DNA from: Microbacterium imperiale
GTDB taxonomy: Bacteria > Actinomycetota > Actinomycetes > Actinomycetales > Microbacteriaceae
Reading direction: 5' to 3'
NCBI RefSeq assembly: GCF_017876655.1
Contig: NZ_JAGIOK010000001.1
Location: 2,976,001 to 3,040,000, forward strand
DNA: 64,000 bases
Both the position numbers and the translations under genes were made by a program. Positions 1 to 64,000 of this stretch are shown piece by piece. Within the stretch, counting starts at the first letter, position 1, and each line of letters opens with the position of its first letter. The notes beneath the pieces are model-generated. The model did no database searches. It was not told where the DNA came from and saw nothing but the letters and a program-made list of their open reading frames with translations.

Positions 1-61
1 GCACAGTGCCGTCGAGGTCATCGATGAGTTGCGTGATTTGTTTGCGGGCCATGAACGCCAT
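1..61 (-). CDS. lsr2: Lsr2-family nucleoid protein, N-terminal fragment
   Basis: Only the first 20 codons are inside the window; the gene runs off the left edge. The translation begins MAFMARKQITQLIDDLDG, which matches the start of actinobacterial Lsr2 proteins (a basic beginning followed by a V/I-D-D-x-D-G turn). Lsr2 is an H-NS-like protein that bridges AT-rich DNA and silences acquired genes. The start at 61 is chosen because GAGG lies 7 nt upstream; an internal ATG at 52 is the alternative and gives the more usual MARK beginning. Assignment rests on the N-terminus alone. Confidence 0.7.
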   Translation of the reverse strand, partial: MAFMARKQITQLIDDLDGTV

Positions 62-132
62 GTTAACGCCTCAGCCGCGTTCCGCCTCATCGATTTCCCC
101 AACCGCTATTCCTTGTCGTGCGTGGCAAACGC

Positions 133-1788
133 TCAGACCATCTGCGCCCGCGCATTCGGAACGCAATGCGTCATCTTCAGACCGGCCACGTCGCGGGGGC
201 CGTTGTGACCGAGGTTCCGCAGTCGCTCGAGCTCGTCTTCGCTGAGCGTCTGCGACTGCAGGGGCGGCAGATCCTTGACCTCGTCCAGCCCGATACCGAG
301 CCCCTCGCCGACGCGGCGCCCGAGGTCGTCCTCCACCAGGTAGAAGTGCCAGAGCATGCGCTCCTGCACGGGACGCGCGGCCTGTCCGATCAAGTCGATG
401 AAATTGGCGACCAGGTCATCGCGCTCCCAGTCCTCCATCAGCAGGTAGCGCTGACCGGCCTGCGTATAGTCGTTCGTGCGGGGAATGCGCTTTCGCGTCA
501 GGCGGCCGGAGATCTCGGGTCCCTGCTCGTCGTGCGTGGGGTATTGCGCTTCGCGCAGGCCACCGGTGATCGAGGGCTCGTAGTTTACGTGCGGGTTCTC
601 GCCGCCGTTGTCGACGTGATAGGCCATCTGCCCGTCGCGCAGGTTCGTCGCCACCGACGCGTTCTTCGGCGAATTGACCGGCAGCTGCAGGTAATTCGGG
701 CCGACGCGGTAGCGCTGGGTGTCGGAGTACGAGAACGTGCGGCCGACGAGCATCTTGTCGTCCGAGAAGTCGAGTCCGTCCACCAGCACGCCCGTGCCGA
801 ACGAGATCTGCTCGTTCTCGGCGAAGAAGTTCGAGACGTTGCGGTTCAGCACCATCTTCCCGACGGTGCGCGGCGGGAATTCGTTCTCGGGCCAGAGCTT
901 CGTGTCATCGAGCGGGTCGAAATCGAGCTCGGGGTGATCGTGGTCGTCCATCATCTGAACCTGCAGTTCCCACTCGGGGTACTCGCCGCGCTCGATCGCC
1001 TCGTACGCGTCCTTCGATGCGTGGCCGAGGTCGCCGGCCTGGACGGCAGCGGCATCCGCTTCGGTCATCGAGCTGACGCCCACCGACGGGATCCAGTGGT
1101 ACTTCACGAGCTTGGTCTCGCCCTGCTCATTCACCCACTTGTAGGTGTTGACGCCGAACCCCTGCTGCGTGCGGTAGTTCGCCGGGATGCCACGAGGGCT
1201 GAACAGGTTGACGAGCATGTGCATCGATTCGGGCGTCTGCGACATGAAGTCGAAGATGCGCGCGGGCTCCTGGCGGAAGGTGATGGGGTCGGGCTTGAGC
1301 GAGTGGATGACGTCGGGGAACTTGATCGCGTCGCGGATGAAGAAGACGCCGAGGTTGTTGCCGACGAGGTCCCAGTTGCCGTCCTCGGTGTAGAACTTCA
1401 CGGCGAAGCCTCGCGGGTCGCGAGCGGCCTCGGACGAATCGCGTCCGCCGATCACCGTGGAGAAGCGCACAGCGACATCCGTGCGCTTGCCGGCTTCCTG
1501 GAAGAGCTTCGCGCGCGTGAACTGCGCGATGGGCTCGTCGCCCCACATGCCCGTCGCCTCGAAGTAGCCGAATGCGACGAAGCCGCGCGCGTGCACGACG
1601 CGCTCGGGGATGCGCTCACGGTCGAAGTGGCTGATCTTCTCGAGGAAGTGGTAGTTCTCGAGCGTCGCCGGTCCGCGCGCCCCCACCGTTCGCTGGTTCT
1701 GGTTGTCGTAAACGGGGTGTCCCTGCCGGGTGGTCAGCTCCTGGCGGTCGTCGCCCTCAGCAGGCCCCTGGCTCGATACATCGGTCAT
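133..1788 (-). CDS. Monofunctional heme catalase
   Basis: This 551-residue protein decomposes hydrogen peroxide to water and oxygen in the cytoplasm. It is a typical small-subunit catalase in length. Visible landmarks are the distal His in VVHARGF (H66), the distal Asn in DGNWD (N138) and the proximal heme-ligand motif RTFSYSD with Tyr at about residue 354. The N-terminal region contains the family signature [10 protein letters not shown]. The ATG at 1788 has a strong GGAGGA ribosome site. It lies next to lsr2 with no sign of an operon. No OxyR or Fur gene is adjacent, so its regulation cannot be read from the context. Confidence 0.97.
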
Positions 1789-1869
1789 CGCGTCCTCCGT
1801 ATGGTTCGCATGTCGTCGGAACGGCCGACGCTACGGGGGAGTGGGACGGGGCGGAAGGGGGTTGCGGGG

Positions 1870-2103
1870 CTATCGGCGTTTGTCAGTCCCGCCCTGGTCC
1901 GCGAAGTCGGGTTCAGCGCGCAGAGCGTCGGCTATCTGTTCTTCTGGTCGCGGCGCGACGGTCTCATCAGCCTCGAGCTCAGGAACGCTCGGCTCATCCG
2001 CAGCCGGGATGTGGTGGTCAGAAGTGTTGTCGTACGACACGGCGGATCCTTCGGTCGGTGCACTGCCGAGCGTATGTCGAGTCGAGGCAGGCATCGTGAG
2101 CAT
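1870..2103 (-). CDS. Possible small acidic protein, hypothetical
   Basis: A 77-codon frame starting MLTMPASTRH reads through the space between the catalase and the island's left att repeat. It is acidic and contains no recognisable domain or membrane segment. There is no clear ribosome site before the ATG, so it would need leaderless or weak initiation. The frame stays open upstream into the att repeat, which could be an accident of high GC. It is kept because the composition looks protein-like (EADETVAPRPEEQIADAL), but it may not be a gene. Confidence 0.3.
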   Translation of the reverse strand: MLTMPASTRHTLGSAPTEGSAVSYDNTSDHHIPAADEPSVPELEADETVAPRPEEQIADALRAEPDFADQGGTDKRR

Positions 2104-2175
2104 GGAGATTGCTGCGTGGCCAAGGGCGGTTGCGTTGTGTACTAGCGTTCCGACTTCTTCGGAGGCTGAGAGTTC

Positions 2176-2210
2176 CGACGCTGCTCCAAGGCGGGCCCCG
2201 TGGGGCTCGA
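2176..2210. repeat. Left att repeat: 3' fragment of tRNA-Lys
   Basis: These 35 bases repeat 6037-6071 with one difference, at the position of the tRNA discriminator base (c at 2192, t at 6053). The copy covers 19 bases of the tRNA-Lys 3' end and the 16 bases beyond it. Such a duplication is the usual footprint of tyrosine-recombinase insertion into a tRNA 3' end. It marks the left border of the island. Confidence 0.85.
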
Positions 2211-2320
2211 GCTCCCGCAGGCAGGTTTCAGGCGCGGCCCTCGCTTTCAAGACCGCAGATGTCCGCGGATCACTGATGTCCCACCCGCCCCACATGATGC
2301 TGACACAGTGATCGGTGCTC

Positions 2321-3682
2321 TTAGGGCTCTCTGACCCGTGAGCGAGCGCCGCCCAACAGCAGCCTGGAGACTACGCTCACGGCGTAGTTGACGTCGCCTC
2401 TGGTGAGGTCTTCGACGCCGCCTCCGTGGACCAGTGCGTTCCGGTACCCGCGCGTTCGTGCGATCACGTTGCGATCTCCGCTAGAGACCCGGACGCCGTC
2501 CAGCGAAGCTTGATGCCAGATCCGTTCCTGCAGGGAGCTTGAGTTGAGCTGAGCGATAGCGAACTCGACTCGACGACTTTGATCGTCGGTTAGGCCATCG
2601 ACGGCTCGCTTTCTCAGCGCGCGAAGTTCGTGCTTTTGGAATGACGGCTGACGCCGCACATCGGCGGCGTAGTACTCGAGTGCTTCCCAGATCGCCGAAA
2701 CGCGAGTTGCGATCGGCAACTGCTCGTCTGCGGCACGGCGGAACGCGGCGAAACTCTGCGAGCTACGTTCATCGGTGGGAGCAGAAGGCGCTGCCTGTAT
2801 CGTTCTGTCAAGCTGTGCCTCTCCCGCTCGCACCGGGTTGCGAAGGTCCCTAGCCCATGACCGTCCGCTCTGCATGCCCGTGACGATCGCGACAGATGAC
2901 TGGCGCAGAAAGCCTCGCACATCGTCCCTCCGGAATGATGCGGGAGTGCCGTCGCTGCGTACGGACGCTCCATTGCGCATCAGCACGAGGAGCCAATCGA
3001 GTGCGCGACGGATCACAGATACTCCCTCTTCCTCTGCGTCAGACATCCAAGTGACATTCGAAACATGCGTGACCGCTATAGCCTTGGCTCCTCGGTACAG
3101 GGCCGCGAGCTCATCGACGGCGTTGGTTTGGCCTGTAAACCGGTGCAGCAAGCCTTCCGGCATCGGCAGGAGTCGGACCGAAGGGTTGAGCGTCAGAGCC
3201 GACTCGATGTCGCAGTCCAACACCGGCACGGCAACTTCGAACAGCTCCGCCGTCGGTTGTAGCTCCTTGCCAAGCTTCACACGGTCACGCGAGAATCCGG
3301 CTCCTCTGACCTGCATATTGATGAGGTCAGGCGCGCCGACTCGCGACAGTGCGAACGGGCTGACGCCATACTCGCGGAACTCGCTGACGCTGAAGACGTC
3401 GAGGATGAGAGCATCGTCTTGGGTTTCTGCCGCTGTTATGGTTCCGCCGAAGTAGGGCTCCTCAGAGCCCGGCCGAAGTACGGCAACGTCCGCCAGGTAG
3501 TCGAATTGTGGGAACGGTCCACCAGTCAGTGTCAGGCGCGCATGCGGAAGACGGTCCTCCTCAAATACGACAATGTTCGAGGCGAACTCGGAGACGTCCG
3601 TCTCACCGATTCGAACAGTGAACCTCGGCTGGAAAAATCGGCTGCGGAGGTGCGCGTCTGGGCGTTTCCAATTTTCAGTCAT
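2321..3682 (-). CDS. Unrecognised island protein with C-terminal HEPN-type motif
   Basis: The 453-residue product matches no family I know over most of its length. Residues 15-130 look beta-rich (RFFQPRFTVRIGE, then alternating strands). Residues about 310-450 look helical and end with YRNALVHGG, in which R414-N415-x3-H419 fits the RNxxxH signature of HEPN domains, usually metal-independent RNases in toxin and anti-phage proteins. The ATG at 3682 lies inside the last codons of the upstream gene (8-nt overlap), so the two are translationally coupled. The HEPN assignment is inferred from the motif and its helical C-terminal setting. RNA cleavage triggered by infection is the natural hypothesis but is not shown. 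Confidence 0.7.
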   Translation of the reverse strand: MTENWKRPDAHLRSRFFQPRFTVRIGETDVSEFASNIVVFEEDRLPHARLTLTGGPFPQFDYLADVAVLRPGSEEPYFGGTITAAETQDDALILDVFSVSEFREYGVSPFALSRVGAPDLINMQVRGAGFSRDRVKLGKELQPTAELFEVAVPVLDCDIESALTLNPSVRLLPMPEGLLHRFTGQTNAVDELAALYRGAKAIAVTHVSNVTWMSDAEEEGVSVIRRALDWLLVLMRNGASVRSDGTPASFRRDDVRGFLRQSSVAIVTGMQSGRSWARDLRNPVRAGEAQLDRTIQAAPSAPTDERSSQSFAAFRRAADEQLPIATRVSAIWEALEYYAADVRRQPSFQKHELRALRKRAVDGLTDDQSRRVEFAIAQLNSSSLQERIWHQASLDGVRVSSGDRNVIARTRGYRNALVHGGGVEDLTRGDVNYAVSVVSRLLLGGARSRVREP

Positions 3683-5411
3683 TGGGGTCGTCGGGCGCTC
3701 GAAGACGGATCTCGTTAGCGGTCATCGCAATGCTGAGGGTTTCAACGAAAGTGATAGCGAGTGGGCTCGTCACGGAAATGGGCTGCGCCGTCTTTGCCGC
3801 AGCGTTCAGAACATCTTGAACTCGAGGCAACGCGGCGATTAGCTGCTCGACAGCTGCCTGTCGCCGGGGCGAGCGTCCCGGGATGTCACGATCGACCCAC
3901 GAATCGAAGGCGTAGCTGGCATACATTAGCGCCGCTTCCGGCAGGCCGCACTCGATAGCACGCGTCGCGCAATCGAGCCAGAGGTGCGCAGCGGGTGTTT
4001 GCAGGTGGTCAGGAATACCGAGACCAGTTCCCGCTTGCCCCGATGCGCCAATCGACTGCACCGTTCGGAGGAGCAGATGCGCGGCATCGCGAACTGTCGC
4101 GAATCCTCCTGAACTCCACCAGGCTGACAGACTGGCGGTTTCGTTCTCGATGACGAGTTGACGTTCCGATGGTTCCGCGAGCACGCGCAAGGTCCCCGAG
4201 AGTCGATCGATCGCAGCGAGATACGCCATGACGGGCGCACGCGCGTCGTCACCTCGTATTCTCGCGACCTCGTCTGTCGCCAGCGGCCAGGTAATGACGA
4301 CGGTGTCGTCGGCACTGCCGAGCTTGCTCCATTCGGCGGCGATGAGCGCGTACCACTGCTGCAGGTCCGCTGCGATGGTTTCGTCTCTGACGGTTTCCGA
4401 TAAGGCTGCTGACCACCTCTGCTCCGTCATCAGGGAGAGTCGCATTGCTGCCAAGAAGAGACCGGCTGGATCGATGGCGCTCCAGTCCGGTTCGAGGGTG
4501 GATGGATCCGGCCCGACTGGGTCATCCTCAGAATGGTTCGCCCGCCCGCTCGGCTCTTCCATGGGGATATTAACGGCTCGCAAGTCGTCTGGTTCGGTGT
4601 GCGGTTGAATCACCGCAGACTTTGAGTCTGACTCTGGTTCTTGGCGAGGTGCTGCGCGCGAAGCGCGTTCCAGCGATATTGACAGCAACGGGAGGACGTC
4701 CAAGGAAAGGTCTCGCATCTGGATGGGGCGTTGTCCATCTTTGACCTCACCCAGGCGGAGAAGGATAGGACGGCCAAGACCGACCTCGGCCGCGAGCCTC
4801 TTCACGGTGACCACGGCACTAGAGATCGACTCAGAGAAGACTCGGAGTAGACACGTCTGATGTGCTTCGGCTGCGGACAGAAAGCGCTGCAGCACTCGGT
4901 CGAGTTCCTGATCCGCGACCTCTCGCAGGCCGAGCCATTCGCAAGCTGCCTGAGTGAGAACAGCGATTTTCTGCGTCTGACCGATACTCACGCTTCTCGT
5001 GGTTATCTCGACCAGTGGGACGGGTTCCACCAGCGCCCGGTCACGCATGCCTTCGGAAAGTCCCGTCCAATCGGAAGTGTCCTCAAGGGAGACCCGGTGA
5101 GCGATCGCAGACACTTCAACCGGTGCGATTGCGAGCTGTTCGGAGAACGCAGTCAGGGCTCGTAGCATCGAGAACATCGACTGATTGAGAAGCGCCAGCT
5201 TTGGCGGCGAAGTTGCGGGCGGCGGGGGCATGGCGTCCCACGCTTCTAAGACGTCGTTCCAACGCGAGCCGTTGGTGACCCAATGGATCAAGCGGAGTGC
5301 CGCATCCACATGTCGCACTTCCTCGCTCGTGACAGGGCGCGTGTCCCTGATCGAGTGGTTATGACCGTCGTCCACCGCGGATCCGAGCGACCAGCCTTCA
5401 AACTCGTCCAT
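3675..5411 (-). CDS. Unrecognised 578-residue island protein, partner of the HEPN-motif protein
   Basis: First gene of the island operon, overlapping the second by 8 nt. I do not recognise the family. The sequence looks mostly alpha-helical, with a low-complexity acidic linker around residues 285-320 separating two helical halves; the C-terminal half has paired-helix segments (LWLDCATRAIECGLPEAA) like repeat scaffolds. There is no signal peptide, membrane segment, Walker motif or visible nuclease motif. The start at 5411 (MDEFEGWS) is preferred because the frame upstream is arginine-rich and unlike protein, but its ribosome site is weak. It may be a sensor, regulator or inhibitor of the HEPN protein; that is only inference from the coupling. 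Confidence 0.65.
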   Translation of the reverse strand: MDEFEGWSLGSAVDDGHNHSIRDTRPVTSEEVRHVDAALRLIHWVTNGSRWNDVLEAWDAMPPPPATSPPKLALLNQSMFSMLRALTAFSEQLAIAPVEVSAIAHRVSLEDTSDWTGLSEGMRDRALVEPVPLVEITTRSVSIGQTQKIAVLTQAACEWLGLREVADQELDRVLQRFLSAAEAHQTCLLRVFSESISSAVVTVKRLAAEVGLGRPILLRLGEVKDGQRPIQMRDLSLDVLPLLSISLERASRAAPRQEPESDSKSAVIQPHTEPDDLRAVNIPMEEPSGRANHSEDDPVGPDPSTLEPDWSAIDPAGLFLAAMRLSLMTEQRWSAALSETVRDETIAADLQQWYALIAAEWSKLGSADDTVVITWPLATDEVARIRGDDARAPVMAYLAAIDRLSGTLRVLAEPSERQLVIENETASLSAWWSSGGFATVRDAAHLLLRTVQSIGASGQAGTGLGIPDHLQTPAAHLWLDCATRAIECGLPEAALMYASYAFDSWVDRDIPGRSPRRQAAVEQLIAALPRVQDVLNAAAKTAQPISVTSPLAITFVETLSIAMTANEIRLRAPDDPND

Positions 5412-6036
5412 GACGTACCCCCGCCAACGGATTGTAATGGTCAAACGTCGACTCGCGGCTGGCCTTGAGGCTGCAGACCCTCGTCGCCGCCGAGGGCAAC
5501 TCGCGGCCCCCACCGATCCCGCCTGGTGCGCCGCGCTCGCGCGACAGTGATTCTCGCTCGACGCAAAAAGGTGAGGTTGACGAGCTTGTGCATGTCGTGC
5601 GTCCGTTGTCGCGTCGTTCCAATCAGATCAAATCGAACCGTGCCCAGCTCGTCGAGCGATGGCTGGAGGCGAAGCGGGTGCCGCGCTCTCGGCTTACGTC
5701 CTCGCGCCGCTCGAACCGCAGGCGCGGTAGCTGTCGCGACCCACCGAACCGGATGATCTTGACGAGGATGACCGGGCGATCGCGCTGCAGCACGAGCTGG
5801 CAGTGATCGACCCGCACCTTCATTAGCGCCGGACTGCTAACGGCCTCAGTCGCGTGGAGGCCGAGGCGTTGAACATCGACCTTCTTGCCGCGAACGCGGT
5901 GGCGAACGGACCGACGCTCAAGCTGTATCGGGGGTCGATTCAGCGTCGTCGACCTGCGCCGGTGCGCTGAGGGCGATAGCGGCATCAGGCGGCATCGCTG
6001 ATTGCGAGTTGCTTGAGCCGGGATTACGCGGGGTCT
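5412..6036. other. Gene-less right part of the tRNA-Lys island
   Basis: About 625 bases between the island operon and the right att repeat contain no credible gene on either strand; every frame is broken within about 120 codons and the readings are arginine/serine-rich. The part next to 5411 must hold the operon's promoter. The remainder probably holds the ruins of an integrase or other genes, but no fragment is recognisable. Confidence 0.5.
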
Positions 6037-6071
6037 CGACGCTGCTCCAAGGTGGGCCCCGTGGGGCTCGA
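6037..6071. repeat. Right att repeat, overlapping the intact tRNA-Lys
   Basis: Partner of the repeat at 2176-2210, with one mismatch in 35 bases. It includes the T-arm side and 3' end of the tRNA gene plus 16 bases downstream. Because the intact tRNA is on this side, insertion left tRNA-Lys functional. Confidence 0.85.
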
Positions 6072-6125
6072 ACCCACGACCCGCGGATTAAAAGTCCGAT
6101 GCTCTACCGACTGAGCTAGAGGCCC
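6053..6125 (-). tRNA. tRNA-Lys (anticodon TTT)
   Basis: A full cloverleaf can be folded: acceptor GGGCCTC with GGGGCCC, D arm GCTC/GAGC, anticodon arm CGGA-CTTTTAA-TCCG giving TTT, and T arm GTGGG-TTCGAGC-CCCAC. The discriminator is A and two bases of the CCA end (CC) follow. Its 3' end is the integration target of the 3.9 kb island to its left. Confidence 0.97.
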
Positions 6126-6206
6126 TGAGCTTCCCAGCTTAGTGGCCGTCGCGGTGCGGGCGAGCCGCGACGGCACCTCGAACCGCAGGCATCCGTCCGA
6201 ACACGA

Positions 6207-6240
6207 CGAAGCCGCCGGTGTGCTCGCACCGGCGGCTTCG
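6207..6240. terminator. Hairpin downstream of the fasciclin gene
   Basis: A perfect 14-bp stem (6207-6220 with 6227-6240) with a 6-nt loop lies 60 bases after the stop of the leftward fasciclin gene and just before tRNA-Lys. It lacks a clear T-run, as is common for terminators in high-GC actinobacteria. Confidence 0.55.
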
Positions 6241-6300
6241 CCTCGGCCACGGAGTCAACCGAGGCCGTGCCGCGGGAACCCCTCACCGCGGCTGTTCGGG

Positions 6301-6966
6301 TCACATCGGGGGCATCAGCACCGTGTCGATGAGGTAAACCGTGGCGTTGGCGGTCTCGACGCCACCGCAGATGACAGCCGCGCTGTCGTTGATCATGATG
6401 TTGTCGCCCGAGCCGGTCACGGTGACCTCGGCGCCGTTGACGGTGGCGTGGGTGCCCTCGATCTCGTCGGGAGCGATCTGGCCGGGAACGACGTGGTAGG
6501 TGAGGATCGACGTCAGGGTCTCCGAGTCGGTCTTCAGCGACTCGATGGTGGCGGGGTCGATCTTGGCGAAGGCGTCATCGACCGGCGCGAAGACGGTGAA
6601 CTCGTCACCGTTCAGCGTGTCGACGAGGTTGACGTCGGGGTTGAGCTGGCCGCTGACGGCCGAGACGAGCGTGGTGAGCAGCGGGTTGTTGGATGCCGCA
6701 ACCGCAACCGGGTCCTGCGACATGCCCTCGACCGAACCGGCGCCCGAGGGGACAGCCTCGGCGTAGTCGGCACAGCCGGGGCCGACGAGGTTGGCGGCGG
6801 GGTCCATGGTGGCGTCGGGGGAGGCCGACTCCATGGGTGCCGACGAGGGCGACGTGGTCTCTTCGGTCATCGTCTCGCCCGAGCTGGACGAGCAGGCCGA
6901 CAGCGCGAGCGCTCCGGCGAAGCCGAGGGCCAGGGCAGCAGTGAACTTCTTCTTGGTGCTGAGCAT
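6301..6966 (-). CDS. Fasciclin-domain lipoprotein (MPT70/MPT83-like)
   Basis: A 221-residue secreted lipoprotein. The N-terminus is a signal peptide with lipobox ALSAC at about residues 20-24, followed by a Ser/Thr/Met-rich linker and one fasciclin domain (about 85-220) with the landmarks [16 protein letters not shown] and LTYHVVPG. Fasciclin domains mediate adhesion; the mycobacterial relatives MPT70 and MPT83 are the main targets of sigma factor SigK. Here the gene is divergent from a sigK-rskA pair 253 bases away, so SigK control is very likely. The start at 6966 is fixed by the signal peptide. Confidence 0.93.
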
Positions 6967-7218
6967 GATTGCCTCCGTGTGTCTCCGCCGTGGGTCCGTC
7001 CCCGGCGTCGAGGGTTCTTCGGAGACCCCCGCGGAACGGATCGGAAAAAAGTTGAGAATCTCGAAAGACGAGCTTCCAGCAATCCGAAACGGGTCTGCTG
7101 AGCGAAGGACGAGGCAACACGAACGAACATCGGAGACGGGGCCGGCCCGCGCACCGCGGCAGGTAGAGAAGCGGTAACAGGTCGGCGCGGGATCCGGGAA
7201 CGGGCCGGGTGATACGGC

Positions 7219-7818
7219 ATGCTTATGACGATGGTCATCGATGGAATGGACGTGCCCGAGGACGGGCCGTCGACGGATCACGTGGCGGAGCTGCTCCAGC
7301 GCTGCGCCGACGGTGACCACAGCGCTTTCGCCCGCCTGTACGACATGCTCTCTGCCCGCGTGTTCGGCCTCATCCTGCGCGTGCTCGTCGATCGGGCTCA
7401 GAGTGAAGAGGTGCTGCAAGAGGTCTTTCTCGAAGTGTGGCAATCCGCTTCGTCGTTCGCTCCGAAGAAGGGGAAAGGAAGATCGTGGGTTCTCACGATC
7501 GCCCACCGCCGAGCGGTCGACCGAGTCAGATCGTCGCAGGCGAGCAGCGATCGCGATGTGCGTGCGGGATACCGCGATATGGCGTCGCAGCCCGAAGGCG
7601 TCGCCGAACAAGTGGAGCTTCGCATCGAAGGACGGCGCGTCGCTCGGGCTCTCAGCTCTCTACCCGAGGCGCAACGAGAGGCCATCACCCTCGCCTATTA
7701 CGGGGGTTACAGTCAAAGCGAGATCGCAGCGCTGGTAGGAGCGCCACTCGGAACGATCAAGACGCGGATGCGAGACGGCCTGTCTCGGCTGCGCACTGCA
7801 ATGGGGGTGACATCGTGA
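7219..7818 (+). CDS. sigK: ECF sigma factor SigK
   Basis: A 199-residue group 4 sigma factor with region 2 ([21 protein letters not shown]) and region 4 ([40 protein letters not shown], split here by its helix-turn-helix). It directs RNA polymerase to envelope-stress promoters and is held inactive by the membrane anti-sigma factor RskA, encoded immediately downstream with a 4-nt GTGA overlap. The neighbouring divergent fasciclin gene reproduces the mycobacterial SigK regulon. Several in-frame ATGs lie at the beginning; the first is used, though ATG 7246 (MDVPEDG) is possible. Confidence 0.92.
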
Positions 7819-8657
7819 ACGAACAGGGATTCGCCGAACTCTCGGCCGGGTATGCCCTCGGCGCGCTGTCGCCGGAAGACGAAATCGCCTACCGCGAAGC
7901 GCTGGACGCACACCCCGAGTGGCTCTCCCTCGCCGACGACGATGCCCGCGCGGCATCCTTCCTCGCCGAGGGTGTCGAAGAAGTGACCCCGTCGGCCGAC
8001 ATCCGTGCCAGCCTGATGGCCCGCATCGGAGCACCCGGCGCCGTCGCGCCCGCATCCGTGCGCGGCGCAGAGAGCGCAGCCGACCCGGATGCCGCTGACG
8101 CCGGCGACGAGTTGAGCGACGACGACCCGCGTGCGGAAGCGACCGCTCACCCCGTCGGCTCGCCCGTGACCGAGCAGATCCAGATGGTGCAGCGGCGTAA
8201 CTGGACGCGCAGCCTGTTCGCCCTCACCGCGTCGATCGCGTTGCTGGTCGGCATCGGCTGGGGCGTCGGCACGCTGACCGAGGGCATGCGGGCACCGAGT
8301 GCCGAGAGCGTGCTCGCGCAGATCGAGCGATCCGGCGACGCGCATTCGAACACGGCCCAGCTCGCCGACGGCGGCGAGGCGACCGTCCACTGGTCTCCGA
8401 GCGTCGAAGGCGTCGTACTCGTCGCCGACGGCCTGCCCGAGATCGCCGACGACCAGTCGTACGAGGCCTGGTTCGTCCGCGGCTCCGCTCCGATCCCTGC
8501 AGGAGCGTTCGAGTCCAGCGACGGCTCGGCCGCGTTGCTGCTCGAGGGCGAGATGCAGCCCGACGACGTCATCGCCCTGACCATCGAACAGAGCGGCGGA
8601 TCGCCGAGCGGGCTGCCGACCACCGACCCGATCGTCGCCATCCCGACGAGCGCCTGA
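7815..8657 (+). CDS. rskA: Anti-sigma-K factor RskA
   Basis: A 280-residue single-pass membrane protein. The cytoplasmic N-terminal anti-sigma domain starts [21 protein letters not shown], typical of RskA. A charged, disordered linker (about 70-125) leads to one transmembrane helix (about 137-155) and an extracytoplasmic domain with the RskA landmarks SYEAWFVRG and PAGAF. Regulated proteolysis of such factors releases the sigma factor. The GTG start overlaps the sigK stop, which couples synthesis of inhibitor and sigma factor. Confidence 0.93.
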   Translation: MNEQGFAELSAGYALGALSPEDEIAYREALDAHPEWLSLADDDARAASFLAEGVEEVTPSADIRASLMARIGAPGAVAPASVRGAESAADPDAADAGDELSDDDPRAEATAHPVGSPVTEQIQMVQRRNWTRSLFALTASIALLVGIGWGVGTLTEGMRAPSAESVLAQIERSGDAHSNTAQLADGGEATVHWSPSVEGVVLVADGLPEIADDQSYEAWFVRGSAPIPAGAFESSDGSAALLLEGEMQPDDVIALTIEQSGGSPSGLPTTDPIVAIPTSA

Positions 8658-8682
8658 CTGCCCACCCCGTTATTCGGCAGCG

Positions 8683-8714
8683 GAACGGCCGGCCCCGACG
8701 AGGGCCGGCCGTTC
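8683..8714 (+). terminator. Terminator of sigK-rskA
   Basis: A 13-bp perfect GC-rich stem (8683-8695 with 8702-8714) and 6-nt loop, 25 bases after the rskA stop. There is only a short T-containing tail (TGTCGT), as in many actinobacterial terminators. Confidence 0.7.
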
Positions 8715-8779
8715 TGTCGTTCGTGTTCGCCCGTCGCGAGCGGTCCCGCTCGGCCGGCCGGTGCGGGCCGCGTCTCGCT

Positions 8780-8785
8780 TAGCCT
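8780..8785 (+). promoter_or_regulatory. -10 element TAGCCT of a leaderless promoter
   Basis: TAGCCT ends 6 nt before ATG 8792. The same spacing recurs at several other genes in the window and implies a transcript starting at or next to the start codon. It argues for ATG 8792 over ATG 8789. Confidence 0.5.
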
Positions 8786-8791
8786 GGAATG

Positions 8792-9430
8792 ATGACGGAC
8801 GGATCCCGGGACTACCACAAGCCGGTTCGACGACCCGCCGACGAGTTCGACCGGCACTTCGCCGGTGAGGATCCGGCCGAGGTCTCACGCGTCGCTCACG
8901 CGACCGCGGGCGCCCTGCTGTCGCGGGTGCGCGAGGACCCGAGCGAGGCCGTCGTCGAGCGGCTTGTGGGCTTCACCGCGCAGCACGGCATCGACACGGT
9001 CGCCGAGCTGTGGTCTCGGTCGCCGGCGAAGTCGCTGCCGGGCGCGCTGTGGCGGCTGTACCTGCTGCAGCTGATGATCCATCGCGATCCTCGCACCGCC
9101 GCTCTGCTCTACGAGCGCGGGCGCACGACGCTGCGCTCGGCCGACGAGGTCATCGCTGGTGCACCGACGCCGGCCGGACCGGAGGAGCTTGTCGCCCTCA
9201 TCGACATCATCTTGCGGGGCGCTTTCCGCGGCGACTTCGCGGTCGCCCTCGAGCGCGCGGCCGCCTTCTGCCGCGTGCAGGCGGCGGGAGCGACGTCGGT
9301 CGCGGATGACCACGACGCGAGCGAGCCCGACCGGTCGACGGTCCTGACCGCACGCGCCCTGCGGCTGAGCACCTACGCCGAAGACCTCGGCTCGTGCGCG
9401 GGCCTCTGGCGGCGTGAAGCGCTGACCTGA
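8792..9430 (+). CDS. Conserved actinobacterial protein of unknown function
   Basis: A 212-residue soluble protein, mostly helical, with no signal peptide or membrane segment. It starts TDGSRDYHKPVRRPADEFDRHF and contains a leucine-rich helical core (LPGALWRLYLLQLMIHRDP). I recognise no catalytic motif; similar proteins occur in Microbacteriaceae as hypothetical proteins, in my recollection. ATG 8792 is chosen over 8789 because of the leaderless promoter spacing. It stands alone between two terminator-like regions. Confidence 0.8.
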   Translation: MTDGSRDYHKPVRRPADEFDRHFAGEDPAEVSRVAHATAGALLSRVREDPSEAVVERLVGFTAQHGIDTVAELWSRSPAKSLPGALWRLYLLQLMIHRDPRTAALLYERGRTTLRSADEVIAGAPTPAGPEELVALIDIILRGAFRGDFAVALERAAAFCRVQAAGATSVADDHDASEPDRSTVLTARALRLSTYAEDLGSCAGLWRREALT

Positions 9431-9470
9431 CCCGGGGGAGTAGCGCTGCTTCGGCTCGCACCGTCCGGAG

Positions 9471-9561
9471 AAAAGAAAAGTGCCGGACCGCAGAACGCCT
9501 CTCGGCGCGTGGCCGCTCGCGGCGGCTGAAGATGGAGCCCGGGGTTACTGCGGCCCGGCAC
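9471..9561 (-). ncRNA. Candidate structured small RNA, about 91 nt
   Basis: On the minus strand a -10 element TAGACT (+ strand agtcta, 9566-9571) is followed about 5 nt later by an RNA whose first 14 bases (9561-9548) pair with its last 14 (9493-9480) with a single G-U pair, then a U-rich tail (TTTTCTTTT). Inside, two further hairpins form: GCCGC-cgcga-GCGGC and CGCC-gaga-GGCG. The result is a multibranched RNA closed by a long helix that doubles as an intrinsic terminator. No tRNA T-loop is present and no open frame fits. I cannot match it to a named family. Confidence 0.6.
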
Positions 9562-9643
9562 ATACAGTCTAACCGAGGCTCAGCGCAGGACATTCCCGTG
9601 GTGGACAATCCGGATGTCGTGCGTCTGGGCACGGCCGGGGTCG

Positions 9644-9649
9644 TAGGCT
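9644..9649 (+). promoter_or_regulatory. -10 element TAGGCT of the leaderless pabC promoter
   Basis: TAGGCT ends 6 nt before the pabC ATG at 9656, with no ribosome site between, the pattern of a leaderless actinobacterial promoter. Confidence 0.55.
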
Positions 9650-9655
9650 CGGCGC

Positions 9656-10540
9656 ATGGCACTGCGATTCGCGCTGATGATCGATCCGCTCGCGGCGGAC
9701 CAGACCGCTCCCGACCTGGCGACGACCTTCACGGCCGTCGATCCCGCGGCTCCCGCCCTGACCGTCGGTGAGCTCAGCACACAGCGCGGCGACGGCATCT
9801 TCGAGTCCATCGGCGTGGTGGGCGGCCACCCGCAGGAGGTCGAAGCCCACCTGGAACGCCTCGTGCATTCGGCGCGCCTGTGCGACCTTCCCGAGCCCAA
9901 CGTGGCGCAGTGGCGAGCGGCGGTCGCCATCGCGGCATCCGAGTGTGGCGAGGGGGAGGGCGTCGTCAAGCTCATCCTCAGCCGCGGTGTCGAGCATGGG
10001 CCGACACCGACCGCATGGGCGACCGCCGCGACCGCCGCCGACTTCAGCCTGGCCCGCACGGAGGGCATCCGCGTCGTCACTCTCGACCGCGGGTACGCCA
10101 TCGATGCGCCGGCGCGTGCGCCGTGGCTGCTGCTCGGCGCGAAGACGCTGTCGTACGCCGTGAACATGGCCGCGTTGCGTGAGGCTCACCGGCGCGACGC
10201 CGACGACGCGGTGTTCCTGAGCTCTGACGGTTTCGTGCTCGAAGCGCCGACGGCGTCGCTGATCCTCCAGCGCGGCGACACGTTCATCACCCCCGCGCCT
10301 AACGGCGCCATCCTGCACGGAACGACGCAGCTGAGCCTCTTCGAGCACCTCGCGGCGCGCGGCTTCGAGACCGCGTACGAGACGATCCCGGTCGATGAGC
10401 TGCGCCGAGCGGATGCCGCGTGGCTCGTGTCGAGCGTGCGCCTGGCGGCGCCGATCCGTCAGCTCGACGGCGCCGACCTGACCGTGGACGCCGAGTTCAC
10501 GGCATCCCTCAACGACTACCTGCTCTCGCCCCGCGACTGA
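9656..10540 (+). CDS. pabC: Aminodeoxychorismate lyase-type class IV aminotransferase
   Basis: A 294-residue PLP fold-type IV enzyme. Members cleave 4-amino-4-deoxychorismate to p-aminobenzoate for folate synthesis or transaminate branched-chain or D-amino acids. The family features are the RGDGIFES segment, the PLP lysine in GAKTLSYAVNMAALREA (about residue 162), and the phosphate-binding region ending in GTTQLSLFEHLAARG. The pabC call is the usual annotation for such single genes, but specificity cannot be set from sequence. It is transcribed alone from a leaderless promoter and faces the pst operon across a shared terminator. Confidence 0.75.
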   Translation: MALRFALMIDPLAADQTAPDLATTFTAVDPAAPALTVGELSTQRGDGIFESIGVVGGHPQEVEAHLERLVHSARLCDLPEPNVAQWRAAVAIAASECGEGEGVVKLILSRGVEHGPTPTAWATAATAADFSLARTEGIRVVTLDRGYAIDAPARAPWLLLGAKTLSYAVNMAALREAHRRDADDAVFLSSDGFVLEAPTASLILQRGDTFITPAPNGAILHGTTQLSLFEHLAARGFETAYETIPVDELRRADAAWLVSSVRLAAPIRQLDGADLTVDAEFTASLNDYLLSPRD

Positions 10541-10566
10541 CCCGGGGGAAGCCGCGCCGGAAACGA

Positions 10567-10605
10567 CGACGCGCCGGGCGAGGGAGGCCTCGCACCGGCG
10601 CGTCG
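10567..10605. terminator. Bidirectional terminator between pabC and pstB
   Basis: Outer stem 10567-10577 with 10595-10605 (11 bp, perfect) and inner stem 10578-10583 with 10588-10593, loop GAGG. It sits between the convergent ends of pabC and pstB and can serve both. Confidence 0.75.
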
Positions 10606-10621
10606 CGCGTTCAGGGGTGGG

Positions 10622-11401
<780 letters not shown>

Positions 11402-11436
11402 TGGTTGTTTCCTCTAACTGGCTTCGGGTTGCCGGG

Positions 11437-12543
11437 TCAGCGACCGAACTTGGGGGCGAACCGCTTCGCGACGAATCGCGCGACGAGGTTCAGCACCATG
11501 ACGATGATGATCAGGGTGAGGGCACCGGCCCAGGCCCGCTGCATGGCGGCCTCGATGTTGGTGCCCGGGTTCTGGAACTGGTCGAAGACGAACACCGGCA
11601 GCGTCATCATCGGCTGCGAGGTGAGGTCCATGTTGAGCGAGTTCGTGAAGCCCGCGGTGAGCAGCAGGGGCGCCGTCTCACCGATGACGCGCGAGATCGA
11701 CAGCATGATGCCGGTCGTGATGCCGGCGATCGAGGTAGGCAGCACGACCTTGAGGATCGTGAGCCACTTCGGCACGCCCAGCGCGTACGACGCCTCGCGC
11801 AGCTCGTTGGGAACCAGCCGCAGCATCTCTTCGCTCGAGCGCACGACGACCGGGATCATCAGCACCGACAGAGCCAGCGCGCCCATGAGGCCGGTGTTGT
11901 TGCCGGGACCGATGATCAGGGCGACCAGCGCGACGATGAACAGACCGGCGACGATCGAGGGGATGCCGGTCATGACGTCGACGAAAAACGTGATGGCCTT
12001 CGCCAGCCGGCCGCGGCCGTACTCCACGAGGTAGATCGAGGTCATGAGGCCGATCGGCACCGAGATCAGCGCGGCGACGGCCGTGATGAGGAGCGTGCCC
12101 CAGATCGCGTGCAGTGCGCCGCCGCCCTCGCCCACGACGCTGCGCATGGTCCAGCTGAAGAACGTCGCGTCGAAGCGCGAGAGTCCGTTGACGACGACGG
12201 TGTACAGCAGCGACACCAGGGGCAGCAGCACGATGAGGAACGCGATGCTGACCACGACGGTGGCGAGGCGGTTCACGGCGTGACGGCGCGACTCGACGAT
12301 GGCCGAGAGGGTCACGAGCCCGATCGCGAAGATCACGGCGGCGACCAGGGCCGCGCCGGCGATGTTGAAGTCAGCGAGGTCGTTGCCGAGGTTCAGGACC
12401 GTGAAGATCAGGATGCTGATGAGTGCGCTGATGCCGAGCAAGGCCCACGGCATCCAGACCGGCAGGCGTCCCGCGGTCAGCGAGGACTGGCCTGAGCGGG
12501 CCGCGCCGGACGGGCGCGGCGGGCGAACGGCGGTGGTGGTCAT
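11437..12543 (-). CDS. pstA: Phosphate ABC transporter permease PstA
   Basis: A 368-residue inner-membrane permease with an N-terminal extension containing two extra hydrophobic segments (about 30-75) before the standard six-helix permease core. The cytoplasmic coupling loop reads LREASYALGVPKWLTILKV. Its ATG overlaps the pstC stop by 1 base (ATGA arrangement), so the two permease halves are coupled. It pairs with PstC to form the channel energised by PstB. The longer reading upstream is rejected because it lies inside pstC. Confidence 0.97.
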   Translation of the reverse strand: MTTTAVRPPRPSGAARSGQSSLTAGRLPVWMPWALLGISALISILIFTVLNLGNDLADFNIAGAALVAAVIFAIGLVTLSAIVESRRHAVNRLATVVVSIAFLIVLLPLVSLLYTVVVNGLSRFDATFFSWTMRSVVGEGGGALHAIWGTLLITAVAALISVPIGLMTSIYLVEYGRGRLAKAITFFVDVMTGIPSIVAGLFIVALVALIIGPGNNTGLMGALALSVLMIPVVVRSSEEMLRLVPNELREASYALGVPKWLTILKVVLPTSIAGITTGIMLSISRVIGETAPLLLTAGFTNSLNMDLTSQPMMTLPVFVFDQFQNPGTNIEAAMQRAWAGALTLIIIVMVLNLVARFVAKRFAPKFGR

Positions 12544-13511
12544 CAGTTCGCTCCAGAGAACTCGGCGCGGCGGTTGACGATCCACCGGGCGATGGCGTTG
12601 ACGGCGAAGGTCACGATGAACAGGATCAGACCCGTCGCGATGAGGACGTTCGTGCCGGTCCCGTAGGCCTCACCGAAGTTGAGGGCGATGTTCGCGGGGA
12701 TCGGGGTGGGGTTGCTCGAGGTGAGCACCTGGAAGCTGACGACGCCCGTGGCCGAAAGCACCATCGTCACTGCCATGGTCTCGCCGAGCGCGCGCCCGAG
12801 GGCGAGCATCGCGGCCGACACCATGCCGCCGCGACCGAACGGGAAGACGCTCATGCGGATCATCTCCCAGCGCGTGGCGCCGAGGGCGAGCGCGGCCTCT
12901 TCGTGCAGCTTCGGGGTCTGCAGGAAGACCTCGCGGCAGATGGCGGTCATGATCGGCAGGATCATGACCGCGAGCACGAGGGATGCCGTCAGGATCGTGC
13001 GACCGGTCGGCGAAGGCTGACCCGAGAACACGACGATCCAGCCGCCGCGCTCGTTGAGCTCGACGTAGAACGGCTGCAGGATCCGCGAGAACACCAGCGC
13101 GCCCCACAGGCCGTAGACGACCGAGGGGATGGCGGCGAGCAGGTCGACGACGTAGCCGATGATCGAGGCCAGCCGGCGCGGCGCGTAGTGCGAGATGAAG
13201 AGGGCGACGCCGATGCTCAGGGGTGCCGCGACCAGCAGCGCCATGAACGACGCCCAGATGGTGCCAAAGACGAACGGCCAGACGTACTGCAGGAAGGGCG
13301 TTCCATTGAGGAACTGCGTGCCTTCCGGGTCTGCGGTGAGCGCGGGGATGCTCTGCGCGATGAGGAAGAAGGTGACGGCGGCCAGGACCGCCAGGATGAC
13401 GATACCGGCGCCGAGCGCGGTACCGGAGAAGGCGACGTCACCGGGACGCTTCTTCGCCTTCGTCGTGACCGGCGCCGAGGTCTCGGCAGCCGGGGGAGCT
13501 GAGGTGGTCAT
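12543..13511 (-). CDS. pstC: Phosphate ABC transporter permease PstC
   Basis: A 322-residue permease with six predicted helices, beginning with a Thr/Pro-rich cytoplasmic tail. Family landmarks are YVVDLLAAIPSVVYGLWG and the coupling loop EEAALALGATRWEMIRM. It forms the membrane channel with PstA and receives phosphate from the lipoprotein PstS, whose gene ends 80 bases upstream. Confidence 0.97.
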   Translation of the reverse strand: MTTSAPPAAETSAPVTTKAKKRPGDVAFSGTALGAGIVILAVLAAVTFFLIAQSIPALTADPEGTQFLNGTPFLQYVWPFVFGTIWASFMALLVAAPLSIGVALFISHYAPRRLASIIGYVVDLLAAIPSVVYGLWGALVFSRILQPFYVELNERGGWIVVFSGQPSPTGRTILTASLVLAVMILPIMTAICREVFLQTPKLHEEAALALGATRWEMIRMSVFPFGRGGMVSAAMLALGRALGETMAVTMVLSATGVVSFQVLTSSNPTPIPANIALNFGEAYGTGTNVLIATGLILFIVTFAVNAIARWIVNRRAEFSGAN

Positions 13512-13590
13512 CTTCTCCTCTGTGATTCGTTATCTCCGCGCGAAGCCGGGTGGCGCCGAAACTGGCACCACCCGGCTCGCATGGGGTGTC

Positions 13591-14706
13591 TTACTCAGCG
13601 GTGCCGATCAGGGCGATGGCCTCCGTGACCTGCGAGCGCAGGTCCTCCGACAGCGGAGCGGAGCCCGCGGCCTCGGCGGCAGCGTTCTGGCCGTCTTCGC
13701 TGGCGACGTACTCGAAGTAGCTGCGGACGATGTCGGCGGTCGCCTCGTCCTCGTACTGCTCGCACGCGATGAGGTAGCTCACCAGAGCGATCGGGTAGGC
13801 GCCCGCGGGAGCGGCGGCCGGGTCGATCTCGAAGACGAGGTCGCCCGCGCCACGGCCCTCGGCCAGCGGCGACGCGGCGACGAGCTGCGCGGCGGCCTCT
13901 GCCGAGAACGGAACGAACTCCTCGCCGACGCCGACCGCGACGGTGCCGAAGTCACCGGCGCGCGAAGCGTCGATGTAGCCGATCGTGCCCTCACCGGCGC
14001 CGACAGCGGACTCGACGCCCGACGTCTGCTGAGCCGACTCGGAGCGCGTGGTCGAGACGGGCCACTCGTCGCCGTCCTCGTAGGGCCATGCCTCGGGGGC
14101 GACCGACGCGAGGTACTCGGTGAAGGTGCCGGTGGTGCCCGACGCGTCGCCGCGGTAGACGGGCGTGATGTTCGTCGAGGGCAGCTCGGCGTCGGGGTTC
14201 AGCTCGGCGATGGCCGGGTCGTTCCAGGTCGCGATCTTCTCGTCGAAGATCTGCGCGATCACGTCGGGGGTGAGGTTCAGGGTCTCAACGCCCGGGAGGT
14301 TGAAGACGACGGCGACCGGCGAGATGTACGCCGGGATCTCGACGATGTCGGGGGTGACGCAGCTGCCGAACTGGCCGGCGGCGAGCTCCTCCTCGTTGAA
14401 CGCGCGGTCGGAGCCGATGAAGGCGCTCGAGCCGGCGATGAAGTTCTCGCGGCCGGTGCCCGAACCGGTCGGCTGGTAGTTGATGGTCACGCCGCCGTTA
14501 GCGTTCTGGAACTCGGCGGTCCAGGCCTGCTGCGCCGCACCCTGCGACGAGGCGCCGGTCGCGTTGACGGTGCCCGACAGGTTCGAGGCTGCGTCGCCCG
14601 AAGCGTCGCCACCCGGGGCGGGCTCGTTGGCGGGGCTGCACGCGGTCAGTGCGAGAGCGGCGACGGCGCCGAGGGCGCCGATCTGGGCGAAACGGGAAAG
14701 CTTCAC
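13591..14706 (-). CDS. pstS: Phosphate-binding lipoprotein PstS
   Basis: A 371-residue substrate-binding lipoprotein. It has a signal peptide with lipobox LTAC (about residues 20-23), a Gly/Asp-rich tether and the PstS phosphate-binding segments, including TGASSQGAAQQAW and DASGTTGTFTEYL. It captures phosphate outside the membrane for PstCAB. The GTG at 14706 follows GAAGGA and is fixed by the signal peptide. Two tandem Pho boxes lie about 90-105 bases upstream, so expression should rise on phosphate limitation through SenX3-RegX3, encoded at 33-35 kb. Confidence 0.97.
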   Translation of the reverse strand: MKLSRFAQIGALGAVAALALTACSPANEPAPGGDASGDAASNLSGTVNATGASSQGAAQQAWTAEFQNANGGVTINYQPTGSGTGRENFIAGSSAFIGSDRAFNEEELAAGQFGSCVTPDIVEIPAYISPVAVVFNLPGVETLNLTPDVIAQIFDEKIATWNDPAIAELNPDAELPSTNITPVYRGDASGTTGTFTEYLASVAPEAWPYEDGDEWPVSTTRSESAQQTSGVESAVGAGEGTIGYIDASRAGDFGTVAVGVGEEFVPFSAEAAAQLVAASPLAEGRGAGDLVFEIDPAAAPAGAYPIALVSYLIACEQYEDEATADIVRSYFEYVASEDGQNAAAEAAGSAPLSEDLRSQVTEAIALIGTAE

Positions 14707-14794
14707 GCTGTGATTCCTTCGGGATAAGGGACTGCCCCTGGTGCAGGGCACGTGGAGACCGTAGAGACCGTCCCTTACGAGAGTGCGCTGTCGG

Positions 14795-14865
14795 GGTGAA
14801 CAGAAGGTGAACGGCATCCGTGCGACCGGCGTGAGGGATGCCGCCGAGCGCGCAAGCCGTTCACC
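14795..14865. promoter_or_regulatory. Pho box cluster upstream of pstS
   Basis: Reading towards pstS, GTTCACC occurs at 14812-14806 and again at 14801-14795, exactly 11 bp apart, which is the direct-repeat unit bound by actinobacterial PhoP/RegX3. A third GTTCACC (14859-14865) lies on the opposite strand nearer the divergent gene at 14888. The cluster should activate pst under phosphate starvation and might also affect the divergent gene. Confidence 0.8.
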
Positions 14866-14874
14866 TGAGGGCAC

Positions 14875-14880
14875 TACGGT
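14875..14880 (+). promoter_or_regulatory. -10 element TACGGT ahead of the Rho_N protein gene
   Basis: TACGGT ends 7 nt before ATG 14888 with no ribosome site between, consistent with a leaderless transcript. Confidence 0.45.
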
Positions 14881-14887
14881 GTGCGCC

Positions 14888-15559
14888 ATGTCGAAGAGTG
14901 CGAAGCAGGAACGCGCGGCACGCGAGGCGGTCGACGAGACCGCGGCGGCCGCGAAGAGCGCGAAGAAGACGGCGAAGAAACTTCCCAAGAAAATCGCCCG
15001 ACCGCTGAACGCCGCCATCGACGACGCCCGCGACGCCGCCGACGTGTCGAAGAAGAAGGTGCGCTCATCGCCGAAGAAGGTCGCCAAGCGGGCGCGCGCC
15101 GCCGCTGCGCGTCTCGAGAAGGCGGTCGCGACGGCGGTGCAGCGTGCGGCCGAGAAGGCGCGCCTGCGCGAACAGGCTGAGCAGGCCGACGCAGCCGCTC
15201 GCCGCGCCGAAGACGAGGCGGCAGCCGCCAAGGCGGAGTCGAAGGCACGCCGCCGCGCTGCAGCGGAGGCCGAGAAAGCCGCCGCCCGTGCCGAGCTCGC
15301 CGCCCGCGAAGCGGACGACGAACTGGCGGCTGCGCTGGGCGAGCCGGGTGCGGACGCCCCCGAGGACACTCCCGACAGCCACGGCGTGACCGATCCGCTC
15401 GATGACTCCGCGCCGTCCGTGCGGGCGGTCGACGATCTGGACGCACCGCTGTCGGCTCTCACCGTGGCACAGCTGCGGGAGCGGGCGCGCGAGGCGGGTC
15501 TGACGGGCTACTCGCGCTTGCCGAAGGCGCAGCTCGTCGAGCGGCTCTCCGGACGGTGA
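14888..15559 (+). CDS. Basic Ala/Lys-rich protein with C-terminal Rho_N (SAP-like) domain
   Basis: A 223-residue protein in three parts. Residues 1-70 are histone-H1-like with repeated KK/AKK motifs (KSAKKTAKKLPKKIA). Residues 70-155 form a long charged Ala/Arg/Glu helix, probably a coiled coil. An acidic linker leads to the C-terminus, LTVAQLRERAREAGLTGYSR then KAQLVERL, the fold of the Rho N-terminal domain, which binds nucleic acid. A DNA- or RNA-binding nucleoid role is inferred. It starts the transcription unit leading into the large adenylation protein (4-nt GTGA overlap) and is divergent from pstS. Confidence 0.8.
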   Translation: MSKSAKQERAAREAVDETAAAAKSAKKTAKKLPKKIARPLNAAIDDARDAADVSKKKVRSSPKKVAKRARAAAARLEKAVATAVQRAAEKARLREQAEQADAAARRAEDEAAAAKAESKARRRAAAEAEKAAARAELAAREADDELAAALGEPGADAPEDTPDSHGVTDPLDDSAPSVRAVDDLDAPLSALTVAQLRERAREAGLTGYSRLPKAQLVERLSGR

Positions 15560-18500
15560 CGGCCACGGTGCAGCGCGCGCTCGACCGGCGCGCCGAGACT
15601 CCGCCCGAACGCACACTGCTCGATGTCCTGCGGGCGACGACCGAGCGTCATCCCGAGGCCTCGGCCCTCGATGACGGATCGGGGGCGCTGAGCTTTCGCG
15701 AACTGATGGCGCGGGTGGGTGGCCTCGCCGCTCGCCTGCACGAGGCCGGTGTGCGGCGCGGCGACCGCATCGGCATCCGGATGCCGTCCGGTTCGAAGGA
15801 GCTGTACCTCTCGATCCTCGGCGTGCTCGCAGCGGGGGCGGCGTACGTGCCCGTCGACGCGGACGACCCGGACGAGCGCGCACGCCTGGTCTTCGGCGAA
15901 GCAGCTGTGCGCGGCATCATCGGCGGCACCGGGGAGTATGTGCCCGCCGAGACCGCGGCCGCGGCCGACCGAGCCGGTGACGCGAATAGCCATGACGCGG
16001 ATGCCGGTGATGCGGCATCCGACGGCCGGGGTGCGCTGTTCGCGGGAGAGGCGCCCCACCCGTCGACGCATGCGGTCGTGACCGTGCCGCAGCCGCGACC
16101 CGACGACGACGCGTGGGTCATCTTCACCTCCGGCTCGACCGGCGTGCCCAAGGGCGTGGCGGTGTCGCACCGCTCCGCCGCCGCGTTCGTCGACGCCGAG
16201 GCGCGGCTGTTCGTGCAGGCCGCACCGCTCGGTCCCGGCGACCGCGTGCTCGCGGGGCTGTCGGTGGCTTTCGATGCGTCGTGCGAGGAGATGTGGCTCG
16301 CGTGGCGTCATGGCGCATGCCTCGTGCCCGCGCCGCGTTCGCTCGTGCGCTCGGGGGAGGACCTGGCGCCGTGGCTGCTGCGCCAGGGCATCACCGTGGT
16401 CTCGACGGTCCCGACGCTCGCGGCGATGTGGCCGCCCGCCCTCATCGAGAATGTCCGGCTGCTCATCTTCGGCGGCGAGGCCTGCCCACCCGAGCTGGCG
16501 GCGCGGCTGGCCTCGGACGACCGCGAGGTCTGGAACACCTACGGCCCGACCGAGGCGACGGTCGTGGCGTGCGCTGCGCCCCTGACGGGCAGCGGGCCGG
16601 TGCGCATCGGCCTGCCCCTCGACGGCTGGGCGCTCGCCGTCGTCGACCGGGAGGGCGCGCCGGTGGCCGAAGGCGGGGTCGGCGAGCTCATCATCGGCGG
16701 CGTCGGGCTCGCGCGTTACCTCGACCCGGCGAAGGACGCCGAGAAGTACGCGCCGATGCCTTCACTCGGGTGGGAACGCGCGTACCGCTCGGGCGACCTC
16801 GTGCGGTTCGAGAGCGCGGGGCTGCTGTTCCAGGGGCGCGCCGACGACCAGGTCAAGGTCGGGGGACGTCGCATCGAGCTCGGCGAGGTCGAGTCGGCCC
16901 TGCAAGATCTGCCGGGCGTCTCGGGCGCGGCCGCCGCGGTCCGCACGACGGATGCCGGTGTGCCGATCCTCGTCGGCTATCTCGCGGCGCCGCCCGATTT
17001 CGACCGCCTCGCCGCGCGTGCCGCGCTCGCTGAGCGTCTTCCCGCCCCGATGGTGCCGGTGCTCGCCGTCGTCGACGATCTGCCGGTCCGCACCAGCGGC
17101 AAGGTCGACCGTGCGGCGCTGCCGTGGCCGCTGCCGGTGCTCGAGGACGCGCACGCCGATCTGACACCGGCCGAAGCGTGGCTCGCGCAGCAGTGGCAGG
17201 CGGTCCTGGGTCTGCCGGTGCCGGGGCCGAAGGCCGACTTCTTCGACCTCGGCGGCGGATCGCTCGCCGCGGCCCAGCTGGTCTCGCTCATCCGCGCTCG
17301 TGTGCCGGAGTTCTCGGTCGCCGACATCTACGACCTGCCGCGCCTGGGGGCGATGGCCCGGGCCCTCGGACCGCTTCCGGCCGCCGAGGCCGCGGCCGGC
17401 TACCACCGCCCCGAGCCCACGCCCCGCCGCACCCAGTGGGCCCAGACGCTGCTCGGGGTGCCGCCGTTCATCCTGTCGGGGGTGCGCTGGCTGTTGTACC
17501 TGCTGACCGCGGCGGCGATCCTGCGCACCAGCCCGGGCTTCGAGGTGCTGCCCGCGGTGCCGTGGCCCGTGCTCGTGGCGGGACTCGTCGTGTTCGCGAC
17601 GCCGTTCGGGCGGATGGCGATCGCCGTCGTCGCCGCCCGCGTGCTGCTGAGCGGCCTGCGCGCGGGGGACTACCCGCGAGGCGGCGCGACCCACCTCCGC
17701 CTGTGGCTCGCCGAGCAGGTCGCCGACCAGATCGACGCCGTGGGCCTCGCGGGGGCGCCGTGGGCGACCCTGTACGCGCGGGCGCTCGGCGCGAAGATCG
17801 GACCCGGCGTCGACCTGCACAGCCTGCCGCCGGTGACGGGCATGCTCGAGATCGGCGAGGGAGCGGCCATCGAGCCGGAGGTCGATCTCAGCGGCTACTG
17901 GATCGACGGCGACGTCGTCCGCATCGGCGGCATCCGGATCGGCGCGGAAGCGAGCATCGGGGCGCGCAGCACGCTCGCTCCCGGCACCAAGATCGGCCGG
18001 CGGGCGGAGATCGCCCCGGGCTCGGCGGTGTTCGGCCGGGTCCGCGCGGACCAGACCTGGGCGGGGTCGCCCGCGGTGCGCGTCGGCGGCACCGCGGAGG
18101 ACTGGCCGCGTCACCGGGCACCCGCGGCGAAGCGCTGGCTGTGGGCCTACGCCGTCGGCGCCGCCGCGCTGGCGTTGCTGCCGATCGCCTCGTTCGCCGT
18201 CGGTGGCCTGGTGCTCGCGCAGGGCATCCGGGGCGCGGAGACACTGGGTGACGCACTCGTCGGATCGTTCGCATGGCTGGTGCCGGCCGTCGTCACGACG
18301 GGCCTGGTGTTCGCGTCATCGGTGATCCTGCTCGTGCGTCTGCTGAGCATCGGGCTCACCGAGGGGGTTCACGCCGTCCGCAGCCGGGTCGGGTGGCAGG
18401 CCTGGGCGACCGAGCGCCTGCTCGACTCGGCACGGACGGTGCTGTTCCCGATCTACTCGAGCCTCGCGACACCTGTCTGGTTGCGACTGCTGGGCGCGCG

Positions 18501-19545
18501 CGTGGGCCGCGACGTCGAGGCATCGACGGTCCTGCTGCTGCCGGCGATGACGCGCATCGAAGACGGAGCGTTCCTCGCCGACGACACGATGGTCGCCTCG
18601 TACGAGCTGCACGGCGGCTGGATGCGCATCGGACCCGTCCGCATCGGACGCCGCGCGTTCCTGGGCAACTCGGGCATGGCCGCCCCCGGGCACCGTGTAC
18701 CGCGCGACGGTCTGGTCGCGGTGCTGTCGGCCGCGCCGGCCAAGGCGAAGGCCGGAACGTCGTGGCTGGGCTCACCGGCCGTGCGCCTGCGCCGGCTCGC
18801 CTCGGACGCGGACGAGAGCCGCACCTACCGTCCGCCGGCCCGCCTGCGCGTGGCCCGGGCGCTGTGGGAGCTCGGCCGCATCGTGCCGGTCGTCGTCACC
18901 TGCGCGGTGGGGCTGCTCGTGCTCTTCGCGCTCGCCGCGCTCACCGCGTGGGCGGGACCGGTCGTCGCCCTGCTGCTGTCGGGCGTGGTCATGCTCGCGG
19001 CCGGAGCCGTCGCTGCCGCGATCACGGTCGCGGCGAAGTGGATCATCGTCGGGCCGATCCGTCGCGGCGAGCAGCCGCTGTGGTCGTCGTTCGTCTGGCG
19101 CACCGAGGTGTCCGACACCTTCACCGAGATGGTGGCCGCGCCCTGGTTCGCCCGGGCGGCGGCCGGCACTCCGGCCCTCGCGGTCTGGCTGCGGGCTCTC
19201 GGGGCGCGCATCGGGCGCGGCGTGTGGTGCGACAGCTACTGGCTGCCCGAGCCCGACTTGGTCGAGCTCGGCGACGGATCCACGGTCAACCGCGGGTGCG
19301 TCGTGCAGACCCACCTGTTCCATGATCGAATCATGAGCATGGATGCCGTTCGCCTCGAACCCGGCGCGACGCTCGGGCCCCACAGCGTGATCCTTCCCGC
19401 TGCGACGATCGGTGCGCACGCGACGGTCGGTCCCGCGTCTCTCGTCATGCGGGGCGAGAGCGTGCCGGTCGGCTCGCGCTGGAGCGGCAACCCCATCGGC
19501 CCCTGGCGTGCGGTCACCGTCCGCGCCTACCAGTCGACGTCGTGA
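15556..19545 (+). CDS. NRPS-like protein: adenylation, carrier and left-handed beta-helix acyltransferase-like regions
   Basis: A 1329-residue protein. Residues about 20-520 are an amino-acid adenylation domain (IFTSGSTGVPKGVAVSH, NTYGPTEAT, YRSGDLVRF, RTSGKVDR). Residues about 535-610 are a peptidyl-carrier domain with the phosphopantetheine serine in LGGGSLAAAQ. The rest has several transmembrane segments and blocks of hexapeptide repeats (IGARSTLAPGTKIGRRAEIAPG). This layout matches the actinobacterial NRPS-terminal-domain family related to epsilon-polylysine synthetases. There is no condensation or thioesterase domain, so an activated amino acid may be used by the membrane-bound region. 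Substrate unknown. Overlapping partner genes encode a peptidase and a phosphopantetheinyl transferase. Confidence 0.88.
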   Translation: MTATVQRALDRRAETPPERTLLDVLRATTERHPEASALDDGSGALSFRELMARVGGLAARLHEAGVRRGDRIGIRMPSGSKELYLSILGVLAAGAAYVPVDADDPDERARLVFGEAAVRGIIGGTGEYVPAETAAAADRAGDANSHDADAGDAASDGRGALFAGEAPHPSTHAVVTVPQPRPDDDAWVIFTSGSTGVPKGVAVSHRSAAAFVDAEARLFVQAAPLGPGDRVLAGLSVAFDASCEEMWLAWRHGACLVPAPRSLVRSGEDLAPWLLRQGITVVSTVPTLAAMWPPALIENVRLLIFGGEACPPELAARLASDDREVWNTYGPTEATVVACAAPLTGSGPVRIGLPLDGWALAVVDREGAPVAEGGVGELIIGGVGLARYLDPAKDAEKYAPMPSLGWERAYRSGDLVRFESAGLLFQGRADDQVKVGGRRIELGEVESALQDLPGVSGAAAAVRTTDAGVPILVGYLAAPPDFDRLAARAALAERLPAPMVPVLAVVDDLPVRTSGKVDRAALPWPLPVLEDAHADLTPAEAWLAQQWQAVLGLPVPGPKADFFDLGGGSLAAAQLVSLIRARVPEFSVADIYDLPRLGAMARALGPLPAAEAAAGYHRPEPTPRRTQWAQTLLGVPPFILSGVRWLLYLLTAAAILRTSPGFEVLPAVPWPVLVAGLVVFATPFGRMAIAVVAARVLLSGLRAGDYPRGGATHLRLWLAEQVADQIDAVGLAGAPWATLYARALGAKIGPGVDLHSLPPVTGMLEIGEGAAIEPEVDLSGYWIDGDVVRIGGIRIGAEASIGARSTLAPGTKIGRRAEIAPGSAVFGRVRADQTWAGSPAVRVGGTAEDWPRHRAPAAKRWLWAYAVGAAALALLPIASFAVGGLVLAQGIRGAETLGDALVGSFAWLVPAVVTTGLVFASSVILLVRLLSIGLTEGVHAVRSRVGWQAWATERLLDSARTVLFPIYSSLATPVWLRLLGARVGRDVEASTVLLLPAMTRIEDGAFLADDTMVASYELHGGWMRIGPVRIGRRAFLGNSGMAAPGHRVPRDGLVAVLSAAPAKAKAGTSWLGSPAVRLRRLASDADESRTYRPPARLRVARALWELGRIVPVVVTCAVGLLVLFALAALTAWAGPVVALLLSGVVMLAAGAVAAAITVAAKWIIVGPIRRGEQPLWSSFVWRTEVSDTFTEMVAAPWFARAAAGTPALAVWLRALGARIGRGVWCDSYWLPEPDLVELGDGSTVNRGCVVQTHLFHDRIMSMDAVRLEPGATLGPHSVILPAATIGAHATVGPASLVMRGESVPVGSRWSGNPIGPWRAVTVRAYQSTS

Positions 19546-20843
19546 CGGCCGCCGCCGCGACCGATCCCTACGCTCCGCAATCGGGGGACGGCTCGTACGA
19601 CGTCGAGGCCTACGATCTCGACCTGACCTACCGTGTGCGCACCAACCGATTGTCGGGCGTAGCCGTCATCGACGCGGTGGCGCGCGAAGACATCTCGGCC
19701 GTTCACGTCGACCTCGTCGGGCTCCGCGTCGAGCGGGTCGAGGTCGACGGTGCGCGGGTGCGCACGACGCGGCAGGGTCCGCGTCGGTTGCGCATCGGAC
19801 TGCCGAGCGAGGTCGTCGCGGGCGATCGGTTCCGCCTGCGCATCGCCTACGCCGGTGCGCCGGCTCCACGACGCTCGCGCTGGGGCGCGATCGGGTGGGA
19901 GGAGCTGACCGACGGCGCGCTCGTCGCCGGTCAGCCCACCGGCGCCCCCACCTGGTTCCCGTGCAACGACAGGCCCGACGCCCGCGCGCCGATGCGTCTG
20001 ACCGTCTCGACCGACGCCGACTACGCCGTGGTCGCGACCGGCGTCACGGCGCCCCCAGTGCGGTCTGGGGCGCTGCGCACCTGGACCTTCACGTCGAGCG
20101 TGCCGGTCGCGACGTACCTCGCGGCGGTGCACATCGGCCACTACGTCGACCAGCTGCTCGCGGGCCTGGTGCCCGTGCGCGTGGCCTTCCCGGTCGAGCA
20201 CCGCGCCGCCGTGCAGCGGGCCTTCGCGCCGGTCCCCGCGATGCTCGACCTGTTCGGCGACCTCTTCGGGCCCTACCCGCAAGAGACGTGCGCGCTCGTG
20301 GTGACAGGCGACGAGCTGGAGATACCGCTCGAGGCTCAGGGCCTCGCCGTCTTCGGCGTGAATCACCTCGTCCCCGACGAGCAGCGGCTCATCGCGCACG
20401 AGCTGGCGCACCAGTGGTTCGGCAACAGCGTCGGCATCGCGGCCTGGCGCGACATCTGGCTCAACGAGGGCTTCGCCTGCTACGCCGAGTGGCTGTGGTC
20501 CGAGCGCGCGGGGGGTCCCACCGCCGCGCAGTGCGCAGCCGAGCATCACGCGCGGCTCGCCGCCCTTCCGCACGACCTGCTGCTGCGCGATCCCGGACCC
20601 GACCTCATGTTCGACGACCGCGTGTACAAGCGGGGCGCGCTCGCCCTGCATGCGCTGCGGTCGACGATGGGCGATGCCCCGTTCTTCGACCTCGTGCGCG
20701 CGTGGACGCAGCGTCACCGACACGCCCTCGTGAGCACGGACGACTTCCGAGAGCTCGTCGTCGAGCGGGCCGGCGAGCCGGCGGCATCCGTTCTCAGCGC
20801 ATGGATCGATCGGATGCCGCTTCCGCCGCTGTCGCCAGGCTGA
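19542..20843 (+). CDS. M1-family metallopeptidase-like protein with altered GAMEN motif
   Basis: A 433-residue protein with the M1 aminopeptidase core: zinc motif HELAHQWFGN (about 286-295) and WLNEGFACYAE carrying the third ligand, plus a Tyr-bearing RVYKRGALAL. The GAMEN exopeptidase motif is replaced by EIPLEAQG, so binding of the substrate amino terminus is probably changed. It is much shorter than the 850-residue PepN type and lacks the C-terminal helical domain. No signal peptide is present. The GTG overlaps the stop of the NRPS-like gene, suggesting joint function, for example processing or releasing its product. Confidence 0.85.
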   Translation: MTAAAATDPYAPQSGDGSYDVEAYDLDLTYRVRTNRLSGVAVIDAVAREDISAVHVDLVGLRVERVEVDGARVRTTRQGPRRLRIGLPSEVVAGDRFRLRIAYAGAPAPRRSRWGAIGWEELTDGALVAGQPTGAPTWFPCNDRPDARAPMRLTVSTDADYAVVATGVTAPPVRSGALRTWTFTSSVPVATYLAAVHIGHYVDQLLAGLVPVRVAFPVEHRAAVQRAFAPVPAMLDLFGDLFGPYPQETCALVVTGDELEIPLEAQGLAVFGVNHLVPDEQRLIAHELAHQWFGNSVGIAAWRDIWLNEGFACYAEWLWSERAGGPTAAQCAAEHHARLAALPHDLLLRDPGPDLMFDDRVYKRGALALHALRSTMGDAPFFDLVRAWTQRHRHALVSTDDFRELVVERAGEPAASVLSAWIDRMPLPPLSPG

Positions 20844-21357
20844 TCACGAGCTCGGCGGGGCCCGCGACCTCCTGGATGCGCAGCGCTCCCGGCCGTCCGG
20901 GCACGTGCGCGAGCCAGTCGTCGCCGACGGGGATGAGTCGCACGGTAGCGGGATCGACGCGCAGACCCCGGCCGTCCGCCTTGAGCGCAGCCTCGACGCG
21001 CGTCCAGGTCGCGGCATCCGCCTTGTCGTCGCCCAGCGCGGTGCGCAGGCGGAGCCGTGCCGCGGGGTCGAGCGCGCGGAGTTCCGCATCGATCGCGAAG
21101 GCCCCGCGGCCCGCAGCGGTGGCGGCGATCGCCCACCCGCCCGCGTAGCTGACCGACACCGCGACGTCGACCGGCGCGCCGGCGTCGGTCGCCCGCGCCG
21201 GACCGTGCGCTCCGCCACACCGCGGACACACCCGTCCGATGCGGGGGACCCGGATGCCGCGATCCCGCAGCGACGCGATGAGCAGCTCGTCGGCGATGCG
21301 ACGCCGGTCCTCACCCGGAGTCACGCGACGCCAGCGCACATCGGGTGCTGCGAGCAT
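20794..21357 (-). CDS. 4'-phosphopantetheinyl transferase family protein
   Basis: A 187-residue protein of the Sfp type, which transfers phosphopantetheine from CoA to carrier-domain serines. Visible features are a CPRCGGAHG segment (about 45-53), the metal-binding acidic pair in FAIDAE, and WTRVEAALKADGRGL, matching the W-x-x-E-A-x-x-K motif. It converges with the M1 gene, overlapping it by 50 bases at the 3' ends. The start at 21357 shares one base with the stop of mutT1, so it may be co-expressed with mutT1-ppk1. It is the obvious activator of the carrier domain encoded at 17.2 kb. Confidence 0.85.
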   Translation of the reverse strand: MLAAPDVRWRRVTPGEDRRRIADELLIASLRDRGIRVPRIGRVCPRCGGAHGPARATDAGAPVDVAVSVSYAGGWAIAATAAGRGAFAIDAELRALDPAARLRLRTALGDDKADAATWTRVEAALKADGRGLRVDPATVRLIPVGDDWLAHVPGRPGALRIQEVAGPAELVISLATAAEAASDRSMR

Positions 21358-22291
21358 CAGACGGGGGTCAGATGCGTCTCGATCGCGACGATGCCGGCGC
21401 CGGGATTTGTTCGCGGCAAATGCACGACCGAGAACGCGCCGGTCTCGAGCGCGGAAGCGCTGCCGAGGTACGACCCGCGCAGAGTGCCGGTCGCGAGCGC
21501 CATCTCGCTGAGCAGGTCGGGGAGCACGGGGCCGTGCGTGCACAGCACGACGGGCTTGCGGGCTCGGACGCGTTCGCCGACGACGCCACGGACATCGGCC
21601 TGGCCCTGCTCCCACGCGTCCTGCGAGAGCGCGCGGGACCGATCGACCCGCTTGCTGATCGCGGCCGCGAGCGGCGCGACGGTGCGCAGGCACCGCTGGG
21701 CGTCGGACGAGACGATGCGGCGCACGCCGAAGGCGATCAGCGGACCGACGATCGCGTGCGCCTGCTTCTTGCCGCGCGGTGACAGCGGACGCGCGGCATC
21801 CTCACCGTCCCAGTCGTCGCGCGAGACAGCTTTGCCGTGGCGCAGGGCGATGAGGGGGAAGGTGTCGATGGCCTGCTCGTCGACCAGACGCACGAACTCG
21901 TCGAGGATCTCGATGTCGACCGGGTAGCTCAGTCGGCTGCGCGCCTTCTTCAGCCCCATCCACTCGAGCGCCGCGATCTCTTTGTTCGGCACGAACGACG
22001 ACACCCGGATCGCCAGCTCGGTCGCCTCGGCGGCCCAGTAGTGGACGATCTTCTGCTTCTTGCTCGGCAGGCGATACTTCGAGACGCCGACGGGCGGTCC
22101 GAGCCGGACGGCGATGCCTGTCTCTTCACGGATCTCGCGCACCGCCGTCTCGGCGAGCATCTCACCGGGCTCGACCTTGCCCTTGGGCAGCGTCAGGTCG
22201 CGGTACTTCGTGCGGTGGATGATGAGCACCTTGACCTTGCCGTCGACCCACCGCCAGACGACGCCCCCGGCCGCGTACACCGCGGTGTCGG

Positions 22292-22295
<4 letters not shown>
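21357..22295 (-). CDS. mutT1: MutT1-like Nudix hydrolase with histidine-phosphatase domain
   Basis: A 312-residue two-domain protein. The N-terminal Nudix domain carries [22 protein letters not shown] (split here after its core G-x5-E-x7-REIREETG), and the C-terminal domain begins [13 protein letters not shown], the RHG motif of SixA-type phosphatases. This architecture is that of mycobacterial MutT1, which removes 8-oxo-(d)GTP and related nucleotides. In mycobacteria mutT1 also neighbours ppk1. The ATG overlaps the ppk1 stop by 3 bases (ATGA), so the two are translationally coupled. Confidence 0.88.
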
Positions 22296-24460
<2,165 letters not shown>

Positions 24461-24510
24461 CCCCTCATCATGGCAGTCTCGCGTGTCCTGCCGGTGAACG
24501 GGAGGGCGCG

Positions 24511-25209
24511 TCAGCTGGGCGCGGTCTCGCTCGCGGCGGGCAGCTGGTCCTCTTCGTACACGTTGAAGCGGTATCCGACGTTGCGGACGGTGCCGATGAG
24601 CTGCTCGAGGTCGCCGAGCTTCGCGCGCAGACGCCGGACGTGCACGTCGACGGTGCGCGTGCCGCCGAAGTAGTCGTATCCCCACACCTCGCTCAGCAGC
24701 TGCTCGCGCGTGAAGACGCGGGAGGGGTGCGTCGCGAAGAAGTGCAGGAGCTGGAACTCCTTGTACGTCAGGTCGAGCGGGCGACCGTGCACCTTCGCCG
24801 AGTACGACGACTCGTCGATCGTGATGCCCGAGGTCTGGATGCGGCTCGACACCTGCTCCTTGCTGACGCGTCCGACCGCGAGTCGCACCCGTGCGTCGAC
24901 CTCGGCCGGGCCGGCCGTGGCCAGGATCACGTCGTCGACGCCCCAGTCGGTCGAGACCGCGGTGAGACCGCCCTCGGTGACGATGAGGACCAGGGGTGCG
25001 TCGATGCCGGTGGTGCCGAGGATCTTGCACAGCGACTTCGCGCCGACGAGGTCGAGTCGGGCGTCGATGAAGATGACGTCGGCGCTCGGGGCGTTGACGA
25101 GCTGCGCGGGTTCAGCGGGGATCTGGCGCACGCGGTGGCTCAGCAGCTCGAGCGCAGGAAGCGCGAGGCCACCGCCGTGCGTGGAACTCAGGACGAGAAG
25201 CTGTGCCAA
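24511..25209 (-). CDS. glnR: GlnR-like OmpR-family regulator of nitrogen metabolism
   Basis: A 232-residue response-regulator-like protein. The receiver domain (1-120) reads [18 protein letters not shown] and [17 protein letters not shown], close to actinobacterial GlnR, an orphan regulator with an atypical phosphorylation pocket. The C-terminal winged helix (about 130-225) ends [18 protein letters not shown]. GlnR controls ammonium-assimilation genes such as glnA and amtB. No histidine kinase is adjacent, fitting the orphan status. Its proximity to ppk1-mutT1 suggests no coupling, since a 50-base gap separates them. Confidence 0.85.
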
Positions 25210-25318
25210 CGGGGATTCCTCCGGGAGCGGCCGGGACGTGACCTCATCTTAGGGTCTCGGTTCGCACCCGCTGCGCGCTCGCGTCGCGTCCGAGCGCCTG
25301 CTGGTCCACAATGGACGG

Positions 25319-25609
25319 GTGACAGCACCCGATCTCGCTCCGCCGCGCACCGTCGGCGGCGTCATCGCCGTCTGGGTCGTGGCCGCGCTCGCCGCGGTCG
25401 TGGTGGGGGTGTTCGCGCCGCCCGAGACGCGCGCGCTGTGGATGCCCGTCGCGCTGGGCGGATGCCTCATCGTGGCGTTCTGCGTGCAGCTCGCCCTCGG
25501 CCGCTCGCGAGGCTTCATCGAGCGCATGTCGGCGAGCGTGCTCGGAGCGCTGCTGGTCATGGGCTTCATCGGGATCGGCTTCGGCCTGTCGTCGCTGGTC
25601 GCCGTCTGA
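25319..25609 (+). CDS. Small membrane protein, hypothetical
   Basis: A 96-residue protein with three hydrophobic segments (about 15-37, 45-65, 75-96) separated by charged turns. No family is recognised beyond the general pattern of small actinobacterial integral membrane proteins. The GTG start lies 6 nt after a CACAAT -10-like element (25307-25312), consistent with leaderless expression. Confidence 0.75.
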   Translation: MTAPDLAPPRTVGGVIAVWVVAALAAVVVGVFAPPETRALWMPVALGGCLIVAFCVQLALGRSRGFIERMSASVLGALLVMGFIGIGFGLSSLVAV

Positions 25610-25636
25610 CAGCGCGCGCGGGCGTAGAGTAAGGGC

Positions 25637-25750
25637 ATGGATCTCCTCGCGCTCGAAATCTTCTACGTGGGCCTGCTCGGACTCGCGTCGCTTGCGATCG
25701 TGTTCGTCTCGGCCGTCGTGGTGAAGAACCTCTACCGCGGCCAGCGCTGA
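25637..25750 (+). CDS. 37-residue single-helix membrane protein
   Basis: A very short gene encoding MDLLALEIFYVGLLGLASL followed by more hydrophobic residues and a basic tail KNLYRGQR, that is one transmembrane helix with a positive C-terminus inside. TAGAGT ends 6 nt before the ATG, so it fits the leaderless promoter pattern; an AAGG is also present. It leads with 4 bases of spacing into the nitrobindin-like gene, suggesting co-transcription. Function unknown. Confidence 0.65.
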   Translation: MDLLALEIFYVGLLGLASLAIVFVSAVVVKNLYRGQR

Positions 25751-25754
25751 CGTC

Positions 25755-26363
25755 GTGCTCGAGCTGCCCACCGATCTTCCGGCGGACCTCGTCCCCCTCT
25801 CGTGGCTGATCGGCGTCTGGGAGGGTTCGGGCGTCATCGACTACGAGACGGCGGCCGGCCATGTCTCGGGCGAGTTCGCCCACCGCGTGAGCTTCAGCCA
25901 CGACGGCGGCGACTATCTGAACTACTCGGCGACCGCGTGGCTGCTCGACGACGCCGGAGCGGCGACGCAAGCGCTCGTGGCCGAGAGTGGCTTCTGGCGA
26001 TTGGCGCGGCCCGCCGCTGACGCCGACGCCGGGCCGGCGCTGCTGCCGGCGGCTGCCCCTGCGGCGCAGCCGCGCACCGTCGACGACGTCGAGGCGCTGC
26101 GCAATGCCGAAGGCGGGTTCGACATCGAGGTCGCACTCGTCCACTCCGACGGGGTGAGCGAGCTGTACCTCGGCCAGGTCCGCGGGCCGCGCATCGACAT
26201 CGCGACGGATGCCGTCGTCCGTACGGCCGGCGCGAAGGAGTACACCGCCGCCACCCGGATGTACGGGCTGGTCGACGGCCACCTGCTGTGGGCCTGGGAC
26301 ATCGCCGCGCTCGGCGGCGAGCTCGCCTCGCATGCGTCGGCGCGCTTGGCCCGGGCCGAGTGA
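25755..26363 (+). CDS. Nitrobindin-like FABP-family heme-binding protein
   Basis: A 202-residue beta-barrel protein of the THAP4/nitrobindin (DUF1794) family; related proteins bind heme and isomerise peroxynitrite. The signature WLIGVWEGSGV lies near residue 17, and the conserved FAHRVSFSHDGGDYLNY follows. GTG start. It overlaps the next gene (YgfZ) with TGATG sharing, so the two are coupled; the pairing of a heme protein with an Fe-S repair factor suggests a shared oxidative or nitrosative stress role, which is inference. Confidence 0.85.
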   Translation: MLELPTDLPADLVPLSWLIGVWEGSGVIDYETAAGHVSGEFAHRVSFSHDGGDYLNYSATAWLLDDAGAATQALVAESGFWRLARPAADADAGPALLPAAAPAAQPRTVDDVEALRNAEGGFDIEVALVHSDGVSELYLGQVRGPRIDIATDAVVRTAGAKEYTAATRMYGLVDGHLLWAWDIAALGGELASHASARLARAE

Positions 26364-27451
26364 TGCTCGGCGCGGCCGATGTCTTCGCCGGGGTCGCCGG
26401 CGCCGTGCACGACGATCGCGGTCTGCTGCACGTCGGCAACCCGCTGCGCGAGCAGCAGCTGCTCGAACGCGGTGCCGCCCTCGCCGCCCTCGGCGACCGC
26501 GCGGTCGTGACGGTCGCGGGACCGGACCGCCTCAGCTGGCTCGACTCGCTGACCTCGCAGGCGGTGGCGGGACTGCAGCCGGGGGAGAGCACCGAACTGC
26601 TCGTGCTCGACCCGAACGGGCGCGTCGAGCACGCGGCATCCGTGGTCGACGACGGCGAGACGACCTGGCTCATCACCGACGCCGATCGCGTCGCGGCGCT
26701 GACGACGTGGCTGACGCGGATGCGGTTCCGACTGCGCGTCGAGATCACCGATCGTTCGGCTGAGACGGCGGTCGTGGGTGGCGCGACCTCGGCAGTCGCC
26801 GACCTGACCGCCCGAGCGGTCTGGCGCGACCCGTGGCCCGACGTGACGGTCGGCGGCTGGGGCTACGCGGCGAGCGAGGGGCACCCGGCCACCGGGCGCG
26901 ACTGGGCGGAGGCCGTCGTCGACACCTCGGAGCTCGAGCGCCTGGCAGCGCAGGTGCGAGCGGGTGAGCGGGCGATCGCGGGACGCCTGGCCGCCGATGC
27001 GCTGCGCATCGCGGCATGGCGACCCCGGCCGAGCGCCGAGGCCGACGGGATGACGCTGCCGCACGAGGTCGATTGGCTGCGCACCGCCGTGCACCTGTCG
27101 AAGGGCTGCTACCGCGGACAGGAGACGGTCGCGAAGGTGCACAACCTGGGCCACCCGCCGCGCCGGCTCGTCGCGCTGCAGCTCGACGGCAGCGACGCCG
27201 TGCTTCCGGAGCCGGGTGCGAGCGTGCACCACGGCGATGACGAGGTGGGTCGGATCACCTCGGTCGCCCGTCACTTCGAGCAGGGGCCGATCGCGCTGGC
27301 CCTCGTGAAGCGGTCGGTGCCCGTCGACGCGCCGCTGGTCGTGCAGGTCGACGACGAGGCGGTCGCGGCCGTTCAGGAGACCGTCGTCCCGCCCACCGCC
27401 GGTCGCGAAGCCGCGCCCCCGCGACTGCCCCGACTCAGCCGCCGCACCTGA
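26363..27451 (+). CDS. ygfZ: YgfZ/GcvT-domain folate-binding protein, Fe-S cluster repair
   Basis: A 362-residue member of the YgfZ family, which uses tetrahydrofolate to support Fe-S cluster enzymes. The diagnostic motif KGCYRGQE lies at about 244-251, followed by VHNLGHPPRRLVALQLDG. The N-terminal GcvT-like domain includes VTVAGPDRLSWLDSLTSQ. The start at 26363 overlaps the previous stop. The longer upstream reading lies within the nitrobindin-like gene and is rejected. Confidence 0.92.
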   Translation: MLGAADVFAGVAGAVHDDRGLLHVGNPLREQQLLERGAALAALGDRAVVTVAGPDRLSWLDSLTSQAVAGLQPGESTELLVLDPNGRVEHAASVVDDGETTWLITDADRVAALTTWLTRMRFRLRVEITDRSAETAVVGGATSAVADLTARAVWRDPWPDVTVGGWGYAASEGHPATGRDWAEAVVDTSELERLAAQVRAGERAIAGRLAADALRIAAWRPRPSAEADGMTLPHEVDWLRTAVHLSKGCYRGQETVAKVHNLGHPPRRLVALQLDGSDAVLPEPGASVHHGDDEVGRITSVARHFEQGPIALALVKRSVPVDAPLVVQVDDEAVAAVQETVVPPTAGREAAPPRLPRLSRRT

Positions 27452-27452
27452 C

Positions 27453-28571
27453 GTGTCGCCCGAGCGTCCCGACGAGCCGGCGGCGGTGACGGCACCGATC
27501 GCCACCGGCTGGCGTGCGCGCGTACGCCCGCAACGCGGCCTCAACCGCATGCGCGAGTCGGTGCCCGCGGTCGTCCAGATCGTCGTCGCCGCCTCGGCCG
27601 CCTACGCATTCGCGCACCTCGTGCTGGGGCACACGGCGCCCCTGCTGGCCGCGACGGTGACGATCTCGAGCCTCGGTCTGGTCCGGGATGCACGGCCCCG
27701 TCGCGTGCTCGAGACCGTCGTCGGAATGCTCGTCGGCATCCTCGTGTCCGAGCTGATCGTGCTGGTGGTCGGATCGGGCACGTGGCAGCTGGCGCTCGCA
27801 CTGCTGGCGACGCTGCTGACCGCGCGCTTGCTCTCGGCGCAGCCGACCTTCGCCATCTCGGCGGCCATCCAATCGGTCATCGTCATCGCGATCCCCGGCA
27901 GCATGCCCTTCCTGCGCCTCGTCGACGGCGGGGTCGGGGCGGTGGCCGCGCTCCTCGCGACGGCGCTCCTGCCACGGCGCCCGCTGCGCGAGGTGTCCCG
28001 TGCCGGTCATGAGCTGTTCGCCGCATTCGGCGGCGCTGCGTCGACGGTCATCCAGGCCCTGCGGCGGGGCGACCGTGTGCGCGCCGACCGCGGACTCGAG
28101 AAGGCGCGTGCGCTGCAGCCCATGGTCGACGACTGGTCCACCTCCCTCGAGTCCGGGCTGGCCGTCGCGCGCATCTCGCCCTTCCTGCGTCGGCAGCGCA
28201 CCGAGCTCGAGCGGCAGGACCGGATGCGCGCGTCGCTCGACCTCGCCACCCGCAACCTGCGGGTCATCGCGCGGCGCGTCGTGTACGCGCTCGACGACCG
28301 CCAACCGCGTCCGATCGCGGCCGATCTGCTGGCTCAGATCGCGCGCGGCGCCGACCTGCTCGCCCAGTCCATCGACGACATCGCGCTCGAGCCGGTCGCG
28401 CTCGAGTCGCTGCGCGCAGTGGCGGCTCGGCTCGACCCGCGGGCGCTGGCTCCCGAGTCGTCGCTCGGTGACCAGAACGTCATCGCGGCGCTGCGTCCGC
28501 TCGTGGTCGACCTCCTCACCGCGGCGGGGATGCCGCCCGCCGAGGCGCGCGCCACGATGCCGCGGATCTGA
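27453..28571 (+). CDS. FUSC-family aromatic-acid exporter-like membrane protein
   Basis: A 372-residue protein with about five to six transmembrane helices in the first 175 residues and a helical cytoplasmic C-terminal half (about 180-372), the layout of FUSC/YgaE-type proteins. The membrane part includes the conserved segment RPRRVLETVVGMLVG. Such proteins export aromatic acids or similar compounds. GTG start 1 base after the ygfZ stop, so it is probably in the same operon. Confidence 0.8.
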   Translation: MSPERPDEPAAVTAPIATGWRARVRPQRGLNRMRESVPAVVQIVVAASAAYAFAHLVLGHTAPLLAATVTISSLGLVRDARPRRVLETVVGMLVGILVSELIVLVVGSGTWQLALALLATLLTARLLSAQPTFAISAAIQSVIVIAIPGSMPFLRLVDGGVGAVAALLATALLPRRPLREVSRAGHELFAAFGGAASTVIQALRRGDRVRADRGLEKARALQPMVDDWSTSLESGLAVARISPFLRRQRTELERQDRMRASLDLATRNLRVIARRVVYALDDRQPRPIAADLLAQIARGADLLAQSIDDIALEPVALESLRAVAARLDPRALAPESSLGDQNVIAALRPLVVDLLTAAGMPPAEARATMPRI

Positions 28572-28676
28572 GCCGGCGACCCGCACGGTACGTCGCGCGA
28601 TGCGATCGCGCAAGGCGGTCGAGTGTGGCCGGACGGGTGCCTAGCGTTGCCGTATCCCACGACGCGAGGAGAGGTC

Positions 28677-29888
28677 ATGAAGGCTGTTGTATGGCACGGT
28701 ATCGGCGACATCCGGCTCGACGAGGTGGCCGATCCGCGGATCGAGGACGGACATGACGCGATCGTCCGCATCACGCGCAGCGCCATCTGCGGCACCGACC
28801 TCCACTTCATCCGCGGCACGATGTCGGGCATGAAAGAGGGGACGATCCTCGGGCACGAAGCCGTGGGCATCGTCACCGAGGTCGGCGAACACGTGCGCGG
28901 CTTCCAGCCCGGCGACCGCGTCGTGATCAACTCCACCATGTCCTGCGGCGCGTGCCGGTACTGCCGTGAGGGTCACACCGCGCAGTGCGACGTCGCCAAT
29001 CCGAACGGACCCGAGGCCGGCACCTGCTTCTTCGGCGGTCCCGAGACGACCGGTCCCGTCAACGGCCTCCAGGCCGAGTATGCGCGCATCCCCTGGGCGC
29101 AGAACACGATGACCAAGCTCCCCGACGCGATCACGGACGACCAGGCCATCCTGCTCTCCGACATCTTCCCGACGGCGTGGTTCGGGGCGCAGCTGGCGGG
29201 CGTCAGCCGCGGCGACATCGTCGTCGTGCTGGGGGCCGGCATCGTGGGCCAATTCGCGGTGGCCTCCGCCTTCAAGCAGGGCGCCGGTCGGGTGATCGTC
29301 GTCGACGGCATCGCCGACCGCCTCGACCGTGCCCGTGCCCTCGGCGCCGAGGTGGTGAACTTCAACGACGACGACCCGGTCGAGGCCGTCATGAACCTGA
29401 CCAACGCCATCGGCGCCGACTGCGTCATCGACGCGGTCGGCATCGACGCCGAGCGTCCGAAGTCCGGGCCCGCCGCGGTCGACGGCGAGGACGGGAAGGC
29501 GTTCGACGAGGAGGTGCAGCAGGTGGCACCCGAGGCCGATCCGGACGGCGACCTCTGGCGCCCGGGAGACGGCCCCTCGCAGGCGTCCCGTTGGGCGGTG
29601 GAGATGGTCGCGAAGTACGGGCGCATCGGCATCATCGGCGTGTACTCGCCCCTGGCGGAGGTGTACCCGATCGGTGCGGCGATGAACAAGAACCTCACCA
29701 TCCGCATGGGCAACTGCGACCACCACAGCGTGACGCCGCCGCTCATCGACATGGTCGCCGCGGGCGTCTTCGATCCCGCGGCGCTCATCACCGAGCACGA
29801 GCCGATCGACGACGCGATCGCGGCGTACGAGGCCTTCGACCGTCGCGAGCCGGGCTGGATCAAGGTCGCCCTCAGCACGGGCGCCTGA
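28677..29888 (+). CDS. Zinc-dependent alcohol dehydrogenase (formaldehyde-dehydrogenase-like)
   Basis: A 403-residue medium-chain dehydrogenase. Catalytic zinc residues are in ICGTDLHF and GHEAVG; the structural zinc lobe is CGACRYCREGHTAQC; the nucleotide-binding turn is VLGAGIVGQFA. An insert near residues 260-300 resembles glutathione-independent formaldehyde dehydrogenases. ATG 28677 has a strong GAGGAGAGG site, so the upstream extension is not used. Substrate not determined; it stands alone between the FUSC gene and a HEAT-like gene. Confidence 0.9.
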   Translation: MKAVVWHGIGDIRLDEVADPRIEDGHDAIVRITRSAICGTDLHFIRGTMSGMKEGTILGHEAVGIVTEVGEHVRGFQPGDRVVINSTMSCGACRYCREGHTAQCDVANPNGPEAGTCFFGGPETTGPVNGLQAEYARIPWAQNTMTKLPDAITDDQAILLSDIFPTAWFGAQLAGVSRGDIVVVLGAGIVGQFAVASAFKQGAGRVIVVDGIADRLDRARALGAEVVNFNDDDPVEAVMNLTNAIGADCVIDAVGIDAERPKSGPAAVDGEDGKAFDEEVQQVAPEADPDGDLWRPGDGPSQASRWAVEMVAKYGRIGIIGVYSPLAEVYPIGAAMNKNLTIRMGNCDHHSVTPPLIDMVAAGVFDPAALITEHEPIDDAIAAYEAFDRREPGWIKVALSTGA

Positions 29889-29965
29889 CCGCACGTTCTC
29901 CTCGATCTCGGCCCTCGCCTCGCGTCGATGTGCGACGCTGGCGGGGGAGCACGAAGGGGAGGGCG

Positions 29966-30643
29966 ATGAGCGAGCAGACCGAGGAGACGGCGTCCGGGCG
30001 GCTGCGGACCGCCCTGAACGCGGGCGATGGCTCGAGTCGGGTGCAGAGCGCCCTGGCGGCCGGGACGTACCCGCGTCCCGAGTACGTCGCGGTGCTGGTG
30101 GAGCAGTGCGCCCATGAGCCGGACTTCACGGTGCGCGAGACCCTCACGTGGGCGTTGACCCGCCAGGACCGCGACACGGCCGTGGCGTCGCTGCTGCCGG
30201 AACTGCGCTCGGTGCTGCCGCAGGCGCGGCGACAGGCTCTGCATACCCTGTCGAAGATCGGTGATCCGCGAGCTTGGCCCGCGATCACGACCGCGCTGCT
30301 GCACGATGACGACCCGGAGGTGGCGCAGACGGCGTGGCGCACCGCCGCCGGGCTCGCGCCGGATGAAGCGAAACCGGCCCTCGCCGACGAGCTCGCGGTC
30401 CACTTCGGCGCCGGCACGGAAGATCTGCGGCGAAGCCTCACCCGCGCCTTCCTCATGATCGGTTCCGCCGGCCGGCGCGCCGTCGACGCGGCGGCCGCCT
30501 CGGATGACTGGGACGTGCGCGTCCACGCGCTCGCCACCGACCACCTCTTCGCCCATCCCGACGACGGATTCGCCTCGGCGATCGCGGCCGCGCGACGGTC
30601 CGCCGCTCGCCGTGACGCCGCGGACTGGGACGAACAGGCCTGA
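29966..30643 (+). CDS. HEAT-repeat-like protein
   Basis: A 225-residue, wholly helical soluble protein. It contains HEAT-type units, for example QARRQALHTLSKIGDPRAWP and AQTAWRTAAGLAPDEAKP, which form a curved binding surface. No catalytic motif is visible. The ATG follows GGGGAGGGCG. The reading frame is open far upstream, but only because it runs against the dehydrogenase gene in another frame. Partner unknown. Confidence 0.8.
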   Translation: MSEQTEETASGRLRTALNAGDGSSRVQSALAAGTYPRPEYVAVLVEQCAHEPDFTVRETLTWALTRQDRDTAVASLLPELRSVLPQARRQALHTLSKIGDPRAWPAITTALLHDDDPEVAQTAWRTAAGLAPDEAKPALADELAVHFGAGTEDLRRSLTRAFLMIGSAGRRAVDAAAASDDWDVRVHALATDHLFAHPDDGFASAIAAARRSAARRDAADWDEQA

Positions 30644-30649
30644 TCCGCC

Positions 30650-31468
30650 TCAGCGGGGCGCGACGGACTCCCACGGCAGGGTGAGCTCGCCGAGCCGCCA
30701 CCGCGCCCGCGGGCCCAGGTCGAGGCCCCGTCCGTGCAGTGCCGCGAGGGCCGTGCGCCACCGCTGCACCGGCCCGAAGGACGCGGCCGACGCGGCGCGC
30801 GTCCACTCGTTCTCGAGCGCCGCGAGCACGTCATGGATGCGCTCGCCGGGCACGTTGCGGTGGATGAGGGCCTTCGGCAGGCGTTCGGCGGCGATGCCGG
30901 GCGTCGCCAGGTCCGCGAGGCGCAGCGAGATCGTCAGGGTCCGGGGCACCGCGCCGGGTCCGACCTGGACCCACGTGCTGATGCGGCCGATCTCGTCGCA
31001 GGTCCCCTCGACGAGCATCCCGTCCGGTGCGAGTCGCCCGGCCATGCGGGCCCACGCCGCGGCGACATCCGCTTCGTCGTACTGACGCAGCACGTTGAAG
31101 GCGCGGATGACCGCGGGTCGCCGGTTACCCGCGACCGGCACCTCGAAGCCGCCGCGGGCGAAAGACACCCGGGCGTCGGGAGCGAAACCCGTGCGACCCC
31201 GCCGCACCTCGAGCAACTGCTGGCCGGCACGCGCGACGCGCTCGGGGTCGATCTCGAGCCCGAGCACCTCGACGTCCGGACGGGTCGGACGCAGCCGCGC
31301 CTCGAGCTCCAGCGCCGTGACCCCGCTCGCGCCGTATCCCAGATCGACGACCAGGGGGTCGGCGCACCGGCGGAGGATCGGATGCCGCGCGATCCACCGA
31401 TCGACGCGTCGCAGGCGGTTCGTGTTCGTGGTGCCACGGGTGGCCTGCCCGATATGTCCCGGGGCCAT
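30650..31468 (-). CDS. SAM-dependent methyltransferase-like protein
   Basis: A 272-residue class I methyltransferase fold. The SAM-binding motif I is VVDLGYGASG (about 41-50), with an acidic loop following VLGLEIDPERV. The rest fits a Rossmann domain with a helical C-terminal tail. No substrate is evident. The start at 31468 (MAPGHIG) is chosen; the frame is open further upstream but overlaps gpmA. It converges with the HEAT-like gene 6 bases away. Confidence 0.8.
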   Translation of the reverse strand: MAPGHIGQATRGTTNTNRLRRVDRWIARHPILRRCADPLVVDLGYGASGVTALELEARLRPTRPDVEVLGLEIDPERVARAGQQLLEVRRGRTGFAPDARVSFARGGFEVPVAGNRRPAVIRAFNVLRQYDEADVAAAWARMAGRLAPDGMLVEGTCDEIGRISTWVQVGPGAVPRTLTISLRLADLATPGIAAERLPKALIHRNVPGERIHDVLAALENEWTRAASAASFGPVQRWRTALAALHGRGLDLGPRARWRLGELTLPWESVAPR

Positions 31469-31496
31469 ACCCCCATGATCGCAGGCCTCGGCTCGA

Positions 31497-31502
31497 TAGA
31501 CT
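31497..31502 (+). promoter_or_regulatory. -10 element TAGACT of the leaderless gpmA promoter
   Basis: TAGACT ends 6 nt before the gpmA ATG (31509), again with no ribosome site, matching the leaderless pattern. Confidence 0.55.
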
Positions 31503-31508
31503 CGGAGC

Positions 31509-32258
31509 ATGACTGCGCCGTACACGCTGATCCTCCTCCGCCACGGGCAGAGCGAGTGGAACAAGTCCAACCAGTTCACCGGCTGGGTCGACGTCCGACT
31601 GACCGAGCAGGGCAAGGCCGAGGCCCACCGCGGTGGCGAGCTTCTCGCCGAGGCCGGCCTGCTTCCCGACGTGCTGTACACGTCGGTCCTGAGCCGCGCC
31701 ATCCAGACGGCGCAGATCGCGCTCGACGCCGCCGACCGCCTGTGGATCCCGGTCAAGCGCTCGTGGCGCCTGAACGAGCGCCACTACGGCGCTCTGCAGG
31801 GCAAGGACAAGGCGCAGACCCTCGAGGAGTTCGGCAACGAGCAGTTCATGCTGTGGCGCCGCTCGTTCGACGTGCCGCCGCCGCCGCTCGCCGACGACGA
31901 CCAGTACAGCCAGGTCGACGACCCCCGTTACGCAGGCATCGACGGCGAGGTGCCCCGCACCGAGTCGCTCAAGCTCGTGATCGACCGTCTGCTGCCGTAC
32001 TGGGAGTCCGACATCGCCGACGACCTGCGCTCGGGCAAGACGGTGCTCGTGACGGCCCACGGCAACTCGCTCCGCGCGCTCGTCAAGCAGCTCGAGGGCA
32101 TCAGCGACGACGACATCGCCGAGCTGAACATCCCCACCGGCATCCCGCTGGTCTACAAGCTCGACGAGAACCTGCAGCCGCTCGGACCGGGGGAGTACCT
32201 CGACCCCGAGGCCGCAGCAGCAGGTGCGGCCGCCGTCGCGAACCAGGGCAAGGCCTGA
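31509..32258 (+). CDS. gpmA: 2,3-bisphosphoglycerate-dependent phosphoglycerate mutase
   Basis: A 249-residue glycolytic enzyme interconverting 3- and 2-phosphoglycerate. The phosphohistidine motif [10 protein letters not shown] is at about 8-17, followed by NQFTGWVDV; the second catalytic histidine is in [12 protein letters not shown]. Length and motifs are standard. The order gpm / phosphate regulators matches mycobacteria (gpm1-senX3-regX3). Confidence 0.98.
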
Positions 32259-32269
32259 CGCAGACGACA

Positions 32270-32305
32270 GAAGAGGGGCGGTGCCGATCGGCACCGCCCC
32301 TCTTC
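32270..32305. terminator. Bidirectional terminator between gpmA and phoU
   Basis: A perfect 36-base palindrome (32270-32287 paired with 32288-32305), 12 bases after the gpmA stop and 17 bases before the end of the convergent phoU. The right arm ends CTCTTCG rather than in a T-run. Confidence 0.8.
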
Positions 32306-32321
32306 GCGTTCCGGATGCCGC

Positions 32322-33008
32322 TCAGACGCCGGCGTCGCCCACGATGACGTTGATCGTCTCGGTGTCGGGGCGCCACTCGCCCGTCGCGAGGTAGGCGACG
32401 CGCTTGCCGACGGTCACGGCGTGGTCGGCAAAGCGCTCGTGGTAGCGGCTGGCGAGGGTCGCGTCGACGGTCGCGGCCGCCTCGCCCTGCCAGTTCTCGC
32501 TGAGCACCTTCTCGAAGACGCTCAGGTGCAGGTCGTCGAGCTGGTCGTCGAGGCCGCGCAGCGTCTCGACGAGCGCGAGGTCTTGCGTGCGCAGCAGCTC
32601 GGTGAGGGTCCGTGCGACCTCGACGTCGACCTCGCCCATGCGGGTGAAGGTGCCCTTGAGGCCCTTCGGGATGGCGCGCTCGGGGAAGCGCATGCGCGTC
32701 AGCTGCGCGATGTGCTCGGCGATGTCGCCCATGCGCTCGAGCGACGCGCTGGTGCGCAGCGCGGCGACGACGATGCGCAGGTCGCGTGCGACCGGCTGCT
32801 GGCGGGCGAGGATCTCGATCGCCGACTCGTCGATCGCGACGGCCTTCTCATCGATGATGGCGTCCGCGTCGATGACCTCTTCGGCCAGCGTGATGTCGCT
32901 GGTGCCGAACGCGCGGGTGGCCTTCTCGATCGCGACGGTCACCAGCTCGGAGATCTCGACCAGGCGAGCCTGGACGTCCTCGAGGGACTGGTGGAAAACT
33001 TCGCGCAT
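32322..33008 (-). CDS. phoU: Phosphate signalling protein PhoU
   Basis: A 228-residue all-helical protein made of two similar three-helix bundles, with the metal-binding motif repeats of the family (SLERMGDIAEHIAQ and ERFADHAVTVGKRVAYL). PhoU links the Pst transporter to the sensor kinase and represses the Pho response when phosphate is ample. It is divergent from senX3, 170 bases away. The start at 33008 is chosen because the protein begins MREVFHQSLEDVQ, the usual beginning. Confidence 0.95.
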   Translation of the reverse strand: MREVFHQSLEDVQARLVEISELVTVAIEKATRAFGTSDITLAEEVIDADAIIDEKAVAIDESAIEILARQQPVARDLRIVVAALRTSASLERMGDIAEHIAQLTRMRFPERAIPKGLKGTFTRMGEVDVEVARTLTELLRTQDLALVETLRGLDDQLDDLHLSVFEKVLSENWQGEAAATVDATLASRYHERFADHAVTVGKRVAYLATGEWRPDTETINVIVGDAGV

Positions 33009-33178
33009 CGGGGCACCTTTCCTTCTTGCGGGACAGCACGACACCGCACTCACGGCGACGCGATTGTCGCTCGACAAGGTTAACGAACGGTGCCGGACCG
33101 ATGAACATCCCTTCGTCGTACTCGGTGATCGCCTCCCGTGCGACAGTGCGCGGTTGAACGGCGTCTTAATCTGGAGGA

Positions 33179-34384
33179 ATGAACCCGACGCAGCTGGCGC
33201 TCGTCGCCCTGCTCGCCGGGGCCGTCGTCGGGCTTCTCATCGCGGGCCTCGTGTTCGCCGCCCTGCGCGCGCGAGACAACGCCCGCGCCGCGGCGGACGG
33301 GGACGTCCCGCCCGGGGCTCGCCAGGTCCTGGCCGCGCTCGACGAGGCCGCGCTCATCGTCGACGCCTCGTTCGTCATCGTCGCGACCTCGCCGTCGGCG
33401 GAGCTGTTCGGCCTGCGCGAAGGCGAGGCGATCCCCGGCGACGAACTGCGAGAGCTGCTGCGTTCCTCGCGCGGCGTCTCGCATTCCGAGACGGGCACAC
33501 TGCGGCTGCGGCGTGGGGTGGCGCCCGCCGAACCGCGCCTCATCGTCGCCCGTGCCAGCGGCATCACGCCGCGGCTGACCCTGGTGCTCGTGCGCGACAT
33601 CACCGAGCGCGAGCGGCTCGCCGAGATGCGCCGCGACTTCGTCGCGAACACCAGCCACGAGCTCAAGACGCCCGTGGGTGCGGTGACGCTGCTGGCCGAG
33701 GCCATCGAGTCGGCCGCGGACGACCCCGATCAGGTGCGCTCGTTCGCCACCCGGCTGAGCGCCGAGGCGACACGGCTCGGCAACCTCACGTCGCGGATCA
33801 TGAGCCTGTCGCGACTGCAGTCCTCCGACGAGCTGACCGAGCTGCGCGACGTCGCGATCGACGAGGTCATCACCTCGGCCGTCGAGACCCACGCGATCGC
33901 CGCCGAGTCGGCGGGTGTCACGCTCGTGCGCGGCGGCGACCGCGGCCTGTACGTCCGGGGCGATGTGCAGGTGCTGAGCGAGGCGGTCGGCAACCTGATC
34001 GCCAACGCCATCGCATACTCCCCGCCGGCGAGTCAGGTCGGGGTGGGGGTTCGCGGACTCACCGATGCGGTCGAGATCGCGGTGAGCGACCGCGGCATCG
34101 GCATCCCCGAGAGCGATCAACAGCGCGTGTTCGAACGCTTCTACCGCGCCGACCAGGCGCGGTCGCGCCGCACCGGCGGGACGGGCCTGGGGCTGTCGAT
34201 CGTCAAGCACGCCGTCCAACGCCACGGGGGCGAGGTGCAGCTCTGGTCGCGTCCCGGGCGCGGATCCACCTTCACGATCCGCCTGCCCGCCATCGCCGCC
34301 CCCGACGGCACACCGGCCCCCAAGAAGACCAAGAAGAAGATCGCCCGGGCGCTCCCCGCTCGGACGAAGGGAGACGCACCATGA
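33179..34384 (+). CDS. senX3: Phosphate-sensing histidine kinase SenX3
   Basis: A 401-residue kinase with one N-terminal transmembrane helix (about 8-30), a PAS-like region (about 45-140), the H-box FVANTSHELKTPVG with phosphorylated His near residue 160, and ATPase motifs NLIANAIAYSP, DRGIGIPESD and GTGLGLSIVKHAV. The basic C-terminus is rich in Lys. It phosphorylates RegX3, whose ATG overlaps its stop (ATGA). With PhoU divergent, it senses transporter state rather than phosphate directly, by analogy with PhoR. The start has a good GGAGG. Confidence 0.95.
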   Translation: MNPTQLALVALLAGAVVGLLIAGLVFAALRARDNARAAADGDVPPGARQVLAALDEAALIVDASFVIVATSPSAELFGLREGEAIPGDELRELLRSSRGVSHSETGTLRLRRGVAPAEPRLIVARASGITPRLTLVLVRDITERERLAEMRRDFVANTSHELKTPVGAVTLLAEAIESAADDPDQVRSFATRLSAEATRLGNLTSRIMSLSRLQSSDELTELRDVAIDEVITSAVETHAIAAESAGVTLVRGGDRGLYVRGDVQVLSEAVGNLIANAIAYSPPASQVGVGVRGLTDAVEIAVSDRGIGIPESDQQRVFERFYRADQARSRRTGGTGLGLSIVKHAVQRHGGEVQLWSRPGRGSTFTIRLPAIAAPDGTPAPKKTKKKIARALPARTKGDAP

Positions 34385-35064
34385 CCCGTGTTCTGCTCGT
34401 CGAGGATGAGCCCGACCTCGCCGACCCGCTGGCGTACCTGCTGCGCCGCGAGGGTTTCGAGGTCGAGATCGCCGAGGACGGCCCCGCCGCTCTCGAGGCG
34501 TTCGAATCGCGCGGGGCGGACATCGTCCTGCTCGACCTGATGCTGCCCGGCATGCCCGGCACAGAGGTGTGCCGCATCATCCGCACGACCTCGAAGATCC
34601 CGATCATCATGCTGACGGCGAAGGACTCCGAGGTCGACATCGTCGTCGGACTCGAGCTCGGAGCCGACGACTACGTCACGAAGCCGTACTCGTCCCGCGA
34701 GCTGCTGGCCCGCATGCGCGCGGTGCTCCGCCGGTCCGCCACCGCCGAGGTCGACGTCGACGAGCGGGTCCTCGCCGGTGGCCGGGTCACGATCGACCTC
34801 GACCGCCACACGGTGGCCGTCGACGGCGGCGAGATCAACATGCCGCTCAAGGAGTTCGAGCTGCTCGAGGTGCTCATGCGCAACGCCGGTCGCGTGATGA
34901 CGCGGGGCCAGCTCATCGACCGCGTCTGGGGGAGCGACTACTTCGGCGACACCAAGACGCTCGACGTCCACATCAAGCGCATCCGTTCCCGCATCGAGGC
35001 CGACCCCGGCCAGCCGACGATGCTGCTCACCGTCCGCGGCCTGGGTTACCGCTTCGAGGCCTGA
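34381..35064 (+). CDS. regX3: Response regulator RegX3
   Basis: A 227-residue OmpR-family regulator. Phosphoacceptor Asp52 is in IVLLDLMLPG; acidic pocket residues are VEDEPD; the conserved Thr and Lys are in IIMLTAKDS and DYVTKPYS. The winged helix (about 130-225) ends VHIKRIRSRIEADP and LLTVRGLGYRFEA. It activates phosphate-starvation genes through Pho boxes, most plausibly the repeats at 14.8 kb ahead of pstS. Confidence 0.96.
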   Translation: MTRVLLVEDEPDLADPLAYLLRREGFEVEIAEDGPAALEAFESRGADIVLLDLMLPGMPGTEVCRIIRTTSKIPIIMLTAKDSEVDIVVGLELGADDYVTKPYSSRELLARMRAVLRRSATAEVDVDERVLAGGRVTIDLDRHTVAVDGGEINMPLKEFELLEVLMRNAGRVMTRGQLIDRVWGSDYFGDTKTLDVHIKRIRSRIEADPGQPTMLLTVRGLGYRFEA

Positions 35065-35079
35065 CGGCATCCGTCACGA

Positions 35080-35112
35080 CGAGAGGCCCGACGCTGTGCG
35101 CCGGGCCTCTCG
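35080..35112. terminator. Bidirectional terminator after regX3
   Basis: An 11-bp perfect stem (35080-35090 with 35102-35112) and 11-nt loop, between the convergent regX3 and lipoprotein genes. Confidence 0.75.
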
Positions 35113-35131
35113 TGTCGCTGGTGAGCGGAGC

Positions 35132-35602
35132 TCAGTCGACCAGCGGAACGAACTCGGTGTAGTACGGCAGCGTGCCGTCCAGGACGGGCACCTCGGTGCG
35201 CACGCCCTCGCCGTCGCCCGACTGGAACGACATCGACACCGTCGCGCCGGGCTTGGTGTCGATTCCCTCGAACAGGATCGGCTCGTCGCCGTCGACCCCG
35301 AGGCTGATCCGCTCGCGTGCCGGAACGCGCAGGGTGGTGGTCTCGTCACCGACACCGAAGACGAGCGTCTGCGCCTCGTCGGTGTCGTTGACGATCGCGG
35401 CGAGGAAGTTGCCGGCGGTGCCGTCCTCGTCGGCGACGATCATCGCGTTGCGGATGTCGATCGGGCCCGAGCGGGGGATGTTCACGCCATCGGACGCGGA
35501 GTAGTCGATGGTCGTCGCCTGAGGCGAGATCATGCTGCATCCGGTGGCCCCCAGGGTCAGGGCGGCGGCCACGGCAATCGAAGCGACGATTCGCAGTTTC
35601 AC
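35132..35602 (-). CDS. Hypothetical lipoprotein
   Basis: A 156-residue lipoprotein with lipobox GATGC (about 18-22) and a beta-rich mature domain ([22 protein letters not shown]). Small lipoproteins of this kind commonly follow regX3 in actinobacteria, in my recollection, but no function is known. GTG start with GGAGG; a TAGACT -10 on the same strand (+ strand 35636-35641) supports its own promoter. Confidence 0.85.
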
Positions 35603-35757
35603 GGATCCTCCAGGCAGGCAGACGGCGTCTTGAGCAGTCTACGGGTGTGCCCGCCCCTCCGCGGACCGACTCGGCGTCGACGTCGGGCGCAGTCGACCGC
35701 GAACCTTACTGTATGCCCCCTGTGGTATCCTGGATGTTGCCGAAGGGACATAACTCC

Positions 35758-36240
35758 ATGCTTTTTGAGGTTGGCGAAACCGTCGTCTACCCCCACCACG
35801 GGGCAGCCACGATCATCGAGGTCAAGGACCGGATCATCAAGGGCGAGACGAAGAAATACCTGAAGCTCAACGTCACGCAGGGCGATCTGATCATCGAGGT
35901 CCCGGCCGACAACGTCGATCTCGTCGGCGTCCGCGACGTCATCGGCAAGGACGGCCTCGAGCGCGTCTTCGACGTGCTGCGCGCTCCCTTCACCGAGGAG
36001 CCGACCAACTGGTCGCGCCGGTACAAGGCCAACCTCGAGAAGCTCGCCTCCGGCGATGTCATCAAGGTCAGCGAGGTCGTCCGCGACCTCTGGCGTCGTG
36101 ACCAGGACCGCGGGCTGTCGGCGGGCGAGAAGCGCATGCTCGCGAAGGCGCGGCAGATCCTCGTCTCCGAGATCGCGCTGGCGCTGAAGGCCGACGAAGA
36201 CCACGCCTCGGGCGTGCTCGACGAGGTCCTCGCCTCCTGA
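35758..36240 (+). CDS. carD: RNA-polymerase-binding regulator CarD
   Basis: A 160-residue protein of standard length. The N-terminal RNAP-interaction domain starts [19 protein letters not shown]; the C-terminal helical DNA-binding part includes [13 protein letters not shown] and [15 protein letters not shown]. CarD stabilises open complexes at rRNA and other promoters and is essential in mycobacteria. GAAGGG precedes the ATG, and a -10-like TATCCT lies at 35726-35731. It leads into ispDF, as in mycobacteria. Confidence 0.97.
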
Positions 36241-36262
36241 TCGCCGCGGGGCTCACCCGGTC

Positions 36263-37441
36263 GTGAACATCATCTCGGTGCCGCGAGTCGCGGTCATCGT
36301 CGTCGCTGCGGGCTCCGGAACGCGGCTCGGCGCCTCTGCGCCGAAGGCGTTCGTCGGCATCGACGAGCACTCGATCCTCCGCCATGCCCTGGGCTCGGTG
36401 GCATCCGCGCCGTCGGCGCAGGTCGTCATCGTCGTCCCGGCCGGCCGGGAGGGCGACGCGCGAACCGAAGCCGAGGCCGCGTTCGGAGACCGGATCGACC
36501 TCGTCTCCGTCGTCACGGGGGGCGAGACGCGTCAGCGCTCGGTCGCCGCCGGTCTGGCCGCCCTATGGGCCGATGTCGAATGCGTGCTCGTGCACGACGC
36601 GGCGCGTGCGCTCACGCCGCGCGCGGTGTTCTCGCGCGTCATCGACGAAGTGATGCGTTCGCATGTGGGCGTCATCCCGGCGCTTCCCGTCGTCGACACG
36701 CTGAAGCGCGTGGACGGCGGGGTCGTGGCCGCCGCGGTGGATCGCTCGTCGCTGGTCGCGGCGCAGACTCCGCAGGGCTTCCCGCGCGAGACCCTGACGG
36801 CCGCCTATGCCGGTGCGGTGGACGAGCACACCGACGACGCCGCTCTGTTCGCGGCAGCCGGGCATCGCGTCGTCACCGTCGCCGGCGACGACCTCGCCTT
36901 CAAGATCACGACGCCCGCCGACCTCGATCGCGCCCGGCATCTGCTGGAGCGCTCGCGCCCGGCATCCCGTGTGCCGCGGATCGGGACGGGTACCGACGTC
37001 CACGCCTTCGGCGGCGACGGCACGCTGCGGCTCGCGGGCCTGGAATGGCCGGGCGAGCCCGGGCTGCGAGGGCACTCCGACGGTGACGCGGTCGCGCACG
37101 CGATCGTCGACGCCGTGCTGGCCGCCGCGGGACTCGGTGACATCGGCACGCACTTCGGGGTCGATCGGCCCGAGTATGCCGGCGCGACGGGGGAGGTCTT
37201 CCTGCGCCGCGTCCGGGAGCTCGTGGCGCGGGCGGGCTACGCGATCGGCAACGTCTCGGTGCAGGTGCAGGCCAACCGTCCGCGCATGGCGGGCCGGCGC
37301 GCCGAGGCCGAGGCCGTGCTGTCCGCCGCCCTCGGCGCACCCGTCGCCGTCTCGGCGACGACGACCGACGGGCTCGGTTTCACCGGCGCGGGCGAGGGTG
37401 TTTCAGCCACCGCCGTCGCGCTCGTCTACGCGCTGCGCTGA
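36263..37441 (+). CDS. ispDF: IspDF: fused MEP cytidylyltransferase and cyclodiphosphate synthase
   Basis: A 392-residue bifunctional enzyme for two steps of isoprenoid precursor synthesis. Residues 1-230 are IspD, with [18 protein letters not shown] and VHDAARAL. Residues about 235-392 are IspF, with the metal site [15 protein letters not shown] and the C-terminal [10 protein letters not shown]. Actinobacteria usually encode these as adjacent separate genes, so the in-frame fusion is notable; the intermediate step enzyme IspE is not in the window. GTG start 22 bases after carD. Confidence 0.96.
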
Positions 37442-37526
37442 GCTCGGCCCGCCGCGGCATCCGCTTTGGGCGCACTTCCGTGCGATGAGCGCACGTCGAG
37501 CTGCGCCCGGTTCGCCGAGCTGCGCC

Positions 37527-38018
37527 TCATCGCGAGGACGCGGCGTCGGTATCGATCGCCCGGGTCATGAACACCGACAGCGGATCGGGGCGATAGTCGG
37601 CGAACGGGGCGCAGGGGACGAATCCGGCTCGCTCGTACATCGAACGGGCCGCGACGAAGTCGGGCCCCGATCCGGTCTCGAGCCAGAGACTGCGGATGCC
37701 GGCGGCGCGGGCCTCACGCTCGAGGTGTGTCAGCATCGCGCGGCCGATGCCGCGGCCGAGGAAGGCGTCGGCGACCCGCATCGACTTGAGCTCCGCACGG
37801 TCGGCGTCGAAGGTCTTGAACGCGCCGACGGCCGCGATGTCGCCGTTCAGCCAGGCGGAGTACACGCGGACCGACGGATGCCGCAGCGCCGACAGGTCGA
37901 GCGCGTGGACGCTCTCGACCGGTGTGTTGGCGAGCATGCCCGCGAGGTGCGCCGCGATCAGCCGGCGGGTGGGCTCACCGGTCAGGTCATCGCGGACGAT
38001 CGACAGCTCGGGCTCCAT
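37527..38018 (-). CDS. GNAT-family N-acetyltransferase
   Basis: A 163-residue acetyltransferase. The acetyl-CoA pyrophosphate loop is FLGRGIGRAMLTHLE (motif R/Q-x-x-G-x-G/A), followed by RSLWLETGSGPDFVAARSMYERAGF. Such enzymes acetylate small amines, antibiotics or protein N-termini; substrate unknown. The ATG lies 1 base beyond the stop of the EamA transporter gene, so both probably form one leftward operon. Confidence 0.88.
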   Translation of the reverse strand: MEPELSIVRDDLTGEPTRRLIAAHLAGMLANTPVESVHALDLSALRHPSVRVYSAWLNGDIAAVGAFKTFDADRAELKSMRVADAFLGRGIGRAMLTHLEREARAAGIRSLWLETGSGPDFVAARSMYERAGFVPCAPFADYRPDPLSVFMTRAIDTDAASSR

Positions 38019-38019
38019 G

Positions 38020-38949
38020 TCAGGCCTCTCGGGGTGTCGGGACGCTTCGGGGTGCGGAGCGCGCGGTCACGGCGAGCAGGACGAGCCCGGCGGCGAGCAC
38101 CGCGAGTCCCACCATCGCAAGCGGAGCGAGGCGCTCACCCAGGAGTGCGACACCGAGCAGACTCGCCGTCAGCGGTTCCGCGAGCGTGAGTGTCGCGGCC
38201 GTCGCAGCGCTGAGGCCGCCGAGGCCCCAGGTGAAGAGGGCGTAGGCGACCGCGACCGTCGCGAGCCCGAGCCACAGCGCCATCGCCCAGCCTCGGGGCT
38301 GCGCCAGCCAGGCCATGTCGGTCATCGGCAGCATCGCGATGCCGCAGACGGCAGCGCCGACGCCCATGGCGCCCGACACCGTGAAAGCGTCCCAGCCACC
38401 CGCGATGAGGCGCCGCTGCGCGTTGGCGATGACGGCGAACGCACCGCCGGCCCCGAGCGAGCCGAGGACGCCGAGGCCATCGGCACCGGCCGATCCGCCC
38501 CCCGCGATCGCCAGCAGAGCGACGCCCACCGTGGCGAGGGCGGTCGCGACCAGCCACGGCGACGTGGGACGCCGGCGCGTCAGCATCCATTCGAGCAGTC
38601 CCGCCAGCACGGGCGCCGACCCCAGCGCGATGACCGTCCCGACGGCGACGCCGTTGCGCGCCGTCCCGAGGAAGAACAGCGGCTGGTACAGCGCGAGGCA
38701 CAGGCCGGTCAGGGCCATCAGCGCCAGCGCGCGCCCGCCGCCCGTCGGGCCCGGCACGCCGGCTGCCGACCGGGCGCGCTGGCGACGCGAGCCCGCGACG
38801 AGGCCGACGAGCCCGAGCGCGGCGCCGCCGACGACGAGGCGCGCCGCGCCCACGCCGAGGGGAGTGGTGTCGTCCGGGCCGAGTGCCTGCGCGGTGCCGG
38901 TGGTGCCGAAGAGCACGGCCGCGACGAGGACGGCGATCACGAACGGCAT
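38020..38949 (-). CDS. EamA/DMT-family transporter
   Basis: A 309-residue integral membrane protein with ten predicted helices arranged as two repeated EamA halves (about 1-140 and 150-290). The conserved glycine/proline pattern SAATAATLTLAEPLTASLLG marks the second half. Members export amino acids, drugs or nucleosides. Short loop and C-terminal Arg/Pro tail are normal. Its operon partner is the GNAT gene. Confidence 0.9.
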   Translation of the reverse strand: MPFVIAVLVAAVLFGTTGTAQALGPDDTTPLGVGAARLVVGGAALGLVGLVAGSRRQRARSAAGVPGPTGGGRALALMALTGLCLALYQPLFFLGTARNGVAVGTVIALGSAPVLAGLLEWMLTRRRPTSPWLVATALATVGVALLAIAGGGSAGADGLGVLGSLGAGGAFAVIANAQRRLIAGGWDAFTVSGAMGVGAAVCGIAMLPMTDMAWLAQPRGWAMALWLGLATVAVAYALFTWGLGGLSAATAATLTLAEPLTASLLGVALLGERLAPLAMVGLAVLAAGLVLLAVTARSAPRSVPTPREA

Positions 38950-39010
38950 CCTTCAGTTGTACCGCCTCGGCCGCGCGGCGCGTGCCCGCGGGGCTGCGGC
39001 GGCCCGCCGG

Positions 39011-39016
39011 TAGGAT
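39011..39016 (+). promoter_or_regulatory. -10 element TAGGAT of the leaderless cysS promoter
   Basis: TAGGAT ends 6 nt before the cysS GTG at 39023; no ribosome site intervenes. Confidence 0.55.
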
Positions 39017-39022
39017 TATGCG

Positions 39023-40432
39023 GTGACCGTTCGGCTTTACGACACTCGCGCGCAGGCGCTGCGCGACTTCGCGCCCCGCGACGCGTCGAACGTCACGATG
39101 TACGTCTGCGGCCCGACGGTGCAGTCGGGCCCGCACATCGGCCACGTCCGCGCCGCCGTCGGCTTCGACATCCTGCGCCGGTGGCTCACGCACCGCTTCG
39201 GTCGCGTGACCTTCGTGCGCAACGTCACCGACATCGACGACAAGATCCTCGCCAACGCCACCGAGCGCGAGCCGTGGTGGGCGCTGGCCTACCGTATCGA
39301 GCTCGAGTTCACACGTGCCTACGCGGCGGTGGGGGTGCTGGCTCCGACGTACGAGCCGCGCGCCACGGCATCCGTCCCGCAGATGATCGAGCTCATCGAG
39401 ACGCTCATCGAGCGCGGTCACGCGTACGCGGCGCCCGACGGCTCGGGTGACGTCTACTTCGACGTACGGTCCTGGTCCGAGTACGGCTCGCTGACGCGGC
39501 AGTCGCTCGACGCCATGGAGGCCGCCGCCGACGCCGATCCCCGTGGCAAGCGCGACCCCCGCGACTTCGCGCTGTGGAAGGGCGCCAAGGCCGACGAGCC
39601 CGTCGACGCATCGTGGGTGTCGCCGTGGGGCCGCGGACGACCCGGATGGCACATCGAGTGCTCGGCGATGAGCCGGCGCTACCTCGGCCCCGAGTTCGAC
39701 ATCCACGGCGGCGGGCTCGACCTGCGGTTCCCGCACCACGAGAACGAGCTGGCGCAGTCCACAGCGGCCGGTGACGCCTTCGCCCGGTACTGGGTGCACA
39801 ACGGCCTGGTCACCGTGGGCGACCAGAAGATGTCGAAGTCGCTCGGCAACTTCCTGCTCGCCGACGACGTGCTCGCGGAGCGCGACCCTCTCGTCGTGCG
39901 ATACGCGCTGGGCGCCGCGCACTACCGCTCGAACCTCGACCTGAGCCCCGCCAGTTTCGACGAGGCCGAAGCCGCGCTCGACCGCATCCGCTCCTTCCAG
40001 CAGCGCGTGGCCCGGGCGGTGCCGGACGCGACCGGCGGCGAGACCGCGTCGGTTCCTGACGCCTTCGCCGCTGCGATGGACGACGACCTGGGCGTGCCCC
40101 AGGCGCTCGCGGTCGTGCACGAGACCGTGCGCGCCGGGAACACCGCCATCGACGCCGGAGACACGGATGCCGCGGCTGCGGCCGCTCGTTCGGTCGCGGC
40201 AATGCTCGACGTCCTCGGGCTCGAGGTCGCGTCGCCGGCCGGCGCCCTCTCGCCGGCAGCCGAGACCGCGGCGCTCGACGCCCTCGTGCGCACCATGATC
40301 GACCAGCGCGCCGACGCGCGCGCCACCAAGGACTGGGCGACGGCCGATCGCATCCGCGACGCGATCGCGGCGGCCGGCATCGTCCTCGAAGACGGTCCCG
40401 AGGGGACCCATTGGAGTGTGAACCGTGGCTAA
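39023..40432 (+). CDS. cysS: Cysteinyl-tRNA synthetase
   Basis: A 469-residue class I synthetase charging tRNA-Cys. It has the zinc-site cysteine in [10 protein letters not shown], the HIGH motif in PHIGHVRA, and KMSKSLGN in GDQKMSKS. The C-terminal helical anticodon domain (about 330-469) follows. Length is normal. It overlaps rlmB by 8 bases, and both follow the carD-ispDF unit as in mycobacteria. Confidence 0.98.
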
Positions 40433-41414
40433 GCCAGGAAACCCGTCCGCCGGACGCGGCAAGAAGAAGGGCCCGACCAAGGGCACCGGCGGCAAGAACC
40501 GTCGCTCGCTCGAGGGTCGCGGGCCGACCCCGAAGGCCGAGGACCGCGCCTGGCACCCCGCCGGCAAGCGCAAGGCCGCCCAGGAACGGTTCATCGCCGC
40601 CGGCGGCAAGGTGTCGCAGCGTCCGAGCGGTGGCAACCGTGCTCCCAAGGCGAAGGCGGGCGATGACACCGAGACGGTGACGGGCCGCAACAGCGTGCTC
40701 GAGGCGCTCCGCGCCAAGATCCCCGCGACGGCGTTCTACATCGCCCAGCGCGTCGAGATGGACGACCGCGTCAAGGAGATGCTGTCGATCGCCACGAACC
40801 GCAACATCCCGGTGCTCGAGGTCACGCGCCAGGAGCTCGACCGCATGGCCGGCTTCGACGGCGTGCACCAGGGCGTCGCGATCAAGGTGCCGCCGTACGA
40901 GTACGCCCACCCGCAGGACCTGCTCGAGCAGGTCATCGATCGCGGCGAGACCCCGCTGTTCGTCGCGCTCGACAGCGTGACCGACCCGCGCAACCTGGGC
41001 GCGATCATGCGTTCGGCGGCCGCGTTCGGCGGCCACGGTGTCATCATCCCGCAGCGCCGCTCGGCGGGTGTGAACTCCGCCGCGTGGAAGACCAGCGCGG
41101 GCGCGGCCGCCCGCATCCCCGTCGCGATCGCGCCGAACCTGACGACGACGCTCAAAGAGTTCAAGAAGCAGGGCGTGTTCGTGCTCGGCCTCGACGGTGA
41201 CGGCGACGTGGCGCTGCCGGCGCTGCAGCTGGCCGACCGTCCCGTGGCGATCGTCGTCGGGTCCGAGGGCAAGGGCCTGTCGCGACTGGTCACCGAGACG
41301 TGCGACCAGGTCGTGTCGATTCCGATCTCGGCCGCCACCGAATCGCTCAACGCCGGCATCGCCGCGTCGGTCGCGCTGTATCAGGTCGCGACCATTCGTG
41401 CCGCTCAGGAGTGA
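40425..41414 (+). CDS. rlmB: 23S rRNA (guanosine-2'-O-)-methyltransferase RlmB
   Basis: A 329-residue SpoU/TrmH-family enzyme that methylates G2251-equivalent rRNA. A basic N-terminal extension rich in Lys/Arg/Gly (about 1-85) precedes the substrate-recognition domain (about 85-160) and the knotted catalytic domain with [24 protein letters not shown] and the SAM-binding [19 protein letters not shown]. The GTG overlaps cysS. Confidence 0.95.
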
Positions 41415-41507
41415 GTCCGGGTCGTCGCGCCGGGACGGTCTGATGACCTTCCTGTAAATTCCGGCTGCCCGCGCGCCGGGGACCGGACAGGACGCGGTGC
41501 CATTGGG

Positions 41508-41513
41508 TAGTTT
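41508..41513 (+). promoter_or_regulatory. -10 element TAGTTT of the leaderless glgP promoter
   Basis: TAGTTT ends 6 nt before the GTG start of glgP at 41520. Confidence 0.5.
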
Positions 41514-41519
41514 CGAACC

Positions 41520-44027
41520 GTGTCCGAGAACGACAAGACTCCTGCCCCCCGTCCGCTGACGGCGACGCATCCGCTGGCTCTGGCCCCGGTGAGCTCACCG
41601 CCGGCCACCGTTGACGGCTTCGTGCGCGAGTTCCTGGTCAATCTGAACCTCGAACGCGGCGTCGCACTGTCGTCGGCCACCGAGACCGACAAGTACCTGG
41701 CACTGGCGTCGACCGTGCGCGACTACCTCGTCGCGCGCTGGCTCGAGGACCAGCGGAGGCAGCGCGCCGACCAGAGCAAGGCCGTCTGCTACCTCTCGGC
41801 CGAGTACCTGCTCGGACGCCAGCTCGACAACAACCTCCTGGCATCGGGCCTGACCGACATTGCGACCCAGGCCCTCGCGGCGTGCGGCATCGACATCGAC
41901 TCGATGCGTGCTCACGAGGTCGAGCCGGGCCTCGGCAACGGCGGTCTCGGGCGTCTGGCGGCGTGCTTCATCGATTCGCTCGCCACCCTGAGCGTGCCGA
42001 GCATCGGCTACGGCATCCGCTACGAGTACGGCATCTTCCGGCAGGTGTTCCGCGACGGTCAGCAGATCGAGAAGCCCGACGCCTGGCTGGCGCTCGGCTC
42101 GCCGTGGGAGTTCCGTCACCCCGAGGCAGCGCAGACGGTGTCGTTCGCCGGACACACCGAGACGTACGACGACGACGGCGTGCTGCGCTCGCGCTGGGTG
42201 CCGGCGTGGAGCGTTCGGGCGGTGCCCTACAACTACATGGTCCCGGGCTATCAGAACGGCCGCGTCAACACGCTTCGCCTGTGGAGCGCCGAGGCTACGA
42301 AGGCCTTCGACCTGCGCACGTTCAACAGCGGCGACTACGTCGAGGCGGTGCGCGCGCAGACCTTCGCCGAGAACATCTCGAAGGTGCTCTACCCCGAGGA
42401 CTCCACCCCGCAGGGCAAGGAGCTGCGCCTGCAGCAGCAGTACTTCTTCGTCGCGGCGTCCATCGCCGACTACATGTCGAAGGTGCTGCCCGAGGACTTC
42501 GATCTGACGAAGCTGCCCGATCGCGTGATCTTCCAGCTCAACGACACGCATCCCGTCATCGCGGTTCCCGAGATGATGCGGGTGCTGGTCGACGAGCGCA
42601 AGCTCGACTGGGATGCCGCGTGGGCCATCACCCAGAAGTGCTTCGCGTACACGTGCCACACGCTTCTGCCCGAGGCGCTGGAGGTCTGGTCGGTCGATCT
42701 GCTGGGACGCCTGCTGCCGCGTCACCTCGAGATCATCTACCGCATCAACGACGAGTTCCTCCTCGCGGTGCGCGAGCGCTTCGGCGACGACGAACGCCGT
42801 CTGCGCGACATGTCGATCATCTCGGAGAACCCCGCGTCGGTGCGCATGGCGTACCTCGCGACGGTCGCGGGCGCGAAGGTCAACGGCGTCGCGGAGCTGC
42901 ACTCGCAGCTGCTGCGCGAGAAGGTGCTGCACGACTTCGACGAGATGATGCCCGAGAAGTTCACGAACGTCACGAACGGCGTGACGCCGCGCCGGTTCAT
43001 GCGCCTGGCCAACCCCGAGCTCTCCGAGCTCATCACCGCGGCGCTCGGCACCGGCTGGCTCACCGACCTCGAGCGGTTGCGCGAGCTCGAGTCGTACGCC
43101 GAGGACGCCGACTTCCGTGCCGCCTTCGCCGGCGTGAAGGCCGCCAACAAGCGCCGCCTGAACGAGGTGCTGCTCGCCCGCGACGGCTTCGCGATCGCCG
43201 ACGACCACCTGCTCGACGTGATGGTCAAGCGCCTGCACGAGTACAAGCGGCAGATGCTCAAGGTGCTGCACATCGTGACCCTCTACGAGCGGGTCGTGTC
43301 GGGCCGGGTCGCGGCGTCCGACCTGCAGCCGCGCACCTTCATCTTCGGAGCCAAGGCGGCGCCCGGGTACGCGATGGCCAAGCGGGTCATCCACCTCATC
43401 AACGCCGTCGGCTCGGTCGTCAACAGCGACCCGCGCCTCGAGGGCCGCCTGAAGGTCGTCTTCCCGCCGAACTACAACGTCACGCTCGCCGAGCGCGTGA
43501 TCCCGGCCGCCGACCTGTCGGAGCAGATCTCGCTCGCAGGCAAGGAGGCGTCGGGCACCGGCAACATGAAGTTCGCCCTCAACGGCGCGCTCACGATCGG
43601 CACCGACGACGGCGCGAACGTCGAGATCCGCGAGCTCGTGGGCGACGACAACTTCTTCCTCTTCGGCATGAGCGAGCCCGAGGTCGAGGAGCTCTGGGCG
43701 CGGGGTTATCGCCCGGGCGAGTTCGCCCAGGCCGACGACGAACTGCGCCGAGCCCTCGATCTCATCTCGTCTGGCGTCTTCTCGGGCGGCGACCGCTCGA
43801 CGTTCGAGCCGATCGTCTCGAACCTGCTCTACGACGACCGCTTCATGGTGCTGGCCGACTACACGTCGTACATCGCCGCCCAGGAGCGTGTGGATGCCGC
43901 TTACGCCGACCGCGACGCCTGGACGCGATCGGCCATCCTCAACGTCGCCCGGACGGGCTTCTTCTCGTCCGACCGATCCATCCGCGACTACATCGACCGC
44001 ATCTGGCACGCTCAGCCCGTGCGCTGA
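41520..44027 (+). CDS. glgP: Glycogen/starch/alpha-glucan phosphorylase
   Basis: An 835-residue GT35 phosphorylase releasing glucose-1-phosphate from glycogen or maltodextrin. Residues about 90-160 include EVEPGLGNGGLGRLAACFIDS; the PLP lysine is in EASGTGNMKFALNG; glucan-binding and phosphate motifs flank NLKVVFPPNYN-like sequence. Length equals the classical bacterial enzyme. No other glg gene is adjacent, so it is likely expressed alone. Confidence 0.97.
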   Translation: MSENDKTPAPRPLTATHPLALAPVSSPPATVDGFVREFLVNLNLERGVALSSATETDKYLALASTVRDYLVARWLEDQRRQRADQSKAVCYLSAEYLLGRQLDNNLLASGLTDIATQALAACGIDIDSMRAHEVEPGLGNGGLGRLAACFIDSLATLSVPSIGYGIRYEYGIFRQVFRDGQQIEKPDAWLALGSPWEFRHPEAAQTVSFAGHTETYDDDGVLRSRWVPAWSVRAVPYNYMVPGYQNGRVNTLRLWSAEATKAFDLRTFNSGDYVEAVRAQTFAENISKVLYPEDSTPQGKELRLQQQYFFVAASIADYMSKVLPEDFDLTKLPDRVIFQLNDTHPVIAVPEMMRVLVDERKLDWDAAWAITQKCFAYTCHTLLPEALEVWSVDLLGRLLPRHLEIIYRINDEFLLAVRERFGDDERRLRDMSIISENPASVRMAYLATVAGAKVNGVAELHSQLLREKVLHDFDEMMPEKFTNVTNGVTPRRFMRLANPELSELITAALGTGWLTDLERLRELESYAEDADFRAAFAGVKAANKRRLNEVLLARDGFAIADDHLLDVMVKRLHEYKRQMLKVLHIVTLYERVVSGRVAASDLQPRTFIFGAKAAPGYAMAKRVIHLINAVGSVVNSDPRLEGRLKVVFPPNYNVTLAERVIPAADLSEQISLAGKEASGTGNMKFALNGALTIGTDDGANVEIRELVGDDNFFLFGMSEPEVEELWARGYRPGEFAQADDELRRALDLISSGVFSGGDRSTFEPIVSNLLYDDRFMVLADYTSYIAAQERVDAAYADRDAWTRSAILNVARTGFFSSDRSIRDYIDRIWHAQPVR

Positions 44028-44080
44028 CCGCGGCCGCAGCCGCATCCGTCAGCCGGGGAACAGCCAACGAAGGGAACGCC

Positions 44081-44719
44081 ATGGCTCGCATCGCCGTCAT
44101 CGGAGGCACCGGATACGCCGGCAGCCACATCGTCGCCGAGGCCGTCTCGCGCGGTCACACCGCCGTCTCGGTGGCACGGAAGCTGCCGGCCGACCGCGTC
44201 GACGGCGCCACGTACATCGAGGGCACGCTGCTCGACGTTCCGGCGCTCGTCGAGCAGCTCGACGGGGTGGATGTCGTCGTCTTGGCCGTCGCTCCGCGCG
44301 GCGACATGCAGGGGCAGGTGCGGCCGAACACGGCGCTGCTGGTGACGGCACTGCCCGAGAACGTCCGTGTCGGGGTCGTCGGCGGTGCCGGTGGCAGTCT
44401 CGTCGCCCCCGGGGGCCCGCGACTGATCGACAGCGGCTTCCCCGAGGAGTTCAAGGACGAGGCGCTCGAGGCGATCGGGGTCCTCGAGGACCTGCAGGCT
44501 GACGCCACCGGACGCGACTGGTTCTTCATCCATCCCGCCGGCGGCTTCGGCTCGTTCAACCCGGGCGAGCGCACGGGCAGCTACCGGGACGGGGGAGACG
44601 TGCTCGTCACCGACGAGAACGGCGACTCGTTCATCTCGGGCCCCGATTTCGCGATCGCGGTGCTCGACGAGATCGAGAACCCGCGGCACGTCCGCGAGCG
44701 GTTCACCGTCGGCTACTGA
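44081..44719 (+). CDS. NAD(P)-binding Rossmann oxidoreductase, NmrA/SDR-like
   Basis: A 212-residue atypical short-chain dehydrogenase with the glycine motif VIGGTGYAGSHIV at the N-terminus and GVVGGAGGSLV later. It resembles NAD(P)H-binding flavin-reductase or epimerase-like proteins that lack the catalytic Tyr-Lys pair. Substrate unknown. The ATG at 44081 follows GAAGGGAACGCC. Confidence 0.85.
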   Translation: MARIAVIGGTGYAGSHIVAEAVSRGHTAVSVARKLPADRVDGATYIEGTLLDVPALVEQLDGVDVVVLAVAPRGDMQGQVRPNTALLVTALPENVRVGVVGGAGGSLVAPGGPRLIDSGFPEEFKDEALEAIGVLEDLQADATGRDWFFIHPAGGFGSFNPGERTGSYRDGGDVLVTDENGDSFISGPDFAIAVLDEIENPRHVRERFTVGY

Positions 44720-44749
44720 GCCGCCGCAGCGATCGCGGCTGGCGCGATC

Positions 44750-46057
44750 TCAGACCAGGTCGCGCCAGTCGACGGTGCTCTCGTCGTCGTCTTCGACCGG
44801 AACGGCGTCGGTGACGATCGGCACCGACATCGTCTCGGTCGGCGGACCCATGACGGTCGCCTCGTCGCGCCGATGGCGGAGGACGTTCTCGACGTAGGAC
44901 GAGAGCACCTCGGCGAGGGGCACGGAACGGCCCTCGGTCTGCGACAGGTACCACCGGTGCTCGAGCACCTGGTGGAAGAGCTCAGCCGGCTCGAGCTTGG
45001 CTCGCAGGTCCCACGGCACGGAGAGCACGACCGGCTCGAACACGCGGGTGAGCCACTCGTGCGCGACCATCTCCTCGTTCGACCCGAGCCGCGAGACGCG
45101 GGCGCTGAACTCGTCGAGGTCGTTCAGCAGGCGCCGAGCCTGGTTCTCCTCGACATCCAGTCCCGTCAGACGCAGCAGGCGGCGCTGATGGTGCCCCGCA
45201 TCGACGACCTTCGGCTGGATCGACACGCGTGTGCCGTCGGCTGCGGCGTCGATCGACATCTCGCCGATGTCGAAGCCGAGCGAGTTGAGCTTCTGCACAC
45301 GCTCGGTGATGCGCCACGACTCGTTGGCCGAGAACGTCTCCTGGTCGGTCAGCGCCGCCCACAGCGAGTGATACGACGACATGATGCCGTCGGCGATGGC
45401 CACGGCATCCACCCCGCCCTCGAGCCGCCCTCCGGCCTCGAGGTCCATGATCTCGCCCGCGATGTTCGTCCGTGCGATGTCGAGGTCGTGCATCCGCTGT
45501 CCTCGCGTCAGTGCGCGCTCGTGGAGCTCGCCGGTCTCGGCGTCGACGAGGTAGGCGGCGAAGGCGCCGGCATCCCGTCGGAAGAGCGTGTTCGACAGCG
45601 ACACGTCGCCCCAGAAGAAGCCGACGTTGTGCAGGCGCACGAGCAGCACCGCGAGGGCGTCGACGAGGCGCGTGGCGGTGTCGGGGCGGAGGACCTGCGT
45701 GAACAGCGCCCGGTAGGGGAGCGAGAACTTCAGGTGCGCGGTGACGAGAGCCGCCGGCAGCTCCTCGCCGTTCTCGTCGCGCCGGCCGTCGATCACGGCG
45801 ACCCGCTCGACGCACGGCACATCCAGGCGCTGCAGCGACCCGAGCATCTCGTACTCGCGACGCGCCATCGTCGCGGTCGTCTCCTTGATGGCGACCACGC
45901 GCCCCGACAGGTTCGCGAAGCGCACCAGGTGGCGCGAGATGCCCTTCGGCAGATACACGATGTCGGGGGTCGACCAGTCGGCCAGCGTCGTGGACCAGGG
46001 CAGGGCGAGCAGGCCCGGATCGACGCTGCTGGCTGTGATCGAGAGCGAGGAGCGCAC
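44750..46057 (-). CDS. DUF4032 protein with kinase-like N-terminal domain
   Basis: A 435-residue actinobacterial DUF4032 protein. The N-terminal half (about 40-190) is like lipopolysaccharide or aminoglycoside kinases, with VVAIKETTATMARREYEML and the catalytic-loop-like GDVSLSNTLFRRD. The C-terminal half is a helical domain with no catalytic site. The true substrate of the family is unknown. GTG start with CGGAG. It lies leftward of the sugar ABC ATPase with an 83-base gap. Confidence 0.85.
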   Translation of the reverse strand: MRSSLSITASSVDPGLLALPWSTTLADWSTPDIVYLPKGISRHLVRFANLSGRVVAIKETTATMARREYEMLGSLQRLDVPCVERVAVIDGRRDENGEELPAALVTAHLKFSLPYRALFTQVLRPDTATRLVDALAVLLVRLHNVGFFWGDVSLSNTLFRRDAGAFAAYLVDAETGELHERALTRGQRMHDLDIARTNIAGEIMDLEAGGRLEGGVDAVAIADGIMSSYHSLWAALTDQETFSANESWRITERVQKLNSLGFDIGEMSIDAAADGTRVSIQPKVVDAGHHQRRLLRLTGLDVEENQARRLLNDLDEFSARVSRLGSNEEMVAHEWLTRVFEPVVLSVPWDLRAKLEPAELFHQVLEHRWYLSQTEGRSVPLAEVLSSYVENVLRHRRDEATVMGPPTETMSVPIVTDAVPVEDDDESTVDWRDLV

Positions 46058-46140
46058 GGGTTCTCCGATCGGGTGGGGGCACAGAGCTGCGGCGCGGGCG
46101 ACCGATGGCCACCCGCGCCGCAGCGTATGAAGATACCGGA

Positions 46141-47244
<1,104 letters not shown>

Positions 47245-47504
47245 CGTTTCTTCTCCTTCACCGGCAGGTACGTGCCGGACGATCCGTTGTGAATGGAACG
47301 GGGTCGCCCCCGTACGCCCATCGTTGGACGCGATCTCAGTATGGCACGCGCGCGAGCGGAATGAGCGCGCGGACGCCCGCCGCGGATGCGCCGCCACGCG
47401 AAGTGCTCTGGGCTTTCCCAGACTGGCTGATTACCATCGACTGACTCGTGAAGCCCGCGACGAGTCCTCGCGCGGCCCTCATCCTTTTCGTTCTCCGAGG
47501 TTTC

Positions 47505-48473
47505 ATGTCTTCTGACGACACCCACGACGCGCCCGAATCGCCGGCGGTCACCGACCGCCGTGAAGCGGTTCGCGAGAAGGCGCTCCAGGTTCACACGCGC
47601 CAGTCCCGGGCCCGCATCGCGCGCCGCTCGGGCCTCGGCCTGCTGGCTGTCGGCGCCGTCGCCACAGCCGCCGTCATGGTGACGATGACGGTCTCGGGCG
47701 CGACCAGTCAGCCGCAACTCCAGCCGGCGACCTCGTCGCGCGACGGCTTCGTCGTGGCGGATGTCGTCACGGGATCGATCGCGACCGACATCGAGGCGCA
47801 GGCCGAAGCTCCGGCCGAGCCGGCGGAGTCGACCGAAGCCGCTGAACCCGCCGAGGGACTGCCGGCTCCGACGGCGACGGCGCAGCCCCCCGTCGAGATC
47901 CGCGTCTACGTCGACTACCTCTCCGCCGGTGCGCGCGAGTGGCAGCTGGCCAACTCGCAGCAGCTGACGTCGTGGGTCGACGACGGCGCCGTCACCCTCA
48001 GCTACTACCCGGTCGCCATGCTCACCGCGAAGTCGAACGGCACGAAGTACTCGCTCCGTGCTGCCAGCGCGGCAGCATGCGTCGCGACGCACTCGCCCGA
48101 CGCGTTCTACGCGTTCAACAACGAACTGCTCACCCGTCAGCCGGACGTCGACACCGACGGCTTCTCGGACACGCAGCTGGCCGACATGGCGCTGGCCTCC
48201 GGTGTCGACTCGACCAAGGTGATTCGCGAGTGCATCGAGTCGGGCTCGTACGCAGCGTGGGCCAAAGCCGCCACCGAGCGCGCGGTCGCCGGCATCCCCG
48301 ACACGGACGGCCTCTCGCTGACCGGCACGCCGATGGTCCTGGTGAACGGCAAGCAGTACATCGGCGACCTGGCCGATCCCGCGGAGTTCTCGCAGTTCGT
48401 GCTCACCACGGCGAGCGACGCGTACTACCGGTCGGCCCCGACTCCCACCCCGACGCCGACGCCCGCGTCCTGA
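47505..48473 (+). CDS. DsbA-like thioredoxin-fold membrane protein lacking CxxC
   Basis: A 322-residue protein with an N-terminal cytoplasmic segment, one transmembrane helix (about 45-65), a Glu/Pro/Ala-rich spacer (about 90-125) and a DsbA/thioredoxin-like domain (about 130-310) containing the cis-proline segment GTPMVLVNGKQY. The position of the active-site CxxC is YLSAGAREWQ, so it cannot act as a disulfide oxidoreductase. Two other cysteines, in AAACVATH and RECIESG, remain. The C-terminus is Thr/Pro repeats. It may be a binding scaffold. ATG 47505 follows CGAGG. Confidence 0.8.
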   Translation: MSSDDTHDAPESPAVTDRREAVREKALQVHTRQSRARIARRSGLGLLAVGAVATAAVMVTMTVSGATSQPQLQPATSSRDGFVVADVVTGSIATDIEAQAEAPAEPAESTEAAEPAEGLPAPTATAQPPVEIRVYVDYLSAGAREWQLANSQQLTSWVDDGAVTLSYYPVAMLTAKSNGTKYSLRAASAAACVATHSPDAFYAFNNELLTRQPDVDTDGFSDTQLADMALASGVDSTKVIRECIESGSYAAWAKAATERAVAGIPDTDGLSLTGTPMVLVNGKQYIGDLADPAEFSQFVLTTASDAYYRSAPTPTPTPTPAS

Positions 48474-48652
48474 GCCCAGCCGGTTCGCGCCCCCGTCACG
48501 TCACCGATCGCCGCGTCATCCGCTTTGCGCGGTTGCGGTGCGGGACGAGCGCGTCCCGAGTGATAATCTCGACGCCGCGATGGCCCCGCCCGCCCCGCCG
48601 CGTCGTGTTGTGCGCTTCCCGCGCGCGCAGCCTTTCCCAGAGAGACACCACC

Positions 48653-49030
48653 GTGCCCTTCCACAGCAAGAAGACCCTGGAACACTGGGTCGCGGAGTTC
48701 ATCGAATCGCGCGGCGCCGGCGACGAGGTGCGTGTGGCCGTGCAGGACGGGTCGGATGGCGCGGACACCGGTCTCGTCCTGGTCCCGCTCGAACACGCCC
48801 CGAACGCGGTCTACATCGAGCCGACCGGTGAGGCTGACGACCTCAGCTGGTCGGTCTCGATCGAGCCCCATGACCAGACGCTCGTGCTGTCGAGCTTCGA
48901 GCTGAACGCGCTGACTCACGAGCTGCTGATCGCCGCGGAGCTGTGCGCCTACCTGCAGGAGAAGTCCCTCGGCCACTACGAGCCCGACGGCGCCCCCGAC
49001 CCGACCGGCACCTCCGCCAGTGCGGGCTAA
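48653..49030 (+). CDS. Conserved small acidic protein, hypothetical
   Basis: A 125-residue acidic soluble protein, VPFHSKKTLEHWVAEFIE at the start and an alternating strand/helix pattern through the middle (LVLVPLEHAPNAVYIEP). No motif is recognised. GTG start with GAGAGACACC upstream. It is the last chromosomal gene before the truncated tRNA-Thr and the phage element. The frame continues upstream, overlapping the DsbA-like gene, but that reading is not protein-like. Confidence 0.7.
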   Translation: MPFHSKKTLEHWVAEFIESRGAGDEVRVAVQDGSDGADTGLVLVPLEHAPNAVYIEPTGEADDLSWSVSIEPHDQTLVLSSFELNALTHELLIAAELCAYLQEKSLGHYEPDGAPDPTGTSASAG

Positions 49031-49128
49031 CCCTCGCGGCGAGGTCAGGGCTTCAGCCTGCACGCTCTAGACTCGATTCGGAAGTGCCGTGCCGCGGGGT
49101 ACGGCTCTCGTCCCGCGCGACGGGGCTT

Positions 49129-49169
49129 GCCGACTTGGCGCAATTGGTAGCGCACCGTACTTGTAATAC
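49129..49169 (+). pseudogene. 5' half of tRNA-Thr (anticodon TGT), cut by the element
   Basis: The acceptor 5' strand GCCGACT, the D arm GCGC/GCGC and the anticodon arm CCGTA-CTTGTAA-TAC fold as a normal tRNA-Thr reading ACA. Immediately after the first three bases of the 3' anticodon stem the match ends: there is no variable loop, T arm or acceptor 3' strand. A -10-like TAGACT lies upstream near 49066. The 3' half must lie at the other end of the element or be lost. Confidence 0.8.
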
Positions 49170-49180
49170 CGGAAACGGTT

Positions 49181-49257
49181 GTTTCCCGTCATTCCGCGGA
49201 GTTGCGTAGCGTTCCGTTTGGTACGCGTTTCCGGGCTAGAACGTTTCCCGTCATTCC
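49181..49257. repeat. 15-bp direct repeats beside the att junction
   Basis: GTTTCCCGTCATTCC occurs at 49181-49195 and again, identical, at 49243-49257; the second copy is followed by the short inverted repeat CATTCC-gggg-AATG. Paired short repeats 12-90 bases from an att core are typical integrase arm-binding sites. Confidence 0.65.
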
Positions 49258-49346
49258 TGCTCATTCCGGGGAATGTGCGGAGTAAATGCGGAGTAGCGCA
49301 CTAGCGCTCGTTGTTTCTCGCACCGGTGACGGCGCACGCTTGACTG

Positions 49347-50285
49347 ATGGATGAGCTGAGCGAGATCGGCCGGCGCGCGAGCGAAGTCGGGATCCGCATC
49401 CCGGATCAATACCCCACCCACGCCGACGTCGGTCGGGAGTGGTTGTGGTGGCACGTCGAGAAGCGACGTTGGCGACGCGTCGAGCTGCTCGAGGTAGCCG
49501 AGGGCAAGCCGAAGCGCGTGAAGGTACAGCATCTTGATCCGGACATGGCGGCACGGGCCGCTTGGTCGCCGATAGGGCGGTGCAGGATTCCGTGGGATCA
49601 GCGCGACGTTTACATCGAGTCGGTCGATAGCTGGTCGCGCGCTGTGGGCCATCCCTTCGACGATGATGAACGCGACGCGGCGATCGAGGTGTTCCTTGCG
49701 GTCGTGACAGAGGAGATCGCGTTCCTGGGGTACAAGCCGGGTGGCACCCTCGAGCTGAAGGATCCGCAGCGGCTCTCGGCTATGGCTGGTATCGCCGTCG
49801 CGGAGCTCCTCGGGCACCCTGACACCTACCGCGACGCAGACGGATGGCTGATTCCGTGGCCGGTCACGAAGCGGGTCGCGATGTCCCTTGCTCAGCAAGA
49901 TCCGCTTCGATTCGTGCGTGCGATCGCGCACGAGGAGCAGCAGACGCGGCCAGAGATCGAGGCTCTCATCGAGGGCGAGATCGCCGGCGGCCGCGACGAG
50001 CTCAAGTGGATGACGGACGAGGAGAAAGAGGAGGTCGTGCGAAAGTCGTTCGAGAGGACGGCTGGTCGGCGAGCAATCCTCCTGAGTTGGGTCGGTGGTA
50101 CGCGTCCCTCTCTAGGGCAGGAGTACCGGCGGCTGCAGGGGCGGTACCGAGAACTGGCACGGCTTGCTGCAGACGCCGTCCCGGAGTTGCGCTCGAGGCG
50201 GACGCAGACTTCGGCGGCGTTGGCAGACCGTATCGAGTCGGTAGTGACGGCCGGCCAGCGCCTTCCCGATGTCAGCGACGTCTAG
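49347..50285 (+). CDS. Accessory protein next to att, unknown
   Basis: A 312-residue soluble protein rich in charged and aromatic residues (VGREWLWWHVEKRRWRRVELLE). The N-terminal 100 residues look beta-rich and the remainder helical, with an acidic stretch (DEEKEEVVRKSFE). I do not recognise the family. It lies nearest the left end of the element, the usual place for cargo such as defence or superinfection genes, and converges with the small operon 50282-51296. Starting ATG follows TTGACTG with no clear ribosome site. Confidence 0.65.
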   Translation: MDELSEIGRRASEVGIRIPDQYPTHADVGREWLWWHVEKRRWRRVELLEVAEGKPKRVKVQHLDPDMAARAAWSPIGRCRIPWDQRDVYIESVDSWSRAVGHPFDDDERDAAIEVFLAVVTEEIAFLGYKPGGTLELKDPQRLSAMAGIAVAELLGHPDTYRDADGWLIPWPVTKRVAMSLAQQDPLRFVRAIAHEEQQTRPEIEALIEGEIAGGRDELKWMTDEEKEEVVRKSFERTAGRRAILLSWVGGTRPSLGQEYRRLQGRYRELARLAADAVPELRSRRTQTSAALADRIESVVTAGQRLPDVSDV

Positions 50286-50548
50286 GGCGTTCGACCCCTG
50301 GCCCATCGACGTTCCCAACCCTGCCTGGTTGCGGCCGTCCTGGGCGACTGGTGCCACGGGTCAGGGTGAGGCTCGGCCTTCTGGCGGACGCTCTCGAGCA
50401 CTTCGGTAACGATGAAGCGCCACCGGTTGCTGATCTTGAGGGCTGGTATGACTCCGGAGCGCGCCCACCGGTAGATGGTGTCCGGGCTGACCGAAAGCAC
50501 TCGAGACATCTCGAGGACGTCGACTGTCGCTTCGCGCTGGGGATTCAT
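50282..50548 (-). CDS. Helix-turn-helix (excisionase/MerR-like) small protein
   Basis: An 88-residue DNA-binding protein with LEMSRVLSVSPDTIYRWARSGVIPALKISNRWRF (a winged helix of the excisionase type, split here by function: helix pair about 12-30, wing about 31-45) and a basic Pro/Arg-rich tail. Its ATG overlaps the stop of the next upstream gene by ATGA. It is the last gene of a three-gene leftward operon and may regulate it or bind the nearby att. Confidence 0.75.
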   Translation of the reverse strand: MNPQREATVDVLEMSRVLSVSPDTIYRWARSGVIPALKISNRWRFIVTEVLESVRQKAEPHPDPWHQSPRTAATRQGWERRWARGRTP

Positions 50549-51087
50549 GACTCGTCAGGCTGGCCTGAGTCTCCGTGCCAGGTGCGGTGCAGGACGTGAA
50601 GCTGTTTGCTCTTGGTGAGAACGTCCATCCAGTCATCCCGAGCTGGATCGATGCCAGATTCGATCACCCATTCCACGGCTTCCTCGAAGGTCATTCGAGG
50701 CACCGGTCGATGAGCCCTAGCCCCGCCGGCACCTGGTATTGCCATGTGCAGGTGAGGGCGCGTCTCATGGCTGTCGCCCACAGGGTGCCAGTGCATGGCC
50801 CACAGGACCTCGTCAGCGACGCTCAGAGAGTAGATGTACTCCAGGGTCGTGACGCGCCAGCCAGTTTCGTGCGGAACGAACCGGTACTTCATCGCCGCCC
50901 GGAAGCAGTAGCCGCCCGGGAAGACCATCCCAGCGCCTAGGCGGCCGAGATTCCATGCGTGATCCTTATGTACGTTGTACGCACCGCCGTTTGAGAACGT
51001 GATCTTGGCAAGGCCCAGGCAGGCCACCGCCGCTTCGAGTGGCTCGACGAACGCGCGATGGGCTTCCGCAGGCGTTCTTCCGGGCAT
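50545..51087 (-). CDS. Unrecognised 180-residue protein with His-rich motif
   Basis: An unrecognised protein with a centre reading LWAMHWHPVGDSHETRPHLHM; the spaced histidines H-x-H-P...H...H-x-H could bind metal or form a catalytic site. The C-terminus is helical (DWMDVLTKSKQLHVLHRTWH). It overlaps the helix-turn-helix gene by 4 bases and is preceded 8 bases away by a 66-residue gene, so the three probably work together, for example as a toxin-antitoxin or interference module. That role is inference from the arrangement. Confidence 0.65.
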   Translation of the reverse strand: MPGRTPAEAHRAFVEPLEAAVACLGLAKITFSNGGAYNVHKDHAWNLGRLGAGMVFPGGYCFRAAMKYRFVPHETGWRVTTLEYIYSLSVADEVLWAMHWHPVGDSHETRPHLHMAIPGAGGARAHRPVPRMTFEEAVEWVIESGIDPARDDWMDVLTKSKQLHVLHRTWHGDSGQPDES

Positions 51088-51095
51088 TCGGAGTC

Positions 51096-51296
51096 TCAGC
51101 GGGCGAAGGGAGCCAGCGTCACCAAGTGCAGCACGTCGACGTCGTCGCTACCGTTATATGCGCCCTCGTCCACGTTGTGAAGAAACTCATCGAGCGAGAT
51201 GCCGAGGCGGTCACCCACGAGACGCGCCATGGCCTCGCGAGACTCATCCGCGTCCAGCTCCTCGCTAGCCGTCACAGTGATCTCGATGATGCTCAT
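51096..51296 (-). CDS. 66-residue acidic protein, first gene of the three-gene operon
   Basis: A small acidic protein (SIIEITVTASEELDADESR) with a strand followed by helices; no family recognised. The start at 51296 is chosen because AAAGGAGG lies 7 nt upstream, better than the ATG at 51323. Size, acidity and position ahead of a larger gene resemble antitoxins, but nothing proves this. Confidence 0.65.
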   Translation of the reverse strand: MSIIEITVTASEELDADESREAMARLVGDRLGISLDEFLHNVDEGAYNGSDDVDVLHLVTLAPFAR

Positions 51297-51415
51297 GCTT
51301 GCCTCCTTTCTTTCCTCCTGCACAAGATAGTGCGGGGGTCAGACATCTCCCATGGTGCCACAGGTGGGATGGCTGCGGCCTGATCGCGCGACAGCAGAAC
51401 GTACCAATGTCGGCG

Positions 51416-51421
51416 TAGGAT
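51416..51421 (+). promoter_or_regulatory. -10 element TAGGAT ahead of the 104-residue gene
   Basis: TAGGAT lies 33 bases before ATG 51455, with GGAGGAAGG between, giving an ordinary leadered transcript. Confidence 0.4.
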
Positions 51422-51454
51422 GGCAGCTTCTCGGCCGGAGGAAGGATCCCGGCC

Positions 51455-51769
51455 ATGCGATCACCGCTCACCGCCGAGATGCAGTTAGACGTGACTCTCT
51501 CCGCGATCTGCTCTCGCAACCGTTACACGACGGACCCAGCCGCCGTGATCCGCGAGCTCGTCGCGGCGGCGGGGGATCGCGTCGACATCCTCGCTCGGGT
51601 CGCCGGCACGTGGGCTGGTTACTTCGAGACGCGCGAGACGAGCGCGATCGTGACCGCTCTACGCGGCATACCCGGCGCTGACCGGTGGGTAGCGGAGGGG
51701 CGTCGGCGTCGAGGGATACCAACGCACGGTGCGCCCATGAGCAGGGCCGATGTCTCTGCCGGTGGATAG
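51455..51769 (+). CDS. Small accessory protein, unknown
   Basis: A 104-residue soluble protein, mostly helical (DPAAVIRELVAAAGDRVDILARVAG) with a basic Arg-rich turn near residue 83. No family recognised. GGAGGAAGG precedes the ATG. It is followed at a 9-base gap by a lipoprotein gene. Confidence 0.6.
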   Translation: MRSPLTAEMQLDVTLSAICSRNRYTTDPAAVIRELVAAAGDRVDILARVAGTWAGYFETRETSAIVTALRGIPGADRWVAEGRRRRGIPTHGAPMSRADVSAGG

Positions 51770-51772
51770 GCT
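51767..51772 (+). promoter_or_regulatory. -10 element TAGGCT of a leaderless lipoprotein promoter
   Basis: TAGGCT ends 6 nt before ATG 51779, the same geometry as the chromosomal leaderless genes, and overlaps the stop of the preceding gene. Confidence 0.5.
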
Positions 51773-51778
51773 GCGGGC

Positions 51779-52168
51779 ATGAAACGCGCTGAGGCCGTCG
51801 CCGTCGCTCTTACCCTCATCTTGCTTGCGGGATGCTCGAGCACCGGCACGCGTGATGCAGACTCGGTCTCGCCCTCTGCCGCCGTCTCAAGCCCGGCTGC
51901 CAACATTGCACCAAACGACATCGACTCTGTGGAAACTGCGAGCCAATGGGCGCAGGACCTCGACGATTCGGCCATAGGGGCGCAGGTCGCGGAGGGCATC
52001 GAACGGATCCTTCCCCTCGTGCACGAGTCCGGTGTGCCCACGATCGATGCGAACCGGATTAGCCGGGACCTACTCAGCCTGCAGATCGACGTTCTGGATT
52101 CTCCGGATACGGCTACCTCGAGACTGCCCGAACTGATCGGGCTGATCGACGAGCTCGCCGCTAGCTGA
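51779..52168 (+). CDS. Small lipoprotein encoded in the element
   Basis: A 129-residue protein with a signal peptide and lipobox LLAGC (about 15-19), a Ser/Ala-rich tether and a helical domain (ETASQWAQDLDDSAIGAQVAEG). Surface lipoproteins carried by prophages often block superinfection or DNA entry; this is only an analogy. The promoter is leaderless and independent. Confidence 0.75.
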   Translation: MKRAEAVAVALTLILLAGCSSTGTRDADSVSPSAAVSSPAANIAPNDIDSVETASQWAQDLDDSAIGAQVAEGIERILPLVHESGVPTIDANRISRDLLSLQIDVLDSPDTATSRLPELIGLIDELAAS

Positions 52169-52177
52169 GACCAGTCG

Positions 52178-52891
52178 ATGATGACGTCTCAACTAGAGGT
52201 CCTGCACTTTGTCGGCTTATGGTGGCGGATCGAGGGGTTCCCCACCGCGAGCGAATGGCAGGCGGTCGCAGCGGTGTTGACCCTCGTTGTGGCTGCCACT
52301 GCAGCCATCGTCGCACTCAGTCAGCTTCGCCAGGGGCGTCACCAACTGCGTCTGTCCGCAGAGGCGAATCTGCGCGCTGCGGAGGCCGCCGAATCCGAAG
52401 CGAGACCGTACATCTCGGTGCGATTCGATCTGCGGGTCATCCCCGGTGCCCGTCCGAAGGATCCTCGCCACACGGGGGTGCTCTTCGTCGTGATCGAGTG
52501 CGTGGGTCGGACACCGGCGCGCGAAATCTCGCTCACCGTCTCGCCAGCCTTCGAGACGAGCGGGGAAGGACGACCCGGCACCGCCGAGGAGGATCCGGCG
52601 ATGGTCGCGTTGTCGGAGGTCTTCTCGGGTGAACCGGTGATCGGAATGCTGCACCCTGGACAACAGCTCGACTACATTCTCGATTACACCGCCAACGTAG
52701 TCGGTAGCGAGGAGCTTCCCCAGCGGTACGAAGTGACAGCCACCTACTCCGATGCCACTGGCATCCGTCGCTACACCGAGCCACACATCCTTGATCTACG
52801 CCCGTGGCGATTCTCGATCGCGGAACCCACAGCAATCGACGTCATCGCTCGGCAGATGCGCAGGGTGAACGAGAACCTCGAGCGCGGCTGA
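52178..52891 (+). CDS. Membrane-anchored accessory protein, unknown
   Basis: A 237-residue protein with one transmembrane helix near residues 27-47, a short charged coil (RQGRHQLRLSAEANLRAAEAAESEARP) broken here as helix then strand, and a beta-rich domain to the end. The pattern helix-coil-beta domain with conserved PYISVRF is seen in many uncharacterised membrane proteins. It follows the lipoprotein by 9 bases and may be co-transcribed. Confidence 0.65.
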   Translation: MMTSQLEVLHFVGLWWRIEGFPTASEWQAVAAVLTLVVAATAAIVALSQLRQGRHQLRLSAEANLRAAEAAESEARPYISVRFDLRVIPGARPKDPRHTGVLFVVIECVGRTPAREISLTVSPAFETSGEGRPGTAEEDPAMVALSEVFSGEPVIGMLHPGQQLDYILDYTANVVGSEELPQRYEVTATYSDATGIRRYTEPHILDLRPWRFSIAEPTAIDVIARQMRRVNENLERG

Positions 52892-52902
52892 CGCGCTCCG
52901 GC

Positions 52903-53199
52903 CTAGCCGCCGGGCTCCGACTCTGATTCGCTTTCGTGAGTCAGAGACGCTACCAGCGCTTGGATGATGGCTTCAGCTTCTGACCCGAACTCATTTCGAA
53001 GCGCATGGGCAACGTTGCTCACCAACTCTCGTACCACGTTGAGGGTCGGGTCCAACTCCCCGTCACGCCATGGGTCGCTCACCATTTCTTGATACGCAGC
53101 GCGGAAAACGTCGTTCGAGCGGCTCAACGCAGCGGCGACCATACGTGCCGCACGAAGCTCGTCCACTGGCCTGGATCCCGGCTGTCTCGCACCATTCAT
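52903..53199 (-). CDS. Small helical protein downstream of tape measure
   Basis: A 98-residue, mostly helical acidic protein (NVVRELVSNVAHALRNEFG) ending in alternating Ser/Glu. ATG 53199 follows GCGAGGATG and is preferred to an upstream TTG. It is the only leftward gene after the tape measure; in a complete phage distal-tail genes would be expected here. Function unknown. Confidence 0.6.
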   Translation of the reverse strand: MNGARQPGSRPVDELRAARMVAAALSRSNDVFRAAYQEMVSDPWRDGELDPTLNVVRELVSNVAHALRNEFGSEAEAIIQALVASLTHESESESEPGG

Positions 53200-53224
53200 G
53201 AGATCATCCTCGCCCAAACGTTCG

Positions 53225-55951
53225 TCACACCCGCCGGCCCCCTCTGAATGACGATGTCAAACCGGTCACGGCATCTACTGACGACGCGTCTGCCACGGAT
53301 TTAACCCGTCCGAGCAGGTAGTCACCGGTGAACGGGTTCTCGACATAGACGACGGGGCTGGCAGCCGGCGCGACCGTTTGAATGCCTAGGCGATTCCCCG
53401 CCTCCTGCCAGATCCCGATGTTCCGATCCCGCTGATCCGGCTTCCCCGAGATATATGCCTCCCAGACGGTCTCCGGCTCAGCGAACTTATGGATTGCGGC
53501 TGGTCTGGCGCTGTAAATGCCGGTCTGGACGATGCCGCCATCAGCGAACGCGCGGGAGTGGTCGTAGAGGTTCCCGTTCGCAGACGCGCCAACAATCGCT
53601 CCGAGGCCACCTACGTTCGCACTGAGGGTCACGGTCTTGCCGGATGGTATTGCGTTGATCGCCGCCAGGAACCGCTCAACCCGCTGCTGTGCTGATGCGG
53701 TCTCCCCGATGACCTGAAACTCCTTCTCGGGGGGAATCGCGTAGATCTTGTCAGCAAGGCTCTGCGCTTCCTCGGCGGTGTAACCGAGATCCTGAGCGCG
53801 ACGGATCAGATCCTCACGGCCATTGATGAGCGCCTGGCGGAACTCATCGGTGTTTTGCGACGCGTTGTACTGTGCCTGTGCCGCGTCTTGTGACTTCGAT
53901 GCCAGGTCGACGAGCATGTCGAGGTTGTTGCGGCCCGCTTCGGTCCCCTGATCGAGAGTGATCGAGTAACCTTCCTGCCCCTCACGCGCACGGGCGATCG
54001 TGTCGTCCACGTTCGCCAGGGCGTTCTGGTACTCGATGTTCGAGATGATCGCGTCCTGACCGACCCCGTTCGCTTCGTTGATGGTGTCGATCAGCTGGTT
54101 CAGCTGGTCGTTCAAGCCGCCAGCTTGGTCCGCGGCTTCGAGGTAGGCGTCTGCGGCTGTCTTGGTGACCTCCGCAGCTACCTCTGTGACGCTGTTCTTC
54201 TGCTCGTTAAGGCGTATGGCGTCTTCGATCGATCGGTTCTCGCCGAGCACTGCTTCGGTGAGGACAGTAGACGCGGAGGACACATCGCCCAGGGAGATAC
54301 CGAGACGGTCCGCCATCTCCTGAGCGGCCTCCGTCTGCCCCTCCCCGGCCGCTAGAACCCCCTGCAGTTCCTTGAGCGCATCGACGTTGCCCGTGGCCGC
54401 ATCAGTGACCGTAGTGAGAGAGATGCCGAGCTTCTCCGCTGCGTCGTATGCCGACCCGCGAGAGATCCACAACCACGACTGCTCAGCGGCCAGGTTCTCC
54501 TTTGCGAAGTCTCTAGACGCGTTCGTCAGGTTGTTGGTGCCCTCCTCGAGAGTGTCCGCATAGGCCCGCGCGCGCGCCTGCGCTTCCGCATGCCGCTTAG
54601 CGAGCTCGCCCACGATCGCGAACAGACCCCCGAGAGCAAGGCCGGCAATGCCAGCCCCGGCCGCAACACGGCCGATCGACATGCCCGAAGCATCCAGCGT
54701 GGCCTTCATCTCTAGGAACTTCGGCACGGCCGAGAATGCAGCACCGCCGAAGAGGGTCACGGCCGCAGTGCCACCAGCGACGGCGAGCACCGCATCCTGT
54801 ACCGGCTCGGGAAGGTCGTTGTAGACGTCGATGAGGCCGGTGATCGACTGCACCAACCCGCGCAGCGTGTCATTTGCGGCAGCACCGGTCTGAATGAGCG
54901 CAGCGTCCATCGCCCCGCTCAGCGCTTCAAGATCGCCGTTCAGGTTGTCGAGGCGGTCACGCGCCGTTGCCGCCGCATACCCGCTGTCATCCACGGCTGC
55001 GGTCCATTCCTGAACACCCTTCGCGCCGGCACGGTACAGCGCGGTCGCCGCCGTCACAGTTTCCCGCCCGAAGATGATGCCCAGAGAAGCGTCTCGCGAG
55101 GCGCCATCCATGTTGGAGTAAGCCCCTGACAGTTGCTGTGCGGCATTCTCGAGACCTAGGAAGTTGCCCTGCGAGTCGTACAGAGTCAGACCCAGCCGCT
55201 CAATCTCCTTCCGCGCCTGAGACGACGGAGACGTCAGCGACGAGAGGACGCCACGAAGCGACGTACCCGCTTGCTCGCCGATGATGCCCTGCTGCGCGAA
55301 CAGCGCCAGGACACCCGTCGTCTCTTCGAGCGAGACACCCATCGACGCGGCCACCGGACCCACGAACTTCAGACCGTTAGCGAGATCGTCGACGGAACCC
55401 ATAGCCTTGCCAGCACCCGCAGCCAGGACATCGGCGACGTGAGCCGCGTCGTCCCCCGACAGACCGAATTGGTTCAGCGCGGTGGATGTGACCTCAGCTG
55501 CACGTGCCACGTCCAGCTCACCCGCCGCTGCCAGATCCAGAGCCCCCGCCAGCCCACCCGCCAGGATGTCCGCCGTAGAAACACCGGCCTTCGCCAACTC
55601 CTCGATAGCCCCAGCCGCCTCCTCAGCGGAATACACCGTCGAGGATCCAGCATCGATTGCCGCGTCCCGCAGAAGATCCATGTTCGCGGAGGTCTCGTGC
55701 GTCGCCGCCTTAACGTTCGACATCGCCGCATCGAAGTCGGCGAACCGCTTCACCGCCACGGCCACACCAGCAGCCATGAGACCGCCCGCCACCATGCCGG
55801 CGCGCCCCAGAGCATCGAATGACTCGCGCGCCTGCGCCAGCTTCTCGGCCTCCGAGCCCACCTTCCGGGTCGACTGGGCCGCTTCCTGCATCGCCTTGTT
55901 GTACTCAGCGACCTTCACGCTGAGCCGTACCGCGACTGTCCGCTCAGCCAT
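53225..55951 (-). CDS. Phage tail tape measure protein (TP901 family)
   Basis: A 908-residue tape measure protein, which sets siphophage tail length and helps DNA entry. The N-terminal segment is a coiled coil (VAEYNKAMQEAAQSTRKVGS). The TP901 core (about 65-340) reads FDAAMSNVKAATHETSANM, then LDLAAAGELDVARAAEVTS and FAQQGIIGEQAGTSLRGVLSS. A hydrophobic segment (about 415-440) follows. At roughly 0.15 nm per residue it would give a tail of about 136 nm. The start at 55951 (MAERTVAV) overlaps the chaperone-like gene by 8 bases. No other tail structural gene follows. Confidence 0.93.
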   Translation of the reverse strand: MAERTVAVRLSVKVAEYNKAMQEAAQSTRKVGSEAEKLAQARESFDALGRAGMVAGGLMAAGVAVAVKRFADFDAAMSNVKAATHETSANMDLLRDAAIDAGSSTVYSAEEAAGAIEELAKAGVSTADILAGGLAGALDLAAAGELDVARAAEVTSTALNQFGLSGDDAAHVADVLAAGAGKAMGSVDDLANGLKFVGPVAASMGVSLEETTGVLALFAQQGIIGEQAGTSLRGVLSSLTSPSSQARKEIERLGLTLYDSQGNFLGLENAAQQLSGAYSNMDGASRDASLGIIFGRETVTAATALYRAGAKGVQEWTAAVDDSGYAAATARDRLDNLNGDLEALSGAMDAALIQTGAAANDTLRGLVQSITGLIDVYNDLPEPVQDAVLAVAGGTAAVTLFGGAAFSAVPKFLEMKATLDASGMSIGRVAAGAGIAGLALGGLFAIVGELAKRHAEAQARARAYADTLEEGTNNLTNASRDFAKENLAAEQSWLWISRGSAYDAAEKLGISLTTVTDAATGNVDALKELQGVLAAGEGQTEAAQEMADRLGISLGDVSSASTVLTEAVLGENRSIEDAIRLNEQKNSVTEVAAEVTKTAADAYLEAADQAGGLNDQLNQLIDTINEANGVGQDAIISNIEYQNALANVDDTIARAREGQEGYSITLDQGTEAGRNNLDMLVDLASKSQDAAQAQYNASQNTDEFRQALINGREDLIRRAQDLGYTAEEAQSLADKIYAIPPEKEFQVIGETASAQQRVERFLAAINAIPSGKTVTLSANVGGLGAIVGASANGNLYDHSRAFADGGIVQTGIYSARPAAIHKFAEPETVWEAYISGKPDQRDRNIGIWQEAGNRLGIQTVAPAASPVVYVENPFTGDYLLGRVKSVADASSVDAVTGLTSSFRGGRRV

Positions 55952-56432
55952 CTGCGGTTCCCTTCTCTCTGCGCTCGACTCGCAGGTGCTGCAACATCTG
56001 CATCGGCTTCCCAACGTGCATCCACCACAGAGCCGAGACGACGTCAGCGCGTGACGGCGCGTCCATGAGCTGCCAGATCTGCGCCCACTGCTCTGGGGTT
56101 GGGTGGTCTCCTGCCACGGTCACCGCTTCTCCGGGCCACGATTCGACGAGCTCATCGCTGTTGCACGACAACTTCGCGTCGATGGTGTGACCGGGACGGG
56201 GATTCGTGCGCGTACGCGCAACCCAGTCGTCTCCCCGAATTTCCGTGACGATGATCTCTGCCGTCTCCTCGCCGAACGTCACCTCAAACGAGATGGTGTC
56301 CATCGGCCTGTTCCGAGCTTTCTCGATCAGCGCCTCAAGCCGCTCAGACAGTCGCGACGGAGCCCGCTGTACCGCCTGCGGATCCTCGGACGGTTTCCCG
56401 TCAATCAGCGCCTGGATGTCAGTGCTCGCCAT
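55944..56432 (-). CDS. Tail-assembly-chaperone-like protein
   Basis: A 162-residue protein directly before and overlapping the tape measure gene, the position of siphophage tail assembly chaperones. The middle is beta-rich (DTISFEVTFGEETAEIIV) and the C-terminal helices read PEQWAQIWQLMDAPSRADV, a pattern common in actinophage chaperones. It overlaps the preceding 71-residue gene by 14 bases; a programmed frameshift linking the two, as in most tailed phages, was looked for but no convincing slippery heptamer was found. Confidence 0.7.
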   Translation of the reverse strand: MASTDIQALIDGKPSEDPQAVQRAPSRLSERLEALIEKARNRPMDTISFEVTFGEETAEIIVTEIRGDDWVARTRTNPRPGHTIDAKLSCNSDELVESWPGEAVTVAGDHPTPEQWAQIWQLMDAPSRADVVSALWWMHVGKPMQMLQHLRVERREKGTADG

Positions 56433-56634
56433 ATCCGTCCTCCATAGTCCGAGCAGTCGCCCGCCTCAGCGCTTCGTCATCGGCTTCGGTCCACTCCGTC
56501 GATGTCTGTCGCGCCAACGCCCGACGCACCTCCATCTCCTTCTGGGACGGTGCACGGTTCGCGTATTCCTGCAGCAGCCACCGCTGCGCCTCATCGCGAC
56601 CAAGCGGTCCTCTTCGAACGTTCTCTTCAGTCAC
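56419..56634 (-). CDS. 71-residue protein before the tail chaperone
   Basis: A small charged helical protein (EAQRWLLQEYANRAPSQKEMEV). It overlaps the chaperone-like gene by 14 bases and is the first gene of the tape measure module. The sequence upstream is not coding but holds the long inverted repeat at 56763-56867. It could be a chaperone cofactor or a regulator; family not recognised. Confidence 0.6.
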   Translation of the reverse strand: MTEENVRRGPLGRDEAQRWLLQEYANRAPSQKEMEVRRALARQTSTEWTEADDEALRRATARTMEDGYGEH

Positions 56635-56762
56635 GCGTTACTCCTATCGGCAGGGGTGCGGGGAGGGCCTGGAACACCTCGAGCGGTTGACCACCGGGAA
56701 GGCGACCCTTCTCTCCCCGCAGAAAAATCGGGGTGCGGGAGTGGCCTCAGAGGGCCCATACC

Positions 56763-56867
56763 CGAACCGCCGGAGGGGGGAACTTTCGGTCTGTCAGGTT
56801 CAAAATGTTCGGGGAGTCGGAAAACCTTTGACCCGACAGACCGAAAGTTCCCCCCTCCGGCGGTTCG
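56763..56867. repeat. Perfect 33-bp inverted repeat with 39-bp spacer
   Basis: The arms 56763-56795 and 56835-56867 are exact reverse complements, each containing GGAGGGGGGAACTTTC. The stem lies in the only real gap of the region (56635-56902), between the leftward early genes and the tape measure module. It could act as a terminator or attenuator, a replication structure or a packaging signal; the spacer has no T-run. No third copy was noticed in the window. Confidence 0.9.
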
Positions 56868-56902
56868 CGCTGGTCGGGGCTGAGGGAGGGGGACCACGCC
56901 CC

Positions 56903-57556
56903 TCATGCCGCCCCCGACTCGCCCCACATCTGCCCCTCGTTGGGCTGTTCCTCTGCGGCGATGCGCTCGAGCGTGGCGTCGGTGTGCCGTCCCAGTTCCT
57001 GCGGCTTCATGAGGCTGTACGCCGAGGTTGCGTTGAACTGAACGTCGGGGTCGGTCTGGAAGTGGACGACGTCTGCAAGATCCTTGAGGGTGCCGGCCAC
57101 GTCGGGGTTGTCCGCGTTATACTGGCTGATGACGCGATCCCAGCCGGCGCTGAGTGCGCGGCTGATGAGGGCTGTCTGCAAGGTGGTGTCTCCGGCGAGC
57201 TTGGCCGTGTGCATCATGTTGAGGGCCTTGGCCTGGTCCTTCTCGGTGAGCGCCGATGCCCGGTCCTGCGCGTCGCGGTAGGCGATGATTGCGCTCGGGT
57301 CGTTGCTGAACTGGCCGAACATCTTCCGCTCTAGCTCGGCGCGGGTGTTCTCCAGTGCTTCTCGTTCCTGACGGTCGAGGTCGCGGAGTGTGCGGCTTGC
57401 GGAGAGGTAGCGTTTCGCGAGCTCGGCGTTCTTACCGGTGCTCGACAGTCGCTCATCCGCGCGGATGCTCGCGACCCATTCGCGGTGGTTTGCTTGAGTC
57501 GCGGCTGCGGTGTCGCGGAGCTTGTTGAGCTTGTTGTTGAGCGAGCTGAGTGCCAT
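56903..57556 (-). CDS. Helical phage protein, unknown
   Basis: A 217-residue helical protein (LRDLDRQEREALENTRAELE) with a probable coiled coil at about 15-90. The start at 57556 (MALSSLNNK) follows GAAGGAGAA; upstream codons of the same frame are not protein-like. No family recognised. It is the last gene before the long inverted repeat. Confidence 0.7.
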   Translation of the reverse strand: MALSSLNNKLNKLRDTAAATQANHREWVASIRADERLSSTGKNAELAKRYLSASRTLRDLDRQEREALENTRAELERKMFGQFSNDPSAIIAYRDAQDRASALTEKDQAKALNMMHTAKLAGDTTLQTALISRALSAGWDRVISQYNADNPDVAGTLKDLADVVHFQTDPDVQFNATSAYSLMKPQELGRHTDATLERIAAEEQPNEGQMWGESGAA

Positions 57557-57569
57557 GTGTTGTTCTCCT

Positions 57570-57941
57570 TCAGGTGCTGCGGTTGCCTGCGATGTAGCTG
57601 CGTGCGTCGTCGTCTCGGATGAGCCAGGTTGGGTTCTTGATTGCGGGTAGTCGTCCTTCCTGGCAATCGAGTCGGACGGTGCGTTCTGCGCGTCTCGTGG
57701 CTCGCGACACTTGCCTGACCGTCCAGTAATCACGCTCCTCTGATGCCGTGTCTCGCCGCGATTCTTTGCCACGGTCGGCAGGCGAGTGGAAAGCGCAGAT
57801 CGACATCTCCGTGAGGATCTGTCCGAGGCGTGTGGTGCTGCCGGCTCGCGCTCGGTTCTCGCGGATGCGCAAAGGGCCGTAGATGATGCGCATGTCCGCC
57901 GGGGAGAGGATGATCGAGCCCTCTTCGATGCGTTGGGTCAT
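57570..57941 (-). CDS. Small DNA-binding protein, helix-turn-helix
   Basis: A 123-residue protein whose C-terminal half DYWTVRQVSRATRRAERTV is a helix-turn-helix of the excisionase/MerR type with wing KNPTWLIRDDDARSYI. The N-terminal part is of unknown fold. ATG 57941 overlaps the stop of the next upstream gene (ATGA), so they are coupled. Confidence 0.65.
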   Translation of the reverse strand: MTQRIEEGSIILSPADMRIIYGPLRIRENRARAGSTTRLGQILTEMSICAFHSPADRGKESRRDTASEERDYWTVRQVSRATRRAERTVRLDCQEGRLPAIKNPTWLIRDDDARSYIAGNRST

Positions 57942-58177
57942 CGGCCCTCGCTGTTCATGGGCTCGGTGATGATGACGAGCACGCGATCTCCTCGCACCTG
58001 GAGGAACACTTGCCAGCCTTCGACCGCGAACCAGGCGAGGTCGCGAACCGCTGTTGTGGCGAGGAAAGGCGTTCGGTAGCGCCACTGCTTGAGTCCATCG
58101 CGCAGCGTCTGTGTCTCGTCTCGTGCCCAGGGGGTTTCGGTGATGCCGTGCTCAGCGAGGAATGAGAGCGGGTTCAT
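57938..58177 (-). CDS. 79-residue protein, unknown
   Basis: A small protein with a helical start (PLSFLAEHGITETPWARDE) and a beta hairpin (VFLQVRGDRVLVIITEP). ATG preceded by GGAGAA. It is coupled to the helix-turn-helix gene and follows the WhiB-like gene by 30 bases. Confidence 0.65.
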   Translation of the reverse strand: MNPLSFLAEHGITETPWARDETQTLRDGLKQWRYRTPFLATTAVRDLAWFAVEGWQVFLQVRGDRVLVIITEPMNSEGR

Positions 58178-58207
58178 TGCAGCTGTTCTCCGTGTTGTTA
58201 GGTTGGC

Positions 58208-58474
58208 TCAGTCAGCGGCTTCGTGCGCCTGTCTGCGGGGTTTGTAGACGCTCCCTGCCCAGACACCCGCGGGCGGCTTAGCGGCCTTCCCGTACGAGGC
58301 GCAGAGGGCGTAGAGAGGGCAGCGGCGGCAGACGGCGCGTAGTTCGCTGAGCTCGTTCGGCTGATAGTCGATTGCGTCGCGGATGAATCGCGGATCGTCG
58401 GCGCACCTGGGAGGGTGATGCTCGATCGCTACGTTCAGACGGCGGTACTCGTCCGCTCCGCGCTTTTCCTTCAC
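58208..58474 (-). CDS. WhiB-like protein of the element
   Basis: An 88-residue WhiB-like protein. Four cysteines are arranged PPRCADD, then CRRCPLYALC, the Fe-S cluster ligands of the family, followed by the GVWAG turn and a basic tail. WhiB proteins bind RNA polymerase sigma region 4 and alter transcription; phage copies can repress host whiB2 and block superinfection. GTG start overlaps the stop of the upstream helix-turn-helix gene. Confidence 0.92.
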   Translation of the reverse strand: MKEKRGADEYRRLNVAIEHHPPRCADDPRFIRDAIDYQPNELSELRAVCRRCPLYALCASYGKAAKPPAGVWAGSVYKPRRQAHEAAD

Positions 58475-58668
58475 GGGGTGCTTCGGGGGTTACGCGGATA
58501 CGGTGTGAGTGACGCGAGTAACTTGCTTTGGTCGACTCGGAGGAGTTTTGGGCCGAACCGTCTTCCGACGATCAGCCGGTCTCGGATCCGTCGTCGAACG
58601 GTGTTGGCCGATACGCCGAGTAGTGCTGCAGCCTGCTCAATCGAGATCCAGCCTTCGGGAATCTGCAC
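58471..58668 (-). CDS. 65-residue AlpA/excisionase-like DNA-binding protein
   Basis: Short protein with the helix-turn-helix WISIEQAAALLGVSANTVRRR and a basic tail. GTG 58668 follows AAGGAGAT, so the longer upstream frame through the terminator is rejected. It is translationally coupled to the WhiB-like gene (GTGA) and probably controls the module. Confidence 0.7.
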   Translation of the reverse strand: MQIPEGWISIEQAAALLGVSANTVRRRIRDRLIVGRRFGPKLLRVDQSKLLASLTPYPRNPRSTP

Positions 58669-58770
58669 GTTGATCTCCTTGTCCGGGAAACACAAAACCC
58701 CCGGCCAGGCAGGCACGGGGGAGGGATGGGTGTTGTAGGTGGCTGGCACATGCGCCAGTAAACGGGCACG

Positions 58771-58801
58771 AAAAAACCCACCGGGTGTATCCCAGTGGGT
58801 T
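58771..58801 (-). terminator. Intrinsic terminator, leftward
   Basis: On the minus strand AACCCACTGGG pairs with CCCGGTGGGTT (one G-U pair), loop of 5, followed by TTTT. It lies between the helix-turn-helix/WhiB operon's upstream region and the gene ending at 59263. Confidence 0.8.
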
Positions 58802-59046
58802 GAGGTGTTGCTGTAGCGGAAGCGTATCAGCCAGTTGTCTCGTTGTCTCGATATATGCGACTCACAGTCTCGAGGCACAACTGTTCCAAGCGGCTACTAC
58901 GTTACTCCTGTGCTCCGACACTCGCTGACGCGGCGGCTGGTGTGTCGAGATCCCACCGCGAGTGGGCATGCTGAACCGAGGCACGAACAACGTTATCAGC
59001 GGCAACCGATGTGGCCGCGTGCGAGGGGCGCGTGTCCCGGAAAAGG

Positions 59047-59082
59047 AAAACCCGCCAGTTCCGATCAACATCGGAGGGCGGG
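59047..59082 (-). terminator. Intrinsic terminator downstream of the 307-residue protein gene
   Basis: On the minus strand CCCGCC pairs with GGCGGG (59077-59082 with 59051-59056) around an inner stem CCGAT/ATCGG, followed by TTTTCCTTTT. It ends transcripts coming from 60186. Confidence 0.75.
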
Positions 59083-59262
59083 GGCAAAGTGGGTAGGAGG
59101 TTCGATCCTCGGTTTTACCGTCTCACATTTGACACATTTTCGGTAGAGGGACACGCGCAACGCCCCGATCCCGCTTCGAAAAAACGGGACCGAGGCGCAT
59201 GCAGAATGTGGGTGGCTATCCCCGGCGGTACTGGTGGGTCGAAGGGGAGTACCCGGCAGGGG

Positions 59263-60186
59263 CTAGGAGAACGCCGCTTCGACGGCTCGGGTCACCGCGG
59301 CATCGTCACGCTTCTTTTCGGCCGTCTCTCGGGACGTGAGAGCGCCTTGGCTGGGTGTGGTGTCGGAACCGACGGGCAGGAGTGAGCGTGCGGGCTGCTC
59401 GGGGATCTCGGGCAGTGTGCCGTCGATCAGTTCGGCGTGACCGTCGCGGACCGTGCGTGCGAGGTTCGTTGGGTTGATCTCGCGACTTGTGAGGATGTGG
59501 CCGGCGGGCTTGCCGCCGAGGGGCCGGGTGAGCTTGACGCGCACGATATGCGCTCGCTCGCTGTCTCGCTGGTCAAGGCGCGTGAGCGTCGCGGGGTCGA
59601 GAAGCTGTGAGCGTGCGTCTCGTGTGTGCGGGTTGACGGCGTGGGCGACGTAAGCGGCGGGGGTCCGCAGTGCGGAGATGTGATTGCCGCCAATGGTCAG
59701 GGTGGTGCCGGCCGTTGCTGAGGTGTAGATCTTCACCTCTTCGTCGCCGATAGTGAGGCCCTGGTCAGGCACGCCGAGATCGCGCAGCTTGTTGACCCAA
59801 CCGAGGATCGCGGCGTTGCGCTTGTTGTTGACTTCTCGGATGTTCTGCAGAGCGGTGTCGAGCTGCGCAAATGCTGCGGTCAGGTCGTCGGCCTTGAGCG
59901 CCGAATCGCCCATGAGCGCGGTGATTGCTGTGTGGATGTCAGGGTCGGGAGCGAGGCTCTTTCGTTCCCGGTCTGCTGCGGCGTGTACGGCGTCGGAGCG
60001 GAGCTTGGCGAGGTCGTAGTCGGCCTGGACGTTTTTGAGGTCGCGTCCGCTCATCTGCCCGGTTAGCGCCGCCTGCTGAGCGTTCTCGAGCTGTGTCGCG
60101 GCAGCGCTGAGTTCTTCGGCTGCGGTGGCTGCCGCGAGGGTCTTCGGGGTCTCGATCGTGATGGTCGGGGTCTTTGCCTTCGTCAT
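59263..60186 (-). CDS. Phage protein of unknown function, 307 residues
   Basis: Residues 1-130 are helical and Ala/Gln-rich, probably a coiled coil (TAAEELSAAATQLENAQQAA). Residues 150-260 look beta-rich, including HIVRVKLTRPLGGKP. The C-terminus is charged and helical. No family recognised. The start at 60186 follows GAAAGGA; the frame upstream passes through the tRNA-Arg and is not used. A single-strand or coat-accessory role is possible but unsupported. Confidence 0.7.
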   Translation of the reverse strand: MTKAKTPTITIETPKTLAAATAAEELSAAATQLENAQQAALTGQMSGRDLKNVQADYDLAKLRSDAVHAAADRERKSLAPDPDIHTAITALMGDSALKADDLTAAFAQLDTALQNIREVNNKRNAAILGWVNKLRDLGVPDQGLTIGDEEVKIYTSATAGTTLTIGGNHISALRTPAAYVAHAVNPHTRDARSQLLDPATLTRLDQRDSERAHIVRVKLTRPLGGKPAGHILTSREINPTNLARTVRDGHAELIDGTLPEIPEQPARSLLPVGSDTTPSQGALTSRETAEKKRDDAAVTRAVEAAFS

Positions 60187-60215
60187 CGTGTTTCCTTTCA
60201 TCGGTTGGTCTTGCG

Positions 60216-60287
60216 TCCCCCAGGCAGGATTCGAACCTGCGGCCGGCCGTTTAGAAAGCGGATGCTCTTCCACTGAGCTACTGAGGG
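60216..60287 (-). tRNA. tRNA-Arg (anticodon TCT), element-borne
   Basis: Acceptor CCCTCAG with CTGGGGG (one G-U), D arm GCTC/GAGC, T arm GCAGG-TTCGAAT-CCTGC and anticodon loop TTTCTAA giving TCT (reads AGA). The anticodon stem is weak: only three central pairs form, with mismatches at 27-43 and 31-39. No CCA is encoded. It sits between two leftward protein genes and may supply a codon rare in the host. Confidence 0.75.
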
Positions 60288-60357
60288 TCTTGGGGGTACG
60301 TGGTGAGCCGTACCCCCGGGGTGAAGAGAAGAGAGGGTGTTGGGTGGAACTGGTTGT

Positions 60358-61209
60358 TTAGAAGTTGCTGCCTACGGGCAGTTCGAGCTGCCACGGTCTG
60401 ACGTCGCAGTGTTTGCACGTGTTGTCGGGAAGTAGATCGTGGTTGCCTTCTTCGCAGTCGCGCGCGTGCTGCTGGTCTTGTGCGGCCAGTCGTGCAACGA
60501 GCGCCATGTTCTCGTCGTCGCGGCTTCGGGGCTTTGGTGCGTGGAGACGGGGGATGGGTAGGTCATCGTTCCAACGCTCTTGACGTAGCCACGGAGCGAG
60601 ACCCGGAACGAAGTGGATCTCGGTGACGCTGAGTGCGTAGGCCTGTCCGAACCGCTCGATGTCGTGAGCTAGATCTTTGGCTGAGCGACGCTTCGCTGCC
60701 CTGCTGAATACCTCGCGCGCGACCTTCTTCGCGTCCTTCTTGGGCCACGACTTCCACGCCTGTTCGAAGAGTTCATCCTCCTGTCGAAGTTGTTCCTGCT
60801 GGTCTCTCCTAGGAGTTGGCACCTTCAGGGGTGCCAAGTTATCCCCAGAGTTGGCACCCTCAGGGGTGCCATTTACCTGTGCATAAGTTGGCACCCTAAT
60901 GGCCCGTGTAGGTGCCAACTTTGGGGGCGGGTTTGGCGTGAAATACTCGGGCAGTACGCGGTAGTTCGCGGCCTTCCCGCGGCCTGATTCGAACGTCACA
61001 AGGCGCTGCGATGACAGCCGCTCGAGAGCTACGCGTGTGGACTTCCGCGACAGTCCCGCCTGGTCCGCGATGTCGGTCTGAGTGACGCCTGAGACGATCG
61101 AGTCTTCGCCTGCGAGCGCGATCAGGACGACGATGACCCTGAGATCACCGCCGGCCAGCTTCGCCCGGGCAAGTGCTCCGTTCGTGACGAATTGCTTCGG
61201 AAACCGCAT
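60358..61209 (-). CDS. Replication-initiation-like protein with winged helix and internal iterons
   Basis: A 283-residue protein. The N-terminal winged helix (about 20-85) reads SGVTQTDIADQAGLSRKSTRV and RLVTFESGRGKAANYRV. A disordered middle (about 90-135) is encoded by the iterons at 60814-60918. The helical centre includes EQAWKSWPKKDAKKVAREV, a pattern of phage O/DnaD-like primosomal proteins. The C-terminus has cysteine pairs (DCEEGN, TCKHC) that may bind zinc. A gene containing its own origin resembles lambda O. Confidence 0.75.
   Translation of the reverse strand: MRFPKQFVTNGALARAKLAGGDLRVIVVLIALAGEDSIVSGVTQTDIADQAGLSRKSTRVALERLSSQRLVTFESGRGKAANYRVLPEYFTPNPPPKLAPTRAIRVPTYAQVNGTPEGANSGDNLAPLKVPTPRRDQQEQLRQEDELFEQAWKSWPKKDAKKVAREVFSRAAKRRSAKDLAHDIERFGQAYALSVTEIHFVPGLAPWLRQERWNDDLPIPRLHAPKPRSRDDENMALVARLAAQDQQHARDCEEGNHDLLPDNTCKHCDVRPWQLELPVGSNF
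60814..60920. repeat. Iteron cluster, candidate replication origin
   Basis: Three TTGGCACC half-sites (60816-60823, 60851-60858, 60888-60895) alternate with three inverted GGTGCCA half-sites (60830, 60865, 60911), making two palindromes with 6-bp centres and one with a 15-bp centre. A DnaA-box-like TTATCCCCA lies at 60839-60847. The cluster is inside the replication-protein gene, where lambdoid and satellite origins are often found. Confidence 0.75.
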
Positions 61210-61338
61210 CAGCTCGTGCGGCCCTGTCGCTGTGTCTGCTTGCTGACGATTCGGTCTCCTCTGCGGTTCGGGGTTGCGGGTGTGGTGGTGCGGGTCGAAC
61301 TATTCACTTGTGGGTCTCCCTGTGTTGAGAGGGGCTTG

Positions 61339-61656
61339 TTACGCCGGGAGGGACGCGTGCCACTGGGTGAGCGCGTCATCTATCTGGTCGACGATGGATC
61401 GGAGGTCTCGCAGCTCTTCCTGGATCCGATGGCCTAGGTCTGCGGAGGTAGCGGCTTGGATGCGCCATTCCAGCTCATCGAGTAGGACCACCCAGCCCTG
61501 CCCGGGCCGCTGATCGGCCCAGACGCGGACTGAGCTCGCTCCCGCGCGTGCCGTGACGATCTCGCCGTAGTGCCCTTCCTCTTCGGCTGTGTGCTCACGG
61601 TCGGTCTCGACGCACCACGAGTAGGTGGCGCATCCGCTGGTGTTGGTGGCTGTCAT
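61339..61656 (-). CDS. 105-residue protein, unknown
   Basis: Starts MTATNTSGCATYSWCVETD; the first 60 residues look beta-rich (VRVWADQRPGQGWVVLLDE) and the end helical. Similar short proteins are frequent in actinophage early regions. It overlaps the upstream gene by ATGA and is the last of a four-gene overlapping set (62937-61339). Confidence 0.7.
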   Translation of the reverse strand: MTATNTSGCATYSWCVETDREHTAEEEGHYGEIVTARAGASSVRVWADQRPGQGWVVLLDELEWRIQAATSADLGHRIQEELRDLRSIVDQIDDALTQWHASLPA

Positions 61657-61922
61657 GCCGCATCCCGCCTCTCCGAAAGGGCCTCTTTGATTGCGGCGGG
61701 CACCATCTCGGGAAGGTCGTGCAGCGTCCGCTCTACGGCGGCACGTTGCAGGTCTAGGACGCGCCACGCGTCCCGGGCCGCTGCGGTGAGCGATTCGAGC
61801 CGGTAGAACTCGTCGAGCGCCGCTGCGGTCAGATCAGCGAGTCGATCTGCGTCCGCTTCGAGCGCGAGACGGATCGGCATGGTTGAGACGAGAGGCGGTG
61901 CGGGGAGGTCGATGATGCTCAC
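61653..61922 (-). CDS. 89-residue helical protein, unknown
   Basis: Highly helical (ADADRLADLTAAALDEFYRL). GTG start overlapping the upstream stop (GTGA). No motif recognised. Likely an early-region regulator or accessory protein by position only. Confidence 0.65.
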   Translation of the reverse strand: MSIIDLPAPPLVSTMPIRLALEADADRLADLTAAALDEFYRLESLTAAARDAWRVLDLQRAAVERTLHDLPEMVPAAIKEALSERRDAA

Positions 61923-62482
61923 GCCGCGACCTCCGCTTCTGTCTCGTAACCGCACAGCCACCGGAACGCGCTTGCGATCGTGCCTTCATGGGCGACATAC
62001 CCGAGCGGGTCGATCAGCTGCATGTGGTCGCCGCGTGCCCGTACTCGGAGGTCACTCTTTCCGGCCCAATTGCGGAGCTTGGGGATCGAGCGGCGGTGGC
62101 CGATCTCGTCGGGCGCGAGCTGAACGAGCAGGTGTCGTTTCTCGTCGGAGAGGACTACCTGCCAGGTGCCCAGGGACACCCGCAGAGTGACCGTCTCCTC
62201 GCCTGTGAGCGCCCACCGCCACGTAGCCACGTTGATCGTGCTCACCCGGGGAAGCGGCGTCACGTTGACCCGATACTCAAGCGACGGCGATTGCTTGTAG
62301 TCCATGCTGTGGATCTCGTCGATGTAGACGCGCTCCCCGTTGGGGATGACGTTGCGGCAGTCGAGGACGAGCGTCGCGTGCCCCATAGTGTGCAACGTGT
62401 CTTGCGCGGTCTCCATGAGGGTCGCCCGCTGGTTGATGACGTCTTGTACGGCCGTCAGGGCGGCACTGAGTGCCGGGGTCAC
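61919..62482 (-). CDS. 187-residue protein, unknown
   Basis: Mixed alpha/beta protein with a helical start (ALSAALTAVQDVINQRAT) and a beta-rich body including ETVTLRVSLGTWQVVLSDEK. GTG start overlaps the upstream stop. No family recognised; longer upstream reading rejected because it lies in the preceding gene. Confidence 0.7.
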   Translation of the reverse strand: MTPALSAALTAVQDVINQRATLMETAQDTLHTMGHATLVLDCRNVIPNGERVYIDEIHSMDYKQSPSLEYRVNVTPLPRVSTINVATWRWALTGEETVTLRVSLGTWQVVLSDEKRHLLVQLAPDEIGHRRSIPKLRNWAGKSDLRVRARGDHMQLIDPLGYVAHEGTIASAFRWLCGYETEAEVAA

Positions 62483-62937
62483 TTCTGGTCCGCCTTGAGC
62501 ATCGCGGCGACGTCTTCGAGGCGCCACAGCATGTACCCGGTGATGTTCGAGACGATGTGCGGGGCCTTGAAGAGATCAGCCACATTCATGCCGGGGAAAG
62601 CGTCCGAGACGGCTTCCATGCTGACGTACCCCTCGCAACGCTGCAGTAGTTTCTCAGCCGCTTTCAGGTCCGCGGTGAACTTGCCGACGCTCTCGAGGTC
62701 CGCGAAAAACTCACGGGTGTCCAACTCGATGAACCATCCCTGGTTCGTTGCGTTGCCGGGGGTCACTTCCTTCCGCACGGCGATGTCGTAGCAAACTGCC
62801 TCGTGGAAGTCGCGGTTGACGGTGACGCGGTACGCCTCGTGGTAGTCGTCAGGCTCGTGTACCTGCCCGAACTCGACGCAAAGCGTCTCGGTGCAGGTGG
62901 TCATCTGGCGTGCGGGTGCGTTCTGTGTCATACTCAT
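62479..62937 (-). CDS. 152-residue protein, unknown
   Basis: First gene of the four-gene overlapping set. The N-terminal half is beta-rich with several cysteines (TTCTETLCVEFGQ, EAVCYDIAV), the C-terminal half helical (EDVAAMLKADQK). Start at 62937 with AAAGGA upstream; an ATG at 62931 is also possible. No family recognised. Confidence 0.7.
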   Translation of the reverse strand: MSMTQNAPARQMTTCTETLCVEFGQVHEPDDYHEAYRVTVNRDFHEAVCYDIAVRKEVTPGNATNQGWFIELDTREFFADLESVGKFTADLKAAEKLLQRCEGYVSMEAVSDAFPGMNVADLFKAPHIVSNITGYMLWRLEDVAAMLKADQK

Positions 62938-62977
62938 GACAGATCGGTCCTTTCGTAGTGGTTGGGGGCGATTCTGA

Positions 62978-63002
62978 AACCCGGCCGGCCAGCCGGGTTT
63001 TT
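62978..63002. terminator. Hairpin between the regulatory genes and the early set
   Basis: AACCCGGC pairs with GCCGGGTT (62978-62985 with 62992-62999), 6-nt loop, T-run on both strands (TTTTT rightward, TTT leftward). It would limit leftward transcription from the regulatory genes. Confidence 0.6.
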
Positions 63003-63082
63003 CCCTTTGTGGGGAGCGTTCGAGGACGATGTCTCGGTAGTGACGAGATATCGTGTGCGGGTCGTTTCGGGCGGGGCGTGGG

Positions 63083-63397
63083 TCAAGCGATCACCCACCG
63101 GGTCGATCGGCGTCCGTGCTTCGATCGGCCAGGCTCAGCGCCTGCACGCACGAGTCCGCGATGCACGAGTTCGGCTGTGCGGGTGCGGATCGACTGATCC
63201 GTCGCAAACGGCACGCTCTCGGTCGTCGCTGCCCGCTTGCCGTAGGCGTCGATCAACTCGTCGTGCGTCATTGCACCGTGCTCGGTGAGAAGAGACACGA
63301 TGATGGCATGGACTCGGGCCAGCGTTGCCGGATGCTGCGAGGCTGACGCTTCGATCGAGTAGCCGTCGAGGACTGCGGCGCGCGCTCGGGACGTCAT
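63083..63397 (-). CDS. 104-residue winged-helix-like protein
   Basis: Starts MTSRARAAVLDGYSIEASAS and contains a probable winged helix (VHAIIVSLLTEHGAMTHDE, then TRTAELVHRGLVRAGAEP) like MarR or replication-initiator folds. A basic tail follows. Start at 63397 is 3 bases after the stop of the excisionase-like gene; both form a short operon that is probably first expressed after induction. Confidence 0.65.
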   Translation of the reverse strand: MTSRARAAVLDGYSIEASASQHPATLARVHAIIVSLLTEHGAMTHDELIDAYGKRAATTESVPFATDQSIRTRTAELVHRGLVRAGAEPGRSKHGRRSTRWVIA

Positions 63398-63399
63398 GC

Positions 63400-63621
63400 T
63401 TAGGCTGCCTTTTCGAGCCAGGCGAGCACGTCCTCGCGGCGGTATCTGACGTTGCGCTTGCCCACGCGGGTGACCTTCGGCCCGTCGTGAACCATCGCCC
63501 ACTTTGCCAGTGTGCTGACGCTGACCTGTGTGAACGCGGCCACCTGTGCGCGGGTCGCGATGGGGGGAAGCTCTGCCGGTTCGGTGTCGGCGGGGCGGGT
63601 TGCGGTGTCGAGGATGGACAT
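63400..63621 (-). CDS. Excisionase/AlpA-like small DNA-binding protein
   Basis: A 73-residue protein with helix-turn-helix ATRAQVAAFTQVSVSTLAKWA and wing PKVTRVGKRNVRYRREDV, typical of excisionase/AlpA proteins. It is divergent from the XRE repressor and read from the operator-like region at 63635-63666, so it should be the first gene induced. It may direct excision or activate the leftward genes. Confidence 0.8.
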   Translation of the reverse strand: MSILDTATRPADTEPAELPPIATRAQVAAFTQVSVSTLAKWAMVHDGPKVTRVGKRNVRYRREDVLAWLEKAA

Positions 63622-63634
63622 CTGTGGCCTTTCA

Positions 63635-63666
63635 GATCTGCACTGAAACTACTTTCTATGCAGATC
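63635..63666. promoter_or_regulatory. Operator-like inverted repeat in the divergent region
   Basis: GATCTGCA (63635-63642) and TGCAGATC (63659-63666) are perfect inverted repeats with a 16-bp centre, 14 bases from the start of the excisionase-like gene and 80 from that of the repressor. This is the expected place and form of a repressor operator. Confidence 0.55.
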
Positions 63667-63746
63667 GTAGATCGTTCCGTCTCGTTCCGCAAGAATGAAA
63701 GCGGAGTGTCCTCATATCTGGGAGCGGTTTGTGGGAGAATCAAGGT

Positions 63747-64000
63747 ATGACGACTGACCGAACTGAGCTGCTGGACATCCGCTACGGCGAGCGGCTGCGC
63801 GCCCTCCGCGAGCAGAAGGGCATGACTCAGGCTGAGCTTGTCGACCGGCTCAAGGCGGCGGGTGTCGGGTACATGAATGCCTCGACGCTGTCCCGGATCG
63901 AAGCCGGTACACGCCCGGTTCGGCTGGTTGAGGCGCAGTTCATCGGGCACATCTTCGCTGTCAGCCTCGAGAGCATGATGTCTGAGCTTGAAGCCCTGTC
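63747..64000 (+). CDS. XRE-family repressor-like protein, 5' part
   Basis: The first 84 codons are in the window and the gene runs off the right edge. The helix-turn-helix domain reads RYGERLRALREQKGMTQAELVDRL then NASTLSRIEAG (positions about 12-52), typical of XRE/Cro-C1 repressors. It is divergent from the excisionase-like gene. In satellites and prophages the next gene in the same direction is usually the integrase. ATG 63747 follows CAAGGT. Confidence 0.85.
   Translation, partial: MTTDRTELLDIRYGERLRALREQKGMTQAELVDRLKAAGVGYMNASTLSRIEAGTRPVRLVEAQFIGHIFAVSLESMMSELEAL

Follow-up and report, generated by a model that had tools for sequence, protein, structure and literature searches.

A 16.4-kb element integrated at a tRNA-Thr gene

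A complete 16.4-kb integrated element, bounded by a perfect 49-bp repeat, occupies the right part of the window (the 64,000 nucleotides of the Microbacterium imperiale genome analysed here) and extends beyond its end. Using repeat search and tRNA prediction, we found the 49-bp core of the left att (49121-49169, plus strand) to be the 5' half of a tRNA-Thr gene; the left limit of 49170 given in the original prediction is the first base 3' of this copy. That prediction had proposed to look past 64 kb for an integrase and a right att, and both were located there. Between the window end and the right att lie only the remainder of an XRE gene, a tyrosine integrase gene (64347-65450; Pfam, 4.8e-22) and the 5' part of tRNA-Thr. 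The right att (65519-65567) is a perfect copy of the core at the intact tRNA-Thr gene (65527-65600), whose 5' part is inside the element. Capsid, portal and terminase genes were not found just beyond 64 kb, where integrase and tRNA att come directly. The G+C content is 63.5% in the element versus 69.7% in the host part of the window.

Pfam, PHROGs and tRNA and repeat searches reproduced the predicted leftward order of xis-like gene, small genes, rep with repeats, tRNA-Arg, WhiB-like gene, inverted repeat, chaperone, tape measure protein (TMP), accessory genes and att. The XRE repressor gene (63747-64304, plus strand, running past the window end at 64000) indeed opens the other strand, divergent from the xis-like HTH_17 gene (63400-63621; Pfam, 1.6e-8; genes are on the minus strand unless noted). 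Such a Stl-like repressor facing xis and early genes is a PICI-type arrangement, as are the integrase with its specific tRNA att site and the element's own replication initiator with iteron-type repeats. Small early genes (61339-61656, 61653-61922, 61919-62482, 62479-62937 and 63083-63397) are followed by rep (60358-61209; phrog_270, 6.8e-20), within which three iteron-like direct repeats (60813-60836, 60848-60871 and 60886-60902) likely represent a putative replication origin (60813-60902). Next come tRNA-Arg (TCT; 60215-60287) and the conserved satellite protein c64 (307 aa; 59263-60186), which immediately precedes the chaperone or TMP in the related loci L040, L086 and L097.

Further left are an ORF with an HTH_17 domain (58471-58878; Pfam, 9.8e-7) that was dropped by one gene caller, a WhiB-like regulator (58208-58474; Pfam, 4.3e-7), a 79-aa gene without assignment (57938-58177), the small conserved protein g575 (57570-57941) and the hallmark gene g569 (56903-57556). 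The repeat search detected a long hairpin with 48-nt arms and a 9-nt loop (56763-56867), of which no second copy exists anywhere in the host genome; a hairpin 84% identical to it adjoins g569 in the element L180. A 71-aa gene (56419-56634), also present in satellite L055, leads to the chaperone and TMP genes. The TMP gene is followed by an 87-aa gene (52903-53166) and, on the plus strand, three accessory genes without assignment (104, 129 and 237 aa; 51455-52891); satellites L037 and L040 contain relatives of the first. A 66-aa gene (51096-51296) and a 180-aa accessory gene (50545-51087), both without assignment, precede an 88-aa HTH_17 protein (50282-50548; Pfam, 3.9e-11) and a 312-aa accessory gene without a Pfam family (49347-50285, plus strand; cluster c63), with relatives in three other satellite-labelled loci (L046, L068 and L130). 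A search for defence genes in the accessory region of the window gave nothing beyond one weak HTH match.

Portal, capsid, terminase, major tail and baseplate genes were recognised neither by Pfam in all 26 predicted ORFs, nor by HMMs of related prophages on six-frame ORFs of the 16.4 kb, nor by PHROGs among the ten element ORFs scanned, which extends to the whole element an absence initially noted for 14.8 kb. Nor was a gene for packaging or capsid redirection, such as TerS, Cpm or Ccm, recognised in the element, with g569 and c64 having no assigned role. The model of g569 is all-helical and has no recognised fold relative. Identification of g569 with any known protein of virions or scaffolds was rejected (best probability 3.7% against 28 other profiles), the best E-values were 0.27 against PDB sequences and 0.25 against BFVD, and the VIA-align rows proved to be generic helical bundles.

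Tape measure protein and tail assembly chaperone

The TMP (908 aa; 53225-55951; PF10145, 6.4e-50, and PHROGs) is encoded in an open reading frame without internal stop. Judged by sequence comparison, it is a mosaic whose C terminus is closest to complete siphophages. The best C-terminal matches among the proteins compared came from two IMG/VR phages, L222 (57% over 149 residues) and L276 (51% over 150 residues), and the top-ranked TMP match among phage isolates was that of Microbacterium phage Footloose (48% over 74%). The original prediction had proposed looking for an altered tail length, which the TMP lengths do not support: satellites and prophages are alike (medians of 924 and 958 aa, respectively).

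The chaperone (162 aa, G type only; 55944-56432), whose stop overlaps the TMP start, owes its label to profile, synteny and fold evidence, not to a family library. PHROGs returned 0 matches, a protein search retrieved only the chaperone itself, and comparison of its profile with PDB sequences yielded nothing informative (best E 0.083). The best PDB match to its model was the PLE1 chaperone structure (5ir0), and in model comparisons the Footloose chaperone appeared as the best fold match. It is homologous to prophage chaperones but has no -1-frame T extension, which is present in all 18 prophages carrying the same chaperone family. Small pre-TMP genes of satellites without this family (c95, c96, c108, c156, c174 and c224) were tried as chaperones and rejected, being unlinked to either chaperone profile. 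In L063 a family member sits after the TMP and was excluded from the gap count.

A TMP-chaperone pair of this kind, with a T-less G-type chaperone and a TMP that has the phage core domain in common, might mainly interfere with the helper, titrating its tail initiators or TMP and blocking its virions; the satellite itself would then be packaged into particles with normal helper tails. A T-less chaperone would disturb the G:GT balance required by lambda (PMC5009743), and defences that target tail assembly are known (PMC11364771, PMC10884400). As a decoy, however, a TMP of about 900 aa would be costly: it takes up roughly one quarter of every 10-kb element and is under purifying selection in the kin of the element (dN/dS = 0.05-0.27, calculated on pre-selected TMP pairs). 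Its C terminus is phage-like, and the TMPs of PLE satellites are incorporated in virions and required for transduction (PMC12987554). We therefore regard interference as the main function as unlikely.

The same proteins bear on a decayed prophage, the alternative offered by the original prediction, in which a siphophage was stripped of its head and most tail genes by deletion. The N-terminal half of the TMP is near that of prophage L035 (72-91% over residues 76-375), satellites and prophages are interleaved in a TMP tree of 93 rows (29 changes versus a shuffled mean of 29.3), and in the relative L061 the TMP is split across two ORFs. In contrast, the chaperone clusters with those of other satellites, apart from that of L035, the att repeats are perfect and the integrase is intact.

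Related elements and prophages

Similar gene sets recur elsewhere, as the original prediction had suggested looking for: related elements occur in 18 of the 247 genomes of the genus sampled (two of the 18 from contig-end pieces) and in other genera. In 41 of 94 loci an integrase lies upstream of a related TMP without a head marker; missing head genes weigh less in L060, L061, L062, L063, L095, L099, L109, L113 and L130, which are contig-end-cut or short. Att-like repeats were found in 29 of the 41, spanning either 10.1-10.9 kb (n=8) or 13.0-16.9 kb (n=21), two apparent size groups near 10.3 and 16.3 kb that are limited by the length of the stretches taken. Terminal repeats, sought as a sign of circles on 85 IMG/VR stretches, many of them parts of contigs, were not detected.

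Xis, g569, g575 and primase are confined to satellites when compared with 39 prophage loci. We found g569 in 19 and g575 (by HMM) in 29 of the 53 satellite-labelled loci and the xis-like gene (cluster 6) in 25, versus none of the prophages; the total of 53 includes one phage, L142, because it was labelled satellite despite its post-TMP tail genes. The prophage loci have the TMP in common with satellites and partly also the chaperone family; a few of them additionally share genes for TerS, scaffold, neck or integrase. As far as recognised genes go, the predicted lack of packaging genes holds for the 16.4-kb element but not for the family, since a small-terminase gene is present in 13 and a scaffold gene in 4 of these 53 loci. 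A PHROGs census covered 150 of the 166 satellite cluster representatives, at least 95 aa in length (nine already labelled and seven short ones excluded); the 25 of 135 families listed are replication proteins and regulators, with one unnamed, and single head-gene matches may lie among the others.

Simple deletion from a related prophage is at odds with these satellite-only genes. Dozens of elements share similar sizes and common non-prophage modules, the element has no head matches, its TMP is open and dN/dS is well below 1 in kin. Because relatives share genes absent from related prophages and their TMP is under selection, we consider decay very improbable. A conjugative integrative (AICE-like) element that gained phage tail genes by chance is likewise very improbable. 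Genes for int, xis, rep and WhiB-like proteins occur on actinomycete integrative elements too, but no FtsK/Tra domain was found by Pfam among the 26 element ORFs, TerS and scaffold genes exist in kin, and g569 matches only one of 72,556 plasmid records. The bounding att with integrase, the lack of recognised head genes and the satellite-only genes support the predicted identity as a phage satellite.

Proposed hybrid tails and comparison with known satellites

As read from its genes, the element combines a tyrosine integrase, att in tRNA-Thr, a divergent repressor, xis and a repeat-containing rep with a TMP and a chaperone of the G type; head genes were not recognised. We think it probable that this complete integrated element is a phage satellite which uses its own TMP and chaperone to produce chimeric helper tails. 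Hybrid tails from helper parts are suggested because the element has its own TMP and matching chaperone, yet no head genes; redirection of helper tail assembly is what we infer from this. Upon infection or induction of a helper siphophage, the satellite would excise and replicate, and its DNA would enter heads built of helper proteins. The satellite chaperone would coat the satellite TMP, which would seed on the helper tail tip via its C terminus. Lacking a T domain, the satellite chaperone would have to leave recruitment of the helper tube subunits to the helper GT protein. The product would be a chimeric tail with the satellite TMP inside helper tube, tip and fibres. The host genome also contains a siphophage-type prophage (about 855-880 kb on C1), a possible helper candidate.

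More tentatively, with the balance slightly against it, the elements may form an undescribed actinobacterial satellite family that retains a dedicated chaperone, deprived of the tube-recruiting T domain, and exchanges its TMP, chiefly the C terminus, between phage lineages. Exchangeable TMPs (at least three types) or tail-fibre genes would track changing helpers, and helper GT would be the shared factor permitting chimeric tails. A sharp prediction on how a satellite TMP obtains helper tube protein follows from the missing T domain, and with the apparent size groups and the swapped TMP C terminus, helper choice and head size become testable in laboratory Microbacterium phage hosts.

Remodelling of helper heads and packaging by satellites is well known. 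PICI/SaPI elements have a divergent repressor beside int, xis, rep with repeats, a tRNA att and accessory genes at the far att. The element resembles them in all of these and in its size of about 15-16 kb, shares the PICI-type lack of its own capsid, portal and large terminase, and some of its kin carry TerS or scaffold-like genes; it differs in the conserved g569, which has no recognised relative. We know of no classical PICI with a tail ruler. Like the element, cf-PICIs have some virion genes of their own and depend on helper tails, but they encode capsid, portal and terminase (PMC10690885), none of which we found in the element; genes assigned as putative tmp occur in a sampling of them (legend to Extended Data Fig. 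10 of PMC12987554). MulchRoom and MiniFlayer of Streptomyces are likewise actinobacterial, and are siphophage satellites, but include terminase, portal and capsid genes; 'tape measure' is absent from the text of that article (PMC10690885). The phages Footloose, L222 and L276, in contrast, possess TerL, portal and capsid genes, and Footloose has a frameshifted chaperone pair where the element chaperone has no T extension.

The closest precedent is the V. cholerae PLE satellites, for which chimeric tails with a satellite TMP were published in Nature in 2026 (PMC12987554). As in the element, PLE11, PLE1 and PLE4 have a satellite TMP and chaperone; the PLE pair combines with helper tail parts (PMC12987554). 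The tail of the PLE helper ICP1 is contractile, while the element has a PF10145, siphophage-type TMP and an actinobacterial host; PLE11 also encodes a baseplate hub (PMC12987554), and none was recognised in the element. The element family is actinobacterial, differs from PLE in hosts and TMP family, and suggests a chimeric-tail strategy in a second lineage, with siphophage-type TMPs.

The element and its ends

The window (contig C1, 2976001–3040000) belongs to a host genome of 3.17 Mb in two contigs. Past 64 kb, where the original prediction placed the integrase and right attachment site, we found the remainder of the XRE gene (63747–64304), a tyrosine integrase gene (64347–65450; PF00589, 4.8e-22), an intact tRNA-Thr(TGT) gene (65527–65600) and one copy of a 49-bp perfect repeat (65519–65567), which spans the 5' half of the tRNA gene. 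Since the other copy lies at 49121–49169, the element measures 16.4 kb and both its ends are present. Its G+C content is 63.5%; that of the host DNA in the window is 69.7%. Right of tRNA-Thr, in the fetched stretch L003, lie further genes, including one with a SelR domain, and an ORF recognised by eye as GroEL. At L003 2606–3506 (window 65606–66506), a short, weak protein-kinase-like ORF and an HTH gene overlap; they are perhaps what is left of a second island in this site. The host flank also holds a guanidine-II riboswitch match (L003 17515–17561; Rfam, 34 bits, gathering 32).

Searching 26 ORFs of the element with Pfam and 10 with PHROGs, we could name a WhiB-like protein, three HTH_17 proteins, the XRE protein, the integrase, the tape measure protein (TMP, 53225–55951, leftward; PF10145 in Pfam, 6.4e-50) and a replication initiator (phrog_270 in PHROGs), the gene of which contains three direct repeats. 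None of these ORFs matched a head, packaging, major tail or baseplate family. Between the initiator gene and the conserved satellite gene c64 (59263–60186), the element carries a tRNA-Arg(TCT) gene (60215–60287). A long hairpin (56763–56867) adjoins another conserved satellite gene, g569 (56903–57556). A hairpin 84% identical to it lies in L180 (9931–10035), an element in which no TMP was recognised, and a 21-nt piece of it also occurs just upstream of the chaperone of satellite L042; candidate roles are a terminator, a packaging site or other.

Satellites versus deleted prophages

A TMP search of 247 genomes of the genus gave 32 places in 27 genomes at E <= 1e-60, and no match was interrupted by a stop. 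The surrounding stretches (up to 20 kb) were of two kinds. The first, prophages (11 loci in 10 genomes), has portal, capsid and major tail genes ahead of the TMP. The second lacks head genes and occurs in 16 genomes, 15 of them with an integrase upstream of the TMP, plus two contig-end pieces. One genome holds both kinds; in contig-end piece L061 the TMP is divided between two ORFs. In genome G011, about 44 kb separates two TMP-bearing prophages (L047 and L048) whose TMP scores are equal. When a TMP alignment was run against named genomes, 80 loci were retained from 121 relatives. After removal of duplicates, 94 loci comprised 39 prophages, 53 satellite-labelled loci (one of which, L142, turned out to be phage) and two undecided. 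An integrase lies upstream of the TMP in 41 of the 53. Among the named hosts of satellite-labelled loci are Microbacterium, Agreia, Herbiconiux, Curtobacterium, Frigoribacterium, Agromyces, Paenarthrobacter, Klenkia and Cellulosimicrobium.

Alternatively, the element could be a simple deletion of a related full-length prophage. Four gene clusters argue against this, being confined to satellites (satellite/prophage loci): xis (25/0), g569 (19/0), g575 (57570–57941 in the window; 17/0) and primase (12/0); the integrase cluster was distributed 43/3. HMMs built from gene clusters and run on six-frame ORFs detected the portal in 23 of 39 prophages versus none of the 53 satellite-labelled loci, which likewise speaks against deletion. 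The major tail protein (28 versus 0) and connector (27 versus 0) behaved alike. Other genes occur in both groups: TerS in 13 satellite-labelled loci (versus 2 prophages), scaffold in 4 (versus 12) and neck in 2 (versus 28), one of these two being L142.

Repeats of at least 17 bp shared by the integrase end and the region past the TMP were found in 29 of the 41 elements (letter-shuffle maximum 15, one shuffle each), in 20 of the 29 at most 60 nt from a tRNA gene; seven of the 12 elements without such a repeat are cut at the integrase or just past the TMP. The resulting spans were 10.07–10.92 kb (n=8), 13.0–14.3 kb (n=4) and 14.9–16.9 kb (n=17), the upper limit being partly imposed by the length of the fetched stretches. 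Eleven of the 21 longer elements carry g569 versus none of the eight short ones (Fisher p 0.012). Satellite–satellite dN/dS was 0.046–0.266 for the TMP (8 listed of 20 pairs) and 0.05–0.24 for the listed pairs of chaperone, g569, integrase and primase, values that are rough because dS was often about 1 or above. The element is, very probably, an intact satellite and a member of a large actinobacterial family.

Chaperone and tape measure

The G-type tail assembly chaperone of the element (55944–56432, leftward) overlaps the TMP gene. In all 18 prophages with this chaperone family, 357–1690 nt separate the chaperone stop from the TMP start, and an ORF in the -1 frame overlaps the end of the chaperone gene, reaching 278–431 nt further; the +1 frame extends at least 278 nt in two of the 18. 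In 13 of 14 satellites, stop and start overlap or touch (-11 to -1 nt; the exception is L042, 293 nt). The -1 frame extends at most 53 nt in 10 of the 14, falls within the TMP gene in L038 and L065, and is the TMP itself in L056 and L068. The annotation of phage Footloose lists G plus a joined, longer chaperone product with one common start. In lambda, G coats the TMP, and the T part of GT, the frameshifted long form, is described as binding the tube protein (PMC5009743). Since satellites have no T extension, either the helper's GT is needed for tubes or the T-less chaperone disturbs the helper. We favour the former, in which satellites would supply G and TMP and recruit tube protein via the helper's GT; the main rival is that the T-less chaperone serves to disturb helper assembly.

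A tree built from 93 TMP N-terminal parts showed satellites intermingled with prophages: there were 29 label changes against a shuffled mean of 29.3, and well-supported branches force at least 21 of them. In this tree the window fell into an unresolved group with satellite-labelled fragment L063 and prophage L035. For the 32 loci with the window's chaperone family, the chaperone and TMP trees each grouped the labels, with 2 changes where shuffling gave a mean of about 10.7. A single satellite clade was not rejected on the chaperone tree (p 0.25) and was rejected on the TMP tree (p 1.5e-5, with a tool warning for the long branch L056). The window chaperone grouped with satellite L069 (99/92) and its TMP with prophage L035 (99/92). 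Loci L036 and L056 have a primase in common (91% identical) and very different TMPs.

By sequence, the window TMP is itself a mosaic. Identity to P0002, one of its nearest TMPs, is 85–92% over residues 76–375, 68–84% up to 750, 49% over 751–825 and 16% over 826–900. Among 334 proteins, mostly TMPs (two, the window's own, excluded), residues 760–908 best matched the TMPs of phages L222 (57% over 149) and L276 (51% over 150), the middle parts of which are 20–37% identical to the window TMP. Residues 755–908 alone matched 118 proteins, including TMPs with another TMP domain (PF20155); P0002 and P0003, the nearest TMPs, were not among them. Part of the C terminus is a stretch common to many phage TMPs. 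For TP901-1, contact of the TMP C terminus with the tail-tip initiator Dit/Tal has been proposed (PMC5099701). The end that would dock on the tip thus appears to have been exchanged independently of the TMP body, perhaps to fit a helper of the L222/L276 kind.

The wider family, a possible helper and known satellites

The g569 model is all-helical and of high confidence (pLDDT 91.9), and profile, PDB sequence and fold comparisons recognised no relative. Its profile matched 26 of 247 genus genomes and 8 of 396 across the phylum; the single window sequence, which would miss distant members, matched none of 50,697 phage and one of 72,556 plasmid records, and an alignment gave five IMG/VR loci. Among 26 stretches at further g569 matches, two have a window-family TMP (L185, L203), four TMPs of other kinds (L181, L186, L190, L191) and one a tail-fibre gene (L182); profiles found no tail gene in the rest (PHROGs on 10 large ORFs only, L204 cut by a contig end). 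Thus g569 marks a broader family, whose tail genes look optional and exchangeable. The 85 IMG/VR stretches that carry g569 or the TMP comprised 73 phages, five satellites and seven undecided.

Several family members have further features. A 535-aa ORF of L182 (8718–10325) matches both g569 and c64 profiles and is perhaps a fusion, hinting at joint action. Tail-fibre, tail-spike-like or lipase/fibre-like genes occur in L182 (10646–12193), L068 (12934–14580) and L088 (13228–14583), as if other tail parts were customised too. OLD/Gabija-like AAA ATPases lie close to the far end in L065 (13184–14869) and L131 (16810–20118, may be outside the element). Elements with g569 and no recognised TMP often carry a gene of about 460–490 aa (L183, L188, L189, L192, L193, L195, L198, L199, L200); in the first five, judged by eye from the N-terminus, it looks like a large serine recombinase. 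IMG/VR contig L212 (1–11321), with primase, g575, g569, a TerL-like ORF and TMP, may be a satellite that encodes a large terminase itself.

In the host genome, a second, weak TMP match (E 7e-4) lies within a 1143-aa ORF. Around it, profiles detected TerL (2.3e-48), portal (1.5e-58), major capsid (4.2e-54), integrase (7.8e-81) and other phage-like genes in between, which indicates a resident siphophage-type prophage at C1 ~855–880 kb (approximate limits). A genome search with portal families PF05133 and PF04860 had given no match, a false negative given the prophage portal. The prophage TMP belongs to a different family, with the satellite L181 TMP as its best relative (46% identical), and has only 55 residues in common with the window TMP (42%), a stretch that reaches 73% in other phage TMPs. 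The prophage is a possible helper with nothing singling it out, and leaves the odds of a chimeric-tail satellite unaltered.

The element is very probably an intact satellite belonging to a large family in actinobacteria, and the most likely reading is that its TMP and T-less chaperone serve to build chimeric tails. Satellites are suspected among small actinobacterial prophages in an article whose text does not contain 'tape measure' (PMC10023795), and titles and abstract starts, in a search that covered few subscription papers and preprints, gave no description of this family. A 16.8-kb Pseudomonas satellite is reported without structural genes (PMC4936722), and TMP and DNA were resolved in SaPI1 virions (PMC11661146). 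The PLE satellites of V. cholerae are reported to make chimeric tails with their TMP and chaperone, tmp deletion lowering transduction by 96–99.9%, and a figure legend of the same article concerns PLE-like elements and cf-PICIs that carry putative tmp genes (PMC12987554). In the literature searched, no prior report was found of the T-less chaperone or of the swapping of TMPs.
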